A stretch of 64,000 bases of DNA from an uncultured Prevotellaceae bacterium (GTDB taxonomy: Bacteria; Bacteroidota; Bacteroidia; Bacteroidales; Bacteroidaceae). Shown here piece after piece: positions 1-64,000 of this stretch. The notes beneath the pieces were generated by a model. That model made no database searches and was not told where the DNA came from. It worked only from the letters and a program-made list of their open reading frames with translations. The first letter of the stretch is position 1. Each line of letters opens with the position of its first letter. The stretch spans positions 1 to 64,000 of the forward strand of contig CACYME010000015.1 of the NCBI GenBank assembly GCA_902775475.1. The letters are read 5' to 3'. The position numbers and the translations under genes were made by a program.

Positions 1-1068
1 CTGGCCATCCACCTCGATGATGACGTCGCCCTTCTCCAAGCCAGCCTCCTCGGCAGCACTGTCGTCAACGACCTTGTCGATGTAGATGCCTTCCATTGTT
101 CCCAGGTCAACTTCCTTGCCCTCTTCCTTCTGTGAGTCGACGTAGCTCTTCACGTCGCCACCCTGAATGCCAATCATGGCGCGCTGAACGGTGCCATATT
201 TCTTAATGTCGTCTACCACCTTGTTCATCATGGCCGTGGGGATGGCAAAGCCATAGCCGCTGTAGCTGCCCGTCTGCGAGTAGAGCATGGCATTGATGCC
301 TACCAGCTGACCGTTAGTGTTCACCAGGGCACCACCCGAATTACCTGCATTGATGGCAGCATCCGTCTGTATGAAGCTCTCTACGCCGTTAGCTCCAAGC
401 GTGCGTGCCTTGGCCGAAATGATGCCTGCGGTGACGGTGTTGTTCAGACCGAGGGGGTTGCCGATGGCAAGCACCCATTCGCCCACCTTCACGTTGTCGC
501 TGTTGGCAATGTCGATGGCCGGCAGGTTGCGACCATCAATCTTGATGAGAGCCAGGTCGGTGGTCTTGTCAGCACCGATGATGCGAGCCGAATACTCCTT
601 ATTGTCTGTCAAAGTGACAGTCAGCTCGTCGGCACCATCCACCACATGGTTGTTGGTCACAATGTAGCCGTCGCTCGAAATGATGACACCGCTGCCCGTA
701 GCCGTGCGCTTCGGGGTCTGCACCTGGCGCTTCTGTGTGCCGCCCTGTCCGCGCTGTCCACGGCCAAAGAATCCACCGAAGGGGTCGTTGAAGAAGTCCT
801 CGAAGGGGTCGCTCTGCACCTCTACAGTCTCGATCTTCGAGTTCTGTACATATTTAATATGCACTACCGACGGCAGGGCCTTCTCGGCAGCATAGCTCAG
901 GTCGACGGGTTGCACGGCGGGCATGGCCTGCACGTTGGTCATGGTGGGCTGCTGCTGTTCCTCGTTTGAAGGATTGTTAGCTGCATGCGTGTTAGTGAAT
1001 GCTGCGACAGCGAAAATGATTGCCACCACGCTGGTGGTGGGAATCAGGAAGTTTGCAATCTTTTTCAT
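1..1068 (-). CDS. degP: DegP/HtrA family periplasmic serine protease (partial, C-terminus beyond window)
   Basis: Periplasmic trypsin-like protease/chaperone that degrades misfolded envelope proteins. The 356 residues present begin with an N-terminal signal segment (hydrophobic about residues 6-24). A Gly/Gln/Phe-rich linker follows (about 88-115). The protease domain shows the full triad: His141 in TNNHVV, Asp171 in TTDLAL and Ser244 in GNSGG. The window edge cuts into the first PDZ domain, where GDVIIEVDGQ is the last visible sequence, so the rest of PDZ1 and any PDZ2 are missing. ATG at 1068 is the only start preceding the signal peptide. A -7 box TATATTTG lies at 1118-1125, giving a leader of roughly 45 nt. 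The gene diverges from rnpB. Identification is firm; DegP versus DegQ/S is not resolvable here. Confidence 0.95.
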   Translation of the reverse strand, partial: MKKIANFLIPTTSVVAIIFAVAAFTNTHAANNPSNEEQQQPTMTNVQAMPAVQPVDLSYAAEKALPSVVHIKYVQNSKIETVEVQSDPFEDFFNDPFGGFFGRGQRGQGGTQKRQVQTPKRTATGSGVIISSDGYIVTNNHVVDGADELTVTLTDNKEYSARIIGADKTTDLALIKIDGRNLPAIDIANSDNVKVGEWVLAIGNPLGLNNTVTAGIISAKARTLGANGVESFIQTDAAINAGNSGGALVNTNGQLVGINAMLYSQTGSYSGYGFAIPTAMMNKVVDDIKKYGTVQRAMIGIQGGDVKSYVDSQKEEGKEVDLGTMEGIYIDKVVDDSAAEEAGLEKGDVIIEVDGQ

Positions 1069-1117
1069 GTTTGTCATATTATGTTAATACTTTTGTTCGT
1101 TATCACGAATTTTGATG

Positions 1118-1125
1118 CAAATATA
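1118..1125 (-). promoter_or_regulatory. -7 promoter box of degP
   Basis: TATATTTG on the minus strand matches the Bacteroidetes TAnnTTTG element. It lies about 50 bp before the degP ATG. No convincing -33 TTTG is seen at the usual distance. Confidence 0.5.
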
Positions 1126-1265
1126 ATCGCAAAGTTTAAGAAACTGCCATTTTGGCGGTTACTTTTCCGTCATTTTAACATTTCGAAAAGCCGTGTTAAA
1201 CTCTGTTTGCTTGCCGTGGGCAAATTTTTACATTCGTTTAATGACTTAAATTAAAATAAAATTAG

Positions 1266-1273
1266 TAACTTTG
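1266..1273 (+). promoter_or_regulatory. -7 promoter box of rnpB
   Basis: TAACTTTG lies immediately before the predicted 5' end of RNase P RNA at about 1281, the distance expected if the mature RNA begins at or near the transcription start. Confidence 0.65.
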
Positions 1274-1280
1274 CACCCTC

Positions 1281-1690
1281 GAAAGCACTGCTCCGGCTCT
1301 GCCGCTGGCATTTCCGCAAGGAAATGCGGGAGGAAAGTCCGGGCAGCACAGGGTGCTCCACTTCTGAAAGTAGAAGCAGTTGGCGACAGCTGGTGAGGGA
1401 AGAAGAGAACGACCGCCCCAGGCTCTTGAAAAGGGTAGGGGGTAAGGGTGAGAAGGTGGTGTAAGAGACCACCAGCCGGCGGGTGATCGCCGGGCTGTTC
1501 CCACTGGAGGCTGCAAGTTCATGTAAACCATCGGGAAAGGGAGGGTTGCCCGCCCGAACGCCGCCAGCAATGGCGACTCCGATGGAGGGTAGAACGCTGG
1601 AGGCGCATGGCGACGTGCGCAGTAGATAAATGGCAGGCACCGGCAGTAATTGCCGGAACAGAACCCGGCTTATAGGGGCAGTGCTTTCAT
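1281..1690 (+). ncRNA. rnpB: RNase P RNA (catalytic subunit)
   Basis: Ribozyme that removes 5' leaders from precursor tRNAs. The 5' end GAAAGCACTGC pairs with GCAGTGCTTTC at 1678-1688 as helix P1. The universally conserved core is present at both ends: GAGGAAAGTCCGGGC near 1331 and ACAGAACCCGGCTTAT near 1660. AGAGACCACCAGC near 1466 and the AGTAGATAAATGGC segment near 1620 are also typical. About 410 nt is a usual length for a class A bacterial RNA in Bacteroidetes. Overlapping open frames on both strands are by-products of this structured GC-rich RNA. Ends are set by the P1 helix and may be off by a few bases. Confidence 0.95.
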
Positions 1691-1767
1691 TTTAGTTGAG
1701 AGTTTAGAGTTGAGAGTTTAGAGACTTTAGACCTAAACATCAGGTATAGCGGAATTAATCGATGAAA

Positions 1768-1851
1768 GTTAAGAGACTTTGGACTCGAACATCAGTTGAG
1801 TGTACTCTCTCAACTCTTAGAAAATGATGTTCGAATCTAAAGTCTCTTAAC
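1768..1851. repeat. Imperfect inverted repeat between rnpB and pheS
   Basis: Arms of 27 bp at 1768-1794 and 1825-1851 match in 25 positions. They enclose an inner GTTGAG/CTCAAC stem, so an 84-nt hairpin can form in either strand. A third, degenerate copy of one arm lies at about 1722-1744. It sits between convergent rnpB and pheS, so it could act as a bidirectional transcript end, but it has no clean U-tract. It shares the GAGAGACTTT vocabulary with repeats downstream of pgk and upstream of htpG. Confidence 0.6.
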
Positions 1852-1890
1852 TCTTAACACTTAACTTTTAACTCTTAACCCTCAATAAAA

Positions 1891-2949
1891 TTAGTCGGCG
1901 GCCTCAAATTCGCGGAGGAAGCGGGTGTCGTTCTCTGAGAACATGCGGAGGTCGCTGACACGGTACTTCAGGTTCGTGATGCGTTCCACACCCATGCCGA
2001 AGGCATAGCCCGAGTAAATCTTAGAGTCGATGCCGCATTGTTCGAGCACGTTGGGGTCGACCATGCCGCAACCGAGGATTTCCACCCAGCCGGTATGCTT
2101 GCAGAATCCGCAGCCTTCGCCGCCGCAGATGAAGCACGAGATGTCCATCTCGGCGCTTGGCTCGGTGAAGGGGAAATAGCTGGGGCGCAGGCGAATCTTC
2201 GTGTCGGCACCGAACATCTCGCGGGCAAACGAGAGGAGCACCTGCTTCAAGTCGGTGAACGAGACGTTCTTATCGATGTAGAGACCTTCCACCTGATGGA
2301 AGAAACAGTGGGCGCGGGCGGTGATGGCCTCGTTGCGGTAGACGCGACCGGGACAGATGACGCGGATGGGGGCCGTCAGCTTGCCGTCTTCGGTGTGCAT
2401 CTGTTCCATCACGCGTGCCTGAACGCTCGAGGTGTGCGAGCGCAGCAGGATGTTCTTGGTCACGTCGTTAGGGTGCTGGCTGACAAAGAAGGTGTCCTGC
2501 ATGTCGCGGGCGGGGTGGTCGGCAGCAAAGTTCATCTTCGTGAACACATGCAGGTCGTCCTCCACCTCGGGGCCGTCGGCCAGCACGAAGCCCATGCGGC
2601 TGAAGATGTCGATAATCTCGTTGGTGACGATGGTGAGCGGATGGCGCGTGCCGAGGCGGATGGGGTAGGGGGTGCGCGTCAGGTCGATGGTCTCGTCGCC
2701 GCCCTCCTGTGTCTGGCAGCTCTCGCGCAGCTGGTTGATGCGCTCCTGCGCCATCTGCTTCAGCTGGTTGATTCTCATGCCCACTTCCTTCTTCTGCTCT
2801 GCGGCCACCTCGCGGAAGTCGTTCATCAGGGCAGTTATCTCACCTTTCTTGCTGAGATATTTCAGTCGCAGCTGTTCTACTTCCTCTGCGTTGTTGGCTT
2901 TCAGCGTTTCTACTTCTTTCAGTAGTTCGTTAATCTTGTCGAGTATCAT
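1891..2949 (-). CDS. pheS: Phenylalanine-tRNA ligase alpha subunit
   Basis: Catalytic alpha subunit of the heterotetrameric PheRS, charging tRNA-Phe in the cytoplasm. The 352 residues are the normal length. An N-terminal coiled-coil tRNA-binding arm (about 1-90) is followed by the class II synthetase core. Motif 2 is seen in RVYRNEAITARAHCFFHQVEG, and the motif 3 region in GMGVERI near the C-terminus. A CxxC-containing segment (CFICGGEGCGFC) is present in the catalytic domain. pheT is not in the window, so the two subunits are unlinked here. The gene starts 27 bp after the stop of the Ttd14-like ATPase and is probably co-transcribed with it. Confidence 0.97.
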   Translation of the reverse strand: MILDKINELLKEVETLKANNAEEVEQLRLKYLSKKGEITALMNDFREVAAEQKKEVGMRINQLKQMAQERINQLRESCQTQEGGDETIDLTRTPYPIRLGTRHPLTIVTNEIIDIFSRMGFVLADGPEVEDDLHVFTKMNFAADHPARDMQDTFFVSQHPNDVTKNILLRSHTSSVQARVMEQMHTEDGKLTAPIRVICPGRVYRNEAITARAHCFFHQVEGLYIDKNVSFTDLKQVLLSFAREMFGADTKIRLRPSYFPFTEPSAEMDISCFICGGEGCGFCKHTGWVEILGCGMVDPNVLEQCGIDSKIYSGYAFGMGVERITNLKYRVSDLRMFSENDTRFLREFEAAD

Positions 2950-2976
2950 ATATAAATAATGTATTATTACCTCTTA

Positions 2977-4077
2977 TTATTGTTTCTTGGCCAGATTATA
3001 GTTGTAGTATTCCTGCTGGCCTGTCACTTCCTTCACGATGCGCAGGAATGGGGGCAGCTTGAGGTCTTCTCCCTGTGCTATTCCCTTGGTTTCCAGGATG
3101 GTGAGTCCCTGCAACTGGTCCATATAGCTGTCCACCTCGAAGTATTGTCCTTTCCAGATGAAGCTGCTACGGCGCTTGTGGATGGGGTTGCGCCGTGGGT
3201 CGGCCAGCGAGAGCATCATCTCGAACAGGCTCTGGTTGATTTGCCGCTCGGTGACCAGTTCCTCGTTCTCGGCGGTCTTTTTCTTCGTGGTGTGCACGAA
3301 GACCTCCTTGCGGCCCCAGGAACGCTTGCGCAGGCGAACTTCAGCATCGGGTTCGCTTTGCAGGTAGGTCTGCCAGATTTCGCTCTCAATGGCATCTTCG
3401 GGCAGTGCTCCGGCCACTTCGACGATATATTTCCGTTCTTCTTCAATGGGTTGGGGAAGCGTCAGCACGTTGCTGATTTCCTTGATGACGCGGCGCATCT
3501 TGGTCTCAAAATCATCATGGTTGTTGATGACGCGCAGGTGAGGATGGCCCGTCCAGGCATGAATGACCTTCTTGTCGAGCAGCCGGGCTATGCGAAGCCC
3601 TTCCTCGTTCATCTGTTCATAGCGCTGGGCATTGTTGGCCGTGGTGTAATACTGCTCAGCGCCGTCGGCAGCCGACACCAGGTGGAGCACGGCATCGTAG
3701 CGTTCGCGCAGCTGCGGCGTCGTCGTGCCCACGGCACGCGTCAGCTCATCCCACATCTCAGGCTCCATGTAAGCCGAAATGTCCATGGCTCCGCGGTCGC
3801 AAACGATGATGCTCGGTTTTGTGCATTGTTCTGCCATGCGCAGGAACTTGTCCTCGAGTGCCAGCTGAATCTCCAGCGTGGCTTTTTCGCCTTCATAGAA
3901 GAAAGCCTTGTTCTTCGTTAGGTAGTTCATGCCAGCCTGCGTGAACAATGTTGGAACCTCGGGAATGGTGAACACCTTATAACCGAGACTTGAGAAATGC
4001 TCAATCACTTTTACCAGCGCGGTTGTCTTTCCTGCGCATGGGCCGCCTGTGAGCACTATTTTTTTGATGTCGTTCAT
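2977..4077 (-). CDS. Ttd14-like AAA ATPase with C-terminal CYTH-like domain
   Basis: The 366 residues begin with a P-loop NTPase: Walker A GGPCAGKT at residues 11-18 and the acidic segment IIVCDRGAMD around residue 100. A C-terminal half beginning near residue 210 (YIVEVAG...) has the E-rich, R/K-rich strand pattern of CYTH/triphosphate tunnel enzymes (RLRKRS, FEVDSYMDQ, ILETKG). This arrangement matches the family of animal TRPL translocation defect protein 14 and its bacterial relatives; the bacterial substrate is not known to me. ATG at 4077 is preferred over the longer frame at 4155 because the -7 box TACTTTTG lies at 4099-4106, inside the longer frame. Probably an operon with pheS 27 bp downstream. 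Confidence 0.75.
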   Translation of the reverse strand: MNDIKKIVLTGGPCAGKTTALVKVIEHFSSLGYKVFTIPEVPTLFTQAGMNYLTKNKAFFYEGEKATLEIQLALEDKFLRMAEQCTKPSIIVCDRGAMDISAYMEPEMWDELTRAVGTTTPQLRERYDAVLHLVSAADGAEQYYTTANNAQRYEQMNEEGLRIARLLDKKVIHAWTGHPHLRVINNHDDFETKMRRVIKEISNVLTLPQPIEEERKYIVEVAGALPEDAIESEIWQTYLQSEPDAEVRLRKRSWGRKEVFVHTTKKKTAENEELVTERQINQSLFEMMLSLADPRRNPIHKRRSSFIWKGQYFEVDSYMDQLQGLTILETKGIAQGEDLKLPPFLRIVKEVTGQQEYYNYNLAKKQ

Positions 4078-4098
4078 TGCCGTTTTTATTTTCACGTG

Positions 4099-4106
4099 CA
4101 AAAGTA
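4099..4106 (-). promoter_or_regulatory. -7 promoter box of Ttd14-like ATPase-pheS
   Basis: TACTTTTG matches TAnnTTTG. It lies 21 bp before the chosen ATG and downstream of the alternative upstream ATG at 4155, which decides the start. Confidence 0.6.
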
Positions 4107-4371
4107 CAGATATTTTTCCAATTGACAAAATAATCGTCTCATGTTTTCTAAACAAACTTTTCCTCAGAACCAGATTTCTTTATTTGACCAATGGAATGGA
4201 GGGAGCGAGAGAGAATACTTTTTTGAAACACTCTATTTATCATAATGCCGATTCACGGTCGAATGGGTTTTGAAAAGGAGCCCTTAAAAAACGTCTGGTT
4301 TTGGGCCTTTCAAAAATACTATTTGAACGGTCAGTTATTTAGACTTAGTAAACAGTTAAATTAAAATAATT

Positions 4372-4781
4372 TTAAGGAAATAATGAACACTTACCCCTCG
4401 CCAGAAATCGAAAATTTCGCGCGAGAAAATTTTTGGCTGAAAAAAAACGAATTTTGAGCCGTTTTACTAACCCGCTAAGTAACAATTCGTTAGGATTAAA
4501 TTTGGAAAATTTCGGGCCTTTTCGTTTTCAAAAGTCAACGCCAAATTTTTCTGCGGCGTTGACTTTTGAAAATTTGGCGTGCTTAAAATCGAGAGAAACA
4601 TGCCCCAAAAACGCGAAAAAGCCGCACAGAACCATACGATTTGTGCAAAAATCGGGCCTTCTGTCCATGTTTTTACCAGTCATTATCACTCGTCAACGGT
4701 CAAAAACGGTCTTTTTTCGACCTAAATTGCATCGAAATCCTGTACTTTTTATTTAAGGAAATTTAAGATAATTTTGAACAA
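4372..4781 (+). repeat. Dispersed interlocking-hairpin repeat, copy 1
   Basis: About 410 bp of the 738-bp spacer. The left end GGAAATAATGAACACT and the right end AATTTTGAACA resemble each other and the ends of the other copies. A conserved stretch (CGCGAGAAAATTTT, then CGAATTTTGAG) follows the left end. The core has AAAAGTCAACGCC at 4530-4542, its reverse complement at 4555-4567, and CTTTTGAAAATTTGGCG at 4563-4579. The inner B segment has drifted in this copy. A 107-codon frame crosses it but is not conserved among copies. The spacer from 4078 to 4371 is AT-rich and shows nothing else. Confidence 0.75.
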
Positions 4782-4799
4782 TAAACGAACCGAAATAAC

Positions 4800-4807
4800 T
4801 ACCTTTG
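4800..4807 (+). promoter_or_regulatory. -7 promoter box of papain-like lipoprotein gene
   Basis: TACCTTTG ends 8 nt before the ATG at 4816. The transcript would therefore have almost no 5' leader. A TTTG at 4773-4776, inside the end of repeat copy 1, is a possible -33 element with a slightly long 23-nt spacing. Confidence 0.6.
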
Positions 4808-4815
4808 CAGCGCTT

Positions 4816-5391
4816 ATGAAATATGCTATTTTTGCCTTGACGATGCTGCTTGCAGGATGCGCCGGAGCACGCCATGGTCTTCGTCGTGGAGACCTGCTGT
4901 TTCATGTAGTCAGCCAGGGAAACCATATCACCGACGTGACACCTGGACAAACCGACCACGTCGCTATCTATGTGGGGCGTGGACAAGTGCTGGAAGCCAT
5001 TCCCAGAGCGGGAGTGGTCACTACCCTACTGGACACGGTGCTGCTGCGCGAGGCCGGCTACTACGTGCGAGGCCGCGTGAGAGGTGCCGACGTGGAGCAA
5101 TCGCTCCGCAACGCCCGCCAATACCTCGGTTTGCCCTACGACTCGCTCTTCCTGCCAACCGCTGAGGCCATCTACTGCTCCGAGCTGGTGCAGCTGGCCT
5201 TTGTGGACAAACACGGGCGAAGGCTGTTCCATACGATTCCCATGTCTTTCCACGACGAAACGGGCAGCATCACCCCCTACTGGCAGCAGTTCTACGGACG
5301 CTGGGGGCTGACCGTGCCCGAGGGCGAACCCGGAACAAATCCCGGCGAGCTGTCGCAAAGAAAGGCGGTAGTAATAAAAAAGCTAAAATAA
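4816..5391 (+). CDS. YiiX-like permuted papain-fold cysteine hydrolase lipoprotein
   Basis: Envelope lipoprotein of 191 residues with lipobox LLAGC (Cys15) and an NlpC/P60-type permuted papain fold. The GDLLFH strand opens the domain; the candidate catalytic Cys121 is in YCSELVQ and His48 in TDHVAIYVG, the order seen in YiiX/YaeF-type proteins. The family hydrolyses amide or ester bonds in peptidoglycan or lipid-linked substrates; the substrate here is unknown. Translation from ATG 4816 gives a proper signal peptide, and the upstream frame start at 4774 lies before the promoter box. A small hairpin follows the stop. Confidence 0.8.
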   Translation: MKYAIFALTMLLAGCAGARHGLRRGDLLFHVVSQGNHITDVTPGQTDHVAIYVGRGQVLEAIPRAGVVTTLLDTVLLREAGYYVRGRVRGADVEQSLRNARQYLGLPYDSLFLPTAEAIYCSELVQLAFVDKHGRRLFHTIPMSFHDETGSITPYWQQFYGRWGLTVPEGEPGTNPGELSQRKAVVIKKLK

Positions 5392-5393
5392 TA

Positions 5394-5420
5394 GGTTCAC
5401 ATGCGCGTTATGTGAATTAT
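5394..5420 (+). terminator. Weak hairpin after the papain-like lipoprotein gene
   Basis: TTCACAT and ATGTGAA form a 7-bp stem followed by T/A-rich sequence. It is a weak terminator candidate located just before the pgk promoter. Confidence 0.35.
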
Positions 5421-5426
5421 TTATTG

Positions 5427-5434
5427 TATCTTTG
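5427..5434 (+). promoter_or_regulatory. -7 promoter box of pgk
   Basis: TATCTTTG lies 53 bp before the pgk ATG, matching TAnnTTTG. Confidence 0.6.
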
Positions 5435-5487
5435 CGCTCAGGTTCAGAAACCATTAATTAAGTTTTATATTAAAATTGTAAATCAAA

Positions 5488-6759
5488 ATGACAATCAACG
5501 AAATGAACTTTGCCGGTAAGAAGGCAATCGTGCGCGTTGACTTCAACGTGCCCCTCGATGAGAATGGTAAGATTACTGACGACACCCGCATTCGCGGTGC
5601 CCTGCCCACGCTGAAGAAGATTCTGGCCGACGGTGGCGCTGTCATCATCATGAGCCACATGGGCAAGCCCAAGGGCAAGGTGAACCCGAAGCTGTCGCTG
5701 GGTCAGATTCGTGAGGCCGTGGAGAAGGCTCTCGGAGTGCCCGTGGCTTTCGCTCCCGACTGCGCCAAGGCTGCCGACGCTGCTGCTGCCCTGAAGATGG
5801 GCGAGGCTCTGCTGCTCGAGAACCTGCGCTACTATCCCGAGGAGGAAGGCAAGCCCGTGGGCATCGACAAGGCCGACCCCGCCTACGACGAGGCCAAGAA
5901 GGCCATGAAGAAGAGCCAGAAGGAGTTCGCCAAGACGCTGGCCAGCTATGCCGACTGCTACGTGATGGACGCCTTCGGCACCGCTCACCGCAAGCACGCC
6001 TCTACTGCCGTCATCGCCGACTACTTCGATGCCGACAACAAGATGCTCGGCCTGCTCATGGAGAAGGAAGTGCAGGCCGTTGACAACGTGCTGAGCAACA
6101 TCAAGCGCCCCTTTGTGGCCATCATGGGTGGCTCGAAGGTGAGCTCGAAGATTGGCATCATTGAGAACCTGCTGGGCAAGGTCGACAAGCTCATCCTCTG
6201 CGGTGGCATGACCTACACCTTCGCCAAGGCTCACAATGGTGAGATTGGCAACAGCATCGTGGAGCTCGACAAGCTCGACGTGGCCCTGGGCGTTGAGGAG
6301 CTGGCCAAGAAGAACGGCGTGGAGCTGGTGCTTGGCAGCGACTGCACCGCCACCAACGGCCTCGACTTCGGCACGATGACCGTGAAGGAAGGCGCTGAAA
6401 TCATCAACTGCCCCGCCGACAAGGTGCCCGAGGGCTTCGAGGGCGTCGATGCCGGTCCTGAGAGCCAGAAGGCATTTGCCGAGGCTATCAACGGCGCCAA
6501 GACCATCCTGTGGAACGGTCCTGCCGGCGTGTTCGAGTGCGACAACTTCACCGCAGGCAGCCGCGCCATTGGCGAGGCCATCGCCAAGGCTACGGCCGAG
6601 GGTGCCTTCTCGCTCATCGGCGGTGGCGACTCGGTGGCTTGCGTCAACAAGTTCGGCCTGGCTGACCAGGTGAGCTACATCTCTACTGGTGGTGGTGCTC
6701 TGCTCGAGGCCATCGAGGGCAAGGTGCTTCCCGGTGTGGCTGCCATCAAGGGCGAGTAG
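5488..6759 (+). CDS. pgk: Phosphoglycerate kinase
   Basis: Glycolytic enzyme transferring phosphate from 1,3-bisphosphoglycerate to ADP. The 423 residues are near the usual length. The N-terminal signature [10 protein letters not shown] and substrate-loop sequences ([18 protein letters not shown]) are present. The C-terminal nucleotide-binding lobe has [18 protein letters not shown] and the glycine-rich GGGDSVACV. It is a single gene with its own promoter. Codon use is strongly biased to C/G-ending codons, as expected for high expression. This bias also leaves a full-length open frame on the opposite strand, which is an artefact. Confidence 0.98.
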
Positions 6760-6764
6760 TTGTG

Positions 6765-6855
6765 TGTTTAGCGTTGAGAGTTGAGAGACTTTACAACCGA
6801 GCCTCTCGGCACTCAACTAAAGTTTCTCAACTCTTAACTGTCAACTCTAAACTAA
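6765..6855. repeat. GTTGAG-type low-complexity inverted repeat downstream of pgk
   Basis: The spacer contains TTGAGAGTTGAGAGACTTT on one side and an AAAGTTTCTCAACTCTTAA arm on the other, able to form an imperfect hairpin. It belongs to the same family of TTGAG/CTCAA-rich sequences seen near 1.7 kb, 17.0 kb and 21.3 kb. Confidence 0.5.
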
Positions 6856-6862
6856 ATTTGGA

Positions 6863-7717
6863 ATGAAAAAGTTCCTGATTACAACGATGGGGCTTCTGGT
6901 TATGCTGAGCTGTAACCAGAAGCCCCGCTCGGTTTCCAGCGACAACGCCGACGACGACGACGATGATGACCGTGTGGAGCTGAAGCTGAAAGACTATCAG
7001 TTCACAGACACTGTCGGCATGGCCCATAGTACCATCATCATCGAATACCCCGTCAAGGGCGAAAAGGAACTGGTCAATGCCATCAGGCAATACATTGCCG
7101 AATGGGTGGGCCTGGAAAGCGACGAGGTGGAGCTGGACGATGGCCAGGGCGTTACCGATTACTTCGGAAACGGGACGATGGAACGCCTGAAGGAGATTGC
7201 TGCTGGATACGAGGAGGAGGAAGACGACTACGTCAACGAGGTGTACCACGACTGGTCGTTCTCGAAACTCTACGAGACCGACGACTACGTCACCTTCATG
7301 GGCTATACCGAGCTCTATGAAGGCGGCATTCACGGCATCAGTTACGAGAATGGCGTCACCTTCTTCGACGGCGGTCAGCGCTTCTCAAAGGAGATGCTGC
7401 GCAATATCGACGGCGAGAAGTTCCAGAAGCTGATGCGCAAGGGGCTGAAGGATTTCTTCAGCAAGAACCCCGACAACATGACCGACGAGGAGCTGGGCGA
7501 AGAGCTCATCAACGTGGAGGATGTCTATAACATTCCCATGCCCGATGCAGAACCGTACATCACCGAGGATGGCGTCACCTTCATCTATCAGCCCTACGAG
7601 ATTTCTTACTATGCCGCAGGCAAGCCGGAGTTCTCGGTGCCGCTCACGAAGATGCGCCCATTCCTCACCAAGAAAGCCCTCCGGCTGCTCGACATGGACG
7701 AGGAGGACGAGGACTGA
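6863..7717 (+). CDS. DUF3298 (RsiV-like) domain lipoprotein
   Basis: 284-residue predicted lipoprotein: signal peptide with Cys17 in VMLSCNQK, then a very acidic linker of Asp residues (about 29-37). The central region is like DUF4163 (KGEKELVNAIRQYIAEW). The C-terminal half has the DUF3298 pattern: a GGIHGISYENGVTFF motif, then an FSKEMLRNIDGEKFQKLMRKGLKDFF helix pair, and PYEISYYAAGKPEFSVPL near the end, as in RsiV-type extracytoplasmic proteins. No sigma factor lies nearby, so an anti-sigma role is not implied. Function is unknown. Confidence 0.7.
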   Translation: MKKFLITTMGLLVMLSCNQKPRSVSSDNADDDDDDDRVELKLKDYQFTDTVGMAHSTIIIEYPVKGEKELVNAIRQYIAEWVGLESDEVELDDGQGVTDYFGNGTMERLKEIAAGYEEEEDDYVNEVYHDWSFSKLYETDDYVTFMGYTELYEGGIHGISYENGVTFFDGGQRFSKEMLRNIDGEKFQKLMRKGLKDFFSKNPDNMTDEELGEELINVEDVYNIPMPDAEPYITEDGVTFIYQPYEISYYAAGKPEFSVPLTKMRPFLTKKALRLLDMDEEDED

Positions 7718-7837
7718 GCCATGAAAGTGCCCTTTGGGGGTCATAGGATTATTAGTTATAGTATAGAAAAAACGGCAATTCTAAACATCTAAGGAATTGT
7801 GAAAAGGAAAATGAGATTTGTAGCACGGTTGGCATTT

Positions 7838-7897
7838 ACAACTTAGGGCAACGCTCTTTCCTTACGTAAGAAAAGATGGTTGCCCTAAGTTGTTTTT
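7838..7897. terminator. Bidirectional terminator between DUF3298 gene and prfC
   Basis: ACAACTTAGGGCAAC (7838-7852) pairs perfectly with 7879-7893. An inner palindrome sits around TTACGTAA. The hairpin is followed by T-rich sequence and lies between convergent genes. Confidence 0.8.
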
Positions 7898-7920
7898 GTT
7901 GTCTGTATTTCCCTATGTTT

Positions 7921-9510
7921 TCAGAACTCCGAGGTGAAGTGGAACTGCAGGTGCTTGAAGTCCTGCTGCGCCATCTGTAGCATATAGCCCGAGTCGGCCA
8001 GGAAGACATCCCTACCCTCTTTGTCCTTGGCCATATACTGGTACTTGCGCTTCTTGAACTGCTCCAGCTCCTCGTCATCGTCGCTGCTGATCCAGCAGGC
8101 CTTGTAGAGGTGGACAGACTCCCAGCGGCACTTGGCATTGTACTCGTTCTCCAGCCGGTACTGAATGACCTCAAACTGCAGCTGGCCCACGGTACCGATA
8201 ATCTTGCGGTTGTTGAACTGGTTCACAAACAGCTGAGCCACGCCTTCGTCCATCAGCTGGTCGATGCCCTTCTGCAGCTGCTTGGCCTTCATCGGGTCGT
8301 CGTTCTCGATATATTTGAACAGCTCTGGGGAGAAGGAGGGCAGGCCCCGGAAGTGGAGCTGCTCGCCCTCGGTGAGCGTGTCGCCAATCTTGAAGACACC
8401 GCCGGTGTCGGGCAGGCCGACGATGTCGCCCGGCCATGCCTCGTCGATGGTGCTCTTTCGCTGTGCCATGAACTGCGTGGGCGAGGTGAAGCGCATGGTC
8501 TTGCCCTGACGCACATGCAAATAGGGCACGTTGCGCTGGAACTTGCCTGAGCATACCTTACAGAAGGCGATGCACGAGCGGTGGTTCGGGTCGATGTTGG
8601 CCGTTATCTTGAAGATGAAGCCCGTGAACTTCTGCTCTTCGGGCTGCACGTCGCGCTCTTCGGCCTTGGTGGGACGCGGACTTGGGGCAATCTCCACGAA
8701 GCAGTTCAGCAGCTCTTGCACACCGAAGTTGTTCAGCGCCGAACCAAAGAATACGGGTGCTACCTCGGCAGCCCGATATGATTCCACGTCGAACTCGGGG
8801 TAGACGCCGTCAACCAGTTCCAAGTCCTCACGCAGTTTCTCGGCGTCACGCTCCCCTACCCTGCTGTCAAGCTCTTCGCTGTCGATGTTCACCTCCACCT
8901 TCTCCGTCACGCGCTGCTTGTCGGGGGTGAAGAGGTCGAGCTTCTGCTCGTAGATGTTATAGACGCCCTTGAACTTGGCCCCTTGATTGATGGGCCAGCT
9001 CAGCGGGCGAACACTGATTTCCAGTTCTTTTTCCAGCTCGTCGAGCAGGTCAAAAGGATCGCGGCCCTCGCGGTCCATCTTGTTGATGAAGATGATGACG
9101 GGCGTCTTCCTCATGCGGCAGACAGTCATCAGCTTCCTTGTCTGGGTCTCCACACCCTTGGCACCGTCGACCACGATGATGGCCGAGTCGACGGCCGTCA
9201 GCGTGCGAAATGTATCTTCTGCGAAGTCCTGGTGGCCCGGCGTGTCGAGGATGTTCACCTTGTACTCAATGTCCTTGCCGTCGGGCGTATAGTCGAACTC
9301 CATCACCGACGTCGACACCGAGATGCCGCGCTGCTTCTCAATGTCCATCCAGTCGCTGGTGGCGGTCTTCTTGATTTTATTGTTCTTCACTGCGCCAGCC
9401 ACCTGAATCTGTCCGCCGAAGAGCAGGAACTTTTCGGTCAGTGTGGTCTTACCGGCATCGGGGTGCGAAATAATCGCAAACGTTCTTCTTCTTTCTATCT
9501 CTTGATTCAT
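7921..9510 (-). CDS. prfC: Peptide chain release factor 3
   Basis: GTPase that recycles RF1/RF2 from the ribosome after termination. 529 residues from the ATG at 9510, normal for RF3. G-domain motifs: SHPDAGKTT (G1), the conserved RGISVS switch region, DTPGHQDF (G3) and [18 protein letters not shown] (G4, RF3-specific continuation). The C-terminal RF3 domain follows. The start at 9510 is preferred over the frame start at 9525 because its ATG overlaps the rfbD stop as ATGA, which indicates translational coupling. It is the last gene of the DUF4924-rfbD-prfC group and ends at a bidirectional terminator. Confidence 0.97.
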
Positions 9511-10355
9511 AGTTTGGCAATGCACTCAGCTAACGACTCTTCCCAGTAGGGAATGTCGATGTTGTATGTCTGCTTGATTTTCGTCTTGTCGAGCACGCTG
9601 TAGTGCGGGCGTGCTGCCGGCGTGGGGTATTCGGCGGTGTGCAGCGGACGCACATGGCAGGTGGTGATGGCGGCCAGACGATGAATGGCTTTGGTGAAAT
9701 CGTACCAGGAGATAACGCCCTCGTTGCTAAAATGATAGATGCCGGGCCTTACACCCTTTTCTATGGCTGTGAAGATGGCTACGGCAAGGTCGCGGGCATA
9801 GGTGGGCGTGCCTATCTGGTCGAAAATGACGCCCAGCTCCTGACGCTCTTTGCCAAGCCGGATCATCGTCTTCACGAAGTTGTTGCCGAAGGTGCTGTAT
9901 AGCCATGCCGTGCGGATAATCATGGTGTGGCGACAGGCTCGCTGGGCCTCTTGCTCTCCAGCCAGCTTCGTGCGGCCATAGGTGCTATTGGGACATACGG
10001 GGTCGGTCTCCACATAGGGCACATGGTTGGTGCCGTCGAAGACGTAGTCGGTGGAAATCTGAATCATCCAGCCACCACGCTGCTCGATAGCAGCTGCCAG
10101 ATAGCCGGGAGCCGCCGTGTTCAACAAGGCGCAGAGCTGCTGGTTCTCCTCGGCCTTGTCGACAGCGGTGTAGGCAGCACAATTGACGATGCCGTCGATG
10201 GCGTTGTCGATGACATAGCGCTCTACCGCAGACTTGCTGGTGATGTCCAGCTCCTGCACGTCGGTGTTGAAATAGGTATGTCCAGCGTGCTGTTGTTCGA
10301 GCAACTGCATCTCGTTGCCCAGTTGGCCGTTACAGCCTGTTATCAGTATGTTCAT
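9507..10355 (-). CDS. rfbD: dTDP-4-dehydrorhamnose reductase
   Basis: NADPH-dependent final step of dTDP-L-rhamnose synthesis, feeding O-antigen or capsule assembly. 282 residues with the SDR/RmlD hallmarks: [12 protein letters not shown] nucleotide-binding loop at the N-terminus, ISTDYVFDG, and the YGRTKLAGE catalytic Tyr-Lys motif. The other rml genes are not in the window. The start lies 1 nt after the DUF4924 stop, and the stop overlaps the prfC start. Confidence 0.95.
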
Positions 10356-10356
10356 T

Positions 10357-10902
10357 TCAATCGAGTTTTAATCCTTCTTCCTTGTCTTGTTTGTAGTAGT
10401 CGCTCAGCATGCCGATGAAGGTGGAGATTTCCTTCACGGCGTGCTGCGTGTCGGGGGAAATGTCTTTCTTCTGCAAGCGAAGCATCATTACGCCGTAGAG
10501 GAGGTTCAGGCAGGTTTCAATCTCGCTCACCTCCTTCGAGCTTCCCTTGCTGCGGAGTTCCACAATGAAAGGCAGCACTTTATAATATGCCGAATTGTAG
10601 AATGGGAACTTGGGTGAGCTGAGCAGCTGCAAGTGCAGTTCCGACAGCAACTGCAGCGTGGTACGATTGATTTGCAGGTGGCCTTGCTCCCGGCAACCTT
10701 CCTCGTTCATCATGCGGATGAGGTTGCCATACCAGTCGATGAGCTCTTCCTTCTGCTCCTCGTCGTAGTCAAAGCGTTCCACGTATTCACGACGGATTCG
10801 TGGCAGCGAGCAGTTGAAAGCACGGATGGTGTCTTCCACCTGCCACATGTAGAGCAAATATTCGGCAATGTTCTTCTTGCGAAGTTCGTTGGCTATAAAC
10901 AC
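10357..10902 (-). CDS. DUF4924 family protein
   Basis: 181-residue, predominantly helical cytoplasmic protein with no signal peptide, recognised as the Bacteroidetes-restricted DUF4924 type (N-terminal MFIANELRKKNIAEYLLYMWQVED). Charged helices run throughout and there is no catalytic motif. Tight coupling to rfbD (1-nt gap) and prfC suggests co-transcription. Function is unknown. Confidence 0.7.
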   Translation of the reverse strand: MFIANELRKKNIAEYLLYMWQVEDTIRAFNCSLPRIRREYVERFDYDEEQKEELIDWYGNLIRMMNEEGCREQGHLQINRTTLQLLSELHLQLLSSPKFPFYNSAYYKVLPFIVELRSKGSSKEVSEIETCLNLLYGVMMLRLQKKDISPDTQHAVKEISTFIGMLSDYYKQDKEEGLKLD

Positions 10903-10907
10903 GGGGT

Positions 10908-10958
10908 GTTGAAGTGATAAGTGATGAGTGATAAGTGATAAGTGATGAGTGAAAAGTG
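10908..10958. repeat. Short tandem AGTGATRA repeat
   Basis: Five to six tandem 8-9 bp units of the type AGTGATAA/AGTGATGA fill almost the entire gap between the SASA esterase and the DUF4924 gene. No spacers, so not CRISPR. Variable copy number is plausible. Confidence 0.6.
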
Positions 10959-10959
10959 A

Positions 10960-12411
10960 TTACCAGTTGTCGGTGCGGAAGGGGAAGAGGGGCAGGTTGG
11001 CCCCGTTCACCACATTGCCGAGCTGGAAGTTGCGGAAACAGTAGCGAACGGCCACGGGATTCGGCACTTCGGGGCAGGTCAGCTTAATGGCCTCGTCCCA
11101 ATAGCCACCGCCCTGGCGCCAGAAGTGCTGGGCACGGGCAGGATGGAACACGCGGTCTTCGCCAGCCAGCTCAAAGCCCCGGATGTCTTCGAAGGGAGCA
11201 TCGCTGTGGTAGTTGTCCTGCAGGTGAATGTAGACCACATCGCCATCAATCTTCATGTCTTTATACGATGAACTCTTGTAGAGCACCTCGCTGAAGCCAT
11301 AGTCACGGTTCAGCGCAGTCCAAGCAAGGCGCTCGCCCACCTGCTGTTTTTGAGTGGGGTGAATCTGCGAGAACTCATAAGGATAAACGAGGTCATTGGT
11401 ACACACGATGGAACTATTGGGGATGATCTGTGCAGCCTTGAACTGCTGCTCACGGAGCTTTGGCCCCCAGTCGCCGTTTACGTCGCCATTCTCGTAAGGA
11501 GCTATCTGAACGAAATAGAAGGGTATTTCACCGAGTCCGAACTGCTGCCGCCACTGCTCCACGAGTAGCTTCAGGCGCTGCGAATACTGGTCGCCAGGGT
11601 CGCCCACGTTTGAGCAGCCCTGGTAGAAGAGAATGCCTTTCACGGTGTAGTTCAGGATGGGGTTGAACGTACCATTGCCCCAGAGGAGCGAGCGGTGATA
11701 GTCCATGGGCCACTTAGCGGCGATGGCAGCCGAGTCGGTGGGGTCGCTGGTATTTTTCTGCAAGTTCTCCTTCGTGAGCCAGCTCTCTACGCGCGAGCCG
11801 CCTTTGTTGGCCTCAATCAGTCCGATGGGAATGTCGAGTGCCTGATGCATCACCCGGGCGAAGAAATAGCCCGTAGCCGAAAAGTCACTCACCGTCTGAG
11901 GACCGCAGACACGCCATTCACACTGAGCATCTTCCTGTGGTTCTGTGCGCATGATGCTGGGTATCTTCACGCTGTGAACGGCTTTATGCTGCGCCGATTC
12001 TAACACCCACTGGTTGTATCCCTCAACGGGGCACTGCCAGAAGCCTTTCACGGGCATCTCCATGTTCGACTGGCCGGCGCAGACCCACACCTCGCCGCTA
12101 AGCACACCATTGATGGTCAGCGGCTCGCCGTCATCGAAAGTGATGGACAGCGGCTCATAAGACGCTTTAGGCGACTTCACCTTCACCAACCACTTACCGT
12201 CCTTGCCTGCCTTGACGCTCTGCACGTCCCGGCTCCATGAAGTAGACACCTTTACCAGCTTCCCAGCTGAAGCCCAGCCCCATAGGCGGACGTCCGTCTG
12301 CTGTTGAATTACCATGTTGTCGCCAATGAGATGGGGCAACCTTACCTTGGCCTGCGTGCTCATACCGATGGCAGCGGCGGCCAGCATCATCACTATTCGC
12401 TTCGTCTTCAT
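10960..12411 (-). CDS. SASA-family (sialate O-acetylesterase-like) carbohydrate esterase
   Basis: Secreted or periplasmic acetylesterase of 483 residues with an N-terminal signal peptide ending near AQA (about residue 21). A beta-sandwich-like N-terminal region precedes the SGNH-type catalytic domain. The nucleophile Ser115 lies in CAGQSNMEMP, and the His of IHPTQKQQVGERLA near residue 352 completes the likely triad. Members deacetylate sialic acids, xylan or pectic sugars. Here it follows the CE12 gene by 25 bp, which favours a plant-glycan substrate by inference. The database name sialate O-acetylesterase should not be read literally. Confidence 0.82.
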   Translation of the reverse strand: MKTKRIVMMLAAAAIGMSTQAKVRLPHLIGDNMVIQQQTDVRLWGWASAGKLVKVSTSWSRDVQSVKAGKDGKWLVKVKSPKASYEPLSITFDDGEPLTINGVLSGEVWVCAGQSNMEMPVKGFWQCPVEGYNQWVLESAQHKAVHSVKIPSIMRTEPQEDAQCEWRVCGPQTVSDFSATGYFFARVMHQALDIPIGLIEANKGGSRVESWLTKENLQKNTSDPTDSAAIAAKWPMDYHRSLLWGNGTFNPILNYTVKGILFYQGCSNVGDPGDQYSQRLKLLVEQWRQQFGLGEIPFYFVQIAPYENGDVNGDWGPKLREQQFKAAQIIPNSSIVCTNDLVYPYEFSQIHPTQKQQVGERLAWTALNRDYGFSEVLYKSSSYKDMKIDGDVVYIHLQDNYHSDAPFEDIRGFELAGEDRVFHPARAQHFWRQGGGYWDEAIKLTCPEVPNPVAVRYCFRNFQLGNVVNGANLPLFPFRTDNW

Positions 12412-12436
12412 AATCTTGCTTCTGTCTATTCTGAGT

Positions 12437-13450
12437 TTACTCCCATGCAGCGCCTTCCCGAAGAATGATGTTGACCTTCGACTTCTTGGGAAGCGTTGGC
12501 TTCTGCCACGTTCCGCCCAGCACCTGAATGGTCGTCTCGGCCTTCGATGAGGCGAGAGCGGCTCTTACGGCCTCGTCGAGCGAGAGATAGTCGCCCCTAC
12601 CCTGCTGGTCGACGGTGATGTCGGCCTCCACGCGATACCTCGTCAGCAAGGGCACTTCCTGACAGATGGCATCGGCCAGCAGGCGGGCCACCACGTGCGC
12701 TCCATAAACATTATAGTGAGTATTGTCCTGACGGCCCTTGGGCACGCTGGGTTCCTCGTCGGGCAGGAACCACATGTGCAGCTTCTTCGAGGCCTCCGTT
12801 CCCAGCCCCTGTTCCAAGTCGTGGGTAATCTGGTTGGCATCCACGAAGAGACAATTCATGCGCTTTGCCACGTCGCGGGGAGCCACCCGATAAAGTCCAT
12901 GCGTGTCGATGAGCGAGTCGCCTTCAATCATCTTCACGCCGTCCTTGAAGGTCTGCGTGCGCAGTTTCTCGTCATCGTCGTTGGCCGTTGCCTCGACGAA
13001 GAAGTTGCGGCGCACCACGCAGTTCATCAGGATGGGTATCCCGCCATGCTCACGGGTCTCTCGCACGTACTTGGCCAGATTGTAGTCGAACGTTGAGCCT
13101 GGGTCGGTGTGGCGGTCGGCCGGTGCCTTCTCGTCATTATGGCCAAACTGGATGATGACATAGTCGCCAGGCTTCATCTTCTCCAGCACTTTGTCCCAGC
13201 GCCCCTCGTTCAAGAAAGACAGCGACGAGCGACCGTTAACGGCGTGATTGTCAACGTGTACAAACTCCGGGTCAAAGTAGCACTGCAAGGCCATCCCCCA
13301 CCCTCTTTCTTTGTTTCCCTTGTCGATTCCACTCTTGTTGGCGGCTGTGGAATCGCCAATGATGAAGATGGTGGTGACGGTGTCCTCACGGGCAGCTGGC
13401 AGCAGGAGCAGGGCCAGCAGGAGCAGGGAAAAATAATTCAGTCTGTTCAT
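12437..13450 (-). CDS. CE12 rhamnogalacturonan acetylesterase with truncated pectinesterase-like tail
   Basis: Secreted SGNH hydrolase removing acetyl groups from rhamnogalacturonan. Signal peptide in residues 1-20. Catalytic blocks: Ser34 in IIGDSTA, Gly73 in VNGRSS, Asn105 in FGHND, and Asp242/His245 in QDNTHYN. After residue 275 comes a segment resembling the first strands of a CE8 pectin methylesterase ([18 protein letters not shown], then a [10 protein letters not shown] strand); it stops at residue 337 and lacks the catalytic Asp motifs. The ATG overlaps the hisS stop as ATGA, indicating coupling. The CE12 assignment is confident; the CE8 remnant is an inference from motif resemblance. 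Confidence 0.85.
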
Positions 13451-14808
13451 CTGATTCGCTCAATCAATTCTTCTGTAGTGACGAGCATCTGTTCGCCGGT
13501 TGCCATGTTCTTCAGCGTCAGTTTCCCCTTGGCTATCTCGTTGTCGCCAGCCAGCACCACGAAGGGAATCTGCTTGGCGTTGGCATAAGCCATCTGCTTC
13601 TTCATCTTGGCAGTGTCGGGGAAGAGCTCTGCACGGATGCCAGACTGGCGCACCTTTGCCACCACGGGCAAACAGTAGGCCGTCTCCTTCTCGCCGAAGT
13701 TGATGAACAGCACCCGGCTGGTCTGCAACGAGCCTTCAGGATAGAGGTTGAGCGCATCGAGCACATCATAGATGCGATCTACGCCGAACGAGATGCCCAC
13801 CCCCGAAAGGCCAGGCATGCCAAAAATGCCCGTCAGATTGTCATAGCGGCCTCCTCCAGAGATACTTCCCATGGGCGTATCGAGGGCTTTCACCTCGAAG
13901 ATGGCACCCGTGTAGTAGTTCAGGCCGCGGGCAAGGGTCAGGTCGAGCTGCATCTCGTTTTTCATGTCGAGCTGCTTCAGCGTGTTCAGAATGAAGCGCG
14001 TCTCCTCCACGCCCTTCAGCCCCGTCTCGCTGTCCTTCAGCACTTTGGCAATGGTGTCGAGTTTCTCGTCGTTGGTGCCTTCGAGCAGGATGATGGGCTG
14101 CAGTTTCTCTATCTGCTCTTCCGAAAGGCCCTCCTGTCGCAGTTCGGCGTTCACGTTGTCAATGCCTATTTTGTCGAGCTTGTCGATGGCCACGGTGATA
14201 TCCACAATCTTGTCGGCAGCGCCAATCACCTCAGCAATTCCAGAGAGAATCTTGCGGTTATTAATCTTAATCTGCACACGCACGCTGAGCTGCGAGAACA
14301 CCGTGTCCTCTATCTGCATCAGCTCCACCTCGTTTAGTAGTGAGTCGCTGCCCACCACGTCGCCGTCGAACTGATAGAACTCGCGGTAGCGGCCTTTCTG
14401 CGGACGGTCGGCACGCCAGACGGGCTGTACCTGATAGCGCTTGAAGGGCAGCTGCAGCTCCTCGCGGTGCATCACCACATAGCGGGCGAAGGGCACGGTG
14501 AGGTCGTAGCGCAGACCTTTCTCGCAGAAGCGCGAGGCCAGGTGCAGGGCGTTGCGGCCGTTCAGCTCCTCGTCGGAGGTCTTAGCCAGGAAGTCGCCGC
14601 TGTTCAGAATCTTGAAGAGCAGCTTGTCGCCCTCCTCGCCATACTTGCCCATCAGCGTCTGCAGCGTCTCCTGGGCTGGCGTCTCAATCTGTTGGAAGCC
14701 ATAGAGCTCATAGACCTTACGGATGGTGTTCAGGATATAGTTGCGCTTAGCCATCTCCATGGGGCCGAAGTCGCGCGTTCCCTTGGGTATACTGGGTTTA
14801 TTTGCCAT
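13447..14808 (-). CDS. hisS: Histidine-tRNA ligase
   Basis: Class II synthetase of 453 residues charging tRNA-His. [12 protein letters not shown] (motif 1 region), the YRQ-type [27 protein letters not shown] motif 2, and [15 protein letters not shown] with GGRYDNL (histidine-binding) are clear. The C-terminal anticodon-binding domain ends in EELIERIR. The start overlaps the end of purA by 11 bp and the stop overlaps the CE12 start, so it lies in the middle of a coupled gene series. Confidence 0.97.
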
Positions 14809-16075
14809 TTCTCAGGATGGTTTGTTCACGGTCGGGGCCAATGCTGATGATGGTGATGGGCGTCTCAAGCTCTTGCTCGAGGAAGGCGATGTAGTCGCGG
14901 AACTGCTGCGGGAACTCCTCCTCGCTGGTGAAGTGCGTCATGTCGGTCTTCCAGCCGGGAAGCTCATGGTAGATGGGTTCAATCCCTTCTTCAATGTTAT
15001 AGGGGAAGTCCTTGATTTCCTGTCCGTTCTGGCGATAGGCAACGCAGGCCTTGATGGTGTCGAATTGGTCGAGCACATCGCTTTTCATCATGATGAGCTT
15101 CGTCACGCCGTTCACCATGATGCTGTAGCGCAGGGCCACCAAGTCGATCCATCCGCAGCGGCGCTCACGCCCTGTCACGGCACCATACTCGTGGCCGAGG
15201 TCGCGGATGCGTTTGCCCGTCTCGTCGAACAGCTCGGTGGGGAAAGGCCCGGCGCCCACACGGGTGCAATAGGCCTTCATGATGCCATAGACCTCGCCGA
15301 TGCGGTTCGGGCCGATGCCCAGGCCTGTGCAGGCCCCGGCACAAATGGTGTTGCTCGACGTCACGAAGGGATAGCTGCCGAAGTCTACGTCGAGCATCGT
15401 GCCCTGGGCGCCCTCGCAGAGCACGCTCTTGCCCTGGCTGAGCAGCCCGTTCAGCTCATGCTCCGAATCGACGATAGGGAACTGGCGCAGATACGCCACG
15501 CCCTCCATCCAGCGCTTCTCCACCTCGGCAATGTCGTAGTCGAAGTTCAGCGATTTCAGGATGGCCTCATGGCGGGCCTTCGCAGCGGCATATTTCTCCT
15601 CGAAGTTCTCGAGGATGTCGCCCACGCGCAGGCCCGTGCGGCTCACCTTGTCGGTATACGTGGGGCCGATGCCCTTGCCCGTGGTGCCCACCTTGTTCTT
15701 GCCCTTCTGTGCCTCGTAGGCAGCGTCGAGCACGCGGTGCGTGGGCATGATGAGATGAGCCTTCTTCGAGATGTGCAGGCGCTCGCGCAGCGGGTGTCCG
15801 CTCTGCTCCAGCGCCTTCGCCTCGTCCATGAACAGGTCCGGGGCCAGCACCACGCCGTTGCCGATGATGTTCACCTTGTCGCCCTGGAAGATGCCCGACG
15901 GGATGCTCCTCAGCACATACTTCTGGCCCTCGAACTCCAGCGTGTGGCCAGCATTGGGGCCACCCTGAAAACGCGCCACCACATCATAGCGCGGGGTAAG
16001 CACGTCGACCACCTTACCCTTGCCTTCGTCGCCCCACTGAAGCCCCAGCAGGACGTCCACTTTTCCTTTATTCAT
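14798..16075 (-). CDS. purA: Adenylosuccinate synthetase
   Basis: GTP-dependent first committed step from IMP to AMP. 425 residues, normal length. Signature sequences: [17 protein letters not shown] at the N-terminus, [43 protein letters not shown] and the C-terminal [11 protein letters not shown] overlaps the fur stop as ATGA, so translation is probably coupled to fur. Confidence 0.98.
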
Positions 16076-16566
16076 TTTTCAATCGAGTTTTTTTTGTTCT
16101 TCCTTGTTATCACTCCCTGGCAGGTGGAGCAGATGCCGTAGATGTAGAGCGAGTAGCCGTCCTTGCGGAATCGCTTCAGGTGCATCTGCTCGATGGCCTG
16201 CGTAATCTCCGGCGACTTCACCTCGGTCACCTTTCCGCACACCGTGCAAATCTGGTGGCAGTGGCTGTCGCCGGCATAGCACGCCTCATACTTCGTGGTG
16301 CCCTGGAAGCGGTGGCGGATGACCAGCCGCAGCTCCATGAACAGGTTCAGCGTGTTGTAGAGCGTGGCACGCGACACGGGGAAACGCTCGTCGGCCGACA
16401 GCCGCTGGCCCAGCTCGTCGAGCGTGAAGTGGCCGTCCATGCCGTACACGGCACGCAATATCGCATAGCGCTCTGGCGTCTTGCGATGATTGTTCATCTG
16501 CAAGTAATTGTCCAGTATGCGCTCCACGGCCTGGAGCACATCTGCATTCTTTTCATTCGTCTTCAT
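16072..16566 (-). CDS. fur: Fur-family metal-responsive transcriptional regulator
   Basis: Dimeric repressor sensing Fe2+ or a related metal. 164 residues: N-terminal winged helix with recognition segment PVSRATLYNTLNLF (about 63-76), then the dimerisation domain with the HCHQICTVCGKV metal site (Cys107, Cys110) and a second CxxC at Cys146/Cys149. The start at 16566 is chosen because the -7 box TAATTTTG lies at 16578-16585 and the longer frame (16614) would begin upstream of it. PerR, Zur and Fur cannot be separated by sequence alone. First gene of the fur-purA-hisS-CE12-SASA series. Confidence 0.9.
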   Translation of the reverse strand: MKTNEKNADVLQAVERILDNYLQMNNHRKTPERYAILRAVYGMDGHFTLDELGQRLSADERFPVSRATLYNTLNLFMELRLVIRHRFQGTTKYEACYAGDSHCHQICTVCGKVTEVKSPEITQAIEQMHLKRFRKDGYSLYIYGICSTCQGVITRKNKKNSIEK

Positions 16567-16577
16567 AAACCAAGTCG

Positions 16578-16585
16578 CAAAATTA
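16578..16585 (-). promoter_or_regulatory. -7 promoter box of fur
   Basis: TAATTTTG on the minus strand, only 11 nt before the fur ATG. It implies a very short leader and fixes the fur start. Confidence 0.6.
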
Positions 16586-16788
16586 ATCAAAAGTTGGCAG
16601 TTTACGGCCATCACACTCCACCTTTTTGCTAAACCTTAATTTTTTTTAACGACATCAGTACTAATGGGTAACTACTCAGTCATTCTCCGTTAGTCGGCCT
16701 ATCGCCTCAAAATCGTAAAAAAATGAATCAGAAAAACATCAAAGGCTGCGCCAGGCGGGGGGACTTTTTCTTTTTGGATTAATATTTA

Positions 16789-16985
16789 GGCAATGATATA
16801 GTAGTTGATCAATTTGTGCGCAGCTCCCCCTCCGCTGTTCTTAGGAGGGAAGTCAGCGGGCGCTGCCATTGTTTTTCCCGCCCGCTGCCATTATTGGCAG
16901 CGGCCGCTGCCAATATCGTCCCCGTCCGCTGCCAACGGAAAAGGTTTTTCCTCTCATCCCTGCTGTTGTGGGGAAGCGAGGGCAC
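16789..16985 (-). repeat. MITE-like repeat, copy A (truncated)
   Basis: GGCAATGATATAG at 16789-16801 matches the terminal inverted repeat of copy B at 61323-61605. The following ~190 bp aligns in inverted orientation with that copy: the ATTTGTGC and AGCTCCCCC block, GGCAGC/GCTGCC palindromes including TTGGCAGCGGCCGCTGCCAA, and CTGTTGTGGGGAAGCGAG. An internal ~50-bp stretch and the second terminal repeat of copy B are absent, so this copy looks truncated. It occupies the spacer between fur and the beta-helix lipoprotein gene. Open frames across it are not credible genes. Confidence 0.75.
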
Positions 16986-17031
16986 TTTGGAACTGAAGTC
17001 GTTCAACTCTCAACACCCAACTCTCAGCAAT

Positions 17032-18420
17032 TTAGTAGCATCCCAGTCCTTGTGCGGTGGAGAGCGAGTCGAGATGGAAGTCGTAGATGAGGTTCTTCTC
17101 GTCGATGAGGCGGAAGTGCTTCTTGCCCTGCATGGAGTCGGCAGGCACCTTCCACTCCCAGCGGATGCCGACGAAGTTGACGGTGTCGGGGACCTGTCGG
17201 TGGGTGTCGGCGTCGGTGACGCGGACGGTGTCGGTGCGCAGGAGGGAGTTCTCGAAATGGTAGTTGAAGAGCGTGACGGAGTCGTCGGCAAGAGCCTCGC
17301 CCATGACGACGTCTTCGTCATAGCCGGTAACGATGCTGTTGGTCATCGTCATCACTTCGAGGGGATAGGGATAGCTGCCGTGGAAGTTGGTGAAGCGGAG
17401 GGCGGCGCCGCGCTGTGCGGTGAAGGGATAGAACTGTGCCAGGGTGCAGCGGTCGATGATGGCAGCTCCACCATGGATGGCCACGCAGTCACCCTGGGTG
17501 TTGGTGAACTGGCAGCGCAACAAGCCGAGCCACGAGTTGAAGGCCTGCAGGCCATGGCCGGCACAGTTGTGGACGACGGAGCCCTCCATGTAGAGCCGCT
17601 GGAGGTCGGTGCGCAGCTCGGCGGAGTCGCAGACGATGCCATGTTCGGCATTGCGTATTTCGGTATCTATCAGCCGATTGCTGTAAGACGAGGGGAAGAT
17701 GTGGAGCCCTCGCCACTGGCCGCTGACGCGGTCGTAGGGAAGATAGCTGAACATGTGGTCGAGGCGGTCGCCGCGAAGCACGGCGCTGTCGGCAAGGAGC
17801 GTACCGTAGACGTCGAGGCCGGCCTTGTCGTGGAAAAAGAGCGTGGTGTGGCGCAGCGTGAGGGTGGCAGCGCTGTCAACACGCATACCCCGGCGGATGA
17901 CGATGGGCGTGGCGCTCTGTATCAGGCTGTCGCGGCCGACGATGATGCTGTCGGCGAGCAGGGCATCCCAGGCGTGGGCCCAGAGTGTGACGTGCTGCTG
18001 GACGCCGCTCTCGAGGGTGAAGAGCAGCTGGTCTTCCACGAGCTGGGGCGCCAGCTGCTGCGTCGGCGGGGCCGTCAGCTCGACAAACACGCGGATGCTG
18101 TCGCCCTTGCGCACTTCGAGGCCTGTGACCACTGAGCCCCGTGAGTTGTCGAGGTAGGAGCCATCGACGTTGACGCGGAAGCCCGTCTGGTTGCCCCTGC
18201 GCAGGCGCACGCTCTCTAAGCGGAGTCCGCTGGCGGAGCGGTTGTAGACCCAGAAGTCGTAGGTGCGCGACCCCACGTTAGTGAAGACGGTGTCCATCTT
18301 CACGGAATCGGCAGAGAAGGCCAGCCGGGCGGTGGGCGACGTGGTGAACTTGTCGTCGTCGGAGCAGGCGGCGATGGCTAATATGCTGAAGAGCAAATAT
18401 AAAAAAGTCCGTTTCATCAT
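17032..18420 (-). CDS. Outer-membrane-type lipoprotein with right-handed beta-helix repeats
   Basis: 462-residue lipoprotein, Cys19 in IAACSDDD. After an N-terminal beta-sandwich-like region (about 30-150) the protein runs through parallel beta-helix coils (about 155-380). There, polar and small residues alternate: RGMRVDSAATLTLRHTTLFFHDKAGLDVYGTLLADSAVL and similar rungs. Such folds occur in pectate lyases and adhesins, but I see no catalytic residues that define a family. The ATG-ATG start lies in the loop of a terminator-like hairpin (18404-18437) downstream of rubrerythrin. Function unknown. Confidence 0.65.
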   Translation of the reverse strand: MMKRTFLYLLFSILAIAACSDDDKFTTSPTARLAFSADSVKMDTVFTNVGSRTYDFWVYNRSASGLRLESVRLRRGNQTGFRVNVDGSYLDNSRGSVVTGLEVRKGDSIRVFVELTAPPTQQLAPQLVEDQLLFTLESGVQQHVTLWAHAWDALLADSIIVGRDSLIQSATPIVIRRGMRVDSAATLTLRHTTLFFHDKAGLDVYGTLLADSAVLRGDRLDHMFSYLPYDRVSGQWRGLHIFPSSYSNRLIDTEIRNAEHGIVCDSAELRTDLQRLYMEGSVVHNCAGHGLQAFNSWLGLLRCQFTNTQGDCVAIHGGAAIIDRCTLAQFYPFTAQRGAALRFTNFHGSYPYPLEVMTMTNSIVTGYDEDVVMGEALADDSVTLFNYHFENSLLRTDTVRVTDADTHRQVPDTVNFVGIRWEWKVPADSMQGKKHFRLIDEKNLIYDFHLDSLSTAQGLGCY

Positions 18421-18437
18421 GAGATAAAACGGACTTT
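18404..18437 (-). terminator. Terminator-like hairpin overlapping the start of the beta-helix lipoprotein
   Basis: On the minus strand AAAGTCCGTTT (18437-18427) pairs with AAACGGACTTT (18414-18404), followed by more T residues. The 12-nt loop includes the two adjacent ATG codons of the 17032-18420 gene. It is placed as the rubrerythrin terminator, yet its 3' arm encodes residues 3-6 of the next protein. Confidence 0.7.
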
Positions 18438-18456
18438 CTGTCGGTTTATTGCATTT

Positions 18457-19008
18457 TTACTCGCCGAAATAGCGTTTCAGCAGTCCGGCGAAGCCTGCTC
18501 CGTGGCGAGCCTCGTCCTTGGCCATCTCATGGACGGTGTCATGGATGGCGTCGAATCCGGCAGCCTTGGCGTTCTTGGCAATGCGGAACTTGTCCTCGCA
18601 GGCTCCGGCCTCGGCAGCGGCGCGCTTCTGCAGGTTGGTCTTCGTGTCCCACACGCACTCGCCGAGCAGCTCGGCAAAGCGGCTGGCGTGGTCGGCCTCC
18701 TCGAAGGCGTAGCGCCTGAAGGCCTCGGCAATCTCAGGATAGCCCTCGCGGTCGGCCTGGCGGGCCATGGCCAGATACATGCCCACCTCGCCGCACTCGC
18801 CGTTGAAGTGGCAGCGCAGGTCTTCAATCATTTCCTCGCTGACGCCCTCGGGCTTGCCATCGCCAATTTTGTGGACGGTGGCATAGGCCATTTCCTCCTT
18901 CAGCTCGGAGAACTTTGAGGCGGGAGCCTTACAGATGGGGCACTTCTCGGGTGCAGCGTCGCCTTCGTAGATATATCCACAAACGGCGCAGATAAACTTT
19001 TTCTTCAT
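18457..19008 (-). CDS. Rubrerythrin (rubredoxin-first arrangement)
   Basis: Non-heme iron peroxidase protecting anaerobes from peroxide. 183 residues. The rubredoxin-like Fe(SCys)4 domain is at the N-terminus (Cys7, Cys10, Cys23, Cys26) and the four-helix diiron domain follows ([40 protein letters not shown]). This reversed order differs from classical rubrerythrin, which carries rubredoxin at the C-terminus. ATG 19008 is preferred over 19080: the -7 box TATCTTTG at 19050-19057 lies inside the longer frame, and the shorter start yields the exact rubredoxin N-terminus. Confidence 0.92.
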
Positions 19009-19049
19009 ATTTGCAATACTTAAAAATGGGTAAATAAATAATGTTTTTG

Positions 19050-19057
19050 CAAAGATA
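19050..19057 (-). promoter_or_regulatory. -7 promoter box of rubrerythrin gene
   Basis: TATCTTTG on the minus strand, 41 bp before the ATG at 19008. Confidence 0.6.
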
Positions 19058-19062
19058 AGGAG

Positions 19063-19100
19063 AAAAAATAAATCCCGCAAGTTTTTTGCAGGATTTATTT
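19063..19100 (-). terminator. Terminator of htpG
   Basis: On the minus strand AAATAAATCC pairs with GGATTTATTT around a short loop, followed by a T-run. It stands directly after the htpG stop and before the rubrerythrin promoter. Confidence 0.7.
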
Positions 19101-19146
19101 TCCAATTTATACGATGTCTATTTCACATAGTGGGAGTTGGGGGGTG

Positions 19147-21201
19147 TTAATGAATCAGCTCAATGGAGCGCTTCAGGAAGGCATCGAGCGCAGCACCCTT
19201 GAGCATGCCGTTCTGCAGCAGGGCGAGGTCGATGAGCTGGTGCACCACGTCGTTATGGCTGGCATAGTCGGCGATGAGATGCTGTTTCTTGTCCTTCTGC
19301 TCGTCGATGGCTTTCTGCGTGGCGGCCTTGTCGTCTTTCTGCTCCTGGGTGATTTCCTCGGGCTTCTTCTTCTTGGTCATCTGGTTCAGGGCAGCCAGAC
19401 GGGCCTCCTGTCCCTTCAGCTCGCTCTCGATGGGCTTCAGCTGTTCGGCCAGGGCGCTCTGCGCATCGCTGAGCACCTGCTTCACCAGCCGGTGGTCGCT
19501 GTTGAGGACAATGTTGAACGAGTCGGGCATCTGGCCGTAGAAAGCCATGCCGCTTTGGTAGCGGCTCATCTCCTTCATGCGGCGCATCCACTCGTTCTGC
19601 GTGATGACCACGGGGCGCTGCTCCTCGCCAAGGGCGTTCACCTCGACGATGAACTCGGTCTTGTCGAGCTGAGGCAGCTGCGAACTGAACACGGCTGACA
19701 AATTGTCACGCTCCTCCTCGGCGAGCATCGTCTTCGGGGCCTCCTCCTTCTGGATGAGATGGTCGATGGTGTCGGCATCGACGCGGGTGAAGCGGCTCTT
19801 CTCGAACTTCTGCTCCAGCGTCTGGATGCAGGGCACGTCAAGCTGTCCGGCAAAGAGCAGCACCGAGTAGCCCTTGTCCTGAGCTGCCTTGATGTAGCTG
19901 TACTGCTCGTCCTTGTCAGTGGCATAGAGGTAGACGAGGTTGCCGTCCTTGTCCTTCTGCGATGCCTCGATGAGCGTCTTGTACTCGTCGAAGGTGAAGT
20001 ACTTGCCCTCCGTGTCCTTGAAGAGCGAGAAGTCCTTGGCGCGGTCGTAGAATCCCTCCTCGGTGAGGATGCCATAGTTGATGAAGAGCTTCAGGTCGTC
20101 CCACTTCTCCTCGTAGGCCTTGCGGTCTTCGTTGAAGATGGCTTTCAGACGGTCGGAGACCTTCTTGGTGATGTACGACGAAATCTTCTTCACCTCGCGG
20201 TCGCTCTGCAAGTAGCTGCGGCTGACATTCAGGGGGATGTCGGGCGAATCGATGACGCCGTGGAGCAGGGTTAGGAACTCCGGAACGATGCCATCGACCT
20301 GGTCGGTGACGAAGACCTGGTTGCAGTAGAGCTGAATCTTGTTCTTCTGTAGCTCCAGCGAGTTCTTGATGCGTGGAAAATAGAGGATTCCCGTCAGGTT
20401 GAAGGGATAGTCCACGTTGAGGTGAATCCAGAAGAGCGGCTCGTCCTGCATGGGATAGAGCGTGCGGTAGAACGACTTGTAGTCCTCGTCCTTCAGCGTA
20501 GAGGGTGTCTTGGCCCACAGCGGCTCCACATTATTAATAATGTTGTCTTCCTCGGTATCTACCTGTTTGCCGTCCTTCCACTCAGTCTTCTTGCCGAAGG
20601 CGACGGGCACGGGGAGGAACTTGCAGTACTTGTTCAGCAGGCCCTCGAGTTTGTACTTGTCGAGGAACTCCTTGCAGTCGTCGTCGATGTAGAGGATGAT
20701 GTCGGAGCCTCGGTCCTCGCGCTCTGCATCGTCAATCTCATAGGCAGGGCTACCGTCGCAGCTCCACTTCACGGCCTTCGAGCCTTCCTTGTAGGACTTG
20801 GTGATGATTTCCACCTTCTTCGACACCATGAACGAGGAGTAGAAGCCCAGTCCGAAGTGGCCGATGATGTTGTTGGCATTGTCCTTATACTTCTCCAGGA
20901 AGTCGTTGACACCCGAGAAGGCTATCTGGTTGATGTACTTGTCGATTTCCTCCTCGGTCATGCCGATACCGCGGTCGCTGATGGTGATGGTGCCCTTGTC
21001 GGCATCGAAGCTCACGTGTACCGTCAGGTCGCCCAGCTCGCCCTTGAACTCGCCCTGAGCACTGAGGGTCTTCAGCTTCTGCGTGGCATCGACGGCGTTG
21101 GAAACCATCTCGCGCAGGAAAATCTCATGATCACTATAGAGGAATTTCTTAATGACCGGAAATATATTCTCAGTCGTTACACCAATGTTACCTTTTTGCA
21201 T
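19147..21201 (-). CDS. htpG: Chaperone protein HtpG (Hsp90)
   Basis: Cytoplasmic ATP-dependent Hsp90. 684 residues from the ATG at 21201, chosen over 21264 because MQKGNIGVTTENIFPVIKKFL is the standard N-terminus. GHKL ATPase motifs: EMVSNAVDATQK, ISDRGIGMTEEE, and GHFGLGFYSSFMV. The middle and C-terminal dimerisation domains complete the protein. A charged KKKKPEEITQEQKDDK stretch near residue 605 is a lineage insertion. Only a weak -7-like GATATTTG lies upstream. The gene follows a tandem-repeat spacer. Confidence 0.97.
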   Translation of the reverse strand: MQKGNIGVTTENIFPVIKKFLYSDHEIFLREMVSNAVDATQKLKTLSAQGEFKGELGDLTVHVSFDADKGTITISDRGIGMTEEEIDKYINQIAFSGVNDFLEKYKDNANNIIGHFGLGFYSSFMVSKKVEIITKSYKEGSKAVKWSCDGSPAYEIDDAEREDRGSDIILYIDDDCKEFLDKYKLEGLLNKYCKFLPVPVAFGKKTEWKDGKQVDTEEDNIINNVEPLWAKTPSTLKDEDYKSFYRTLYPMQDEPLFWIHLNVDYPFNLTGILYFPRIKNSLELQKNKIQLYCNQVFVTDQVDGIVPEFLTLLHGVIDSPDIPLNVSRSYLQSDREVKKISSYITKKVSDRLKAIFNEDRKAYEEKWDDLKLFINYGILTEEGFYDRAKDFSLFKDTEGKYFTFDEYKTLIEASQKDKDGNLVYLYATDKDEQYSYIKAAQDKGYSVLLFAGQLDVPCIQTLEQKFEKSRFTRVDADTIDHLIQKEEAPKTMLAEEERDNLSAVFSSQLPQLDKTEFIVEVNALGEEQRPVVITQNEWMRRMKEMSRYQSGMAFYGQMPDSFNIVLNSDHRLVKQVLSDAQSALAEQLKPIESELKGQEARLAALNQMTKKKKPEEITQEQKDDKAATQKAIDEQKDKKQHLIADYASHNDVVHQLIDLALLQNGMLKGAALDAFLKRSIELIH

Positions 21202-21279
21202 AGTTCTATTTGCTTTGTTTGTTAATTTGTTTGTTTGCCGTATAGGCTGCAAATATCGTGCCACAAAATATGCTGTTGA

Positions 21280-21490
21280 GAGTTGAGTGATTAGTGTTGA
21301 GTGTTGAGAGACGTTAGTTTATTAGTGTTGAGAGTTGAGAGTTGAGTGCTGAGAGACGTTAGTTTATTAGTGTTCAGTGTTGAGAGTTGAGTGTTGAGAG
21401 ACGTTAGTTTTGAGGGACAAAGGGAGGGATGAGGGGTGAGAGAAAAAAATCAGGAGTCAGGAGAGTTCCTACCAACTCCTAACTCCTAAT
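21280..21490. repeat. 45-bp tandem repeat and GTTGAG low-complexity spacer
   Basis: GAGAGACGTTAGTTT recurs at 21306, 21351 and 21396, exactly 45 bp apart, giving about two and a half units rich in GTTGAG words. It is followed by an imperfect inverted repeat made of AGGAGTCAGGAG and several CTCCTAA(C/T)TCCTAA words. The 311-bp spacer between glgP and htpG holds nothing else. Confidence 0.75.
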
Positions 21491-21512
21491 TCCTAATTCC
21501 TAACTCCAAGGC

Positions 21513-24089
21513 TTAGAAACTCTGCGGCAGCTCCAGCCAGCGCACATAGCAGAAGTCCTGACGATGAGGCAGTTCCTTGTTTTTGGGATACATACGCACG
21601 GCAGAGCGATACTCACCAGCCTGCTGCGGCTTCAGCTCGGCCTCGAAGGTGTACTGGTTGCCTTCGCGTCCCACCAGCTTCAGTGGCTCGATGCTGTAGA
21701 TGCGGTCCTCGCCCTTCTTGTCGGTGTAGATGTTCACCTTCTCCAGGCCGATGGCGTCGTCGAGGCCCTGCTCGTCGATGACATAGCGCAGCTTGTACTT
21801 CTGGCCCGTCTCAAGTCCGGTGGCAGCCACGTTCCACTCGGAGCTGACCACGCGGATGCTGTCCCAGCGCTCGGCCACGGCCTCCTTCCACTGAGCGATG
21901 TCCTTGGCCTTGCGGTAGCCGTCCTTGGCAATCTCCTTGAAGCGCTTGGCCTCCTTCTCGTAGAACTTCGAGTAGTAGTCGTCAAGCTGGCGCTTCATCG
22001 TGTAGTGAGGTGCTATCTGGGCGATGGAGTTCTTGATGACCTTGATCCAGCCCTCGCTGATGCCCTTCTTGTTCTTCTTATAATAGAGGGGTATAATCTC
22101 GTTCTCAAGCAGCGAGTAGATGGTGGCGGCATCGAGCTGGTCCTGATAACCCTGGTTGTCGTAGGTGCGCTTCTCGGTGAGTGCCCATCCTGCGCCCTCG
22201 CGGTAGCCCTCGAGCCACCAGCCGTCCTTCACGCTGAGGTTCACCACACCGTTCATCTCGGCCTTCTCGCCCGATGTGCCAGAGGCCTCCAGCGGACGTG
22301 TCGGGGTGTTCATCCAGATGTCCACACCCGAAACGAGACGGCGGGCCAGCAGGAAGTCGTAGTCCTCGAGGAAGATAATCTTACCCAGGAATTCCGGACG
22401 CTGTGAGATTTCATAGATTTTCTTGATGAGTCCCTGGCCTGCGCCATCGGCGGGGTGAGCCTTTCCGGCGAAGAGGAACTGCACGGGGCGCTCGGGGTTG
22501 TTCACGATCTTCGACAGACGGTCGAGGTCGGTGAACAGCAGGTGGGCGCGCTTATAGGTGGCGAAGCGGCGGCAGAAGCCAATGATAAGAGCGTTGGGGT
22601 TGATGCGCTCCAGCAGGCTGAGCACACGCGAGGGGTCGCCCTGGTTGCGCAGCCACGTGTCGCGGAACTGCTCCTTGATGTAGTCGACGAGTTTCTGCTT
22701 CAGGGCCATGCGGGTGCTCCAGATTTCCTCGTCGGGCACGTCGTAGATGGCTTCCCAGATTTTCTCGTTCGACTGGTCGAACATGAAGTTCTCGTCGAAG
22801 TACTTGGCATAGAGCTTGCGCCACTCCGTTGCGCTCCAGGTGGGGAAGTGAACGCCGTTGGTGACGTAGCCCACGTGGTTCTCCTCGGGGAAGTAGCCGT
22901 TCCAGATGCCCGAGAACATCTTCTGCGAGACCCATCCGTGGAGCTTCGATACACCGTTGACCTCCTGGCAGGTGTTGCAGGCAAAGGTCGACATGCAGAA
23001 CTTCTCGCCGTGGTCGTCAGGATTCGTGCGGCCCATGCCGATGAACTCGTCCCACGAGATGCCTAAGCGCTGCGGGTAGCCACCCATATACTTGCCGAAG
23101 AGCCCCTCGTCGAAGTAGTCGTGACCGGCGGGAACGGGGGTGTGCACGGTGTAGAGACCGCTGGCACGCACCAGCTCCATGGCCTGGTTGAACGTCAGGT
23201 GCTCATCCTCGATGTAGTCGCACAGACGCTGCAGGTTGGCCAGGGCGGCGTGGCCCTCATTGCAGTGGTAGATGTCCTTCTTGATGCCCAGCTTCTTCAG
23301 CGTCAGCACGCCACCGATACCGAGCAGGATTTCCTGCTTCAGACGGTTCTCCCAGTCGCCGCCATAGAGGCTGTGGGTGATGGGCTTGTCGAAGTCGCTG
23401 TTCATTTCGTTATCAGTATCAAGCAGATAGAGCTTGATGCGTCCTACGTTCACACGCCACACGTAAGCGTGAACCATGTAGTTCGTATAAGGCACGTCGA
23501 CCACCAGCGGCTGGCCGTTCTCGTCCAGCTGGCGCTCGATGGGCAGATGGGTGAAGTTCTGTGCTTCGTATTTGGCAATCTGCTGTCCGTCCATTGACAG
23601 GCTCTGGGTGAAATAGCCGAAACGATAGAGGAAGCCAATGGCGCACATGTCGACGTTAGAGTCTGATGCCTCCTTCAGGTAGTCGCCAGCCAGCATGCCC
23701 AGACCACCGCTGTAGATCTTCAGAGCCGAGTGCATGCCATACTCCATAGAGAAGTAAGCCACCGACGGACGCTTCTTGTCGGGCTTCACGTCCATATATG
23801 CACGGAAGAGCTCATAGACGGCCTTGATGCGCTTCATCAGCGCCTTGTCCTTCACGATGGCCTCCTTGCGGGCGAAGCTCAGACGCTCGAGCAGCATCAC
23901 AGGGTTGTGCTTCACGTCGTGGTACAGTTCGGGGTCAAGGTCGCGGAAAAGGTCGCGGGCCTCGTAGTTCCACACCCACCAGAGGTTATGGGCAATCTCG
24001 TCGAGGCACTTCAGCTCTTCGGGAAGGCTCGATTTCACGGTCAGCTCCTTCCACTGAGGAGCATTGGCGTAGTCTGCTTTGATTTTCAT
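21513..24089 (-). CDS. glgP: Alpha-glucan (glycogen) phosphorylase, GT35, with N-terminal DUF3417
   Basis: PLP-dependent enzyme releasing glucose-1-phosphate from glycogen or maltodextrin. 858 residues: DUF3417 N-terminal domain (about 1-100) with the [14 protein letters not shown] motif. The phosphorylase core follows, with [20 protein letters not shown] (111-130) and the PLP segment [14 protein letters not shown] (Lys609). The protein continues into a C-terminal beta-rich extension from about 740. It lies 41 bp downstream of the glycogen synthase gene on the same strand, so both arms of glycogen metabolism are probably one transcript. Confidence 0.93.
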
Positions 24090-24130
24090 AATTCCTTTTT
24101 ACCTTATTGTTATATAATTATGTATTATTT

Positions 24131-25819
24131 CTACATGCTGGCTTCAGCATCCTGGCTAAGCGAAGCCATTCGCTGGCCAGCCTTTTGCAGGGCGATGTCG
24201 TAAGCCTCGTAATAGTATTTGATGAACTCGCTCCAGAGGGCTTTCTTCGACAGCTGCGAGGCCTTCGTGCGACAGGCGTCCACCTGCTTCTGCGTGAAGC
24301 CCGAGAACGCTGAGACGGTGTCCTTGATGAGGTCGGCCACCTCAGAGTAGTTATAGTCCGTGCGATGAATGACGCGCACACCGTCCTCCAGCTGTCCCTC
24401 GTGGCCAAACTCCTTGTTGGCCCAGAGGCCGAAGCCAGCCAGGTCGGTGGTGATGCAGGGCACCTTGAAGGCGACGGCCTCCAGCGGTGTATAGCCCCAC
24501 GGCTCATAGTAGCTGGGATAGATGCAGAGGTCGTTGCCCAGCACCACATCGTAATAGGTGAGGTTCATGATGCCGTCGTTGCCGTCGAGATAGCAGGGCA
24601 GGAACACCACCTTCACCTTGTCGTCGTGGCGGTTGTGCATGTCGTAGAACTTCATCATGTTCAGCACATTGTCGTGCCCCATGTTGTGCAGCCAGTGGGT
24701 CACCTGCGGAACTTCCAGCGGTGTGTCATAGGGCAGCCCGCTCTCTAAGCGCTCCTTCAGGTCCTGACGCGGCTCGCCTACCCATCCGGGCACCACGATG
24801 AACGCCAGCACCGTCTTCTTCAGGTTGCGGTCGCGCAGCAGGCGGTTCATGGCCTCTACGAACACGTCGATGCCCTTGTTACGGAACTCATAGCGGCCCG
24901 ACGTGGAGACGATGAGGGTGTCATCGTCGAGATTCTCGCCCAGCAGCGCGTTGGCCACCTGCAGCATTTTGCGGCGGGCCAGCTTGCGCTTCCGGTTGAA
25001 GGCCTGCGTCTTTGGCACGAAGCTGTTGTCGAAGCCGTTGGGCAGCACCACGTCGACGGGTTTGTCGAGCAGTTCGAGGCACTCGTTAGCCGTAATGTCG
25101 CTCACCGTAGTGAAGCAGTCCACGTGGTGGGCCGTCTGTTTCTCTATGGAGTGTTTCGACTCCATGTTCAGCTCACGAGCCATCTGGTCGCCGTTGTAGG
25201 CAAACAGATAGTCGTAGAGCGGTTTCTGGTTGCCCGCGATGGAGCGGCCGATGCTCGTGGCATGCGTGGTGAAGATGGTGGCTATCTGCGGCACCTTGTT
25301 GTTCAAGTAGAGTGCCCCCAGGCCACACATCCATTCGTTGGCGTGATAAATCACCTTCTTGCTGTCGTCGATGGCATAATGATAGAAGCTCTCCACCACC
25401 AGCGCAGCGGCATAGGAGAACATCGAAGCTTCGTCATAGTCGCCATAGGCATGCAGCGAGTCTACGCCGTAGTTTTCCCACAGCCAGCCGTATATTTCAT
25501 TCTTTTTCTCAAAATAGGGGTTGAAGTCCACCAGAATAGCAATTGGCTCACCGGGCACCGTCCAGCGCCCTACCCTGACTTTCAGCCCCTGTTCCTTCGC
25601 AGTCCATTGCCACTCGGCAAAAAGGCTCTTTTCCTCGCGGAAATACAGGCTCTCAGTTTCCTTCCAGAAGTCGGGTCCAATAAAAACAATCCTGTCGTGA
25701 AAAGCGTCCTGAAGTGTCTTTGCCCTCGACGAGAGCACAGTGTAGATGCCCCCAACCTTATTGCAAACTTCCCAGCTCGATTCAAAAATGTAATCTGGAG
25801 TCAAATACTCTTTAGCCAT
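24131..25819 (-). CDS. Glycogen synthase, GT3-like
   Basis: Transfers glucose from a nucleotide sugar to glycogen. 562 residues with the GT-B features of the eukaryote-like GT3 family and not bacterial GlgA: N-terminal FESSWEVCNKVGGIYTVLSSRA, central CFTTVSDITANECLELL, and C-terminal YPSYYEPWGYTPLEAVAFKVPCITTDLAGFG with the catalytic Glu region. The start at 25819 is used because the longer frame (25855) would begin upstream of the -7 box at 25843-25850. Followed by glgP. Confidence 0.92.
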   Translation of the reverse strand: MAKEYLTPDYIFESSWEVCNKVGGIYTVLSSRAKTLQDAFHDRIVFIGPDFWKETESLYFREEKSLFAEWQWTAKEQGLKVRVGRWTVPGEPIAILVDFNPYFEKKNEIYGWLWENYGVDSLHAYGDYDEASMFSYAAALVVESFYHYAIDDSKKVIYHANEWMCGLGALYLNNKVPQIATIFTTHATSIGRSIAGNQKPLYDYLFAYNGDQMARELNMESKHSIEKQTAHHVDCFTTVSDITANECLELLDKPVDVVLPNGFDNSFVPKTQAFNRKRKLARRKMLQVANALLGENLDDDTLIVSTSGRYEFRNKGIDVFVEAMNRLLRDRNLKKTVLAFIVVPGWVGEPRQDLKERLESGLPYDTPLEVPQVTHWLHNMGHDNVLNMMKFYDMHNRHDDKVKVVFLPCYLDGNDGIMNLTYYDVVLGNDLCIYPSYYEPWGYTPLEAVAFKVPCITTDLAGFGLWANKEFGHEGQLEDGVRVIHRTDYNYSEVADLIKDTVSAFSGFTQKQVDACRTKASQLSKKALWSEFIKYYYEAYDIALQKAGQRMASLSQDAEASM

Positions 25820-25842
25820 TATCTCTTGTTTATAAACGGCTG

Positions 25843-25850
25843 CAAAGTTA
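25843..25850 (-). promoter_or_regulatory. -7 promoter box of glycogen synthase-glgP
   Basis: TAACTTTG on the minus strand, 23 bp before the ATG at 25819. Confidence 0.6.
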
Positions 25851-25939
25851 CGCAAAAAAAGCGAAAAACACGATGTTTCAATGATATTTTTTCTGATTTT
25901 AGATAATTCTTGATTTATGTTCTATTGCTCAGTCGAAAA

Positions 25940-26360
25940 AGTGTTCAAAATTTCCACTAAAAAAAGTTCAGGATTCCGACGCATTCTGGAGTGAAAAATG
26001 GGCGTTTTGAGCGAATTTTGTCGAACGACCAACTTGGAAAGAAGTGACTGACTGGGCAAAAACTGCACAAACAGGGTAATTTTGTGCAGTTATTTTCGTT
26101 TTTCTTGACACATTTCTTGCGTTTTTTGGCTCGTCACTCACATTTTTAAGCACGCCAAATTTTCAAAAGTCAACGCCTTTTGAAAATTTGGCGTTGACTT
26201 TTTCAAGCGAAAAAGCCCCGAATTTTCCCAGAATGTGCGTAACAGTCTGTTTCTTAGACGTTTATCGACGCCCCTCAAAAATCGCTTATTTTCAGACGAA
26301 AGTTTGCTCGTTCAAAATTCTCGCGTATTTTTGAGGGTCGAGTGTTCAATATTTCCTTAA
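25940..26360 (-). repeat. Dispersed interlocking-hairpin repeat, copy 2
   Basis: About 421 bp, inverted relative to copies 1 and 3. On the minus strand it opens with GGAAATATTGAACACTCG (26355-26338) and closes with GGAAATTTTGAACACT (25955-25940), two near-identical words in direct orientation. The core is intact at 26153-26202: AAAAGTCAACGCC, CGCCAAATTTTCAAAAG, GGCGTTGACTTTT and CTTTTGAAAATTTGGCG in overlapping succession. It fills most of the spacer between the divergent glycogen synthase and exported-protein genes; the remainder is AT-rich without recognisable features. Confidence 0.8.
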
Positions 26361-26468
26361 AATTAACTTCCGTTAAGTTTTCAGGGGCATTATTACCCAT
26401 CTTTCTGCTGCCAGTTTGGCCAGGATGTTAATCTTCTGAAAATGCTTGTTGGAAATAGTTGTTTTTAG

Positions 26469-26476
26469 TAACTTTG
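26469..26476 (+). promoter_or_regulatory. -7 promoter box of exported protein gene
   Basis: TAACTTTG, 27 bp before the ATG at 26504. Confidence 0.55.
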
Positions 26477-26503
26477 CACGCAAAACGAATTGCTTTATCA
26501 GGT

Positions 26504-26941
26504 ATGAGAAAATGTTTTTTGCTGCTCGTCGCCATGTTGTTCTGTGCCACAGGTCTGATGGCACAGCAGTCTGATAGCACGGTCTTCAAGGGCTATCTCT
26601 ATAATAAGGAGTACAACGTCTATATGCGCATCAACTTCTACGACCGCGACGTTGTCATCAGCTGGCAGGAGCTCTTCGGCCAGCTTCCTGGCTTTCTGGC
26701 GAAGGAAGGCAGCAGCTACTGCTGGATAGTGACCGACGTCGAGGTGGACGGCGAGCGGGCTACGCTGGAGCTGGTGAACGATTCGGGCAGCGACGACCTG
26801 GTGGCTACGCTGACGCAGCAGAACGACTCCACCTACGTGCTGCGGCAGGGAAAGGGAGCCACAATGAGGGTGCCCAATAGCGGTAAATGGCAAAAACTGC
26901 CCCAGCAACTGACGTTCATCAGAAAAAACAAGGGGAAATAG
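26504..26941 (+). CDS. Small exported protein of unknown function
   Basis: 145 residues with a signal peptide (about 1-20, ending GLMAQ). The mature part alternates short beta strands with acidic and aromatic residues (FKGYLYNKEYNVYMRINFYDRDVVISWQ). No cysteine pair, catalytic motif or known domain is visible. The frame start at 26459 lies upstream of the promoter box, so ATG 26504 is used. It stands alone before serS. Confidence 0.65.
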   Translation: MRKCFLLLVAMLFCATGLMAQQSDSTVFKGYLYNKEYNVYMRINFYDRDVVISWQELFGQLPGFLAKEGSSYCWIVTDVEVDGERATLELVNDSGSDDLVATLTQQNDSTYVLRQGKGATMRVPNSGKWQKLPQQLTFIRKNKGK

Positions 26942-26964
26942 TTTGTCGTGTCAGCAAAAAGTAG

Positions 26965-26972
26965 TACCTTTG
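26965..26972 (+). promoter_or_regulatory. -7 promoter box of serS-lysS-gpsA
   Basis: TACCTTTG, 33 bp before the serS ATG. Confidence 0.6.
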
Positions 26973-27005
26973 CACTCTAAAATTCTCAAATTATATAAAT
27001 AAAAG

Positions 27006-28325
27006 ATGTTAACACTAAAACTCATCACCGAGGACACCGAGCGCGTGATTCGCGGCTTGGAGAAGAAACATTTTGCAGGAGCCCGCGAGGCCATTGATGA
27101 AGTGCTGGCCATTGACCGCCAGCGCCGTGAGGCTCAGCAGCAGCTGGACAAGAACCTGAACGAGCAGAAGCAGCAGTCGGGACAGATTGGCCGACTGATG
27201 AAAGAGGGCAAGCGCGAGGAGGCCGAGCAGGCTAAGCAGAACGTGAGCGCCCTGAAGGAAAGCTCGAAGCAGCTGGAAGAAACGATGAACAAGGCGCAGG
27301 AGGAGATGACCCGCCTGCTCTGCCAGATACCTAACATTCCCTACGACGAGGTGCCCGAAGGCCGCGCTGCCGAGGACAACCATGTGGTGAAGAGCAACCT
27401 GAAGGAGTGCACGCCCGACGATACAGTGGGCAACTGGACGGTGAACCCCACGCTGGGCATTGAGAATCCGCTGCCCCACTGGGAGCTGGCCAAGAAATAC
27501 AACCTCATCGACTTCGACCTGGGCGTGAAGATTACGGGTGCTGGCTTCCCCGTCTACATCGGCAAGGGTGCACAGCTGCAGCGCGCACTCATCAACTTCT
27601 TCCTCGACGAGGCACGCGCCAGCGGCTACACCGAGGTGATGCCGCCCACGGTGGTGAACGCCGCCAGCGGCTACGGCACCGGTCAGCTGCCCGACAAGGA
27701 GGGACAGATGTATCACTGCGAGGTGGATGACTTCTACCTCATTCCCACGGCCGAGGTGCCCGTGACGAACATCTACCGCGACGTCATCCTCGACGAGGCT
27801 CAGCTGCCCATCAAGAACTGCGCCTACACCGAGTGCTTCCGCCGCGAGGCCGGCTCGTATGGCAAGGATGTGCGTGGCCTGAACCGCCTGCATGAGTTCT
27901 CGAAGATAGAGATAGTGCGCATCGACAAGCCCGAACACTCGAAGGAGAGCCATAAGGAGATGCTGGAGCACGTGGAGGGCCTGCTGAAGAAGCTGGAACT
28001 GCCCTATCGCATCCTGCTGCTCTGCGGTGGCGACCAGTCGTTCACCAGTGCCATCTGCTACGACTTCGAGGTCTACAGCGAGGCTCAGGGACGCTGGCTC
28101 GAGGTATCGAGCGTGAGCAACTTCGACACCTATCAGGCCAACCGCCTGAAGTGCCGCTACCGCCGTTCCGACACGAAGAAGACTGAGCTCTGCCACACGC
28201 TGAACGGCTCGGCACTGGCCCTGCCACGCATCGTGGCCGCCCTGCTGGAGAACAACCAGACGCCTGAGGGCATCCGCATCCCCAAGGCCCTGCAGAAGTA
28301 CACCGGATTTGACATTATCGACTAA
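27006..28325 (+). CDS. serS: Serine-tRNA ligase
   Basis: Class II synthetase of 439 residues charging tRNA-Ser and tRNA-Sec. The N-terminal long antiparallel coiled coil (about 30-105, Lys/Glu/Gln-rich) binds the long variable arm. The catalytic core has LIPTAEVPVTN, FRREAGSYGKDVRGLNRLHEFSKIE (motif 2) and the C-terminal NGSALALPRIVAALLENNQ (motif 3). First gene of serS-lysS-gpsA, six bases before lysS. Confidence 0.98.
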   Translation: MLTLKLITEDTERVIRGLEKKHFAGAREAIDEVLAIDRQRREAQQQLDKNLNEQKQQSGQIGRLMKEGKREEAEQAKQNVSALKESSKQLEETMNKAQEEMTRLLCQIPNIPYDEVPEGRAAEDNHVVKSNLKECTPDDTVGNWTVNPTLGIENPLPHWELAKKYNLIDFDLGVKITGAGFPVYIGKGAQLQRALINFFLDEARASGYTEVMPPTVVNAASGYGTGQLPDKEGQMYHCEVDDFYLIPTAEVPVTNIYRDVILDEAQLPIKNCAYTECFRREAGSYGKDVRGLNRLHEFSKIEIVRIDKPEHSKESHKEMLEHVEGLLKKLELPYRILLLCGGDQSFTSAICYDFEVYSEAQGRWLEVSSVSNFDTYQANRLKCRYRRSDTKKTELCHTLNGSALALPRIVAALLENNQTPEGIRIPKALQKYTGFDIID

Positions 28326-28331
28326 AAGGCT

Positions 28332-30059
28332 ATGAACATATTAGAACTTTCAGAACAAGAGATACTGCGCCGCCAGTCGCTCGACGAGTTGCGACGTCTG
28401 GGCATTGACCCCTACCCTGCTGCCGAATATCCCACCAACGCCTTCTCGACGGAAATCATTGACAGCTTCAAGGACGATGAGGAGCCGCGCGAGGTGTGCA
28501 TCGCAGGCCGCATGATGAGCCGCCGCGTGATGGGCAAGGCCTCATTCGTGGAACTGCAAGACTCGAAGGGTCGCATTCAGGTCTACGTCACCCGCGACGA
28601 CATCTGTCCGGAGGAGAACAAGGACCTGTATAATGTGTTTTTCAAGAAGTTGCTCGACATTGGTGACTTCGTGGGTGTGAAGGGTTTCGTGTTCCGTACG
28701 CAGACGGGCGAAATTAGCGTTCACGCTAAGGAGCTGACGCTGCTGTCGAAGAGTCTGAAGCCGCTGCCCATCGTGAAGTATAAAGATGGCGTGGCCTACG
28801 ACAAGTTCGACGATCCAGAACTGCGCTATCGCCAGCGCTATGTCGACCTGGTGGTGAACGATGGCGTGAAGGAGACATTCCTGCAGCGTGCCACCGTCAT
28901 TCGCACCATCCGCCGTGTGCTCGACGAGGCCGGCTACACCGAGGTGGAGACGCCTACGCTGCAGTCGATAGCCGGTGGTGCCTCGGCCCGCCCGTTCATG
29001 ACGCATTTCAATGCCCTCGACCAGGACATGTACATGCGTATTGCCACCGAGCTCTATCTGAAGCGCCTCATCGTAGGAGGCTTCGAGGGCGTCTACGAGA
29101 TTGGCAAGAACTTCCGTAACGAAGGCATGGACCGCAACCACAATCCGGAGTTCACTTGCATGGAGCTTTACGTGCAGTATAAGGACTATAACTGGATGAT
29201 GTCGTTCACTGAGAAGCTGCTTGAGACCGTCTGCATCGCTGTGAACGGTAAGCCCGAAAGAGAAATTGACGGACAGATAGTTTCGTTCAAGGCTCCCTAT
29301 CGCCGGCTGCCCATCCTCGATGCCATCAAGGAGAAGACGGGGTTTGACTGCGACGGGAAGACCGAAGAGGATATTCGGACCTTCTGCCTCTCGAAGGGCA
29401 TGGAAGTAGACGAGACCATGGGCAAGGGCAAGCTCATCGACGAACTCTTCGGCGAGTTCTGCGAAGGCACGTTTATCCAGCCTACATTCATCACCGACTA
29501 CCCAGTCGAGATGTCGCCATTAACAAAAATGCACCGCTCGAAGCCCGGCTTGACGGAACGTTTTGAGCTGATGGTGAACGGCAAGGAGCTGGCCAACGCC
29601 TACTCGGAGCTGAATGACCCCATCGACCAAGAGGAACGTTTCAAGGAGCAGATGCGACTGGCCGACAAGGGCGACGACGAGGCTATGATTATCGATCAGG
29701 ATTTCCTGCGTGCTTTGCAGTATGGCATGCCCCCCACCTCGGGCATCGGCATCGGCATCGACCGCCTGGTGATGCTCATGACGGGCAAGACGTTCATCCA
29801 GGAAGTACTCTTCTTCCCCCAGATGAAGCCCGAGAAGAAGGCACCGCAGAGCAGCATCAAGGAATGGGCCGAGATAGGCGTCAGCGAAGACTGGGTCTAC
29901 GTGCTGCGCAAGGCTGGCTTCTACCTTCTCCAGGACATCAAGGACGAGAAGCCTCAGGGCCTTCAGCAGAAAATTGGCGACATCGTAAAGAAATATAAGC
30001 TGGAGCTGCAGAAGCCCAGTGTCGACGAGGTGCAGGCATGGATAGCTGCGGTAGGATAG
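28332..30059 (+). CDS. lysS: Lysine-tRNA ligase (class II)
   Basis: 575-residue LysRS: N-terminal OB-fold anticodon domain (about 55-160), then the class II core with [37 protein letters not shown] (motif 2) and [15 protein letters not shown] (motif 3). The C-terminus extends some 70 residues beyond the typical bacterial enzyme ([25 protein letters not shown] onward), common in Bacteroidetes. The 3' end overlaps gpsA by 22 bp. Confidence 0.97.
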
Positions 30060-31033
30060 CCATCATAGGAGGCGGTTCATGGGCCACGGCCATTGCCAAG
30101 ATTGTGGTGGGACACACGCATCACATTGGCTGGTACATGCGGCGGGAAGACCAGATAGAGGACTTCCGCCGTATGGGCCATAACCCCAGCTATCTCACCA
30201 GCGTACACTTCGACATCCAGCAGATTGATTTCTACAGCGACTTGAACAAAGTAGTGGCCGACCACGACACCCTTGTCTTCGTCGTGCCTTCGCCCTACCT
30301 GAAGCACCATTTGCGGAAGCTGAAGACCCGGCTGAAAGACAAGTTCATCGTCACTGCCATCAAAGGTATTGTGCCCGATGAGAATCTTATCTGCTCAGAG
30401 TATTTCCATCAAGCCTTCGACGTGCCATACGACCAGCTGGCTTGTCTTGGAGGGCCTTCACATGCCGAGGAGGTGGCGCTGGAACGCCTTAGCTATCTCA
30501 CCGTGGGGTGTTCTGACCTACAGAAAGCACAGGCTTTTGCTGATGTGCTCGCCAGTCCTTATATTAAGACAAAGACATCTACTGACGTCATTGGCATAGA
30601 GTATTCCTCGGTATTGAAGAATGTCTATGCCATCGCTGCTGGCATCTGTGGTGGTCTGAAGTTCGGCGACAACTTCCAAGCCGTGCTGATGTCGAACGCC
30701 GTACAGGAGATGGCTCGTTTCCTACAAGCTGTCCATCCCATTGAGCGCAACGTCTATGATAGCGTCTACTTGGGCGACCTCCTGGTGACGGGCTACTCGA
30801 ATTTCTCGCGTAACCGTGTCTTTGGAACCATGATTGGAAAGGGCTATTCTGTCAAGTCGGCTCAGATGGAGATGGAAATGATTGCAGAAGGCTACTTTGG
30901 TACGAAGTGCATGAAGGAAATCAACCGCCACTGGCATGTGAACATGCCCATCCTCGATGCCGTATATAATATATTGTACGAACGCATCACCCCGCAAATA
31001 GAAATCAAGCTGCTCACCGATTCGTTCCGATAA
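30038..31033 (+). CDS. gpsA: Glycerol-3-phosphate dehydrogenase [NAD(P)+]
   Basis: Reduces dihydroxyacetone phosphate to sn-glycerol-3-phosphate for phospholipid synthesis. 331 residues. The N-terminal Rossmann loop is [14 protein letters not shown]; the conserved catalytic-region strands are [17 protein letters not shown] and [19 protein letters not shown]. The ATG at 30038 lies within the last codons of lysS (22-bp overlap), the only start that leaves the nucleotide-binding strand intact. Codon bias is weaker than in serS and lysS. Confidence 0.95.
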
Positions 31034-31079
31034 TCCTGAACAGGATTCTGCAATCAGGCGGAATAGCGATGCAGAAAGA

Positions 31080-31119
31080 AAAGTGGGCACCCTTCATCAT
31101 GAGGGTGCCCACTTTCTTG
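31080..31119. terminator. Bidirectional terminator between gpsA and nqrF
   Basis: A 14-bp perfect stem: AAAGTGGGCACCCT at 31080-31093 pairs with 31102-31115, followed by TTTCTTGTT. It is A-rich on the other flank and lies between convergent genes. Confidence 0.85.
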
Positions 31120-31135
31120 TTGTCGTGGAAATTGA

Positions 31136-32404
31136 TTATCCTCCGAAATTGTCGTACATGATGCTCTCCGGGTCAACGCCAAGCGAGTCGAGCATCGAGA
31201 CGACAGCAGCTGACATCGGGCCAGGACCACACATGTAGTATTCAACATCTTCAGGAGCCTCATGGTCCTTCAGATAGGTGTTAAGCATCACCTGATGAAC
31301 GAAGCCGGGGGTGTACTTCACGCCTGCTGCATCGGCTGCGGGGTCGGGACGGTCGAGGGCAAGATGGAAGTGGAAGTTGGGGAATTCCTTCTCTAAGCCC
31401 AGGAAATCGTCGAGATAGAACACTTCGTTCAGGGCGCGCGCTCCGTAGAAATAGTGCATCTCGCGGTCGGTGGTGTGAAGTGTCTTCGTCATGTGCATAA
31501 TCTGCGCACGCAGAGGTGCCATACCAGCACCACCGCCAACCCAGATCATCTCTTTCTTTGAATCGAAATGCGGGTGGAAGTCGCCGAAGGGACCGCTCAT
31601 GATGACCTTGTCGCCAGGTTTCAGCGAGAAGATGTAGGACGAGGCAATACCTGGGTTGACCTCCATGAAGCCGCTCTTGTCGGGCTTGAACGGTGGTGTT
31701 GCGATACGCACGGTAAGCATGAAGACGTCGCCCTCAGCGGGATAGTTGGCCATAGAGTAGGCTCGGATGGTAGGCTCGGGGTTCTTACACTTCAAGGGGA
31801 ACATCTTGAACTTCTCCCACGAAGGCAGGTATTCGGCACCGATGAGGCTCTTGTCGAAGTCCTTGTCGTAGTCGATACAGTCGAAGGCAGGAATCTTTAT
31901 CTGGGCATAGGAGCCGGGCAGGAAGTCCATGTGCTCACCCGGAGGCAGCTGAACCTTGAACTCCTTGATGAACGTTGCCACGTTCTTGTTGGAGATGACG
32001 GTACACTCGTATTCCTTGACGCCGAGGATGCTTTCGTCGACATGGATTTTCAGGTCGCCTTTTACCTTACACTGGCATCCCAGACGCCATCCGGCCTTTA
32101 TCTCCTTGCGGGTGAAGTGAGGACGCTCAGAGTCGAGGATTTCTCCCCCACCCTCCAAAACTTGTACTTTGCATTGTCCGCAACTGGCTTTTCCACCGCA
32201 GGCAGAGGGAAGGAAAACGCCGTTCTCATTCAGCGTTGACATCAGGCTGTTGCCCTGAGGTACGCTGATGGTGCGGTCGCCATTGATTTCTATGCTAACA
32301 TTTCCACTTGGGCTTAAATACTTCTTAGCCACAAGCAGGATGATGACAATGGCAATGATTGTCACCAAGAATACTAATATACTGTATATTATAAACTGTG
32401 CCAT
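31136..32404 (-). CDS. nqrF: Na+-translocating NADH:quinone reductase subunit F
   Basis: NADH-input subunit of Na+-NQR in the inner membrane. 422 residues: an N-terminal membrane helix (about 5-26), then a [2Fe-2S] ferredoxin domain with Cys69, Cys75, Cys78 and a fourth Cys in RLGCQC (110/112). The ferredoxin-reductase domain has RAYSMANYPAE (FAD binding) and GGAGMAPLRAQI (NAD binding). Last gene of the nqrA-F operon. Confidence 0.97.
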   Translation of the reverse strand: MAQFIIYSILVFLVTIIAIVIILLVAKKYLSPSGNVSIEINGDRTISVPQGNSLMSTLNENGVFLPSACGGKASCGQCKVQVLEGGGEILDSERPHFTRKEIKAGWRLGCQCKVKGDLKIHVDESILGVKEYECTVISNKNVATFIKEFKVQLPPGEHMDFLPGSYAQIKIPAFDCIDYDKDFDKSLIGAEYLPSWEKFKMFPLKCKNPEPTIRAYSMANYPAEGDVFMLTVRIATPPFKPDKSGFMEVNPGIASSYIFSLKPGDKVIMSGPFGDFHPHFDSKKEMIWVGGGAGMAPLRAQIMHMTKTLHTTDREMHYFYGARALNEVFYLDDFLGLEKEFPNFHFHLALDRPDPAADAAGVKYTPGFVHQVMLNTYLKDHEAPEDVEYYMCGPGPMSAAVVSMLDSLGVDPESIMYDNFGG

Positions 32405-32410
32405 GATTCC

Positions 32411-33037
32411 TTAGATGTTAAGTCCTGAGAAACACATCATGGCCATGGCCATGAGTCCCACGGTGATGAATGTTATTCCAAGTCCCTGCAGTGGTTTGGG
32501 CACGTCGCAATACTGCATCTTCTCACGGATAGCGCCTAGTGACACGATGGCCAGCGTCCAGCCAAGACCGGAGCCAATGGCATAGACCATGGCATCCCAG
32601 ACGGAAGTGATGGCCTGCGTATTTGTCGGGTCGAGCAGAATTCGCTGCTGCATGAAGAGTGATGCACCCATGATGGCGCAGTTCACTGCGATGAGCGGAA
32701 GGAAGATGCCCAGGGCTGCATAAAGCGAGGGACTGTACTTCTCAACCACCATCTCAACCAGTTGCACGATGCCAGCAATGACGGCGATGAAAAGGATGAA
32801 ACTGAGGTAGCTGAGATCGACACCTTCTACGAGGCAGTTGGGGCCTAACACCTTTGTCTGCAACAGGTAGTCCACGGGAACAGTAACAAAGAGCACGAAG
32901 GTGACGGCCATGCCCAGTCCCAGCGAAGTCTTAACGTTCTTCGAAACGGCAAGATAGGAGCACATGCCGAGGAAGAAAGCGAATATCATGTTGTCGACGA
33001 AAATCGACCTGAAGAATAAACTTATTGCGTGTTCCAT
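32411..33037 (-). CDS. nqrE: Na+-NQR subunit E
   Basis: Membrane subunit, 208 residues with six predicted helices. NqrE carries conserved cysteines that, with NqrD, hold an intramembrane iron centre; [10 protein letters not shown] and [10 protein letters not shown] are the characteristic cysteine-containing segments. It lies 3 bp downstream of nqrD and 6 bp upstream of nqrF. Confidence 0.97.
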
Positions 33038-33040
33038 AAC

Positions 33041-33664
33041 TTATTTCTCTTTATAAAAGTAAGCACGATGAATCCAAATGACGATACCAACGAGTATGAG
33101 TGCCATGGCTGGCATAGTCATCATCCCATTGTTGATGTAGCCGGCCTCATAAGCCCCATCGGGAATAATCTGGAAGCCCAGTAGCGAGCCACGACCAAAG
33201 AATTCACGGACAGCTCCAACGATGATCAGAATCATGGCGTAGCCCAGGCCATTGCCTATACCGTCGAGAAACGAAGGCCAAGGTTTGTTCTGCATAGCGA
33301 AGGCTTCAAGACGGCCCATGAGAATACAGTTGGTAATGATAAGTCCCACGTAGACCGAGAGCTGAACGCTGACGTCATAGACAAACGCCTTCAGTACCTG
33401 GCTGACAATAGTCACCAAGGCGGCAACAACTACAAGCTGAACCACAATACGAATGCGATTAGGAATAGTGTTTCGCAGGATGGAAATAATCACGTTTGCG
33501 AAAGCGGTGATGACCGTTACGGCCAAGCCCATCACGATAGCAGGCTTCAGCTGGCTGGTGACGGCCAGAGCCGAGCAGATGCCAAGAACTTGAACAAGTA
33601 TCGGATGATCGAGGTTTAGAGGATTGGTCAGAGCCTCTTTGTTTTGTTTGCTAAATAGTGCCAT
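33041..33664 (-). CDS. nqrD: Na+-NQR subunit D
   Basis: Membrane subunit, 207 residues with six predicted helices. LGICSALAVTSQLKPA and TNCILMGRLEAFAM are the paired cysteine segments typical of NqrD/RnfE. Adjacent genes are 3 bp away on each side. Pairs with NqrE around the intramembrane iron site. Confidence 0.97.
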   Translation of the reverse strand: MALFSKQNKEALTNPLNLDHPILVQVLGICSALAVTSQLKPAIVMGLAVTVITAFANVIISILRNTIPNRIRIVVQLVVVAALVTIVSQVLKAFVYDVSVQLSVYVGLIITNCILMGRLEAFAMQNKPWPSFLDGIGNGLGYAMILIIVGAVREFFGRGSLLGFQIIPDGAYEAGYINNGMMTMPAMALILVGIVIWIHRAYFYKEK

Positions 33665-33667
33665 AGA

Positions 33668-34462
33668 TTATTCCTCCTTAGCTTTAAGTTCATGTTTTGT
33701 GCAGCAGTCCTTGGGCTCGTCGCCAGTACAGCAGGTATCTGTTTTCTCCGTTTCGCAGCAAGCAGCTTTCTCAGTACCGCAGCAGTCTGTTTCCTCCTTT
33801 CCACAACAGTCGGCTTTCTCCTTACCACAGCAGTCAGCGTGCGATGTGTTGAAGAATCGCTGCGCTACAACCTTCAGGCCTTGCTTGAGCATATCGTTCA
33901 CACCATTACTGGTCAACGTGGCACCTGTCACGCAGTCCACCTGCGTCTCAGGATCCTCCACGTTCTTCACGACAGACAGGGCCACATCGCCATTGGCAAA
34001 AACTTTCTTGCCGATAAACTTCTCCTGCCAGGCCTGCGAGTCCTTGATTTCTGCACCGAGACCAGCCGTCTCGCTCTCGTGGTTGAAATAGGCACCATAG
34101 ACGGTGGGATTGTCCTCGCCATTAATAGCGATATAACCGCTAATTCCACCCCAAAGACCCATACCCTTCAGGCTAATGACCATGATTTCTTCGCCATTGA
34201 CAAGACAGGCATAAACTTTCTGCCCATCAATGTCAGTCTCGGCCTTCACCACTTCGGCATACTTGGCTTCAGCGGCAGCATCATCAAGCCCGCGAAGGTT
34301 CAGCGAGTTGAGAATCTGCTTTTTTACGTCGAGTGCAACGTTAGCCTCCTGTTTGTCCTTCAATGATGACGACACAAAAGCCAACAAGAAAGCAACTACG
34401 ACTACAAGTATCGTACTATAAATAATGATGTACGCATTTGAGTTTGTATTCAGCTTGCTCAT
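33668..34462 (-). CDS. nqrC: Na+-NQR subunit C with cysteine-pair repeat tail
   Basis: Periplasm-facing flavoprotein of the pump. 264 residues: one N-terminal membrane helix (about 11-31), an FMN domain, and the ApbE flavinylation motif DCVTGAT with acceptor Thr182. Beyond residue 205 the protein continues in an unusual tail of six Cys-Cys pairs at 211, 219, 227, 235, 244 and 253, spaced 8-9 residues apart and separated by Lys/Glu/Asp (DCCGKEKADCCGKEE type). The tail is in frame to a normal stop, 3 bp before nqrD. NqrC start overlaps the nqrB stop by 4 bp. The core assignment is certain; the tail's role is unknown. Confidence 0.96.
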   Translation of the reverse strand: MSKLNTNSNAYIIIYSTILVVVVAFLLAFVSSSLKDKQEANVALDVKKQILNSLNLRGLDDAAAEAKYAEVVKAETDIDGQKVYACLVNGEEIMVISLKGMGLWGGISGYIAINGEDNPTVYGAYFNHESETAGLGAEIKDSQAWQEKFIGKKVFANGDVALSVVKNVEDPETQVDCVTGATLTSNGVNDMLKQGLKVVAQRFFNTSHADCCGKEKADCCGKEETDCCGTEKAACCETEKTDTCCTGDEPKDCCTKHELKAKEE

Positions 34463-35628
34463 TTTGTACCTCCTCTCTTCATACGTTTAGCAATATTACG
34501 TTCCACTACAAAATGGTCAATGGTGGGAGCAAACATGTTCATCAGTAAAATGGCGAGCATCATGCCCTCAGGATATCCAGGATTCATCACACGAATCACT
34601 ATGGCCATTATACCGATGAGCAGGCCGTAAATCCATTTGCCCGTCTCAGTGCGTGCAGATGTGACGGGATCCGTAGCCATGAATACAGCACCGAAAGCGA
34701 AACCGCCCAGCGCCAAATGCTCATACCAAGGAATAGGCGTACTTCCTGTCTGTTCGAAAAGACATGCTGTGAGTGCTCCACCCACGAAGACGCTAAGCAT
34801 GGTCTTCCACGAGGCGATGCCAGTGATGAGCAGCAGCAGTGCACCTAAAGCGATGGCGACGACACTCGTCTCGCCTATGCTCCCAGGAATGAATCCACAA
34901 ATCATATCACAAAGGCTTGTGCCAGCCTCAACAGGATTTGTGCCTTGTCCCACTGTTGCCAACGGAGTGGCCTGAGTAAATCCATCAACCAACGTGTTTC
35001 CTAAACCAAAAATTTGCTCGTCGGCTACCCATACTTTGTCTCCACTCATCATGCTTGGATAAGCAAAGAACAAGAACGCACGGCAGATAAGCGCAGGATT
35101 GAAAATGTTCATTCCTGTTCCGCCGAATATTTCCTTGCCGATGATGACGGCAAAGGCCACAGCAATAGCCAGTATCCATAAGGGACAGTTTACAGGGATA
35201 ATCATCGGGATAAGAATACCCGATACCAGAAATCCTTCTTGTATTTCTTCTCCCTTCCACTGTGCCCATGCAAACTCAATGCCCAAGCCCACGATATAGC
35301 TGACCAGTATCTTCGGAAGAACTGCAAAAAAACCAAAGAAGAAAAGCTCAAAGAAGCCTGCATTCTCAATTGTACCAGCTGCCGTATAATTCTGGTAGCC
35401 AATATTGTACATTCCAAAAAGTAAAGCAGGCATCAAAGCGATTACCACCATACTCATGATGCGCTTTGAGTCAATAGCATCATGGATATGCACACCGTTC
35501 CTCGCCGTTTTATTTGGCACATAGAGGAAAGTCTCAAAGCCGTCAAAGAGCGAATGCAAAGCATGGAGTTTTCCTCCCTCTTCGAAATTTGGCTTTATCC
35601 TATTAAGATAGTTTCTTAATGCGCTCAT
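34459..35628 (-). CDS. nqrB: Na+-NQR subunit B
   Basis: Largest membrane subunit, 389 residues with about ten helices. It carries covalent FMN and contributes to Na+ translocation. The flavinylation motif appears as DGFTQAT with acceptor Thr221 (Gln replaces the usual Gly before Ala). FGGTGMNIFNPALICRAFLFF is a hallmark segment. It lies between nqrA (5 bp) and nqrC (4-bp overlap). Confidence 0.97.
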   Translation of the reverse strand: MSALRNYLNRIKPNFEEGGKLHALHSLFDGFETFLYVPNKTARNGVHIHDAIDSKRIMSMVVIALMPALLFGMYNIGYQNYTAAGTIENAGFFELFFFGFFAVLPKILVSYIVGLGIEFAWAQWKGEEIQEGFLVSGILIPMIIPVNCPLWILAIAVAFAVIIGKEIFGGTGMNIFNPALICRAFLFFAYPSMMSGDKVWVADEQIFGLGNTLVDGFTQATPLATVGQGTNPVEAGTSLCDMICGFIPGSIGETSVVAIALGALLLLITGIASWKTMLSVFVGGALTACLFEQTGSTPIPWYEHLALGGFAFGAVFMATDPVTSARTETGKWIYGLLIGIMAIVIRVMNPGYPEGMMLAILLMNMFAPTIDHFVVERNIAKRMKRGGTK

Positions 35629-35633
35629 AGTTG

Positions 35634-36977
35634 TTATGCGTTTTCTTTACGTAAATTGTTCAATCCCTCACGCACGATACGCTGTAGTTCCAATTTCGAG
35701 GAGTCTACAAATTCTGCCAACGCAAAATCTTCAGGACTGACTTCATAAATACCCAGCTGTTCCATCTTATCGATGTCGCCAGTAATGATAGCCTTTATGA
35801 GATACTCACCATAGATATCCATTGGCAGCACCCGGTCGTATTCGCCACTCATAATCATGTGGCGCTCGCCGCCTTTGATACGGGCATCGAGAGCATACCG
35901 TTTCTTTCCCTGAAGCCATGAGAAATAGCTCCTATTTACCGAGAATTGCTTCAGACGCGGCATAATCCATCCGGCAAATTCATCGGCATCGTCGCCTTCT
36001 GGAATCACAGTGATTTCACTGCTGTGAGCACCAAGGAAACCTTCTTTGGAAGTCAGATAGCCAGTTAACACATTGCCATTTATAACCCGTACATGATGAT
36101 TTGAATCGTAAGAATTGGAAAGCAAAGTTCCCAGTTCCTCTCCGACAAGCATTTCGACGTGACATGGTGTCTTCACCTCGCTGCCACACAGTGCAACCAG
36201 TCGGCGAAGGTCAACTTTTCCAGTATTGAAAAGACGACCGATAAAAAGTACAACCGTAGGATCGCCAATAGTCCATACCACTTCACCCTTATTAACAGGG
36301 TTCAGGTGATTCACCTGTACGCCTACATTACCAGCCGGACATGGTCCATCAAACACGGTCACTTCAGCATCCTTTACGTTCAGCAGTGCGGAATCTGGTC
36401 CAACTCCCAGATAGACCTTCGCAATCTTGGATAAAGCCGTCAGACCGGTCTGGAAATCCTGTTCCTGTCCTTTCACTTCCATTTCAAAGCTACAAGCCAG
36501 CGGTTTGTCGCGTAAAGCAGAAACAAAAATTGCCTTTGGCAGCGTCGTCGGATTGGTTGAGACTGCATAAGGCAATTGATTGATATATCCAAAGATACCA
36601 GCTTCAAGGAGTGCATCTATGACTGCTTTTCCGTCCATTTTTGCAGCTTCCTTCTTGCCGTAGTCTACGTAAACCTGCTCCTTGTCGGCTTCCACCTTAA
36701 CACAGAGCACTTTCCTTCGCTCGCCTCGCTCTACAGCAGTCACTTTACCGCTGACAGGCGAAGCAAACCTCACTTCGGGATACTGCTTGTTGACAAAAAG
36801 CGCATCCCCGGCTTTTACCACATCACCCTCTTTGACGACCACCTTGGGAGTTACTCCCTCAAAGTCATCGGGAACCAATGCGTACTTCCCATTCGACTTT
36901 AAGCTGAGTTTTGTCTCGGCGGCTTCACCTTGAAGATGAATGTTCAAACCCTTTCGCAGCTTAATTACATTTGCCAT
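35634..36977 (-). CDS. nqrA: Na+-NQR subunit A
   Basis: Soluble cytoplasmic subunit that binds ubiquinone-type quinone near NqrB. 447 residues of the expected length, with the N-terminal IKLRKGLNIHLQGEAA, the FASPVSGKVTAVERGERR biotinyl-lipoyl-like hairpin, and DGPCPAGNVGVQVNHLNPV. First gene of nqrABCDEF; promoter box at 37018-37025, leader about 35 nt. Divergent from tamB. Confidence 0.97.
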   Translation of the reverse strand: MANVIKLRKGLNIHLQGEAAETKLSLKSNGKYALVPDDFEGVTPKVVVKEGDVVKAGDALFVNKQYPEVRFASPVSGKVTAVERGERRKVLCVKVEADKEQVYVDYGKKEAAKMDGKAVIDALLEAGIFGYINQLPYAVSTNPTTLPKAIFVSALRDKPLACSFEMEVKGQEQDFQTGLTALSKIAKVYLGVGPDSALLNVKDAEVTVFDGPCPAGNVGVQVNHLNPVNKGEVVWTIGDPTVVLFIGRLFNTGKVDLRRLVALCGSEVKTPCHVEMLVGEELGTLLSNSYDSNHHVRVINGNVLTGYLTSKEGFLGAHSSEITVIPEGDDADEFAGWIMPRLKQFSVNRSYFSWLQGKKRYALDARIKGGERHMIMSGEYDRVLPMDIYGEYLIKAIITGDIDKMEQLGIYEVSPEDFALAEFVDSSKLELQRIVREGLNNLRKENA

Positions 36978-37017
36978 TTTTATTGTTATTGTTTGATAAA
37001 ATCTTCCATAACGTGTG

Positions 37018-37025
37018 CAAAATTA
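37018..37025 (-). promoter_or_regulatory. -7 promoter box of the nqr operon
   Basis: TAATTTTG on the minus strand, 41 bp before the nqrA ATG. It is 65 bp from the divergent tamB box. Confidence 0.6.
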
Positions 37026-37089
37026 ATAAAAATTAGTAAGACAGCGAAGAAAAAAACTTCGAAAATGGCAAAAAGAAAACTTTTTGTCG

Positions 37090-37097
37090 TAATTTTG
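37090..37097 (+). promoter_or_regulatory. -7 promoter box of tamB
   Basis: TAATTTTG on the plus strand, 51 bp before the chosen ATG. Confidence 0.55.
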
Positions 37098-37148
37098 CAA
37101 CAAAAAAGAAAAGCGTTGGCATTATTTGCCACCTCGAAGTAGCGAATT

Positions 37149-40100
37149 TTGAAGAAAATAAAATACATCATCAGCTGGACAATATGGAGTCTTTTGGCTC
37201 TGTATGCTATCTGTATTCTGCTCATACAACTTCCGTTTGTTCAAAGCTGGCTGGGGTCTATGGTAGCAGGTGTCATCAGTAAGAAGATGGGCACCGAGGT
37301 AAGCGTCGGCCATATTGACTTGGGCTTGTTCAATCGTATCATCGTCAACGATGTCATGATTAAAGATCAGCGCGACGAGCAGTTGATTGCTGCCCGACGA
37401 CTATCGGCAAAAATTGATATATTGCCACTCGTCACTACTGGACAAGTTGCCATTTCCTCTGTTCAACTTCTCGGCGCTCAGATGAATCTTTACCGAGAGA
37501 CGGCAGCATCGACGCCAAACTACCAATTTGCCATCGATGCCTTATCGTCAAGCGACAAAGACTCACCCTCGCAGCTCAATCTGCGAATCGGTTCGGTTAT
37601 TATCAGCCGTCTTTCCGTCTGTTATGACCAGAAAGACGCTCCACTTACGCCGGGCAAACTGAATTCAAATCATTTGAAAGGTGACATTAGCGCCCATATC
37701 CTTCTGCGCAAGCTCACGCCAGATTCACTAAACCTGAATGTCAAACGGATTAGCATCAAAGAACATTCTGGAATAGAGCTGCAAAAATTGTCCTTCAAAT
37801 TAGAAGCCAATAGGGAGCAAGCATTATTAAGCGACTTAGCCATTCAATTGCCTCAATCCAGCTTCATGCTCGATACACTTATTGCTTCGTATGTTTTCGA
37901 CCATTTTGAAGAAACGTTGCACTATCGAACTGCCATATCACCGAGCATCATCTGCATGGCCGATTTGGTGAGTGTTCTGCCCGATGCAATTCCAACCAAT
38001 CATTTGTTTGAGATAAGTGCATCCGTCAGCGGAACGACCAAAGCCATTGACTGCCAGGAAATGAGCATTCAAACTACCGACCATTCGCTGCAACTCTATG
38101 CCTCTGGTGCGTTCTCCCCTACTGCATGGTCAGCCGACATAGAAAATCTGTCTCTGTCTGAAGACCTTATCAAAGAAATGAGCAACCTTGAGCCAGCAAT
38201 ACCCAATATCTTCACGAACCTGGGATTTGTCAATCTGCGAGGAGAGGCAAGCGGCCATGCCAATGGCGACATTACTGCCAAAGGGTATGTGAACACTGCC
38301 ACTGGCAGTCTGACATACCAAGGTAGCTACAATCAGTTACAGCAGCTTTGTGATGCCCACGTAGCCACCGATAGCCTGGACTTAAAGCGCCTGCTTGGTA
38401 ATAATTCATTAGGGTTGCTGAGCGCCCAGCTCGACATCAGCACATCAAACTCTACGTTCTTTGTGAAAGGCTCCGTTCCACACATAGACCTGAATGGCTA
38501 CCGTTATCAAAACCTGCAGATTGATGGTACGTATGGCCCTACAGGAATTGCAGGCAAACTAAAGGTTGACGACCCTCATTTGAAGACTGATGTCGAGGGA
38601 ACGTTCAGTTCTTCAAATACGCCCCATCTGAAGATGACAGGCTACATTGAAAGAATTGCCCCAAAGGCCTTGCGTCTTTCCGACAACTGGAACGATGCCG
38701 TTTTTTCTGCCATTATCGATACCGACATTTCTGCCAACTCGCTGGCAGACACCGAAGGTACCATTGACCTCGACGATTTCGTGATGAGTTATGGCGATAC
38801 GACCCGCTACCACCTCGACAACATGCATATCCGTTCTGGTTATGATAATGGGCGTCACTACATGCGCATGAAAAGCGACTTTGGCGAGGCTTTGCTAAGC
38901 GGTCAATTCGACCTACCCACTCTACCACGTTGCCTTGCCTCCCTTGTTCCGTTGCAATCTCAGCAGACTATCGGTAACAAAAACGATTTCACGCTCACCA
39001 TGCGCGTCTCAGATAGCCGATGGATTCAGCAACTGACTGGCCTACTACTCGAACTGAACGGTCCCATGGAGCTCAATGCACAGGTGAGTGAACCCAGTAA
39101 GGAACTGGACGTCTATGCCTTCATTCCCGATTTCAATGTTGCCGGCAACACCTTGCAAAACGCCACCCTCAACCTCAGTTCCAATGGGGACAGTGCCCAG
39201 TGTCAGCTTTCCACGACGCGTGTCACCGACAAGGGGGGGCGCCAAGACTTCCGGCTCACGGCTCAGACCATCAACCAGCAACTCTACTCCACACTGAACC
39301 TGTCAACGCCACAAGGCAATCATGGCACCATCAACACGATTTCTCGTTTTTACAATAATGAAGAAGGGAAAAACGAGACTCACGTCCGAGTGCTTCCCTC
39401 TTTGTTCAGCATGAATAACGCCACATGGTCACTCGAGCCCTGCGACATTCTCTATAGCGACAAGCGACTCATGATTGACCAGTTCACCCTGCATCATGGT
39501 GATGAGCACCTCATTATCGATGGTCTGGCTTCTACCAATGCCAGCGACTCTCTCCTACTCGACCTAAACGGCATCGATGTGGCCTACCTACTTGAATTGG
39601 TCAACTTCCACGCCGTTCAGTTCGACGGCAAAGCCACTGGTCGAGCCTACATATGCCATGCCTTCAAAGACGCTGAGGCCTGGGCCGACATAATGGTTGA
39701 CAATTTTCACTTCCAGCAGGCCCCTATGGGAACCCTTGAAGCTCATGCTATCTGGAATCAGGAAGAGGGGCAAGTGGAGCTGGACGCTGCCATTGACAAT
39801 GGCGCCGACTCCCAGACTTATATCGACGGATACGTTTCACCACGTCAAAAAGAGCTTGACCTTGGCATCCGCGCCCACGGCACCAGCATCGGTTTCATTC
39901 ATTCGTTTACCAATAGCTTCATCAGCCGATTTGAAGGACGGGCCTATGGCGATGTCCGGCTACATGGTCCACTAAAGGGCCTTGACCTCACGGGAAAAGC
40001 CGCTGTCACTGGTTTGGCGGCCATCACTCCCTTAGGCACTACCTACCGGTTCGATGGTGACACCGTCCGTCTGGCGCCGGGAAAGATCATCTTCGACAAC

Positions 40101-41474
40101 TTCCATGCCTTCGACCGAGACGGGCACCATGCCATTTTGAATGGTTCCTTAGGCCATACACACCTGACACGAATTACCTTCAATCTACAAGCACAAGCCG
40201 ACGATTTCCTGGCCTACGATTTCCCCAAACCCGAAACCGGTACTACCGTTGGCGGCACTGTTCGCGTCGACGGGGCATTCAGCCTACGAGGTCTACCCGG
40301 CGAGACAGTCATCGATTGCGACGTCACCCCCTCTGCTGGTTCCGTATTTTATTATAATGTGGCTAATCCCGATGCTATCAATCAGCAGCAGTTCATCACC
40401 TGGGGCAGCAAGGCCCCCCATGACGAAACTGTACATAACCATGAGGACAAAAACGAAGAAGACAACAGCACCAAGGGCGACCTCAGGGTCAACCTCCGCA
40501 TCAACACAACTCCCGATGCTACACTTCGTCTCATCATGGACCAGCATTCGTCAGACAATATTGCTTTGAACGGCAGAGGCGTACTCCGCGCATCGCTCTA
40601 TAACAAAGGGGCGTTCCAGCTCTTCGGTACCTACGATGTAGAGCGTGGCAACTATGCCATGACCATCCAGAACATCATCAAGAAAAACTTCCAGTTCCAG
40701 CCGGGCAGTAGTATCGTCTTCGGAGGAGACCCCTTCCAGGCAGCACTTCATCTTAAAGCCCTCTACACCGTCAATGGCGTATCGCTTTCCGACCTGGGGC
40801 TCAACGAGTCTTTCACCAACAGCAGCATCCGCGTCAACTGTCTCATGAATATTGTTGGAACTGCTGGCGAACCGCGTGTGGAATTCGACTTGGAGATGCC
40901 CACCGTGAATAGTGAAGAGGAACAGATGATACGCTCCATCATCGCCAGCGAGCAAGAGCTGAACCAACAAGTGGTCTACCTGCTGGGTATAGGCCGCTTC
41001 TATACCCAGGGGGCCAACAATGCCTCTACGCAGAGCTACGGCCAGACGGAGCTTGCCATGCAAAGCCTACTCTCAGGAACGGTTTCGTCGCAGATTAACC
41101 AATTACTATCACAAGTCATCAAGAACGACGATTGGAATTTCGGCGCTAATATTTCTACTGGAAACGAAGGATGGCATAACGCAGAATATGAAGGACTTAT
41201 CAGTGGCCGAATGCTCAACAACCGCCTGCTCATCAACGGACAATTTGGCTATCGCGATAATGCTACGCAGGCCACTCCCTCGTTCATCGGTGATTTCGAC
41301 ATTCAGTACCTGCTCACGCCAGGAGGCAGTTTCTCCTTAAAGGCCTATAACCAGACCAACGACCGCTATTTCACGCACTCCTCGCTGAACACACAGGGCA
41401 TTGGCATCATCATGAAAAAGGATTTCAACGGGTTGCGCGACCTCTTCACCCACCGCAAGCGTAAGGAGCATTAG
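37149..41474 (+). CDS. tamB: TamB-domain translocation and assembly module protein
   Basis: 1441-residue envelope protein with one N-terminal membrane helix (about 8-28) and a very long AsmA/TamB-type beta-taco: many repeated amphipathic strands (about 40-1180). The C-terminal TamB (DUF490) domain contains YDVERGNYAMTIQNIIKKNFQFQPGSSIVFGGDPFQAALHL, RVEFDLEMPTVNSEEEQMIRSIIASEQELNQQVVYLLGIGRF and SSQINQLLSQVIK. The family bridges inner and outer membranes and is linked to outer-membrane protein insertion or lipid transfer. No tamA-like gene is adjacent. Confidence 0.92.
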   Translation: MKKIKYIISWTIWSLLALYAICILLIQLPFVQSWLGSMVAGVISKKMGTEVSVGHIDLGLFNRIIVNDVMIKDQRDEQLIAARRLSAKIDILPLVTTGQVAISSVQLLGAQMNLYRETAASTPNYQFAIDALSSSDKDSPSQLNLRIGSVIISRLSVCYDQKDAPLTPGKLNSNHLKGDISAHILLRKLTPDSLNLNVKRISIKEHSGIELQKLSFKLEANREQALLSDLAIQLPQSSFMLDTLIASYVFDHFEETLHYRTAISPSIICMADLVSVLPDAIPTNHLFEISASVSGTTKAIDCQEMSIQTTDHSLQLYASGAFSPTAWSADIENLSLSEDLIKEMSNLEPAIPNIFTNLGFVNLRGEASGHANGDITAKGYVNTATGSLTYQGSYNQLQQLCDAHVATDSLDLKRLLGNNSLGLLSAQLDISTSNSTFFVKGSVPHIDLNGYRYQNLQIDGTYGPTGIAGKLKVDDPHLKTDVEGTFSSSNTPHLKMTGYIERIAPKALRLSDNWNDAVFSAIIDTDISANSLADTEGTIDLDDFVMSYGDTTRYHLDNMHIRSGYDNGRHYMRMKSDFGEALLSGQFDLPTLPRCLASLVPLQSQQTIGNKNDFTLTMRVSDSRWIQQLTGLLLELNGPMELNAQVSEPSKELDVYAFIPDFNVAGNTLQNATLNLSSNGDSAQCQLSTTRVTDKGGRQDFRLTAQTINQQLYSTLNLSTPQGNHGTINTISRFYNNEEGKNETHVRVLPSLFSMNNATWSLEPCDILYSDKRLMIDQFTLHHGDEHLIIDGLASTNASDSLLLDLNGIDVAYLLELVNFHAVQFDGKATGRAYICHAFKDAEAWADIMVDNFHFQQAPMGTLEAHAIWNQEEGQVELDAAIDNGADSQTYIDGYVSPRQKELDLGIRAHGTSIGFIHSFTNSFISRFEGRAYGDVRLHGPLKGLDLTGKAAVTGLAAITPLGTTYRFDGDTVRLAPGKIIFDNFHAFDRDGHHAILNGSLGHTHLTRITFNLQAQADDFLAYDFPKPETGTTVGGTVRVDGAFSLRGLPGETVIDCDVTPSAGSVFYYNVANPDAINQQQFITWGSKAPHDETVHNHEDKNEEDNSTKGDLRVNLRINTTPDATLRLIMDQHSSDNIALNGRGVLRASLYNKGAFQLFGTYDVERGNYAMTIQNIIKKNFQFQPGSSIVFGGDPFQAALHLKALYTVNGVSLSDLGLNESFTNSSIRVNCLMNIVGTAGEPRVEFDLEMPTVNSEEEQMIRSIIASEQELNQQVVYLLGIGRFYTQGANNASTQSYGQTELAMQSLLSGTVSSQINQLLSQVIKNDDWNFGANISTGNEGWHNAEYEGLISGRMLNNRLLINGQFGYRDNATQATPSFIGDFDIQYLLTPGGSFSLKAYNQTNDRYFTHSSLNTQGIGIIMKKDFNGLRDLFTHRKRKEH

Positions 41475-41506
41475 AAAAGGGAACCTTCACAGGTTCCCTT
41501 TTTGTT
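41475..41506 (+). terminator. Terminator of tamB
   Basis: AAAAGGGAACC pairs with GGTTCCCTTTT around a 6-nt loop and is followed by TGTTTT, immediately after the tamB stop. Confidence 0.85.
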
Positions 41507-41734
41507 TTCACTTGCAATTTGATTTAACTGCGCAAGTGAAGAATGTTGAAAATTGCTCATCTCACGACGTCCAATTTTCTCAATTAACCTTAATAATCTA
41601 ATACCATGAAAAACACGATGCAAAAATACTACTTTTTTTGCAAATTCAAATCAAAATAATGTTCAAAATTCCCTATTTTAATCTTTATTAATAATTTTAC
41701 CCTTGAATACCATCTGCTTCTCGTTTTATTTTAC

Positions 41735-41742
41735 TAACTTTG
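41735..41742 (+). promoter_or_regulatory. -7 promoter box of LuxR-type regulator gene
   Basis: TAACTTTG ends 9 nt before the ATG at 41752, implying an almost leaderless transcript. Confidence 0.6.
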
Positions 41743-41751
41743 CAGCGAAAT

Positions 41752-42354
41752 ATGGAACAGCATCAACCAAAGATAGCCATCATTGATTCTAACACTCTGG
41801 CAGTTATGGGCATGAAGCAGCTCATAATGAGTGTGAGTCCTGTTGTCTGTGTTGACACATTTGGTTGTATGGCAGAGTTAGAGGCTAACCATCCAGAACA
41901 ATACGTCCATTTCTTTGTAGCCATGAACATCGTTCTTGAGAATAGGTCATTTTTCATTCAGCATTGCCACCGCACGATTGTTCTGACTCTCTCGGTCTGT
42001 CCCGACAAACAGCTTTCTGATTTCCATTGCCTTTGTGTTAGCGTGCCAGGAAACGACCTCGTTCGTTCTATGCTAATGATGATGCAGCACGGCCACAGAA
42101 GAAACGATAACATTGCGGGCACACGCCCTACTCCCCAGACGGATTCACGTAGTCTTTCCGACCGCGAAGCCGAAGTGATGGTGCTCATCGTAAAGGGATA
42201 TATCAACAAGGAAATTGCCGACCTACTTCACATCGGTCTCTCCACCGTTATCACCCACCGTAAGAACATCATGGAGAAGCTGGGGGTGAAGAGCGTCAGT
42301 GCTCTCACCATCTACGCCGTCATGCACGGCTATGTCGACATCAACAAGATTTAA
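41752..42354 (+). CDS. LuxR/NarL-type regulator with degenerate receiver domain
   Basis: 200 residues. The C-terminal HTH_LuxR domain (about 133-195) is well conserved: LSDREAEVMVLIVKGYINKEIADLLHIGLSTVITHRKNIMEKLGV. The N-terminal half has receiver-like strands (IAIIDSN with acidic Asp12), but the phosphoacceptor Asp position (VHFFVAMN) has no aspartate, so classical phosphorylation is unlikely. No histidine kinase is adjacent. ATG 41752 follows a promoter box by 9 nt. Downstream is the Wza-like gene with its own promoter. Confidence 0.8.
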   Translation: MEQHQPKIAIIDSNTLAVMGMKQLIMSVSPVVCVDTFGCMAELEANHPEQYVHFFVAMNIVLENRSFFIQHCHRTIVLTLSVCPDKQLSDFHCLCVSVPGNDLVRSMLMMMQHGHRRNDNIAGTRPTPQTDSRSLSDREAEVMVLIVKGYINKEIADLLHIGLSTVITHRKNIMEKLGVKSVSALTIYAVMHGYVDINKI

Positions 42355-42463
42355 TTTCCAACAAAGTGCATTTTGCAGCCCAGAGCTGCAGTTTGAGGCT
42401 TAAAAAATATTAAGGCATGGAAAATAACTCGTTTGTCCTAAGCCCTAACTCCTAACTTTTTAT

Positions 42464-42471
42464 TACCTTTG
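42464..42471 (+). promoter_or_regulatory. -7 promoter box of Wza-like gene
   Basis: TACCTTTG, 28 nt before the ATG at 42500. Confidence 0.6.
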
Positions 42472-42499
42472 CAGCCAAAAAGGAAAAAACAGAACAAAC

Positions 42500-43297
42500 A
42501 TGACTAAGATTTTCAAGCTGATGGCAGCTGCTGCAGTCGTTGTGATGCTGGGCAGTTGCGGTAGTGTGAAGGACATTCCGTACTTCCAGAATGCAGAGAG
42601 TACGAACCTGGCAAATTCAGCCTATCTGTATGATGCGCGTATCATGCCGAAGGACCAGCTGACCATCACAGTGAGCACAATCAACGACGAGGCCGCCGCA
42701 CCGTTCAACATGACAGTTCCCACGCCCTACACCGTAAACTCGCGGTCTACCTACTCGCAGCCAATGCTGCAGTCGTATCTGGTGGACAACAACGGCAACA
42801 TCAACTTCCCCATCGTAGGCCAGCTTCATGTAGGCGGTCTGACGAAGGCCGAGGCAGAGAATATGATACAGGGCAAGATTCAGCCTTACATCAACGAGGC
42901 CGAGAAGCCCATCGTCACGGTACGCATGACGGGCTACCAGATTTCGGTCATCGGTGAAGTGACGCGTCCCGGTACATTCACAGTGAGCCGCGAGAAGATT
43001 ACGGTGCTTGAGGCTCTGGCACAGGCTGGCGACCTGACCATCTATGGACAGCGCAAGAACGTGCAGCTCATCCGTGAGGACTCGAAGGGTCAGAAGAGCA
43101 TCCACATCCTCGACCTCACCGACGCGAACCTCATCAACTCGCCCTATTACTACATGCAGCAGAACGATGTCATCAACGTGACTCCTAACAAGGTGAAGGC
43201 TCAGAACTCCAGCGTGGGTAGCATGACGACGCTCTGGTTCTCGGCAACGTCAATTCTCATCTCGCTGACTTCGCTGCTCTACAACATTCTGAAGTAA
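42500..43297 (+). CDS. Wza-like polysaccharide export lipoprotein
   Basis: Outer-membrane polysaccharide export protein of 265 residues. Lipobox at Cys20 (MLGSCGS). The Poly_export domain (about 45-140) contains IMPKDQLTITVS and LVDNNGNINFPIVGQLHVGGLTKAEAENMI, followed by an SLBB domain (ISVIGEVTRPGTFTVSREKITVLEALAQAGDLTIYGQRKNVQLIRE). A C-terminal hydrophobic segment (about 240-262) could span the membrane. No Wzc, glycosyltransferase or flippase is adjacent, so it is an orphan here, located after a LuxR-type regulator. Confidence 0.9.
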   Translation: MTKIFKLMAAAAVVVMLGSCGSVKDIPYFQNAESTNLANSAYLYDARIMPKDQLTITVSTINDEAAAPFNMTVPTPYTVNSRSTYSQPMLQSYLVDNNGNINFPIVGQLHVGGLTKAEAENMIQGKIQPYINEAEKPIVTVRMTGYQISVIGEVTRPGTFTVSREKITVLEALAQAGDLTIYGQRKNVQLIREDSKGQKSIHILDLTDANLINSPYYYMQQNDVINVTPNKVKAQNSSVGSMTTLWFSATSILISLTSLLYNILK

Positions 43298-43323
43298 CGA
43301 CATTTTCATCCCATTAATGACTA

Positions 43324-43364
43324 TCCGCCAAATAGCCTGATGCTGTTTGGCGGACTTTTTTTGT
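43324..43364 (+). terminator. Terminator of Wza-like gene
   Basis: TCCGCCAAA pairs with TTTGGCGGA around a short loop and is followed by a run of seven T. The rest of the spacer to 43569 contains only a 33-codon frame (43399-43500) with no supporting features, and a GGCGC/GCGCC hairpin near 43521-43552. Confidence 0.85.
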
Positions 43365-43569
43365 TCCTTCGCATTCTACGCCACTCCACCCCATATTCAT
43401 GAGGAGAAACAGGGATAAGACCTGCATTTCAGATTGTGCACAAGGCGACATGGCGGAGGGCAACAAGGCCGAGTTTGCGAGGCAATTCAACGCACTTTAA
43501 AGGTACATGTAACAAGAAAGGCGCCTCCGCAATGGAAGCGCCTGTGCTGATTCTGGCGGTTAACGCCAT

Positions 43570-46500
43570 TTACTTAATGACTACCTTCTTGCCATTGGTG
43601 ATGTAGAGGCCCTTAGAGGGAGTTGCCACCCAAATTCCAGTGGGAGTGAAGTAGCGCTGCTGGCCATCGGCTTGCGGCAGGTCGGCCACGCCTGTGGTGA
43701 CGCCCTCGTCGAAGCCAATGAAGGAGCGTGTGGCAGCAGGCAAGGGAAGATAGGCTTTTCCTGCGGGAACGACAACGCCCTGCGTACAGAGATAGAAGCC
43801 CACGCCCTGACTCATGTTAGCCAACGCATAGATGTCGTCGGAGTCAACAGCATAGCCCTCGGCATCGGTGACAGCCACGAGCATGTTCTGAGCAGGAACC
43901 TCGGCCATAGTGACGATGGGCAGACGATAGGTGGCCGCCTCGCCCTTCAGCAGCAGACCTGTGGCGGCAGGCGCCTCGCTAACAGGCTCCAGATGCACAC
44001 TGTTGCCACTATATTCCGTCACCACGTAGGCGGCTTCCAGTCCTGCGCTGCTCAGGTCGAGTGCGTAGTTGCAACCGAACGAAGTGTAGCCGGCGTTACC
44101 AATCTGCACACCCACAAAGTCAGCATTATAAGTGGTTTCAGAAGCGATGTGGCCCTCGCTGGCGGCAGTAACGGTGAGCGTGCCGGGCTGTTCGAAGGCA
44201 TAGCCATAGCGGTCGGTGCGGTAGATGCGGATATTGTCGAACATGCTCTCGCCATAGCCACGTCCGTCGAGGACGAACAGCCCATAAGCCTCGCAGCTGG
44301 TGCCCGTGGGGATGGTGAAGACACCGCTGCCGATGGTTGTTCCAGCCTGCGTGAGCGTGTAGGTGGCGGTGCGTGCCTCTACATCGACGGCAATGACGAA
44401 GTGAGTCCACTCGGCAGCCACGGTGAGGGCGGTGGTCTCGTTGATGGTGAAGTTCTGGCTGTTGGCCGCCTTCATGCGGAAGAGATACTTCGTGCCAGCG
44501 GCGTTGCAGCGGTCGTTGCTGTAGTCGAAGCCGATGTTCTTGGTGGTGGGAATAACGGCGCCCTTGGTCATCACCACGAAGTCGGTGACACTGCGGTCAG
44601 CAACGTTGCCGGCGCGCAGCCGTGCATCGAACTCGATGTTGTACGTTGTGAGTGAGGAGAGATCCTTGCCGAAGAGGGTGTAGGCCGAACGATTGGCGGC
44701 AATGTTTGTGCCAGCCATCGAGTGGTGGATGTATTGCCCGAAGGTAGCGTCGCCGCTGACGAGCTCGAGCGTTCCTGCTCCATTGGTCCAGGCCGATGCG
44801 TCGGTGGCCGTCTCGTAGTCTTCTGCGTAGGGTGTGTCAACGATATCGGCCTTGCTCGTGTTGCCCTCCAGGTCGGTGAAGGTGGCGGTGAGCAGAGGCA
44901 TGACGGTGTTGCCGTCGGAGGCGACGAAGGAATTGGGCTTGATGTCCACCACGGGCAACAGGATGCCCTCGCTGGTAGTCTGAAGGCTGTTCTCTGTGAT
45001 GGTAGCCTCGGGGCAGAGATCGGCGATGCCCGTACCTACGACGAGCCACAGATGGCCCTCGTCATATTTCAGCGTGGCATTGTCTGCACCCTCCAGAACG
45101 ATGTCTTCCACGTTGCCAGTCAGTGTGCCCACGGTGCCCAGGTCGTAAGTGCCGTCGGGCAGTGCACTCTGAGTCACAATCTCAACGACTGGAGCCAGAT
45201 ACTGCGGTCCATAGGTAGTCCACGCCTCGCCTGTCTTGGCTTCTATCACCAGCTCATCGGCATTGATGTTGTCGGCCTTCAGGTTGGGATAGACATCGAG
45301 CACCAGTCGGGCACCATAGTTCAGCGTGAGCTTGGAAGTGGTGATGCTGCCCATGTTCTGCTCGCCTCCAGGGACGATGCGCGAGGCATAGAGGGCGGTG
45401 ATGCCTTTGCTGAAGGTTCCACCGTCAGAGACAAGTGTGGTGAAGCGGTTCAGCCAAAGGGGACTGCTCTGCAATGTTCCGTCGAACTTGAGCGTGCCTG
45501 CCCATACGCTGGTTTCTCCCGTATACTTTTCGATGACCTTCGGCAGCACCAGCGTTCCGTCGCCCTGCTTCACCAGGCGCATTGCCCCAGTGAAGGCTCC
45601 ACCCGTGAGCGTGTGGGTGTAGACGGTGGTGCTGATGTCGGGCAGGTTCTTGGCGCCGATGCTTCCGTCGGTCTTCACCTTCGTTGCTGTGGTGCCGTCC
45701 ACGTCGGTTCCCTGCACCCACGTAGGCGTATTCACAGTAAGGATGTAGGGAGCCGCTCCGTCAGTGACGCTGACGGTCATGTCGTTCGTCTCAGCCATGA
45801 GCAGATGGGCATTGGTGGTGGCGATGGTTCCACCGTTGGCCACCTCGGTGCGTCCCTGCATGGTCTGCGCAGGAGGAGCCACGTTGAAGCCTTCCATCTC
45901 GCCAAGGAAGAAGCTCAGGTGGGGCGGCTGGTTGTAGGCCATCATCTGCCACACCATAGCCTGACGGTACTGGTGGTCGAACCAGAGACAGGGCATGGAG
46001 TAGGTGGTGCTGATGCCAGTAGTGTAGACGCGAAGGTTGCGTCCGCAGCGCACCACGAATTCCTCGCGCCAGTCACCGATGATGTCGCCTTGGAAGCAGG
46101 GGGTATTCTTCGAGTCGTTGTTCATGTTGCATCCGTTCGAGGTAAAGAGGCGGCCCACGCCGGGCTTCTCAATCTTCGCCTCCTTGGCCGTGCCGGGGCT
46201 GTCGAGGATTTCGGAGCAGAGGTCGCCGTCGAAGTAGATGCGGAAGTTCAGGTCGCCGTAGTTGATGTAGGCGTCGCTCCCCATGTCGGAGCGCAGCTGG
46301 TCGGTCACCGACGACATCATCACGCTCGACGAGGAGCGTCCCAGCGAGCCGGGCCAGTTGTCGGAGAAGTTGGCCATCAGCGCACGCCCGTCGTCATCGC
46401 CCGCCGTATGCTTGTAGTACACCTCGCTGGTGGTGGCATTGCGATAGTTGAAGCCGTAGTAGGGGCCTTCCTCAAGGCAGCCGAAGAACTCCAGTCCCTT

Positions 46501-47832
46501 GCGGTAGGGGTCGAAGTCGCCCACGTGCTGGGCATCGCCATGACCATAGCCAGTGGTGGAAAGGCCCTTTCCGTTGTCGTCGATAACCATCGAGCCGTAG
46601 ACAATCTCATCGCGCCCGTCCTCATCGACGTCGGCAATGATGAAGTTGTGATAGCCATTACCGAACCAGGGGCTGTTCTTGTCTTTGCACTGCCAGCGCC
46701 ACTGCTCGCTCCAGGTGTGGCTGGCTTTGTCGAGCTTCATGGCCACCATCTTGTGGCGGGTGTAGATGCCTCGCGCCAGGAAGAGGCTGGCATGGCGTCC
46801 GTCAAGCACGGGTGCACCAAGGAAGTGCTTCGTCGAGCGGTGGCCGTAGCTGTCGCCCCATGCCGAGTTCTCGCTGCTCTCGCCACTCTCCAGGCGGCGC
46901 AGCGGATAGGTGGAGACCTGGTACTTGGCACCCGTCTGGCCGTTCATGTAGATAAGATACTCTGCGCCAGTGTGTGTCCAGGCATATTGCAGGTCGGTGT
47001 GACTGGTCATCTTGTCGCGGGTGTTCACGGTCATGTCGCCGACGGTCCACAGACTGGTCTTGCCGTCGGGGCCGTAGACAATCATGTTGTCGGCTCCGCG
47101 AAGGGCCACCTCGGCCTTGCCGTCCTCATCCCAGTCGTAGGCAATGATGTCGATTTCCGTGGAGTTCATGCTGGCCATGTTGGGGCCGCAGTCGATGCGC
47201 CAGAGAAGCGAAGCCTCGCCCGTCTGCCAGTTGACATCATAGGCGTCGAGCACTACGAACTCGTTGGAGTTCACTGAGTACATTTCGCCCCAGGTGCCGC
47301 TGGCCGATGCGTCGTTGGTGTTCAGGCGCTTGACGATGATTTCCAGCTCGCCGTCGCCGTCGAGGTCAGCCATCTCGGCATCGTTGGGTTCGTAGTGTTC
47401 GCTCACGTCCAGTCCTGCACGGTCGTAGACGGCTGCCAGCCCGATGTCGAGATAGCCCGTGGCCGTGCGACGGTCATCGAGCTTGTAGACATACTGCGTC
47501 CAGGGCTTCACGGGGGCGCATTTTGCCTGCTCCACGCCCTTCACCACGGCAGCCACCTGGTATTGCGTGGTGTTGTAGGCCTGGCTTCCGTCGTTATAGC
47601 AGGTGTTGGTCAGGTTTGAGGCTACGCGCGTACCATCTTTATATAAGTTATACGTCACGTCATAATACTCGTCGGCCAGCCTTCGCCAACTGACAAAATT
47701 GGTTCTGCTGCCACTGGTGCTACCCGTAGGCACGGCCACCAGCCCTCGGTTCAGCGCATCGGTCACGCGCTGTGCCTGCACGCCGCCGCAACATCCAGCA
47801 GTCAGTGCGAGAAGTAGAAATAGTTTTTTCAT
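43570..47832 (-). CDS. Large modular rhamnogalacturonan lyase (PL11) with C-terminal extensions
   Basis: Secreted 1420-residue enzyme cleaving the rhamnogalacturonan I backbone. Signal peptide (about 1-20). The PL11 catalytic domain (about 20-655) shows NRGLVAVPTGSTSGSRTNFVSWR, YLDIGLAAVYDRAGLDVSEHYEPNDAEMADLDGDGELEI and QGDIIGDWREEFVVRCGRN. Residues about 740-830 have autotransporter-type repeat wording (LVKQGDGTLVLP, ETSVWAGTLKFDG). A LamG/jelly-roll-like domain follows (about 1000-1210). The C-terminal tail GLYITNGKKVVIK resembles Bacteroidetes type IX sorting ends. The length is about twice a minimal PL11. Promoter box TATCTTTG at 47867-47874. Confidence 0.88.
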   Translation of the reverse strand: MKKLFLLLALTAGCCGGVQAQRVTDALNRGLVAVPTGSTSGSRTNFVSWRRLADEYYDVTYNLYKDGTRVASNLTNTCYNDGSQAYNTTQYQVAAVVKGVEQAKCAPVKPWTQYVYKLDDRRTATGYLDIGLAAVYDRAGLDVSEHYEPNDAEMADLDGDGELEIIVKRLNTNDASASGTWGEMYSVNSNEFVVLDAYDVNWQTGEASLLWRIDCGPNMASMNSTEIDIIAYDWDEDGKAEVALRGADNMIVYGPDGKTSLWTVGDMTVNTRDKMTSHTDLQYAWTHTGAEYLIYMNGQTGAKYQVSTYPLRRLESGESSENSAWGDSYGHRSTKHFLGAPVLDGRHASLFLARGIYTRHKMVAMKLDKASHTWSEQWRWQCKDKNSPWFGNGYHNFIIADVDEDGRDEIVYGSMVIDDNGKGLSTTGYGHGDAQHVGDFDPYRKGLEFFGCLEEGPYYGFNYRNATTSEVYYKHTAGDDDGRALMANFSDNWPGSLGRSSSSVMMSSVTDQLRSDMGSDAYINYGDLNFRIYFDGDLCSEILDSPGTAKEAKIEKPGVGRLFTSNGCNMNNDSKNTPCFQGDIIGDWREEFVVRCGRNLRVYTTGISTTYSMPCLWFDHQYRQAMVWQMMAYNQPPHLSFFLGEMEGFNVAPPAQTMQGRTEVANGGTIATTNAHLLMAETNDMTVSVTDGAAPYILTVNTPTWVQGTDVDGTTATKVKTDGSIGAKNLPDISTTVYTHTLTGGAFTGAMRLVKQGDGTLVLPKVIEKYTGETSVWAGTLKFDGTLQSSPLWLNRFTTLVSDGGTFSKGITALYASRIVPGGEQNMGSITTSKLTLNYGARLVLDVYPNLKADNINADELVIEAKTGEAWTTYGPQYLAPVVEIVTQSALPDGTYDLGTVGTLTGNVEDIVLEGADNATLKYDEGHLWLVVGTGIADLCPEATITENSLQTTSEGILLPVVDIKPNSFVASDGNTVMPLLTATFTDLEGNTSKADIVDTPYAEDYETATDASAWTNGAGTLELVSGDATFGQYIHHSMAGTNIAANRSAYTLFGKDLSSLTTYNIEFDARLRAGNVADRSVTDFVVMTKGAVIPTTKNIGFDYSNDRCNAAGTKYLFRMKAANSQNFTINETTALTVAAEWTHFVIAVDVEARTATYTLTQAGTTIGSGVFTIPTGTSCEAYGLFVLDGRGYGESMFDNIRIYRTDRYGYAFEQPGTLTVTAASEGHIASETTYNADFVGVQIGNAGYTSFGCNYALDLSSAGLEAAYVVTEYSGNSVHLEPVSEAPAATGLLLKGEAATYRLPIVTMAEVPAQNMLVAVTDAEGYAVDSDDIYALANMSQGVGFYLCTQGVVVPAGKAYLPLPAATRSFIGFDEGVTTGVADLPQADGQQRYFTPTGIWVATPSKGLYITNGKKVVIK

Positions 47833-47866
47833 CTGTCCTTTTTGTTAGATTAGTCCAATATGGCTG

Positions 47867-47874
47867 CAAAGATA
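47867..47874 (-). promoter_or_regulatory. -7 promoter box of PL11 lyase gene
   Basis: TATCTTTG on the minus strand, 34 bp before the ATG. Confidence 0.6.
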
Positions 47875-47957
47875 CAATTATTTTTTCAAACGGCCAAAAA
47901 ACAAGATGATTATCCCAAAGTGTACCACCGGATTTGTTTCTAAATTATTGTTAATAT

Positions 47958-48366
47958 TGTTCCGAAAAAGAACACTCGACCCCTTCAAATTTTCGAAAAT
48001 TCTGCGCGAGAAAATTTTGGGCCGAAAATGAGCGAATTTTGAGGGGTTTCGCTAAATGGTTGGAATATAGGCATTTATGATTATTTTAGCGAAAAAAGGC
48101 GGCGGAAGGCTGAAAAAAAGTCAACGCCAAATTTTCAAAAGGCGTTGACTTTTGAAAATTTGGCGTGCTTACAGAACAGAGGTCGAGGCAAAAAAATGGC
48201 AAAAAAACGCTAAAAATTTGCGCAGAACGGATATGGATGTGCAAGAATTAACTTATTTTAATTCTCGTCGGCGAGTCGAAACAGCTCCACGAAGACTAAA
48301 AAAGGGTTATCTTCGAGCCAGAATCACGTCTCAAGGTGAACTTTTTTAGTGGTGATTTTGAACACT
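47958..48366 (+). repeat. Dispersed interlocking-hairpin repeat, copy 3
   Basis: About 409 bp in the spacer between PL11 and hsp20. The left end AAGAACACTCGACCCC matches copy 2, and the right end GGTGATTTTGAACACT matches the family terminus. The GCGCGAGAAAATTTT and GCGAATTTTGAG blocks are conserved. The core at 48117-48167 is perfect: AAAAGTCAACGCC, CGCCAAATTTTCAAAAG, GGCGTTGACTTTT and CTTTTGAAAATTTGGCG. A 65-codon frame to its right is not conserved in the other copies. Confidence 0.8.
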
Positions 48367-48434
48367 ACTTTTGGAACATTCCACAAGTGAGTACCGTCAT
48401 AAATAACGACAATCGCTGACTTCTACCACAAAAA

Positions 48435-48480
48435 AATCATGGCCGATGTACGCCGGGGTACATCGACCATGATCATCAAT
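48435..48480 (-). terminator. Terminator of hsp20
   Basis: A near-perfect palindrome: ATCATGG-CGATGTAC and its complement around GCCGGG. On the minus strand it is followed by TTTTTTT, just past the hsp20 stop. Confidence 0.8.
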
Positions 48481-48504
48481 TGACTTTGAGCGATGATGCG
48501 GCCT

Positions 48505-48930
48505 TTAGCCGATTTCAATCTGGCGGCTCACCTTCACCTTCTGCTCCTCATGCTTGGGAAGCTCTACGGTCAGCACGCCGTGCTCAACGCGAGCCTTGAT
48601 CTGCTCCTTCTCAACGTCGTCGGGCAGTATGAGCGTCTGCTCGAAGCGAGAGTATGAGAATTCGCGGCGCAGGTAGCGGGCGCTCTTGTCTTCCTCCTTT
48701 TTCTCGTCCTTCTTCTCCATCTTGATCATCAGGTTGCCCTCATCGTTGATGTGCACGTTGAAGTCTTCCTTCCTCATTCCCGGTGCAGCCAGCTCCACGA
48801 AATAGGCCTTGTCGGTTTCCTTAACGTTGATGGCCGGAGCGGTTGCGCTTGCCTTCGGCATGAATTCTGTATCAAACAGATCGTTGAACACTGCGGGAAT
48901 CCAGTTGTTTGTTCTCATCATTGGCATCAT
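48505..48930 (-). CDS. Small heat shock protein, Hsp20/alpha-crystallin family
   Basis: ATP-independent holdase chaperone. 141 residues: short N-terminal region (MMPMMRTNNWIPAVFNDLFD), the alpha-crystallin domain from about residue 33 (APAINVKETDKAYFVELAAPGMRKEDFNVHI) to HGVLTVELPK, and a short C-terminal tail. A Lys/Glu-rich loop (EKKDEKKEEDK) interrupts the domain, usual in Bacteroidetes. A full AGGAGG sequence lies 8 nt before the ATG, rare in this phylum and suggestive of strong translation. Single gene with its own terminator. Confidence 0.95.
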   Translation of the reverse strand: MMPMMRTNNWIPAVFNDLFDTEFMPKASATAPAINVKETDKAYFVELAAPGMRKEDFNVHINDEGNLMIKMEKKDEKKEEDKSARYLRREFSYSRFEQTLILPDDVEKEQIKARVEHGVLTVELPKHEEQKVKVSRQIEIG

Positions 48931-48938
48931 AGTTTTGT

Positions 48939-48944
48939 CCTCCT
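48939..48944 (-). promoter_or_regulatory. Consensus Shine-Dalgarno of hsp20
   Basis: AGGAGG on the minus strand with 8-nt spacing to the ATG at 48930 (11 nt to the second ATG). Most other genes in the window have A/T-rich leaders without such a site. Confidence 0.7.
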
Positions 48945-49142
48945 AATTTTGTTTTATTTGTTATACATTTTTGGTTTTCTTTTCAAGCCCCTCTTTTCAG
49001 CGGCGCTCACTTAGTAAGATGCAACAACGATGCCAGTCCGCACAACAATGCCAAGATGTCAGATTATGCAGACAGATTGTCATATATGCCGCTACTGAAA
49101 GTTTTTTTTAGATAAAAGGTTGGCCGATTCGATTATTTTTGC

Positions 49143-49150
49143 TATCTTTG
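49143..49150 (+). promoter_or_regulatory. -7 promoter box of 89-residue protein gene
   Basis: TATCTTTG, 28 nt before the ATG at 49179. Confidence 0.6.
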
Positions 49151-49178
49151 CGGTTGAACAATAAAAACAACGAAAAAG

Positions 49179-49448
49179 ATGGCAAACAAGAGAACGTTAA
49201 AACACGCCATTAACGGCATTTGCGAAGAGTTGTTTGTAGAGTGCGTGGCCGCATCGCTCTACGGAACGGAAAAACACGAGGAAAACTCCGACGCGCTGCT
49301 TTCCACCATCCTGAAGTTGCAGGCCGACTTCATCAGCAGGGTGTCGCATCCCGAGCCAGGCATGCCCGCAAAAGAGTACTACAAAGACCTGCGCAACAAG
49401 TTTGCGGCCCAGGCAAGTGAAGTGGCAGACCAAATAAGTAATCTGTAA
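49179..49448 (+). CDS. Small helical cytoplasmic protein of unknown function
   Basis: 89 residues, predicted mainly alpha-helical (KHAINGICEELFVECVAASLYG, then DALLSTILKLQADFISRV), no signal peptide. I recognise no domain. It has a clear promoter box and stands 20 bp before the PlsC-like gene, probably in one transcript with it and the following secreted protein. Confidence 0.65.
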   Translation: MANKRTLKHAINGICEELFVECVAASLYGTEKHEENSDALLSTILKLQADFISRVSHPEPGMPAKEYYKDLRNKFAAQASEVADQISNL

Positions 49449-49468
49449 GGCGAAACACCTCACACGCA

Positions 49469-50035
49469 ATGTGGAAAAAACTCAGTAATTGGCTGCTGTA
49501 TAAGCGCATGGGCTGGACCTCGCAGACGACAGAAGCCATTCCCGACAAGTGTATCATCTGCCTGGCACCGCACACCAGCAACTGGGACTTTCTCATCGGT
49601 CAGCTCTACAACCGTGCACACGGTCTGCGGAGCAATTTCCTGATGAAGAAAGAATGGTTCTTCTGGCCCTTGGGACCCCTGTTTAAGAAGATGGGGGGCA
49701 TTCCCGTCTATCGCCAGAAGCACACGAGCATGACCGACACGCTGGCCGAGACCATCCGCAGGACCGACCACTTCCGCCTGTGCATCACCCCAGAAGGGAC
49801 ACGCTCACGTGTGGAAGAGTGGAAGAAAGGCTTCTACTTTATAGCCCAGAAAGCCGGTATTCCCATTCTGCTCTTCGGCCTCGACTACGAGCAGAAACTC
49901 ATCAGATGCACCAAGACGATTGTGCCCACAGGTGACCTGGAGACGGACATGCGCAACATTAAACTATACTACAAAGACTTCAAAGGGCGCAAACCAGAGA
50001 ATTTCACAACGGGCATTTCTTCTGAGGAGAAATAG
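49469..50035 (+). CDS. PlsC-like 1-acyl-glycerol-3-phosphate acyltransferase family protein
   Basis: 188 residues with the acyltransferase motifs H(X)4D (His35 to Asp40 in APHTSNWDF) and PEGTRS (108-113). These match the PlsC/LPLAT superfamily, which acylates lysophospholipids or related acceptors at the inner membrane. It is shorter than classical PlsC (about 240) and lacks an N-terminal membrane helix, resembling the short LPLAT proteins common in Bacteroidetes. Acceptor not predictable. Confidence 0.85.
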   Translation: MWKKLSNWLLYKRMGWTSQTTEAIPDKCIICLAPHTSNWDFLIGQLYNRAHGLRSNFLMKKEWFFWPLGPLFKKMGGIPVYRQKHTSMTDTLAETIRRTDHFRLCITPEGTRSRVEEWKKGFYFIAQKAGIPILLFGLDYEQKLIRCTKTIVPTGDLETDMRNIKLYYKDFKGRKPENFTTGISSEEK

Positions 50036-50084
50036 CCAGAGCGCTCCATCACAACAAGAACAATAGAACAAGAAGGTAAGAAGA

Positions 50085-52682
50085 ATGAATTGTATCAGGA
50101 ATATTTGCATGACATTGGCTATTGCCCCCCTTTCGCTGCTCCCTGTGGCAGCACAGACCAACTGGGGCAAGACCGAACATAAGGGTGAGCCGTGGGTGAA
50201 AAACGTATCGCTCCCCTACTCCATTGACCGTGGCCTTCAGGGGCACCACCTGTCGCTATGGGCCAGTCACGGGCGCTATTACGACCAAAGCAAAGGCCAG
50301 TGGCGCTGGCAAAGACCCGCCTTGTTCTGCACCACTGAGGACCTTTTTACACAGACCATCGTAGTGCCTTATCTCATCCCGATGCTTGAAAACGCCGGTG
50401 CCGTGGTGTTCACTCCGCGAGAACGCGACTGGCAGCGCCATGAGGTCGTCGTCGACAACGACCCGACGAACTCGCTGGTGGCCTTCCGCTACGAGGAGAG
50501 CTACTTCCGCAACGCATGGCAGCAAGCTCCGCAGAAGGGGTTTGCCATGCACGATGGCAACTACCGCGACGGCGAGAATCCTTTTGAGGCAGGAACGGCA
50601 CGAATGGCCGAGACCACGAAGAGCAAGAACAAGGCCAGCGAGGTGAGCTATCAGCCCAACCTGCCCGAAGAGGGGCGCTACGCCGTCTACGTGAGTTACC
50701 AGACGGTGCCTGGGAGCATCGACGATGCTCACTACACCGTGTGGCACAAAGGAATGCCGACAGAGTTCCACGTCAACCAGCAGATGGGCGGCTCCACGTG
50801 GGTCTATCTGGGAACATTCGACTTCGATGCCGGCATGTCACTTGGCAACCGTGTGGTGGTGTCGAACCTAAGCAACCACAAGGGCGTAGTCACAACCGAT
50901 GCCGTACGCTTTGGCGGAGGTATGGGCAACATCGCCCGCGGTGGGCGCTCCAGCGGATTCCCGCGTTGTCTTGAAGGAGCACGCTACTATGCCCAGTGGG
51001 CCGGCATGCCCTATGACGTCTATAGCTTCCGGCAGGGCCAGAACGACTATGCCGACGATATCAATGTGCGCTCCTACATGACCAATCTGCTCTGTGGCGG
51101 GTCGGCCTATGCCCCTGATTCCACAGGGCGCAACGTTCCCATCGAGCTGTCGCTGGCCGTTCACAGCGATGCTGGCTATACCGAAACAGGGCTGGGTGTC
51201 TACGGAACGCTCTCCATCTGCACCACTGGCTATGGACAGCCCACGCTGGCAACAGGACTGAGCCGTGACGCTTCGAAAGAGCTGGCCACTGCCCTGCTGA
51301 ACAACACGACGAACGACCTGCAAGAGCGTTTTGGCGAATGGAAGCTGCGCAAGCTCTACGACCGCAACTACTCTGAGACGCGCCTGCCCATCGTCCCCAG
51401 TTCCATCATCGAGACCTTGTCGCACCAGAATTTCGGCGACATGCGCTATGGACAAGACCCCAACTTCCGCTTCTGGATGGCCCGCTCCATCTACAAGACG
51501 CTGCTGCGCTTCGTGACCTCCCATCACGGCGACAAGTGCGTCGTCTCGCCGCTCACACCCGACCACTTCCATTGCGAATTCACCGACAAGAAAGGCGAGG
51601 TGCGGCTGAGCTGGCAGGGACTCATCGACAGACAGGAGAAGAGTTCTGAGCCTACCGGATACATATTATATATAGCACAGGACGACAACGATTTTGACAA
51701 TGGCACGCCGCTCCGCGGCACGTCGTGTAACGTCAAGCTGAAGCCTGGCGTGCTCTACAGCTTCCGCGTGAGGGCCATCAACGAGGGCGGACAGAGTTTC
51801 CCCACTGAGGTGCTCTCGGCCTACTATAACCCGACAGCCCAGCATACGGCACTGATTGTGAACGGCTTCCACCGCCTTTCGTCTCCCGCCATCAGTCGTC
51901 GCGGGCAGGGGTTCGACCTGGATGAAGACCCAGGCGTCACCTACGGACGTACGGCAGGACTGCTGGGGCGCCAGCTGGTGTTCGACACCTCAAAGATGGG
52001 AATCGAAGACTCCACAGGACTGGGATTCTCCAGTAGTGAGCTGGCCGGTCATTTCATTGCAGGCAACGACTTCAACTATGTACGCACTCATGCAAAGAGC
52101 ATCGCCGCTACTGGGCGTTTTAGCCTCGTCAGTGCTTCGGCCCAGGCTGTGGAGAGCCGCCAGCTCCCGCTATCTCGTTATGCCGTGGTTGACTTGCTAT
52201 TAGGACTGGAACGCAATGACGGCCACAGCCTGGTGCCTTACAAATCATTCAGCATGCCCATGCAGGAGCTGTTGCGCAGCTATGCCCAGGGGCATGGCAA
52301 TCTGCTCGTCAGCGGAGCTTACATAGGTACGGACATGACCACCCCAACGGAACGGCAGTTCCTGGCCGACGTGCTGAAGGTGACCTACAGCGGTACCTAC
52401 CGCGAACCCAGCGGACTCGTCAGCGGAATGGGCACATCGTTCAGCTTCTATCACCAATTGAACGAGCAGCACTATGCCGCCACGAGTGCCGACGTGCTCA
52501 TGCCGGCCGTGCAGGGGGCTTTCCCCACAATGGCTTATGCCAACGGAACGAGTGCCGCCGTCGCCTACGGAGGCGCAGACTACCGTGCATTCACCATGGG
52601 CTTCCCCCTGGAATGCATCACCGACCGACAGCTGCAGGCTGCCATCATGCAAGGAATTCTAAACTACCTAATACCCAACTGA
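50085..52682 (+). CDS. Secreted amidase-like protein with golvesin-type domain and FnIII module
   Basis: 865 residues with a signal peptide (about 1-23). An N-acetylmuramoyl-L-alanine amidase-like fold appears split: the first part holds LSLWASHGRYYD near 60 and EDLFTQTIVVPYLIPMLENAGA, the later part IELSLAVHSDAGY near 370. Between them sits a golvesin-C-terminal-like beta domain (YQPNLPEEGRYAVYVSYQT...TTDAVRFGGGMGN, about 188-285). A fibronectin type III-like module follows (about 505-585), then a Bacteroidetes-type C-terminal region. Relatives are often annotated xanthan lyase, a name without support here. The true substrate, peptidoglycan or polysaccharide, is open. Confidence 0.7.
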   Translation: MNCIRNICMTLAIAPLSLLPVAAQTNWGKTEHKGEPWVKNVSLPYSIDRGLQGHHLSLWASHGRYYDQSKGQWRWQRPALFCTTEDLFTQTIVVPYLIPMLENAGAVVFTPRERDWQRHEVVVDNDPTNSLVAFRYEESYFRNAWQQAPQKGFAMHDGNYRDGENPFEAGTARMAETTKSKNKASEVSYQPNLPEEGRYAVYVSYQTVPGSIDDAHYTVWHKGMPTEFHVNQQMGGSTWVYLGTFDFDAGMSLGNRVVVSNLSNHKGVVTTDAVRFGGGMGNIARGGRSSGFPRCLEGARYYAQWAGMPYDVYSFRQGQNDYADDINVRSYMTNLLCGGSAYAPDSTGRNVPIELSLAVHSDAGYTETGLGVYGTLSICTTGYGQPTLATGLSRDASKELATALLNNTTNDLQERFGEWKLRKLYDRNYSETRLPIVPSSIIETLSHQNFGDMRYGQDPNFRFWMARSIYKTLLRFVTSHHGDKCVVSPLTPDHFHCEFTDKKGEVRLSWQGLIDRQEKSSEPTGYILYIAQDDNDFDNGTPLRGTSCNVKLKPGVLYSFRVRAINEGGQSFPTEVLSAYYNPTAQHTALIVNGFHRLSSPAISRRGQGFDLDEDPGVTYGRTAGLLGRQLVFDTSKMGIEDSTGLGFSSSELAGHFIAGNDFNYVRTHAKSIAATGRFSLVSASAQAVESRQLPLSRYAVVDLLLGLERNDGHSLVPYKSFSMPMQELLRSYAQGHGNLLVSGAYIGTDMTTPTERQFLADVLKVTYSGTYREPSGLVSGMGTSFSFYHQLNEQHYAATSADVLMPAVQGAFPTMAYANGTSAAVAYGGADYRAFTMGFPLECITDRQLQAAIMQGILNYLIPN

Positions 52683-52686
52683 TAAC

Positions 52687-53004
52687 ATGGCAAAGATTCA
52701 AGCAAACCCATCAGGGACAAGAAGCATCGAGGTGAGCGAGGCTCATCTGGAAACACTCGGCAGATACCAGCTCTTGCGCGACCTGGTTGATTCCCACGGA
52801 TTTGTCGACGAGGATGTGCTCGACAAACTGAAGATGAACATTCGCTCGCTGCTGGAGTCGGAGGCTGGTCACGACAAAGAACTGCTCGACCTATGCCTCG
52901 ACGTGGTGTACAATCCCAACATGAAAGCCTTCGGACTGCAACAGCTCTATCAGCTCTACCTGGAGTGGCAGCAGAAGCACACCGAGACCGCAGAAGCGCA
53001 ATAA
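52687..53004 (+). CDS. Small protein of unknown function upstream of ygiQ
   Basis: 105 residues, helical and acidic, no signal peptide. It begins 4 bp after the amidase-like gene and ends 28 bp before the YgiQ start, suggesting co-transcription. Repeated leucine-rich helical turns (LLDLCLDVVYNPNMKAFGLQQLYQLYLEWQQ) suggest a helical bundle. No family recognised. Confidence 0.65.
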   Translation: MAKIQANPSGTRSIEVSEAHLETLGRYQLLRDLVDSHGFVDEDVLDKLKMNIRSLLESEAGHDKELLDLCLDVVYNPNMKAFGLQQLYQLYLEWQQKHTETAEAQ

Positions 53005-53032
53005 ACCGCGGATGCGCAACTAATAAGTGACG

Positions 53033-54793
53033 ATGGATTATAAACTGACAGATTTCCTGCCAACAACAAAGAAGGAGCTGGAACTGAGGGGATGGGACTA
53101 CGTCGACGTCATCCTGTTCTCCGGCGATGCCTATGTGGACCATCCGTCCTTCGGCGTGGCGGTCATCGGTCGCACGCTCGAAGCTGCTGGCTATCGGGTG
53201 GCAATCGTTCCGCAGCCCGACTGGCACGGTGATTTCCGCGACTTCCGCAAGCTGGGGCGTCCGCGACTGTTCTTCGGCATCTCCCCCGGCTGCATGGACT
53301 CAATGGTAAACAAATACACCGCAGCCCGCCGGCTGCGCTCGGAGGATGCCTACAGTCCTGACGGACGGCACGACATGCGCCCCGAATACCCAACCATTGT
53401 CTACAGCAAGATTCTGCGGCAGCTCTATCCCGATGTACCCATCGTCCTTGGCGGAATTGAAGCATCGCTACGCCGACTGACACACTACGACTACTGGCAA
53501 GACCGCCTGCGCCCTTGCATTCTCTGCGACGCACCCGCCGACCTCATCACCTATGGCATGGGCGAGAAAACCACTCTGCAACTGGCACAGCGACTTGCCG
53601 ATGGTGAGCCCATCAGCAGCATTACCGACCTGCCTCAGACGGTCTACATACGACCAGCCAGCCAGATTCCTGATGATATAGGCCCCGACGACATTGTGCT
53701 ACACAGCCATGAGGAGTGTCTGCGCGACAAACGCCTGCAAGCCGAGAACTTCCGCCACATTGAGGAGCAGTCGAACATGATCCATGCCCATCGGCTCATA
53801 CAACACGTGGAGCTGAGTGGAGGGAGTGTGATCGTCAACCCTCCACATCCACCCATGACCACCGCAGAGCTTGATGCCTCGTTCGACCTGCCTTACACGC
53901 GCTTGCCCCACCCCAAATACAAAGGCAAGCGCATTCCCGCCTACGAGATGATTAAGCATTCCGTCAACATCCATCGCGGATGCTTCGGCGGATGCGCCTT
54001 CTGCACCATCTCGGCCCATCAAGGCAAGTTTGTTGTCTGCCGTTCAAAGGAGAGCATCCTGCGCGAGGTGAAGCAAGTGATTCAGATGGACGACTTCAAA
54101 GGCTATCTCAGCGACCTGGGTGGGCCATCGGCCAACATGTACGGAATGCACGGTCGCAATTTGAAGGCATGCGAGCGCTGTCGCCGCCCCAGCTGCATCC
54201 ATCCGGAGATATGTCCCAATCTCGACACCAATCATCAGCGTTTGCTCGATGTCTACCATGCTGTAGACGCTCTGCCAGGCATCAAGAAAAGTTTCATTGG
54301 CAGTGGCGTGCGCTACGATCTCATTCTCCACAAGAGCAAGGACGAGGCCACCAACCGAAGTGCCCGCGACTATGCCCGCGAGCTGATTACCCGCCACGTT
54401 AGTGGCCGTCTGAAGGTGGCCCCCGAGCATACAAGCGACCAGGTGCTCTACCTCATGCGCAAGCCGCCCTTCCACCTCTTCCAGCAGTTCAAGCGGCTCT
54501 TCGATACCATTTGCCGCGAGGAAGGAATCCGCCAGCAAATCATTCCCTATTTCATTTCCTCGCATCCCGGATGTCGCAATCAGGACATGGCTGGCTTGGC
54601 CGACATTACCCGCAAGATGGGCTACCGCCTGGAGCAGGTGCAGGATTTCACTCCCACCCCCATGACCGTAGCCACCGAAATGTATTATACAGGCCTTGAC
54701 CCATACACCATGAAGCCCGTCTACGTGGCTCGCACTCCCCAGCAGAAGCAGGCACAGAACCAATACTTCTTCTGGTACAAGAGACCCCATTGA
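53033..54793 (+). CDS. YgiQ family radical SAM protein
   Basis: 586 residues. N-terminal UPF0313 region (FLPTTKKELELRGWDYVDVILFSGDAYVDHPSFG) resembles a B12-binding-like fold. The radical SAM cluster motif is Cys317, Cys321, Cys324 in HRGCFGGCAFCTI. Later family blocks: DLGGPSANMYGMHG, FIGSGVRYDL, LKVAPEHTSDQVL and a C-terminal TPTPMTVATEMYYTG. The reaction of YgiQ is not established to my knowledge. ATG 53033 is preferred over GTG 53027; two codons' difference. Confidence 0.92.
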   Translation: MDYKLTDFLPTTKKELELRGWDYVDVILFSGDAYVDHPSFGVAVIGRTLEAAGYRVAIVPQPDWHGDFRDFRKLGRPRLFFGISPGCMDSMVNKYTAARRLRSEDAYSPDGRHDMRPEYPTIVYSKILRQLYPDVPIVLGGIEASLRRLTHYDYWQDRLRPCILCDAPADLITYGMGEKTTLQLAQRLADGEPISSITDLPQTVYIRPASQIPDDIGPDDIVLHSHEECLRDKRLQAENFRHIEEQSNMIHAHRLIQHVELSGGSVIVNPPHPPMTTAELDASFDLPYTRLPHPKYKGKRIPAYEMIKHSVNIHRGCFGGCAFCTISAHQGKFVVCRSKESILREVKQVIQMDDFKGYLSDLGGPSANMYGMHGRNLKACERCRRPSCIHPEICPNLDTNHQRLLDVYHAVDALPGIKKSFIGSGVRYDLILHKSKDEATNRSARDYARELITRHVSGRLKVAPEHTSDQVLYLMRKPPFHLFQQFKRLFDTICREEGIRQQIIPYFISSHPGCRNQDMAGLADITRKMGYRLEQVQDFTPTPMTVATEMYYTGLDPYTMKPVYVARTPQQKQAQNQYFFWYKRPH

Positions 54794-54820
54794 GAGACCT
54801 ACTTCCTTTCCTATTATAGC

Positions 54821-54859
54821 CGTTTAGGAACGCCAACGCACCGTTAGCGTTCCTAAACG
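54821..54859. repeat. 13-bp stem hairpin downstream of ygiQ
   Basis: CGTTTAGGAACGC at 54821-54833 pairs perfectly with 54847-54859. It could terminate ygiQ transcripts but has no direct T-run. Confidence 0.55.
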
Positions 54860-54874
54860 AGCCGTTTTCGCTTC

Positions 54875-54920
54875 ATAAACGAACGCCTCACGAAAAAAAG
54901 TCAACGCCAAATTTTGCTAT
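54875..54920 (+). repeat. Decayed fragment of the interlocking-hairpin repeat, copy 4
   Basis: AAAAGTCAACGCC followed by AAATTTTG reproduces the left half of the core only. TTTTCGCTTC upstream also resembles the pre-core block of copy 2. The right half is missing and the sequence runs into a different palindrome at 54949. Confidence 0.55.
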
Positions 54921-54948
54921 GGTATACCCAATATTTAGACCATACAGG

Positions 54949-55025
54949 TCGAAAATATTCCCACGCTGGGAACGTTTTATTCCCAGCGTGGGAACGTTTC
55001 ATACCCAGCGTGGGAATATTTTCGA
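54949..55025. repeat. 22-bp inverted repeat with three CCCAGCGTGGG units
   Basis: Arms at 54949-54970 and 55004-55025 are perfect reverse complements. Between and within them TTCCCAGCGTGGGAA-type palindromes occur three times. A further small TACCGCAAAGCGGTA hairpin lies at 55090-55104. The 380-bp spacer between ygiQ and gldB is a mosaic of such elements with no credible gene. Confidence 0.75.
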
Positions 55026-55173
55026 GCTATACGATTGACCTTACGCTTATCCGTCTCACTGCGCAACCGCGCTGTTCAAAAAAAACGCTGTACCGCAAAG
55101 CGGTAAGTCCATAAAAGCCTTGCGGCAACCGTACAGCTTGAATTTTTGTAAACGACCTTTGAGGATGTACAAG

Positions 55174-55971
55174 TCAAGGCAAAGAGTCGGCCATGAGGAA
55201 ATCTGAAGTACTACAACGAGGATTTTCTTTCATAAAACGCTGTAGGCGGGCTATCGTGTCGTTGTAGAAGATGTCGCGTCCCATCACCTGATTCACCACG
55301 TACTGAATCTTGGCCATGTGCCAACGGCGGCGCTCGACCTGCTCGTCATCATTCTGAGGAGAAGGATAGATGCTGAGCAGGTAGAACCCCAGACAATCAG
55401 GAACTATGTATTCGCGTGTCATCATGCTACGCTGATGCTCACTGTAACCATAGCGAAGATAAGCAGGATAGTCGGCACCCAGATATTTGTCGAGCGAGAT
55501 GCCGAGCATGCTGTCTGTGACGATGATGCTCTGGTCAAGTGAGCCTATCTGCGCATAGACTTTAGGAGTCTCCATGTGGGGCAACATCTTGCTAAGGCGC
55601 CTGAAGGCACGGGTGAGCTGACGGTTCACATCGTCGATGTCGGCGTATTGACGCTCTACATCGCTGATGAGTGCCTGGAGCGTGGAGTCCTGGAAGAACT
55701 TCAGCCATCGGGTATTGATATTGGGGTCGTTCACGGGGCCCAGCTGCAACACGTCCTCTATCAGCGTGCGCGTCTGAGTGGGATAGTCGGTCTTCATCTG
55801 GTGCAGCGCAGCAAAGTCTGCCATCGTCAGATAGAGTGATTCCACCCGGTCGAAGCGCTCAATAGTAACATCGTCGTTTTTCTCTGTCTCTCCGCCAGCG
55901 TGCGCACCCAACTGGCAACCCGCAAGAGTTGTCATCAGTACAAATAGCAATATGGTGTATATTTTGAGCAC
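55174..55971 (-). CDS. gldB: GldB-like gliding motility/type IX secretion lipoprotein
   Basis: Envelope lipoprotein related to Flavobacterium GldB. 265 residues from a GTG at 55971, with lipobox TTLAGC (Cys19). Family blocks: FDRVESLYLTMADFAALHQMKTDYP, SIIVTDSMLGISLDKYLGADYPAYLRYGY, and the C-terminal VVNQVMGRDIFYNDTIARLQRFMKENPRCSTSDFLM. The longer frame starts at ATG 56007, but the -7 box TAATTTTG at 56005-56012 overlaps it, so transcription begins downstream and GTG 55971 also gives a cleaner signal peptide. A start at a further downstream codon is possible. Confidence 0.82.
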   Translation of the reverse strand: MLKIYTILLFVLMTTLAGCQLGAHAGGETEKNDDVTIERFDRVESLYLTMADFAALHQMKTDYPTQTRTLIEDVLQLGPVNDPNINTRWLKFFQDSTLQALISDVERQYADIDDVNRQLTRAFRRLSKMLPHMETPKVYAQIGSLDQSIIVTDSMLGISLDKYLGADYPAYLRYGYSEHQRSMMTREYIVPDCLGFYLLSIYPSPQNDDEQVERRRWHMAKIQYVVNQVMGRDIFYNDTIARLQRFMKENPRCSTSDFLMADSLP

Positions 55972-56004
55972 CGCAGAAAGATTTACGTTTGTTAAATTAC
56001 GGTA

Positions 56005-56012
56005 CAAAATTA
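56005..56012 (-). promoter_or_regulatory. -7 promoter box of gldB
   Basis: TAATTTTG on the minus strand. It overlaps the first codons of the longest frame and so argues for the internal GTG start. Confidence 0.55.
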
Positions 56013-56075
56013 CTAAAAATCCTTGAATTAACCAAATTTTAACCTAAAATTTTCTTCTGCATGGCGTTCTTTTCT

Positions 56076-56093
56076 TACTTTTGCTTAATTTTG
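56076..56093 (+). promoter_or_regulatory. Two overlapping candidate -7 boxes of DUF4861 gene
   Basis: TACTTTTG (56076-56083) and TAATTTTG (56086-56093) both match TAnnTTTG, 30 and 20 nt before the ATG at 56114. Confidence 0.5.
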
Positions 56094-56113
56094 TAAGGCA
56101 AAAAACTAAGTAT

Positions 56114-57325
56114 ATGAAACAAATCATCTTATTGTTTGCTCTCGGCTTGACCTTCAGCGCCAGTGCGCAGCAGTCGTTTACGGTAAATGTGGAGAATCCG
56201 TCGAAGAATGCCAGGCAGGACGAACCTGTAGTGATCAGTCTGGCAAAATACGGGCCAGTGAGTTCTGCCCTCGTGACGGCCAACGGCCAGGAGGTGCCCT
56301 GCCAGCTGGATGACCTCGACCTCGATGAGCAGATGGACGAGCTCTGCTTCCTGGCCGACCTGAAAGGAAAGGAGAAGAAAGCCTACAGCGTGACGCTCTA
56401 TGCCGATGGCGAACCCCGTCACTATTCTGCCCGTGTATATACCGAAATGGTGATACGCAACGACAAGGTAAAGGAGAAAAATAAGCACGACAATTTCGTG
56501 AGCAGCCTGACTGCCCGTGGTGACTGCGCCAACAGCTACAACCTGCTGCACCATCACGGCGTAGACTTCGAGAGCGAGCTGAACGGCATACGCATCTATT
56601 TTGACAAGCGACAGACGCTTGACCTTTATGGCAAGTTCCAGAAACGGCTCGAACTGAAGGAGACGCAGTTCTACACTTCTGCCGAGCAAAAGAAACAGGG
56701 CTACGGCGACGATGTGCTCTGGGTGGGCAACACCTTTGGACTGGGGGCTTTCCGGGGATGGGATGGCCAGCAGCCCACGATGGTTGACCCTGTGAAAAAC
56801 CGCACGCAGCGTGTCATCAGCTACGGTCCGCTACGCACCATCGTAGAGGTGATTGACCAGGGGTGGAAATCCGATGCCAGCAAGGCCGCGGTGAACATGA
56901 CACTGCGCTACATACAGTATGCAGGGCACCGCGACACCGACGTAGAAGTCTACTTCAACAAGGATGTCAGCGACTATCGCTTCTCGACGGGCATCATCAA
57001 TGTAAAAGGCTCTCAGGAGTTCAGCGACAGAAAGGGACTGCGTGCCTGCTGGGGCACCGACTATCCGTCGACCGATACCATCAACTGGAAACCGGAAACG
57101 GTGGGCCTGGCCATTCTCATCGCACAGAAGAACATGGTGAGTGAGGAGCCTGCCAACAAGGACAACTACGCCTATGTCATCAAGACGAATGGCAAGCAGA
57201 TGGCCTACAAAGTGAACTACTGCTCGGCCAACGAGACCTTTGGCTTCCATGACGCCAAAGCATGGTTCAACTACCTAAAGGAATGGCGCCGCGAGGTAGA
57301 ACTCCCCATCAGAGTGACATACTGA
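56114..57325 (+). CDS. DUF4861 family secreted protein
   Basis: 403 residues with a signal peptide ending SASAQ (about 18). An N-terminal Ig-like/beta domain (VNVENPSKNARQDEPVVISLAKYGPVSSALVTANGQEVPCQLDDLD) precedes a large beta-sandwich part with RIYFDKRQTLDLYGKFQKRLELKETQFY and GDDVLWVGNTFGLGAFRGWDG. The family is common in Bacteroidetes polysaccharide-degradation loci; I know of no settled activity. It stands alone, converging with the GT2 gene (1-bp gap). A role in pectic glycan use is inference from other genes in the window. Confidence 0.82.
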   Translation: MKQIILLFALGLTFSASAQQSFTVNVENPSKNARQDEPVVISLAKYGPVSSALVTANGQEVPCQLDDLDLDEQMDELCFLADLKGKEKKAYSVTLYADGEPRHYSARVYTEMVIRNDKVKEKNKHDNFVSSLTARGDCANSYNLLHHHGVDFESELNGIRIYFDKRQTLDLYGKFQKRLELKETQFYTSAEQKKQGYGDDVLWVGNTFGLGAFRGWDGQQPTMVDPVKNRTQRVISYGPLRTIVEVIDQGWKSDASKAAVNMTLRYIQYAGHRDTDVEVYFNKDVSDYRFSTGIINVKGSQEFSDRKGLRACWGTDYPSTDTINWKPETVGLAILIAQKNMVSEEPANKDNYAYVIKTNGKQMAYKVNYCSANETFGFHDAKAWFNYLKEWRREVELPIRVTY

Positions 57326-57326
57326 G

Positions 57327-58346
57327 TCAGGGCAGGTCGCTGAAGCGCTTCCTCCCCTTCACATAATACTGCCAGAGCAGCGAGAAACGGCGCTGTTCTG
57401 GTATTTCTTTTTCCACACGGCTCTGCTGAACCTGCTTGCGGGCCTCGATGAAATCGCTTCGCCAGCGCTTAAAGGCACGACGTGCACGATAGACGGCCTT
57501 GAAGTCACCCAGATTGTGCTTCAGGATCAGCATCTCCCACGCGGCAAGATAGTCGAGCCACCAACGCCAGCGCATCACTCGTGGCAGCTCGTCATCAGGC
57601 AGACACTTATAGAGCATCGTCAGGTTGTTGCGGAAGTTGAGGAACGTCTTCATGGGGTTCGACTTGGGCAGCGTGCCGCCTCCTACATGATAGACAACGC
57701 TCTCTGGCAGACAGTAAATCTTATAGCCCAGCAAGCGAATACGCCAGCACATGTCGATTTCCTCGCAATGGGCAAAGAAGCGGCCGTCCAGTCCTCCCAC
57801 CTTATTATATATACACGCGCGCACGAGGAGTGCGGCACCCGTCGCCCAGAGCACTTCAGCACGATTGTCATACTGCCCGTTGTCGCGCTCTACCGTGGTG
57901 AACGCCCTGCCTCGGCAGAAAGGATAGCCATAGCGGTCGAGGTATCCGCCACAGGCTCCGGCATATTCAAACATGTCGCGGTCGGCCATGCTGAGCAGCT
58001 TGGGCTGGCAGGCTGCCACGTTCTGGTGTGAATCCATAAACTCCAGCAAAGGCGTCAGCCAGTGGTGAGTCACCTCAATGTCGCTGTTCAGCAGTAGATA
58101 GTATTCAGCTTCAATCTGAGCCAAAGCCCGGTTATAGCCCTCGGCAAAGCCCCAGTTCTTGTCGAACAAGATGAGCTTCACCTCGGGGAAATGCTCCCGC
58201 AGCAGCTCCAGGCTGTTGTCGGTCGAGGCATTGTCGGCCACGTAGACCCGGGCTTCGTCGCGTGAATACAGCATGACGCTTGGCAGATACTGGCGAAGCA
58301 TCTTCGCTCCGTTCCAGTTTAGAATGACGATGGCTACTTTATCCAT
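57327..58346 (-). CDS. GT2 family glycosyltransferase
   Basis: 339 residues with the GT-A fold: VAIVILNWNG at the N-terminus, VYVADNASTDNS, the metal-binding-type NSDIE (87-91), and the acceptor-side GLDGRFFAHCEEIDMCWRIRLLGYKI with the ED-type motif. A C-terminal basic region may contact the membrane (HNLGDFKAVYRARRAFKRWRSDF). It resembles rhamnosyltransferase-type enzymes, but donor and acceptor cannot be assigned. The start at 58346 overlaps the end of mtaB by 8 bp; a longer frame from 58499 lies entirely inside mtaB and is rejected. Confidence 0.92.
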   Translation of the reverse strand: MDKVAIVILNWNGAKMLRQYLPSVMLYSRDEARVYVADNASTDNSLELLREHFPEVKLILFDKNWGFAEGYNRALAQIEAEYYLLLNSDIEVTHHWLTPLLEFMDSHQNVAACQPKLLSMADRDMFEYAGACGGYLDRYGYPFCRGRAFTTVERDNGQYDNRAEVLWATGAALLVRACIYNKVGGLDGRFFAHCEEIDMCWRIRLLGYKIYCLPESVVYHVGGGTLPKSNPMKTFLNFRNNLTMLYKCLPDDELPRVMRWRWWLDYLAAWEMLILKHNLGDFKAVYRARRAFKRWRSDFIEARKQVQQSRVEKEIPEQRRFSLLWQYYVKGRKRFSDLP

Positions 58347-59679
58347 TGATGATGATTTCTGCTTTAAGGGCGGAATGGTCGTGATTGAACTCGCCCAGGC
58401 GAACCCTGACGAGCTGATTGTCCAGTTCTGGCCGGGAAGCACTTGCTGGAAGCTCCACGCGGATGTAGTTGCGGGTGAACCCATGCATGGCACGGCCACG
58501 GGTGGCTTTCTCGAAAAGCACCTCGGCTTGCTGACCTATATAATGTGCGTAGAAGGCTTCCGTCTTCTGGTCGGAAAGCTCCAGGAGGCGCTTGCTGCGC
58601 AGCTTCTTGTCTTGCTCCGGCACAACGTAGGGAATCCTCAGCGCCGACGTTCCCGGACGCTCTGAGTATGGAAACACATGAAGCTGGGTAACCGGCAAGC
58701 GCTGCAGAAGCTCAAAAGTATCCTCGAAGCATTCTGGCGTCTCTCCCCGGCAGCCCACCATCACGTCCACGCCGATGAAGGCATCGGGCATGGCCTCTTT
58801 TATCTTCAGAATCTTGTCGGCAAACAGCTGGCTGTCGTAGTGGCGGTGCATCAGGCGCAGCACCTCGTCGCTACCGCTCTGCAGAGGGATGTGGAAGTGG
58901 GGCATGAAAGCATGGCTCTCACTGGCGCAGTAGCCGATGAGCTCATCGCTGAGCAAGTCGGGTTCAAGGCTGCTGATGCGGTAGCGGCAAATGCCTTCAA
59001 CCTTGTCGAGCGACTTCACCAAGTCTAAGAAAGACTCACCAGTGGTTTTCCCAAAGTCGCCAATGTTCACCCCCGTCAGCACAATCTCCTTGCCACCCTC
59101 GGCGGCGGCTTCCTCAGCCTGACGAACCAGCGATGCGATGCTGGCATTGCGGCTGAAGCCACGGGCGTAGGGGATGGTGCAGTAGGTGCAGAAATAGTCG
59201 CAGCCGTCTTGAACCTTCAGGAAAAAGCGGGTACGGTTGCCCCGCGAACAGCTCGGCGCAAAGGTGGCGATGTCCTTCGTCTTCTCCGAGAACACCTTCC
59301 CGTTCACCTTGCCCGTCCAGGCATCGGAAAGGAACTGGATGAGGTTGGCCTTCTCGTTAGAGCCAAGCACCAGGTCCACGCCATCAATCTTGCTGACCGT
59401 ATCGGCTTCCAGCTGTGCATAGCAGCCTGTCACCACCACAAAGGCATCGGGATGCTGGCGCACCAGGCGATGGATGGCCTGACGGCACTTGCGGTCGGCC
59501 ACCTCCGTCACCGAACAGGTGTTAATCAGGCAGAGGTCTGCATGTTCGTCCTTCTCTGCCGTCCTGACGCCCAATCCCTGAAGCATCTTACCGAATGTTG
59601 ACGTCTCGGAGAAATTCAACTTGCATCCCAGCGTAAAGTAAGCGGCTGTTTTTCCTTGAAAGGCAGATGTATCTATCAT
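58339..59679 (-). CDS. mtaB: tRNA t6A37 methylthiotransferase MtaB
   Basis: Radical SAM enzyme converting t6A to ms2t6A at position 37 of ANN-decoding tRNAs. 446 residues: UPF0004 domain with Cys19 (LGCKLN), Cys55 (NTCSV) and Cys86 (TGCYAQ) for the auxiliary cluster. The radical SAM triad is Cys160, Cys164, Cys167 (DGCDYFCTYCTIPYARG), and a C-terminal TRAM domain is present. FPYSERPGTSA and HIPLQSGSDEVLRLMHR are family marks. Promoter TACCTTTG at 59712-59719. The stop overlaps the GT2 start. Confidence 0.95.
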   Translation of the reverse strand: MIDTSAFQGKTAAYFTLGCKLNFSETSTFGKMLQGLGVRTAEKDEHADLCLINTCSVTEVADRKCRQAIHRLVRQHPDAFVVVTGCYAQLEADTVSKIDGVDLVLGSNEKANLIQFLSDAWTGKVNGKVFSEKTKDIATFAPSCSRGNRTRFFLKVQDGCDYFCTYCTIPYARGFSRNASIASLVRQAEEAAAEGGKEIVLTGVNIGDFGKTTGESFLDLVKSLDKVEGICRYRISSLEPDLLSDELIGYCASESHAFMPHFHIPLQSGSDEVLRLMHRHYDSQLFADKILKIKEAMPDAFIGVDVMVGCRGETPECFEDTFELLQRLPVTQLHVFPYSERPGTSALRIPYVVPEQDKKLRSKRLLELSDQKTEAFYAHYIGQQAEVLFEKATRGRAMHGFTRNYIRVELPASASRPELDNQLVRVRLGEFNHDHSALKAEIIING

Positions 59680-59711
59680 ACTTGCTCTTGCTGTTATACC
59701 TTAACTGAGTA

Positions 59712-59719
59712 CAAAGGTA
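59712..59719 (-). promoter_or_regulatory. -7 promoter box of mtaB-GT2
   Basis: TACCTTTG on the minus strand, 32 bp before the mtaB ATG. Confidence 0.6.
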
Positions 59720-59888
59720 CACATTTTTGTCGAAAATACACTCATTTTCCTTAACAAAAATCAAGTAGCGACGAATGTTAGATAATTTAACATTTAGAAA
59801 TGCATTGATTTTCAATTGCTTGCAAAAAAGTTACAAAAACTGCTCAAAAAAAATCAAAAAAAATGATACGCGGAATCAAAAAAATGTC

Positions 59889-59896
59889 TACCTTTG
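59889..59896 (+). promoter_or_regulatory. -7 promoter box of Ala/Glu-rich lipoprotein gene
   Basis: TACCTTTG, 51 nt before the ATG at 59948. The A-rich leader lacks a Shine-Dalgarno sequence. Confidence 0.65.
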
Positions 59897-59947
59897 CAAC
59901 GTTTTAATAAACTAATGATTGTTTTACAGATTTAAAAAAGCAAAGAA

Positions 59948-60298
59948 ATGAAAAAGATTGCATTTATGTTCGCAGCTGCCGCAATGTTCGTGGCATGTGA
60001 CAAGGCCCCTCTGACCGCTACTCAGACTCAGAAGGACTCTCTTCTCAACGTACTGAAGGCTGAGGCTCAGGCCCAGGCTGACGCTATCCAGCCCGAGTTC
60101 GTGCTCGCAGAGGGTGCTGAGGCTATCGACTCTGCTGCTTGCATCGCTGCCGCCGAGGCTAAGAAGGCTGAGATTCTGGCTGCCGCCGACACCACCAACG
60201 AGGCTTTCAAGGCTGCTTTCGAGGCAAAGGTTGCCGAGTTCGAGGCTGCTTTGAACGCTCCCGCTGCTGAGGAAGCTCCCGCCGCTGAGGAGGAGTAA
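59948..60298 (+). CDS. Small Ala/Glu-rich lipoprotein
   Basis: 116 residues with lipobox Cys17 (MFVACDKA). The mature part is one long Ala/Glu/Lys-rich helix (about 45-100, coiled-coil-like heptads) ending in a PAAEEAPAAEEE tail. Strong promoter, perfect terminator and highly biased codons (GCT/GCC Ala, GAG Glu) suggest abundant expression, perhaps an Lpp-like structural lipoprotein; that is inference. No known domain. Confidence 0.75.
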   Translation: MKKIAFMFAAAAMFVACDKAPLTATQTQKDSLLNVLKAEAQAQADAIQPEFVLAEGAEAIDSAACIAAAEAKKAEILAAADTTNEAFKAAFEAKVAEFEAALNAPAAEEAPAAEEE

Positions 60299-60321
60299 TC
60301 CAAGCGAACTTAATTGAAGTT

Positions 60322-60357
60322 AAATACTGCTGGACGTGAGTTCAGCAGTATTTTTTT
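60322..60357 (+). terminator. Terminator of Ala/Glu-rich lipoprotein gene
   Basis: AAATACTGCTG pairs with CAGCAGTATTT and runs into seven or more T residues. Confidence 0.9.
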
Positions 60358-60417
60358 GTTCCTTCCACCACCTCCTCCTGCACTTCTTCATAAACTTTCC
60401 TAATAAGCAGTGCAAAA

Positions 60418-60450
60418 TTTGCAATAATTCAGCAATTATTATTAATTTTG
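60418..60450 (+). promoter_or_regulatory. Promoter of vanW-like gene (-33 and -7)
   Basis: TTTG at 60418-60421 and TAATTTTG at 60443-60450 are separated by 21 nt, fitting the Bacteroidetes -33/-7 arrangement. Leader of about 55 nt. Confidence 0.65.
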
Positions 60451-60511
60451 CAAATGATGTCTGCAAAAGCAGGATTTATGATAAATAATTACTAAACATA
60501 CAGCACACTTC

Positions 60512-61330
60512 ATGAAAAGGATGTTATTTTGTGAGATTTCCCCTTTCACCTATCGTCTGTCGATGGAGAAGGAAATCCTGAAGCGTCACCTGAGCGACCT
60601 TTTCGGAAAGACCGTTTTCGCTCGTGAACAGACTGAGGATTTGTTGCCTGTTCTCATCTGTCAGCACAAATCCCTCATTCGCCGCAGACTCGGCAATGTC
60701 AATATGCAATTGCAAGAGAACAAGGCTACCAACCTTGCTTTAGCTGTCACGCCGATCAATGGCCTGCTCATTCATACTGGCGAAACGTTTTCTGTATGGA
60801 AACTTGTAGGAAGAACCACTAAGCGCAAAGGCTATAAAGAAGGACTGACCATTGCAAAAGGACAGCCGTCAAAGGGCATCGGTGGCGGACTGTGTCAGCT
60901 GTCGAACCTGATTCATTGGATGGTGCTGCATAGCGAACTGACCATTACAGAACACCATCACCATGACGGCTTTGACCTCTTTCCCGACTTTGGCCGTCAA
61001 ATTCCCTTTGGCACAGGAACCAGTATATCTTACAACTATATTGATTACCGTGTGAAGAATGAGACCACCAACACCTATCAACTCAGGCTTTGGGTGGATG
61101 GTGAATACCTGTGCGGGGAACTTCGCGCCACATCCCCTCAGCCTCACACCTTCCACATCCATGCCGAGAATGAATATTTCTCTCGTGAAGGTAATGATGT
61201 GTATCGAAACGGTGAGGTCTATCGAGACACCATCGACCCTATAACCGGCCGTCACATAGAAAGCAAGCTCATCCGCACTAACCATGCCAAAGTCATGTAC
61301 GATTGTCCTCCTCATTTAATACGGCAATGA
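60512..61330 (+). CDS. VanW family protein
   Basis: 272 residues. The VanW core includes NLALAVTPINGLLIHTGETFSVWKLVGRTTKRKGYKEGL and the signature GIGGGLCQLSNLIHWM (122-137), followed by a His-rich segment (EHHHHDGFDLFPDFGRQIPFGTG). VanW occurs as an accessory gene in vanB-type clusters, but its biochemical role is unknown and no van genes are nearby, so resistance is not implied. No signal peptide. The last codon and the TGA stop lie inside the terminal repeat of the MITE-like element at 61323. Confidence 0.85.
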   Translation: MKRMLFCEISPFTYRLSMEKEILKRHLSDLFGKTVFAREQTEDLLPVLICQHKSLIRRRLGNVNMQLQENKATNLALAVTPINGLLIHTGETFSVWKLVGRTTKRKGYKEGLTIAKGQPSKGIGGGLCQLSNLIHWMVLHSELTITEHHHHDGFDLFPDFGRQIPFGTGTSISYNYIDYRVKNETTNTYQLRLWVDGEYLCGELRATSPQPHTFHIHAENEYFSREGNDVYRNGEVYRDTIDPITGRHIESKLIRTNHAKVMYDCPPHLIRQ

Positions 61331-61605
61331 TATAGCGTACAAAGAAAAGCCAAGCAGCTCGAAAGGCCTCTCGCTTCCCCACAGCAGCAGGGATGAGCGG
61401 AAAAAGGCGGCGACAAATGGGGGCCAGGCCATGCCGGAGTGGGAAAAAACCACGCCTTTTCCGTTGGCAGCGAACGGGGACAATATTGGCAGCGGCCGCT
61501 GCCAATAATGGCAGCGGGCGGGAAAATTAATGGCAGCGCCCGCTGCCTTCCCCGCAGAGAACAGGGGGAGCTAAGCACAAATAGGCCAACTGCAATATCA
61601 TTGCC
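61323..61605 (-). mobile_element. MITE-like element, copy B (complete)
   Basis: 283 bp bounded by GGCAATGATATAGC (61323-61336) and GCAATATCATTGCC (61592-61605), a 14-bp terminal inverted repeat with one mismatch. The interior is GC-rich with nested palindromes: TTGGCAGCGGCCGCTGCCAA is a perfect 20-bp palindrome, and GGCAGCGGGCG/CGCCCGCTGCC flank it. No open frame encodes a transposase. It aligns with the truncated inverted copy at 16789-16985. I could not identify a convincing target-site duplication. The rest of the spacer to 61771 is AT-rich and holds the ATPase promoter. Confidence 0.75.
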
Positions 61606-61712
61606 AATAAAAAGCAGTCACAGAATTGGCTGCATTTTATAATTATTGTGGGTCAACTTCTATGTTATTGCCAAAAAAAGTTACTCTTTTTGCAAGTTTT
61701 TGCAAACTCCGC

Positions 61713-61743
61713 TTTGCAAATTGAAGGAAATATCGTATCTTTG
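61713..61743 (+). promoter_or_regulatory. Promoter of ATPase gene (-33 and -7)
   Basis: TTTG at 61713-61716 and TATCTTTG at 61736-61743 with 19-nt spacing, a full match to the Bacteroidetes consensus, 28 nt before the ATG. Confidence 0.7.
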
Positions 61744-61771
61744 CAACTGATTTTAAGACTAATCGATTCGA

Positions 61772-62956
61772 ATGGAAGCGTTTTTCCGCACGCATAGGTA
61801 TTTGGTGGAGCATGTCAATGCACCAGTTCGTCGCATTCTGATGGATGAGATTGACTGGAGTGAGCGCATGATTGGCATCAAGGGAACGCGCGGCGTTGGC
61901 AAAACCACCTTCCTGCTACAGTATGCAAAGGAAAAGTTCGATGTGGACGACAAGCAGTGTCTCTACATCAATATGAACAACTTCTATTTTCAGGGACGTG
62001 GCATAGCCGACTTTGCCGGTGAATTCTATCATCGTGGTGGGCGCGTGCTGCTTATTGACCAAGTGTTTAAGCAGCCCGACTGGAGCGCAGAACTGCGCAA
62101 GTGCTACGACATCTATCCCGGACTGAAGATTGTGTTCACGGGTTCAAGTGTGATGCGTCTGAAAGACGAGAATCCCGAGCTGAACGGCATCGTGAAGTCT
62201 TACAACCTACGCGGGTTCTCTTTCCGAGAGTTTCTTAACCTGCTCACAGGCAATGATTTCCAGCCCTATACGTTGGAAGAAATTCTCGAGGACCACGAAC
62301 ATCTGGTGAAGCAGATTCTGCCGAAGGCATCGCCACGACGCTTTTTCCAGGATTACATTCATCATGGTTTCTACCCTTTCTTTCAGGAACATCGGAACTA
62401 CTCCGAAAATCTGCTCAAGACCATGAACATGATGACGGAAGTGGATATTCTGCTCATCAAGCAGATTGAGGTGAATTTCCTCACCAAAATCAAGAAACTG
62501 TTCTACAAACTGGCAGAAAACGGCCCCAAAGCGCCTAATGTCAGCCAGTTGGCTGCTGACATTGAGACATCGAGAGCTACGGTGATGAACTATATCAAAT
62601 ATCTGACCGATGCGCGCCTGCTCAATATGATTTATCCGCTGGGAGAAGACTTTCCCAAGAAGCCGTCGAAGGTGATGCTCCACAATTCCAACCTGCTCTA
62701 TGCCATCTACCCCATCCATGTGGAGAAGCAGGATGCAATGGAGACTTTCTTCGTGAACTCCCTTTGGAAGGACCATAAGGTGAACCAGTCGGGACGCGAC
62801 AATTTCTATCTTGTCGACGGGCGGCTTAAGTTCCGTGTATGCGATGCCAATGCCGGAAAGATGAAATATGCTCCCGATACTATCTATGCCCGTTACAATA
62901 CAGAAATCGGCATGGGCAACCAGATTCCGCTTTGGTTGCTGGGATTCCTTTACTAA
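61772..62956 (+). CDS. AAA family ATPase with DUF4143-like C-terminus
   Basis: 394 residues. P-loop GTRGVGKTT (38-46), Walker B-like RVLLIDQVFKQ near 95, sensor-like IVFTGSSVMRL near 117, and a winged-helix-like segment (SQLAADIETSRATVMNYIKYLTDARLLNMIYPLGE, about 263-297). The C-terminal part has the KVMLHNSNLLYAI arrangement of DUF4143. Such ATPases are abundant in Bacteroidetes and poorly characterised. The usual C-terminal nuclease-like strand is degenerate here. It converges with the HD-domain gene, overlapping it by 4 bp. Confidence 0.82.
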   Translation: MEAFFRTHRYLVEHVNAPVRRILMDEIDWSERMIGIKGTRGVGKTTFLLQYAKEKFDVDDKQCLYINMNNFYFQGRGIADFAGEFYHRGGRVLLIDQVFKQPDWSAELRKCYDIYPGLKIVFTGSSVMRLKDENPELNGIVKSYNLRGFSFREFLNLLTGNDFQPYTLEEILEDHEHLVKQILPKASPRRFFQDYIHHGFYPFFQEHRNYSENLLKTMNMMTEVDILLIKQIEVNFLTKIKKLFYKLAENGPKAPNVSQLAADIETSRATVMNYIKYLTDARLLNMIYPLGEDFPKKPSKVMLHNSNLLYAIYPIHVEKQDAMETFFVNSLWKDHKVNQSGRDNFYLVDGRLKFRVCDANAGKMKYAPDTIYARYNTEIGMGNQIPLWLLGFLY

Positions 62957-64000
62957 TCTATCCCCCGCTGATAGCAGAGATAGTGCTTGCTGACCTTTCG
63001 AGAAAGCAAGTCGACGTTCAGCAGCTCCGATGCCTGCGTAATGTCGCGTGTGGTGCCGTCCTTATAAAGAATGTCAATGGAGTCCTCATCAGCGGAATAC
63101 ATATCCTTACTCAATGTGACTACGCTCATCAGGTAGTGGGCATCTTCCAAAGGGATGTCCATTTTCTGCGCTATTCGCTGTTGCAGTTCCATGATGCGTT
63201 CCTCCGAGACTGGCGTCTCGTGCACCTCCACCTTGAAGATATTGCGGTCGAGCATGTCCGTAGCCAGAGTAGACAGAATCTTGTCTGACGAATGCCGCCA
63301 GGCTTTCATCGCGCTCCAGATGTCGCTGTCGTCGAGTTCCGCATACATCTGCATGGCCTCCTGGTGTGACAAAAACCACTGGCGGTCAACGTCATTACGC
63401 AAGAAATAGGCCAGAGCAGGCGAGGCAAAGAGCGACGCATCCTGCTGAGCCAGATACTTCGCACGATGAAGCATGTTCACCATCACTTTCTCATAGGCCA
63501 CAGCTGTTTTGTGAAGATAAACTTGCCAGTACATCAAGCGCCGTGTGGTCAGATAGTTCTCCAGGGAGTAGATGCCCTTTTGCTCTACGACAAGACGGTC
63601 ATCGACCACATTGAGCATTTTGATGATGCGTGCCGAGCCGATGTTTCCCTCAGTAACACCCGTGAAGAACGAGTCGCGCCGCAGATAGTCAAGGCGGTCC
63701 ATATCCAGCTGGCTTGAGATGAGCTGATGGAGGAAGCGCTTCGGATACTCATCCTTAAAAATGGCGATGGCCATACCCAGCTGACTCTTCAGGTCGTGGT
63801 TGATGCGTTCCATCATCAGCAGGGATATATCCTCGTGGGATATGCCATGAATGAGCGTGTTTTCCAGCACATGCGAAAAGGGACCATGGCCAATGTCGTG
63901 CATGAGGATGGCGGCCTGTACGGCCTCTGCCTCGCTGTCAAAGATGAACTGGCCTTTCTGTTGCAGTGAAAGGATGGACTCGCTCATCAGATGGAAAGCC
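62953..64000 (-). CDS. HD-domain phosphohydrolase (partial, N-terminus beyond window)
   Basis: About 349 codons visible. The HD signature AILMHDIGHGPFSHVLE and GISHEDISLLMMERI indicate a metal-dependent phosphohydrolase of the YdhJ/dNTPase-like family (dNTP triphosphohydrolase or nucleotidase activity is known in relatives). MDRLDYLRRDSFFTGV is a further conserved block. The frame is open through the window edge, with AFHL preceding the first internal Met at 63987, matching the expected upstream HD region, so the true start is outside. The visible ATG at 63987 should not be taken as the start. Confidence 0.88.
   Translation of the reverse strand, partial: AFHLMSESILSLQQKGQFIFDSEAEAVQAAILMHDIGHGPFSHVLENTLIHGISHEDISLLMMERINHDLKSQLGMAIAIFKDEYPKRFLHQLISSQLDMDRLDYLRRDSFFTGVTEGNIGSARIIKMLNVVDDRLVVEQKGIYSLENYLTTRRLMYWQVYLHKTAVAYEKVMVNMLHRAKYLAQQDASLFASPALAYFLRNDVDRQWFLSHQEAMQMYAELDDSDIWSAMKAWRHSSDKILSTLATDMLDRNIFKVEVHETPVSEERIMELQQRIAQKMDIPLEDAHYLMSVVTLSKDMYSADEDSIDILYKDGTTRDITQASELLNVDLLSRKVSKHYLCYQRGID

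What the first reader, a model, noticed from the sequence alone, without database searches (positions are those of the whole stretch)
4372..48366. Dispersed ~410-420 bp non-coding repeat family with near-identical direct end motifs
Three spacers (4372-4781, 25940-26360 inverted, 47958-48366) carry the same element. It has GGAAAT(A/T)TTGAACACT-like words at both ends in direct orientation, a conserved CGCGAGAAAATTTT / GCGAATTTTGAG block, a conserved core, and a conserved AAAAAACGC segment to the right. Intervening sequence is diverged while ends and core stay, which suggests selection or a mobilisation constraint. There are no terminal inverted repeats and no transposase. I know of no named family with this layout.
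Basis: seen in the sequence. Interest (0 to 1): 0.82.

Follow-up and report, generated by a model that had tools for sequence, protein, structure and literature searches.

The report
Flipping-core dispersed repeat of Prevotella
One Prevotella genome carries about 170 copies of a roughly 430-base non-coding DNA element, with all 102 examined copies lying between genes; it is likely a mobile element moved by an enzyme encoded elsewhere, and its almost unchanging core would be a protein-binding site that has been turned around again and again.

Summary
The spaced core of the element occurs 173 times in this 3.73 Mb genome and 69 times in one other species, but in only 2 of 386 genus genomes. Copies are about 415-435 bp, AT-rich and intergenic. 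They have sharp ends, no detectable target duplication and similar words in direct orientation at both ends. Majority agreement is 98% in the core without its flipped 12 bp, and 70% elsewhere. The core is 9-bp words GTCAACGCC/GGCGTTGAC set 21 bp apart, a spacing kept in three species although spacers differ. Core segments have been inverted at least 14 times on a core-masked tree. No Rfam match, intact mobilising gene or nested covarying stems were found. No movement was caught: 3 of 3 loci are shared with a near-identical strain. Best reading: a non-autonomous mobile element with an iteron-like, probably protein-bound core (0.55). It fails the TIR and TSD tests for a MITE. New variant of a known kind.

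The parts
4358..4782 (+). element copy 1 (subfamily II)
   Evidence: profile match 4358-4780, 270 bits; right word ends at 4782
4374..4391 (+). left end word of copy 1, AAGGAAATAATGAACACT
4534..4585 (+). core of copy 1, state A, inner 12 bp AAATTTTTCTGC (variant also seen in G083)
4624..4646 (+). GCACA...TGTGC inverted pair of copy 1
   Evidence: pair in the subfamily consensus folds
4763..4782 (+). right end word of copy 1
25936..26377 (-). element copy 2 (subfamily II)
   Evidence: profile match, 303 bits
26341..26358 (-). left end word of copy 2, AAGGAAATATTGAACACT
   Evidence: direct-repeat pair with the right end
26147..26198 (-). core of copy 2, state A
26058..26094 (-). TGCACA/TGTGCA inverted pair of copy 2
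   Evidence: I2
25940..25957 (-). right end word of copy 2, GTGGAAATTTTGAACACT
47937..48370 (+). element copy 3 (subfamily I)
   Evidence: profile match, 430 bits
47914..47929 (+). outer motif CCCAAAGTGTACCACC beside copy 3 (family I outer arm)
47960..47976 (+). left end word of copy 3, TTCCGAAAAAGAACACT
48120..48171 (+). core of copy 3, state A
48220..48242 (+). GCGCA...TGTGC inverted pair of copy 3
   Evidence: pair in the subfamily consensus folds
48349..48366 (+). right end word of copy 3, GTGGTGATTTTGAACACT

Best explanation
This is a family of about 170 dispersed, non-coding ~430-bp elements that is likely a non-autonomous mobile element, predicted to be moved in trans by an unidentified recombinase or transposase that would act at the directly repeated end words, with a core of 9-bp words set 21 bp apart that would be bound by protein. 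Shown: copy number, intergenic placement of 102 copies, sharp ends without detectable target duplication, similar direct words at both ends, a core far more conserved than the rest, 21-bp word spacing kept while spacer sequence changes, repeated inversion of segments in the core, and presence in very few species. Inferred: that it moves; that a protein supplied from elsewhere binds the phased words (21 bp is about two turns of DNA, so the words would face the same side) and brings the two ends together; that movement leaves no target duplication, as with single-strand, rolling-circle or site-specific recombinases; and that the inversions record times when the core stood as a hairpin or cruciform.
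For: Copy number and range: 173 spaced cores in the own genome (83 + 90), 69 in G083, none in the other 384 of 386 genus genomes. The 21-bp unit was found in 9 of 398 (153 in G000, 57 in G083, 24 in G116, 1-3 in six others). Placement: 0 of 102 copies lie within an ORF; the 100 with both neighbours called are 37 divergent, 13 convergent and 25/25 co-directional for the two element orientations. Ends: information falls to near zero outside both ends. Left-right word identity is 0.60 (I) and 0.78 (II) against 0.27 to internal 20-mers; in II the two ends of one copy match better than shuffled partners (0.783 v 0.735, 0.0002 of shuffles). Core: 98% majority agreement without the flipped 12 bp (90% with them) v 70% elsewhere, 99 copies, while whole copies have nearest neighbours of only 80-90% identity at the median. 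Spacing: of distinct word pairs within 60 bp, 48 of 52 (G000 loci), 13 of 17 (G083, 398 kb) and 14 of 16 (G116 loci) are exactly 21 bp apart; a reversed control word gave 2, 0 and 0 pairs, none at 21. Flips: best-fitting states 45 A, 55 B, 2 C of 102; at least 14 changes on a tree of 131 copies built without the core. Place turnover: 24 loci have a >=60% identical relative of a nearby gene in 398 kb of G083; 19 of them have no element within 3 kb there.
Against: No movement was caught. In three stray contigs of a near-identical strain, 3 of 3 elements sit at the same place as in the own genome, one of them visible only from its core rightwards. No copy carries a gene and no autonomous relative was found: of 36 right-end matches, 32 belong to known copies; the other four are a truncated right end, a divergent full copy, and two with no element around them. 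The only Y1 transposase found is truncated. The most alike full-length pair is 92% (95% over 295 bp), so a recent burst is not seen. The left-right word correlation may reflect shared ancestry, and is absent for subfamily III in the register used. Of the five loci with something nearby in G083, one (L097) has an element 81 bp from the same end of a 63% identical gene, in the opposite orientation. The pair scan gave more Watson-Crick-like pairs than chance (61 of the top 400, about 14 expected), so some structural constraint is not excluded. MAG assembly limits the search for a mobiliser.
Confidence: 0.55

Rival explanations
1. An ordinary TIR-type MITE whose ends have eroded: the outer motif CCGCAAGNGTACCACC beside family I copies is the remnant of true terminal inverted repeats, moved by a standard DDE transposase.
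For: At up to 3 mismatches the motif lies outside family I copies at fixed distances: left 6-13 bp in 7, right direct at 9 bp in 3, right inverted at 40-47 bp in 6 of 31. A longer form (25 specified bases, up to 3 mismatches) occurs 6 times in the genome, all beside copies.
Against: Most family I copies lack it at that stringency, no II or III copy has it at these distances, the conserved boundary lies inside it, and no target duplication is seen.
Confidence: 0.2
2. Host-maintained chromosome sites: the phased words bind a nucleoid or segregation protein and the elements are kept because each one works where it lies.
For: Core kept at 98% in diverged copies; 21-bp spacing in three species; both strands used equally; positions shared by two near-identical strains in 3 of 3 cases.
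Against: Not found in nearly all relatives, while a basic chromosome function should be widespread; places mostly differ between the two species compared; conserved end words and sharp ends are not needed for this role.
Confidence: 0.18
3. A structured non-coding RNA or cis-regulatory RNA family.
For: The core and the TGCACA...TGTGCA pair can form hairpins. Consensus folds within subfamilies are stronger (-41.5, -29.3, -19.4 for I, II, III) than for all copies together. 61 of the top 400 covarying pairs are Watson-Crick-like, about 14 expected.
Against: Consensus fold of all 99 copies is weak (-12.6); the ten strongest pairs are the inverted segment itself and, by eye, the others form no nested runs; no strand preference to neighbouring genes; no Rfam match at the copies.
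Confidence: 0.05
4. Assembly or binning artefact.
For: The genome is a 69-contig draft; stray contigs occur in a relative's assembly.
Against: Copies differ by 10-20% from their nearest neighbours at the median and have different flanks; three loci are reproduced in another assembly.
Confidence: 0.02

Closest known systems
BrickBuilt MITE of Porphyromonas gingivalis (PMC4596501; outline, abstract and passages seen)
   Same: Bacteroidales; intergenic, non-coding, multi-copy; a leader and a tail around an internal run of short repeats (23 nt there; 21-bp units here, tandem in G116).
   Different: BrickBuilt has 12-nt terminal inverted repeats like IS5-family elements and 19 copies in ATCC 33277; here no TIR on the common unit, direct end words, 173 cores, core words inverted and flipped rather than only tandem.
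Prokaryotic MITEs in general, e.g. Correia and ERIC (review PMC10969869; passages seen)
   Same: Typically under 500 bp, AT-rich, normally intergenic, often high copy number, no transposase gene.
   Different: TIRs and target duplications, which mark MITEs, were tested and not met for the common unit.
REP/BIME elements with RAYT Y1 transposases (recalled, no paper seen)
   Same: Dispersed, extragenic, palindromic parts, mosaic structure.
   Different: REPs are a few tens of bases; the only Y1 gene found here is truncated.
Plasmid iterons (recalled, no paper seen)
   Same: Repeated words about two helical turns apart.
   Different: No replication gene is part of the element; dispersed in a chromosome.

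Membership tests
MITE | short (<~500 bp), AT-rich, no coding capacity, many copies between genes | tested here: met
   415-435 bp; 38.7% GC v 53.5% window; stop-free stretches near shuffled values (minus 95.9 v 87.5, plus 70.0 v 71.4 codons), though 44 of 102 copies have one of >=100 codons, in varied frames; 0 of 102 within ORFs; 173 cores
MITE | terminal inverted repeats | tested here: not met
   end words are direct in I and II by count and in III by eye; an outer inverted motif only beside a minority of family I
MITE | target-site duplication | tested here: not met
   1785 length/offset combinations per subfamily on 30 I, 23 II, 41 III copies, left edge set by me; best-scoring cases were matches in 2, 3 and 3 copies
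MITE | a parent transposon with the same ends | tested here: inconclusive
   36 right-end places, 32 of them known copies, no gene-bearing relative at the other four; draft assembly
BrickBuilt | 23-nt tandem repeats between leader and tail with IS5-like TIRs | tested here: not met
   21-bp units, mostly one inverted and one direct word, no such TIR
REP/BIME with RAYT | intact Y1 (RAYT) transposase linked to the repeats | tested here: not met
   one Y1 match in the genome, truncated; nearest listed copy on that contig about 14 kb away
Structured RNA (Rfam) | match to a described family | tested here: not met
   only RNase P matched in the window at gathering threshold
Structured RNA (Rfam) | compensatory base changes in nested stems | tested here: inconclusive
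   61 of top 400 pairs Watson-Crick-like v about 14 expected, ten of them the flipped segment, no nested runs by eye; R-scape not available
Iteron array | phased repeats bound by a cognate protein | not testable with these tools
   spacing shown; binding needs an experiment

The most novel reading that the evidence does not exclude
A new kind of bacterial interspersed element: a gene-less cassette with directly repeated terminal words and an iteron-like core phased at two helical turns, moved through a single-stranded or circular intermediate by a protein that reads the phased words, so that the core's hairpin loops are repeatedly inverted as a by-product and record its movement.
Probability: 0.2. 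Interest if true: 0.8.

Novelty: new variant of a known kind. Interest (0 to 1): 0.52.

Why it matters
If each of the 173 cores lies in a ~0.43 kb element, about 2% of this chromosome is made of one undescribed element seen in very few species of a large genus. Its end layout fits no standard TIR/TSD transposition model, and its core pairs near-perfect conservation and fixed 21-bp spacing with recurrent inversion. That gives a natural record of hairpin or cruciform formation, and a concrete way (a DNA pull-down with the core) to find the protein behind it.

Tried and rejected
Rfam and plasmid searches found nothing at the element. Structured RNA: weak joint fold and no nested stems by eye, despite an excess of Watson-Crick-like pairs. 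Coding: stop-free stretches close to what composition gives. Y1/RAYT: the single gene is truncated. Outer inverted motif as the true end: restricted to part of family I. Flank similarity between loci came partly from other dispersed repeats in both orientations (299 of 479 matches were not same-side, same-strand). The right-end match at window 41653-41669 has no element around it. Target duplication: none found. Viral contigs: one exact 21-mer absent. Literature: four searches listed no paper on such a family in Prevotella among the rows shown; three papers were opened, for outline or passages only. First count of word spacing (80 of 84, 13 of 17, 42 of 44) read some G116 loci more than once, so I recounted distinct sequences.
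Full report
WHAT IS THERE. The three spacers hold one element. The window is contig C15 of a 3.73 Mb, 69-contig genome, 99% complete. A BLAST with copy 3 scored 40 of 209 first-look candidates and listed 40 copies plus short inverted core matches. The 30-base core occurs 115 times at up to 3 mismatches. The spaced core GTCAACGCC-N12-GGCGTTGNC-N12-GGCG occurs 173 times at up to 1 mismatch, with 0 for the backward pattern. I analysed 102 copies with flanks: the 30 fetched, 10 more of its places, 60 of the 64 remaining places among the first 100 listed, and the window's copies 1 and 2. Fifteen further stretches were read later; 14 of them hold an element or part of one. The sample is not random.

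HOST AND RANGE. Two genus mates can be named: contigs 1 and 5 of G083 have the lengths of CADASP010000001.1 and CADASP010000005.1, MAG RUG13587 (that RUG stands for rumen is recalled), and G116 fits SRR1206671 bin.47, CAMNJH01, by shared sequence. The unit pattern (up to 2 mismatches) was found in 9 of 398 genus genomes: 153 in G000, 57 in G083, 24 in G116 and 1-3 in six. The full spaced core was found in 2 of 386 genomes at least 85% complete; the backward control rang once, in G140. The 30-base core was found in 1 of 60 relatives, the own genome. A BLAST with copy 2 matched 7 of 200 genus genomes.

ANATOMY. By score to a family-I profile the 102 copies fall into I (31), II (24) and III (47); these are score bins, not proven clades. 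Boundaries are sharp. Family I runs from about TTTCTAAATTTTTGTTAATTTTGTTCC to GTGGTAATTTTGAACACTATTTT; II from CTTAA... through AAGGAAATATTGAACACTC to GGAAATTTTGAACACT; III from TTTTTTTGAACAATATTGACAAAATGGCC to CTGTGAAAGATTTTGACATTTT, where the right word is sometimes repeated in tandem (seen by eye). Words at the two ends are alike in direct orientation: mean identity 0.60 in I and 0.78 in II against 0.27 for internal 20-mers. In II the ends of one copy resemble each other more than shuffled partners do (0.783 v 0.735); in I slightly (0.602 v 0.585); in III not (0.443 v 0.442), but there the register used was wrong for the left word, and by eye TGAACAATATTGACA and TGAAAGATTTTGACA share 12 of 15. 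Shared ancestry can produce part of this. No target duplication appears in 30 I, 23 II and 41 III copies. Beside family I there is an outer motif, CCGCAAGNGTACCACC, at fixed distances: left in 7, right direct in 3, right inverted in 6 of 31 at up to 3 mismatches.

CORE. Without the inner 12 bp that flip, the 52-bp core agrees with the majority at 98% of cells over 99 copies; with them 90%; the rest of the element 70%. Whole copies have nearest neighbours of only 80-90% identity at the median, 92% at best. Best-fitting core states are A (45), B (55) and C (2) of 102: in B the 12 bp between the words are inverted, in C the second word is; two of the A calls in III fit badly (8 and 11 mismatches). 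A second inner sequence, AAATTTTTCTGC / GCAGAAAAATTT, is also seen in both orientations. On one FastTree of 131 copies (20 from G083) with the core removed, at least 14 state changes are needed; shuffled labels need 36 on average, minimum 28. In that copies, 18 of them from G083, had no assigned state and were allowed any; tree error was not assessed. In G083 the spacers differ in sequence but keep 12 bp in the copies shown. In G116 the words form 21-bp tandem arrays inside quite different palindromic elements. Of distinct neighbouring word pairs within 60 bp, 48 of 52 (G000 loci), 13 of 17 (G083) and 14 of 16 (G116) are 21 bp apart, against 2, 0 and 0 pairs of a reversed control word, none at 21. 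Copies within a species are related, so the counts are not independent; the three species and layouts are the stronger evidence.

PLACE. None of 102 copies lies within an ORF of at least 100 aa that reaches 150 bp past both ends, by a simple caller. Of 100 with both neighbours, 37 are divergent, 13 convergent and 50 co-directional, 25 for each element orientation. In the window, neighbours include a papain-like amidase (copy 1), a glycogen synthase (copy 2), and a rhamnogalacturonan lyase and an Hsp20 (copy 3).

DOES IT MOVE. In 398 kb of the 4.1 Mb of G083, 24 loci have a >=60% identical relative (not proven orthologue) of a nearby gene; one of these (copy 2) only through a gene 20 kb away. 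Nineteen have no element within 3 kb there. Of the other five, copies 1 and 2 point to one gene with an element on its other side, L082 is 1.8 kb off, L033 has an 18-bit core-like match, and L097 has an element 81 bp from the same end of a 63% identical gene but in the other orientation. At L005, where both neighbours match, G083 has a gene and no element between them, so the site is not a clean empty one. So places mostly differ between species. Within the species nothing was seen to move: RGIG3793 (G224), 66-81% identical to the window by matched piece, contains three contigs about 98.5-99.4% identical to the own genome, which I take as stray contigs of a near-identical strain, and 3 of 3 elements sit at the same place; one contig starts inside the core, so its left end is not seen. 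One pair differs by a deletion of about 58 bp that takes out the TGCACA pair. Elements and flanks differ at similar rates there (8/438 v 29/2110; 4/471 v 42/3471; 1/230 v 13/2250).

WHAT IT IS NOT. Not a catalogued RNA. Consensus folding of 99 copies together is weak (-12.6), stronger within subfamilies (-41.5, -29.3, -19.4). The pair scan gave 61 Watson-Crick-like pairs among the top 400, about 14 expected; the ten strongest are the inverted segment and the rest form no nested runs by eye. Not evidently a gene: stop-free lengths are near shuffled values, although 44 of 102 copies have one of at least 100 codons in varied frames. Not a MITE by definition: two defining tests fail. Not linked to an intact Y1 transposase.

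VERDICT. Most likely a non-autonomous mobile element with direct end words and a phased, probably protein-bound core. Steps shown: number, layout, conservation, spacing, flips, range. Steps inferred: movement, the trans-acting enzyme, binding, and hairpin or cruciform as cause of the flips.

Noticed in passing
L112, L114, L122, L126, L132, L134 (genome G116); L171-L173, L176: Another dispersed family in a different Prevotella species: several-hundred-bp quasi-palindromic elements with GTGCTAC / GTAGCAC words at both sides, in some copies GAGACATA-type inverted arms, and GGCGTTGACTTTTT-type 21-bp units in the middle.
   Followed up: partly
L168, L188, L177 (RGIG3793, JAFTGI01): Three contigs in this MAG are about 98.5-99.4% identical to the window's genome while matches to the window piece searched are 66-81%: probable stray (mis-binned) contigs.
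   Followed up: partly
L141 1399-1866 (-): Single Y1 (HUH) transposase gene that appears truncated after the FSWQ stretch, with short repeats around its start that read as IPMVY/PYTDG peptide repeats.
   Followed up: no
flanks of G000 copies: The genome holds several other dispersed intergenic repeats near these elements, in both orientations.
   Followed up: no
window 1285-1688: RNase P RNA (class A), 178.7 bits.
   Followed up: no
L180 (RGIG1450), L170 (RUG13587): Short arrays of the same 21-bp unit beside GGAGCGC-type words, another setting for the word.
   Followed up: no
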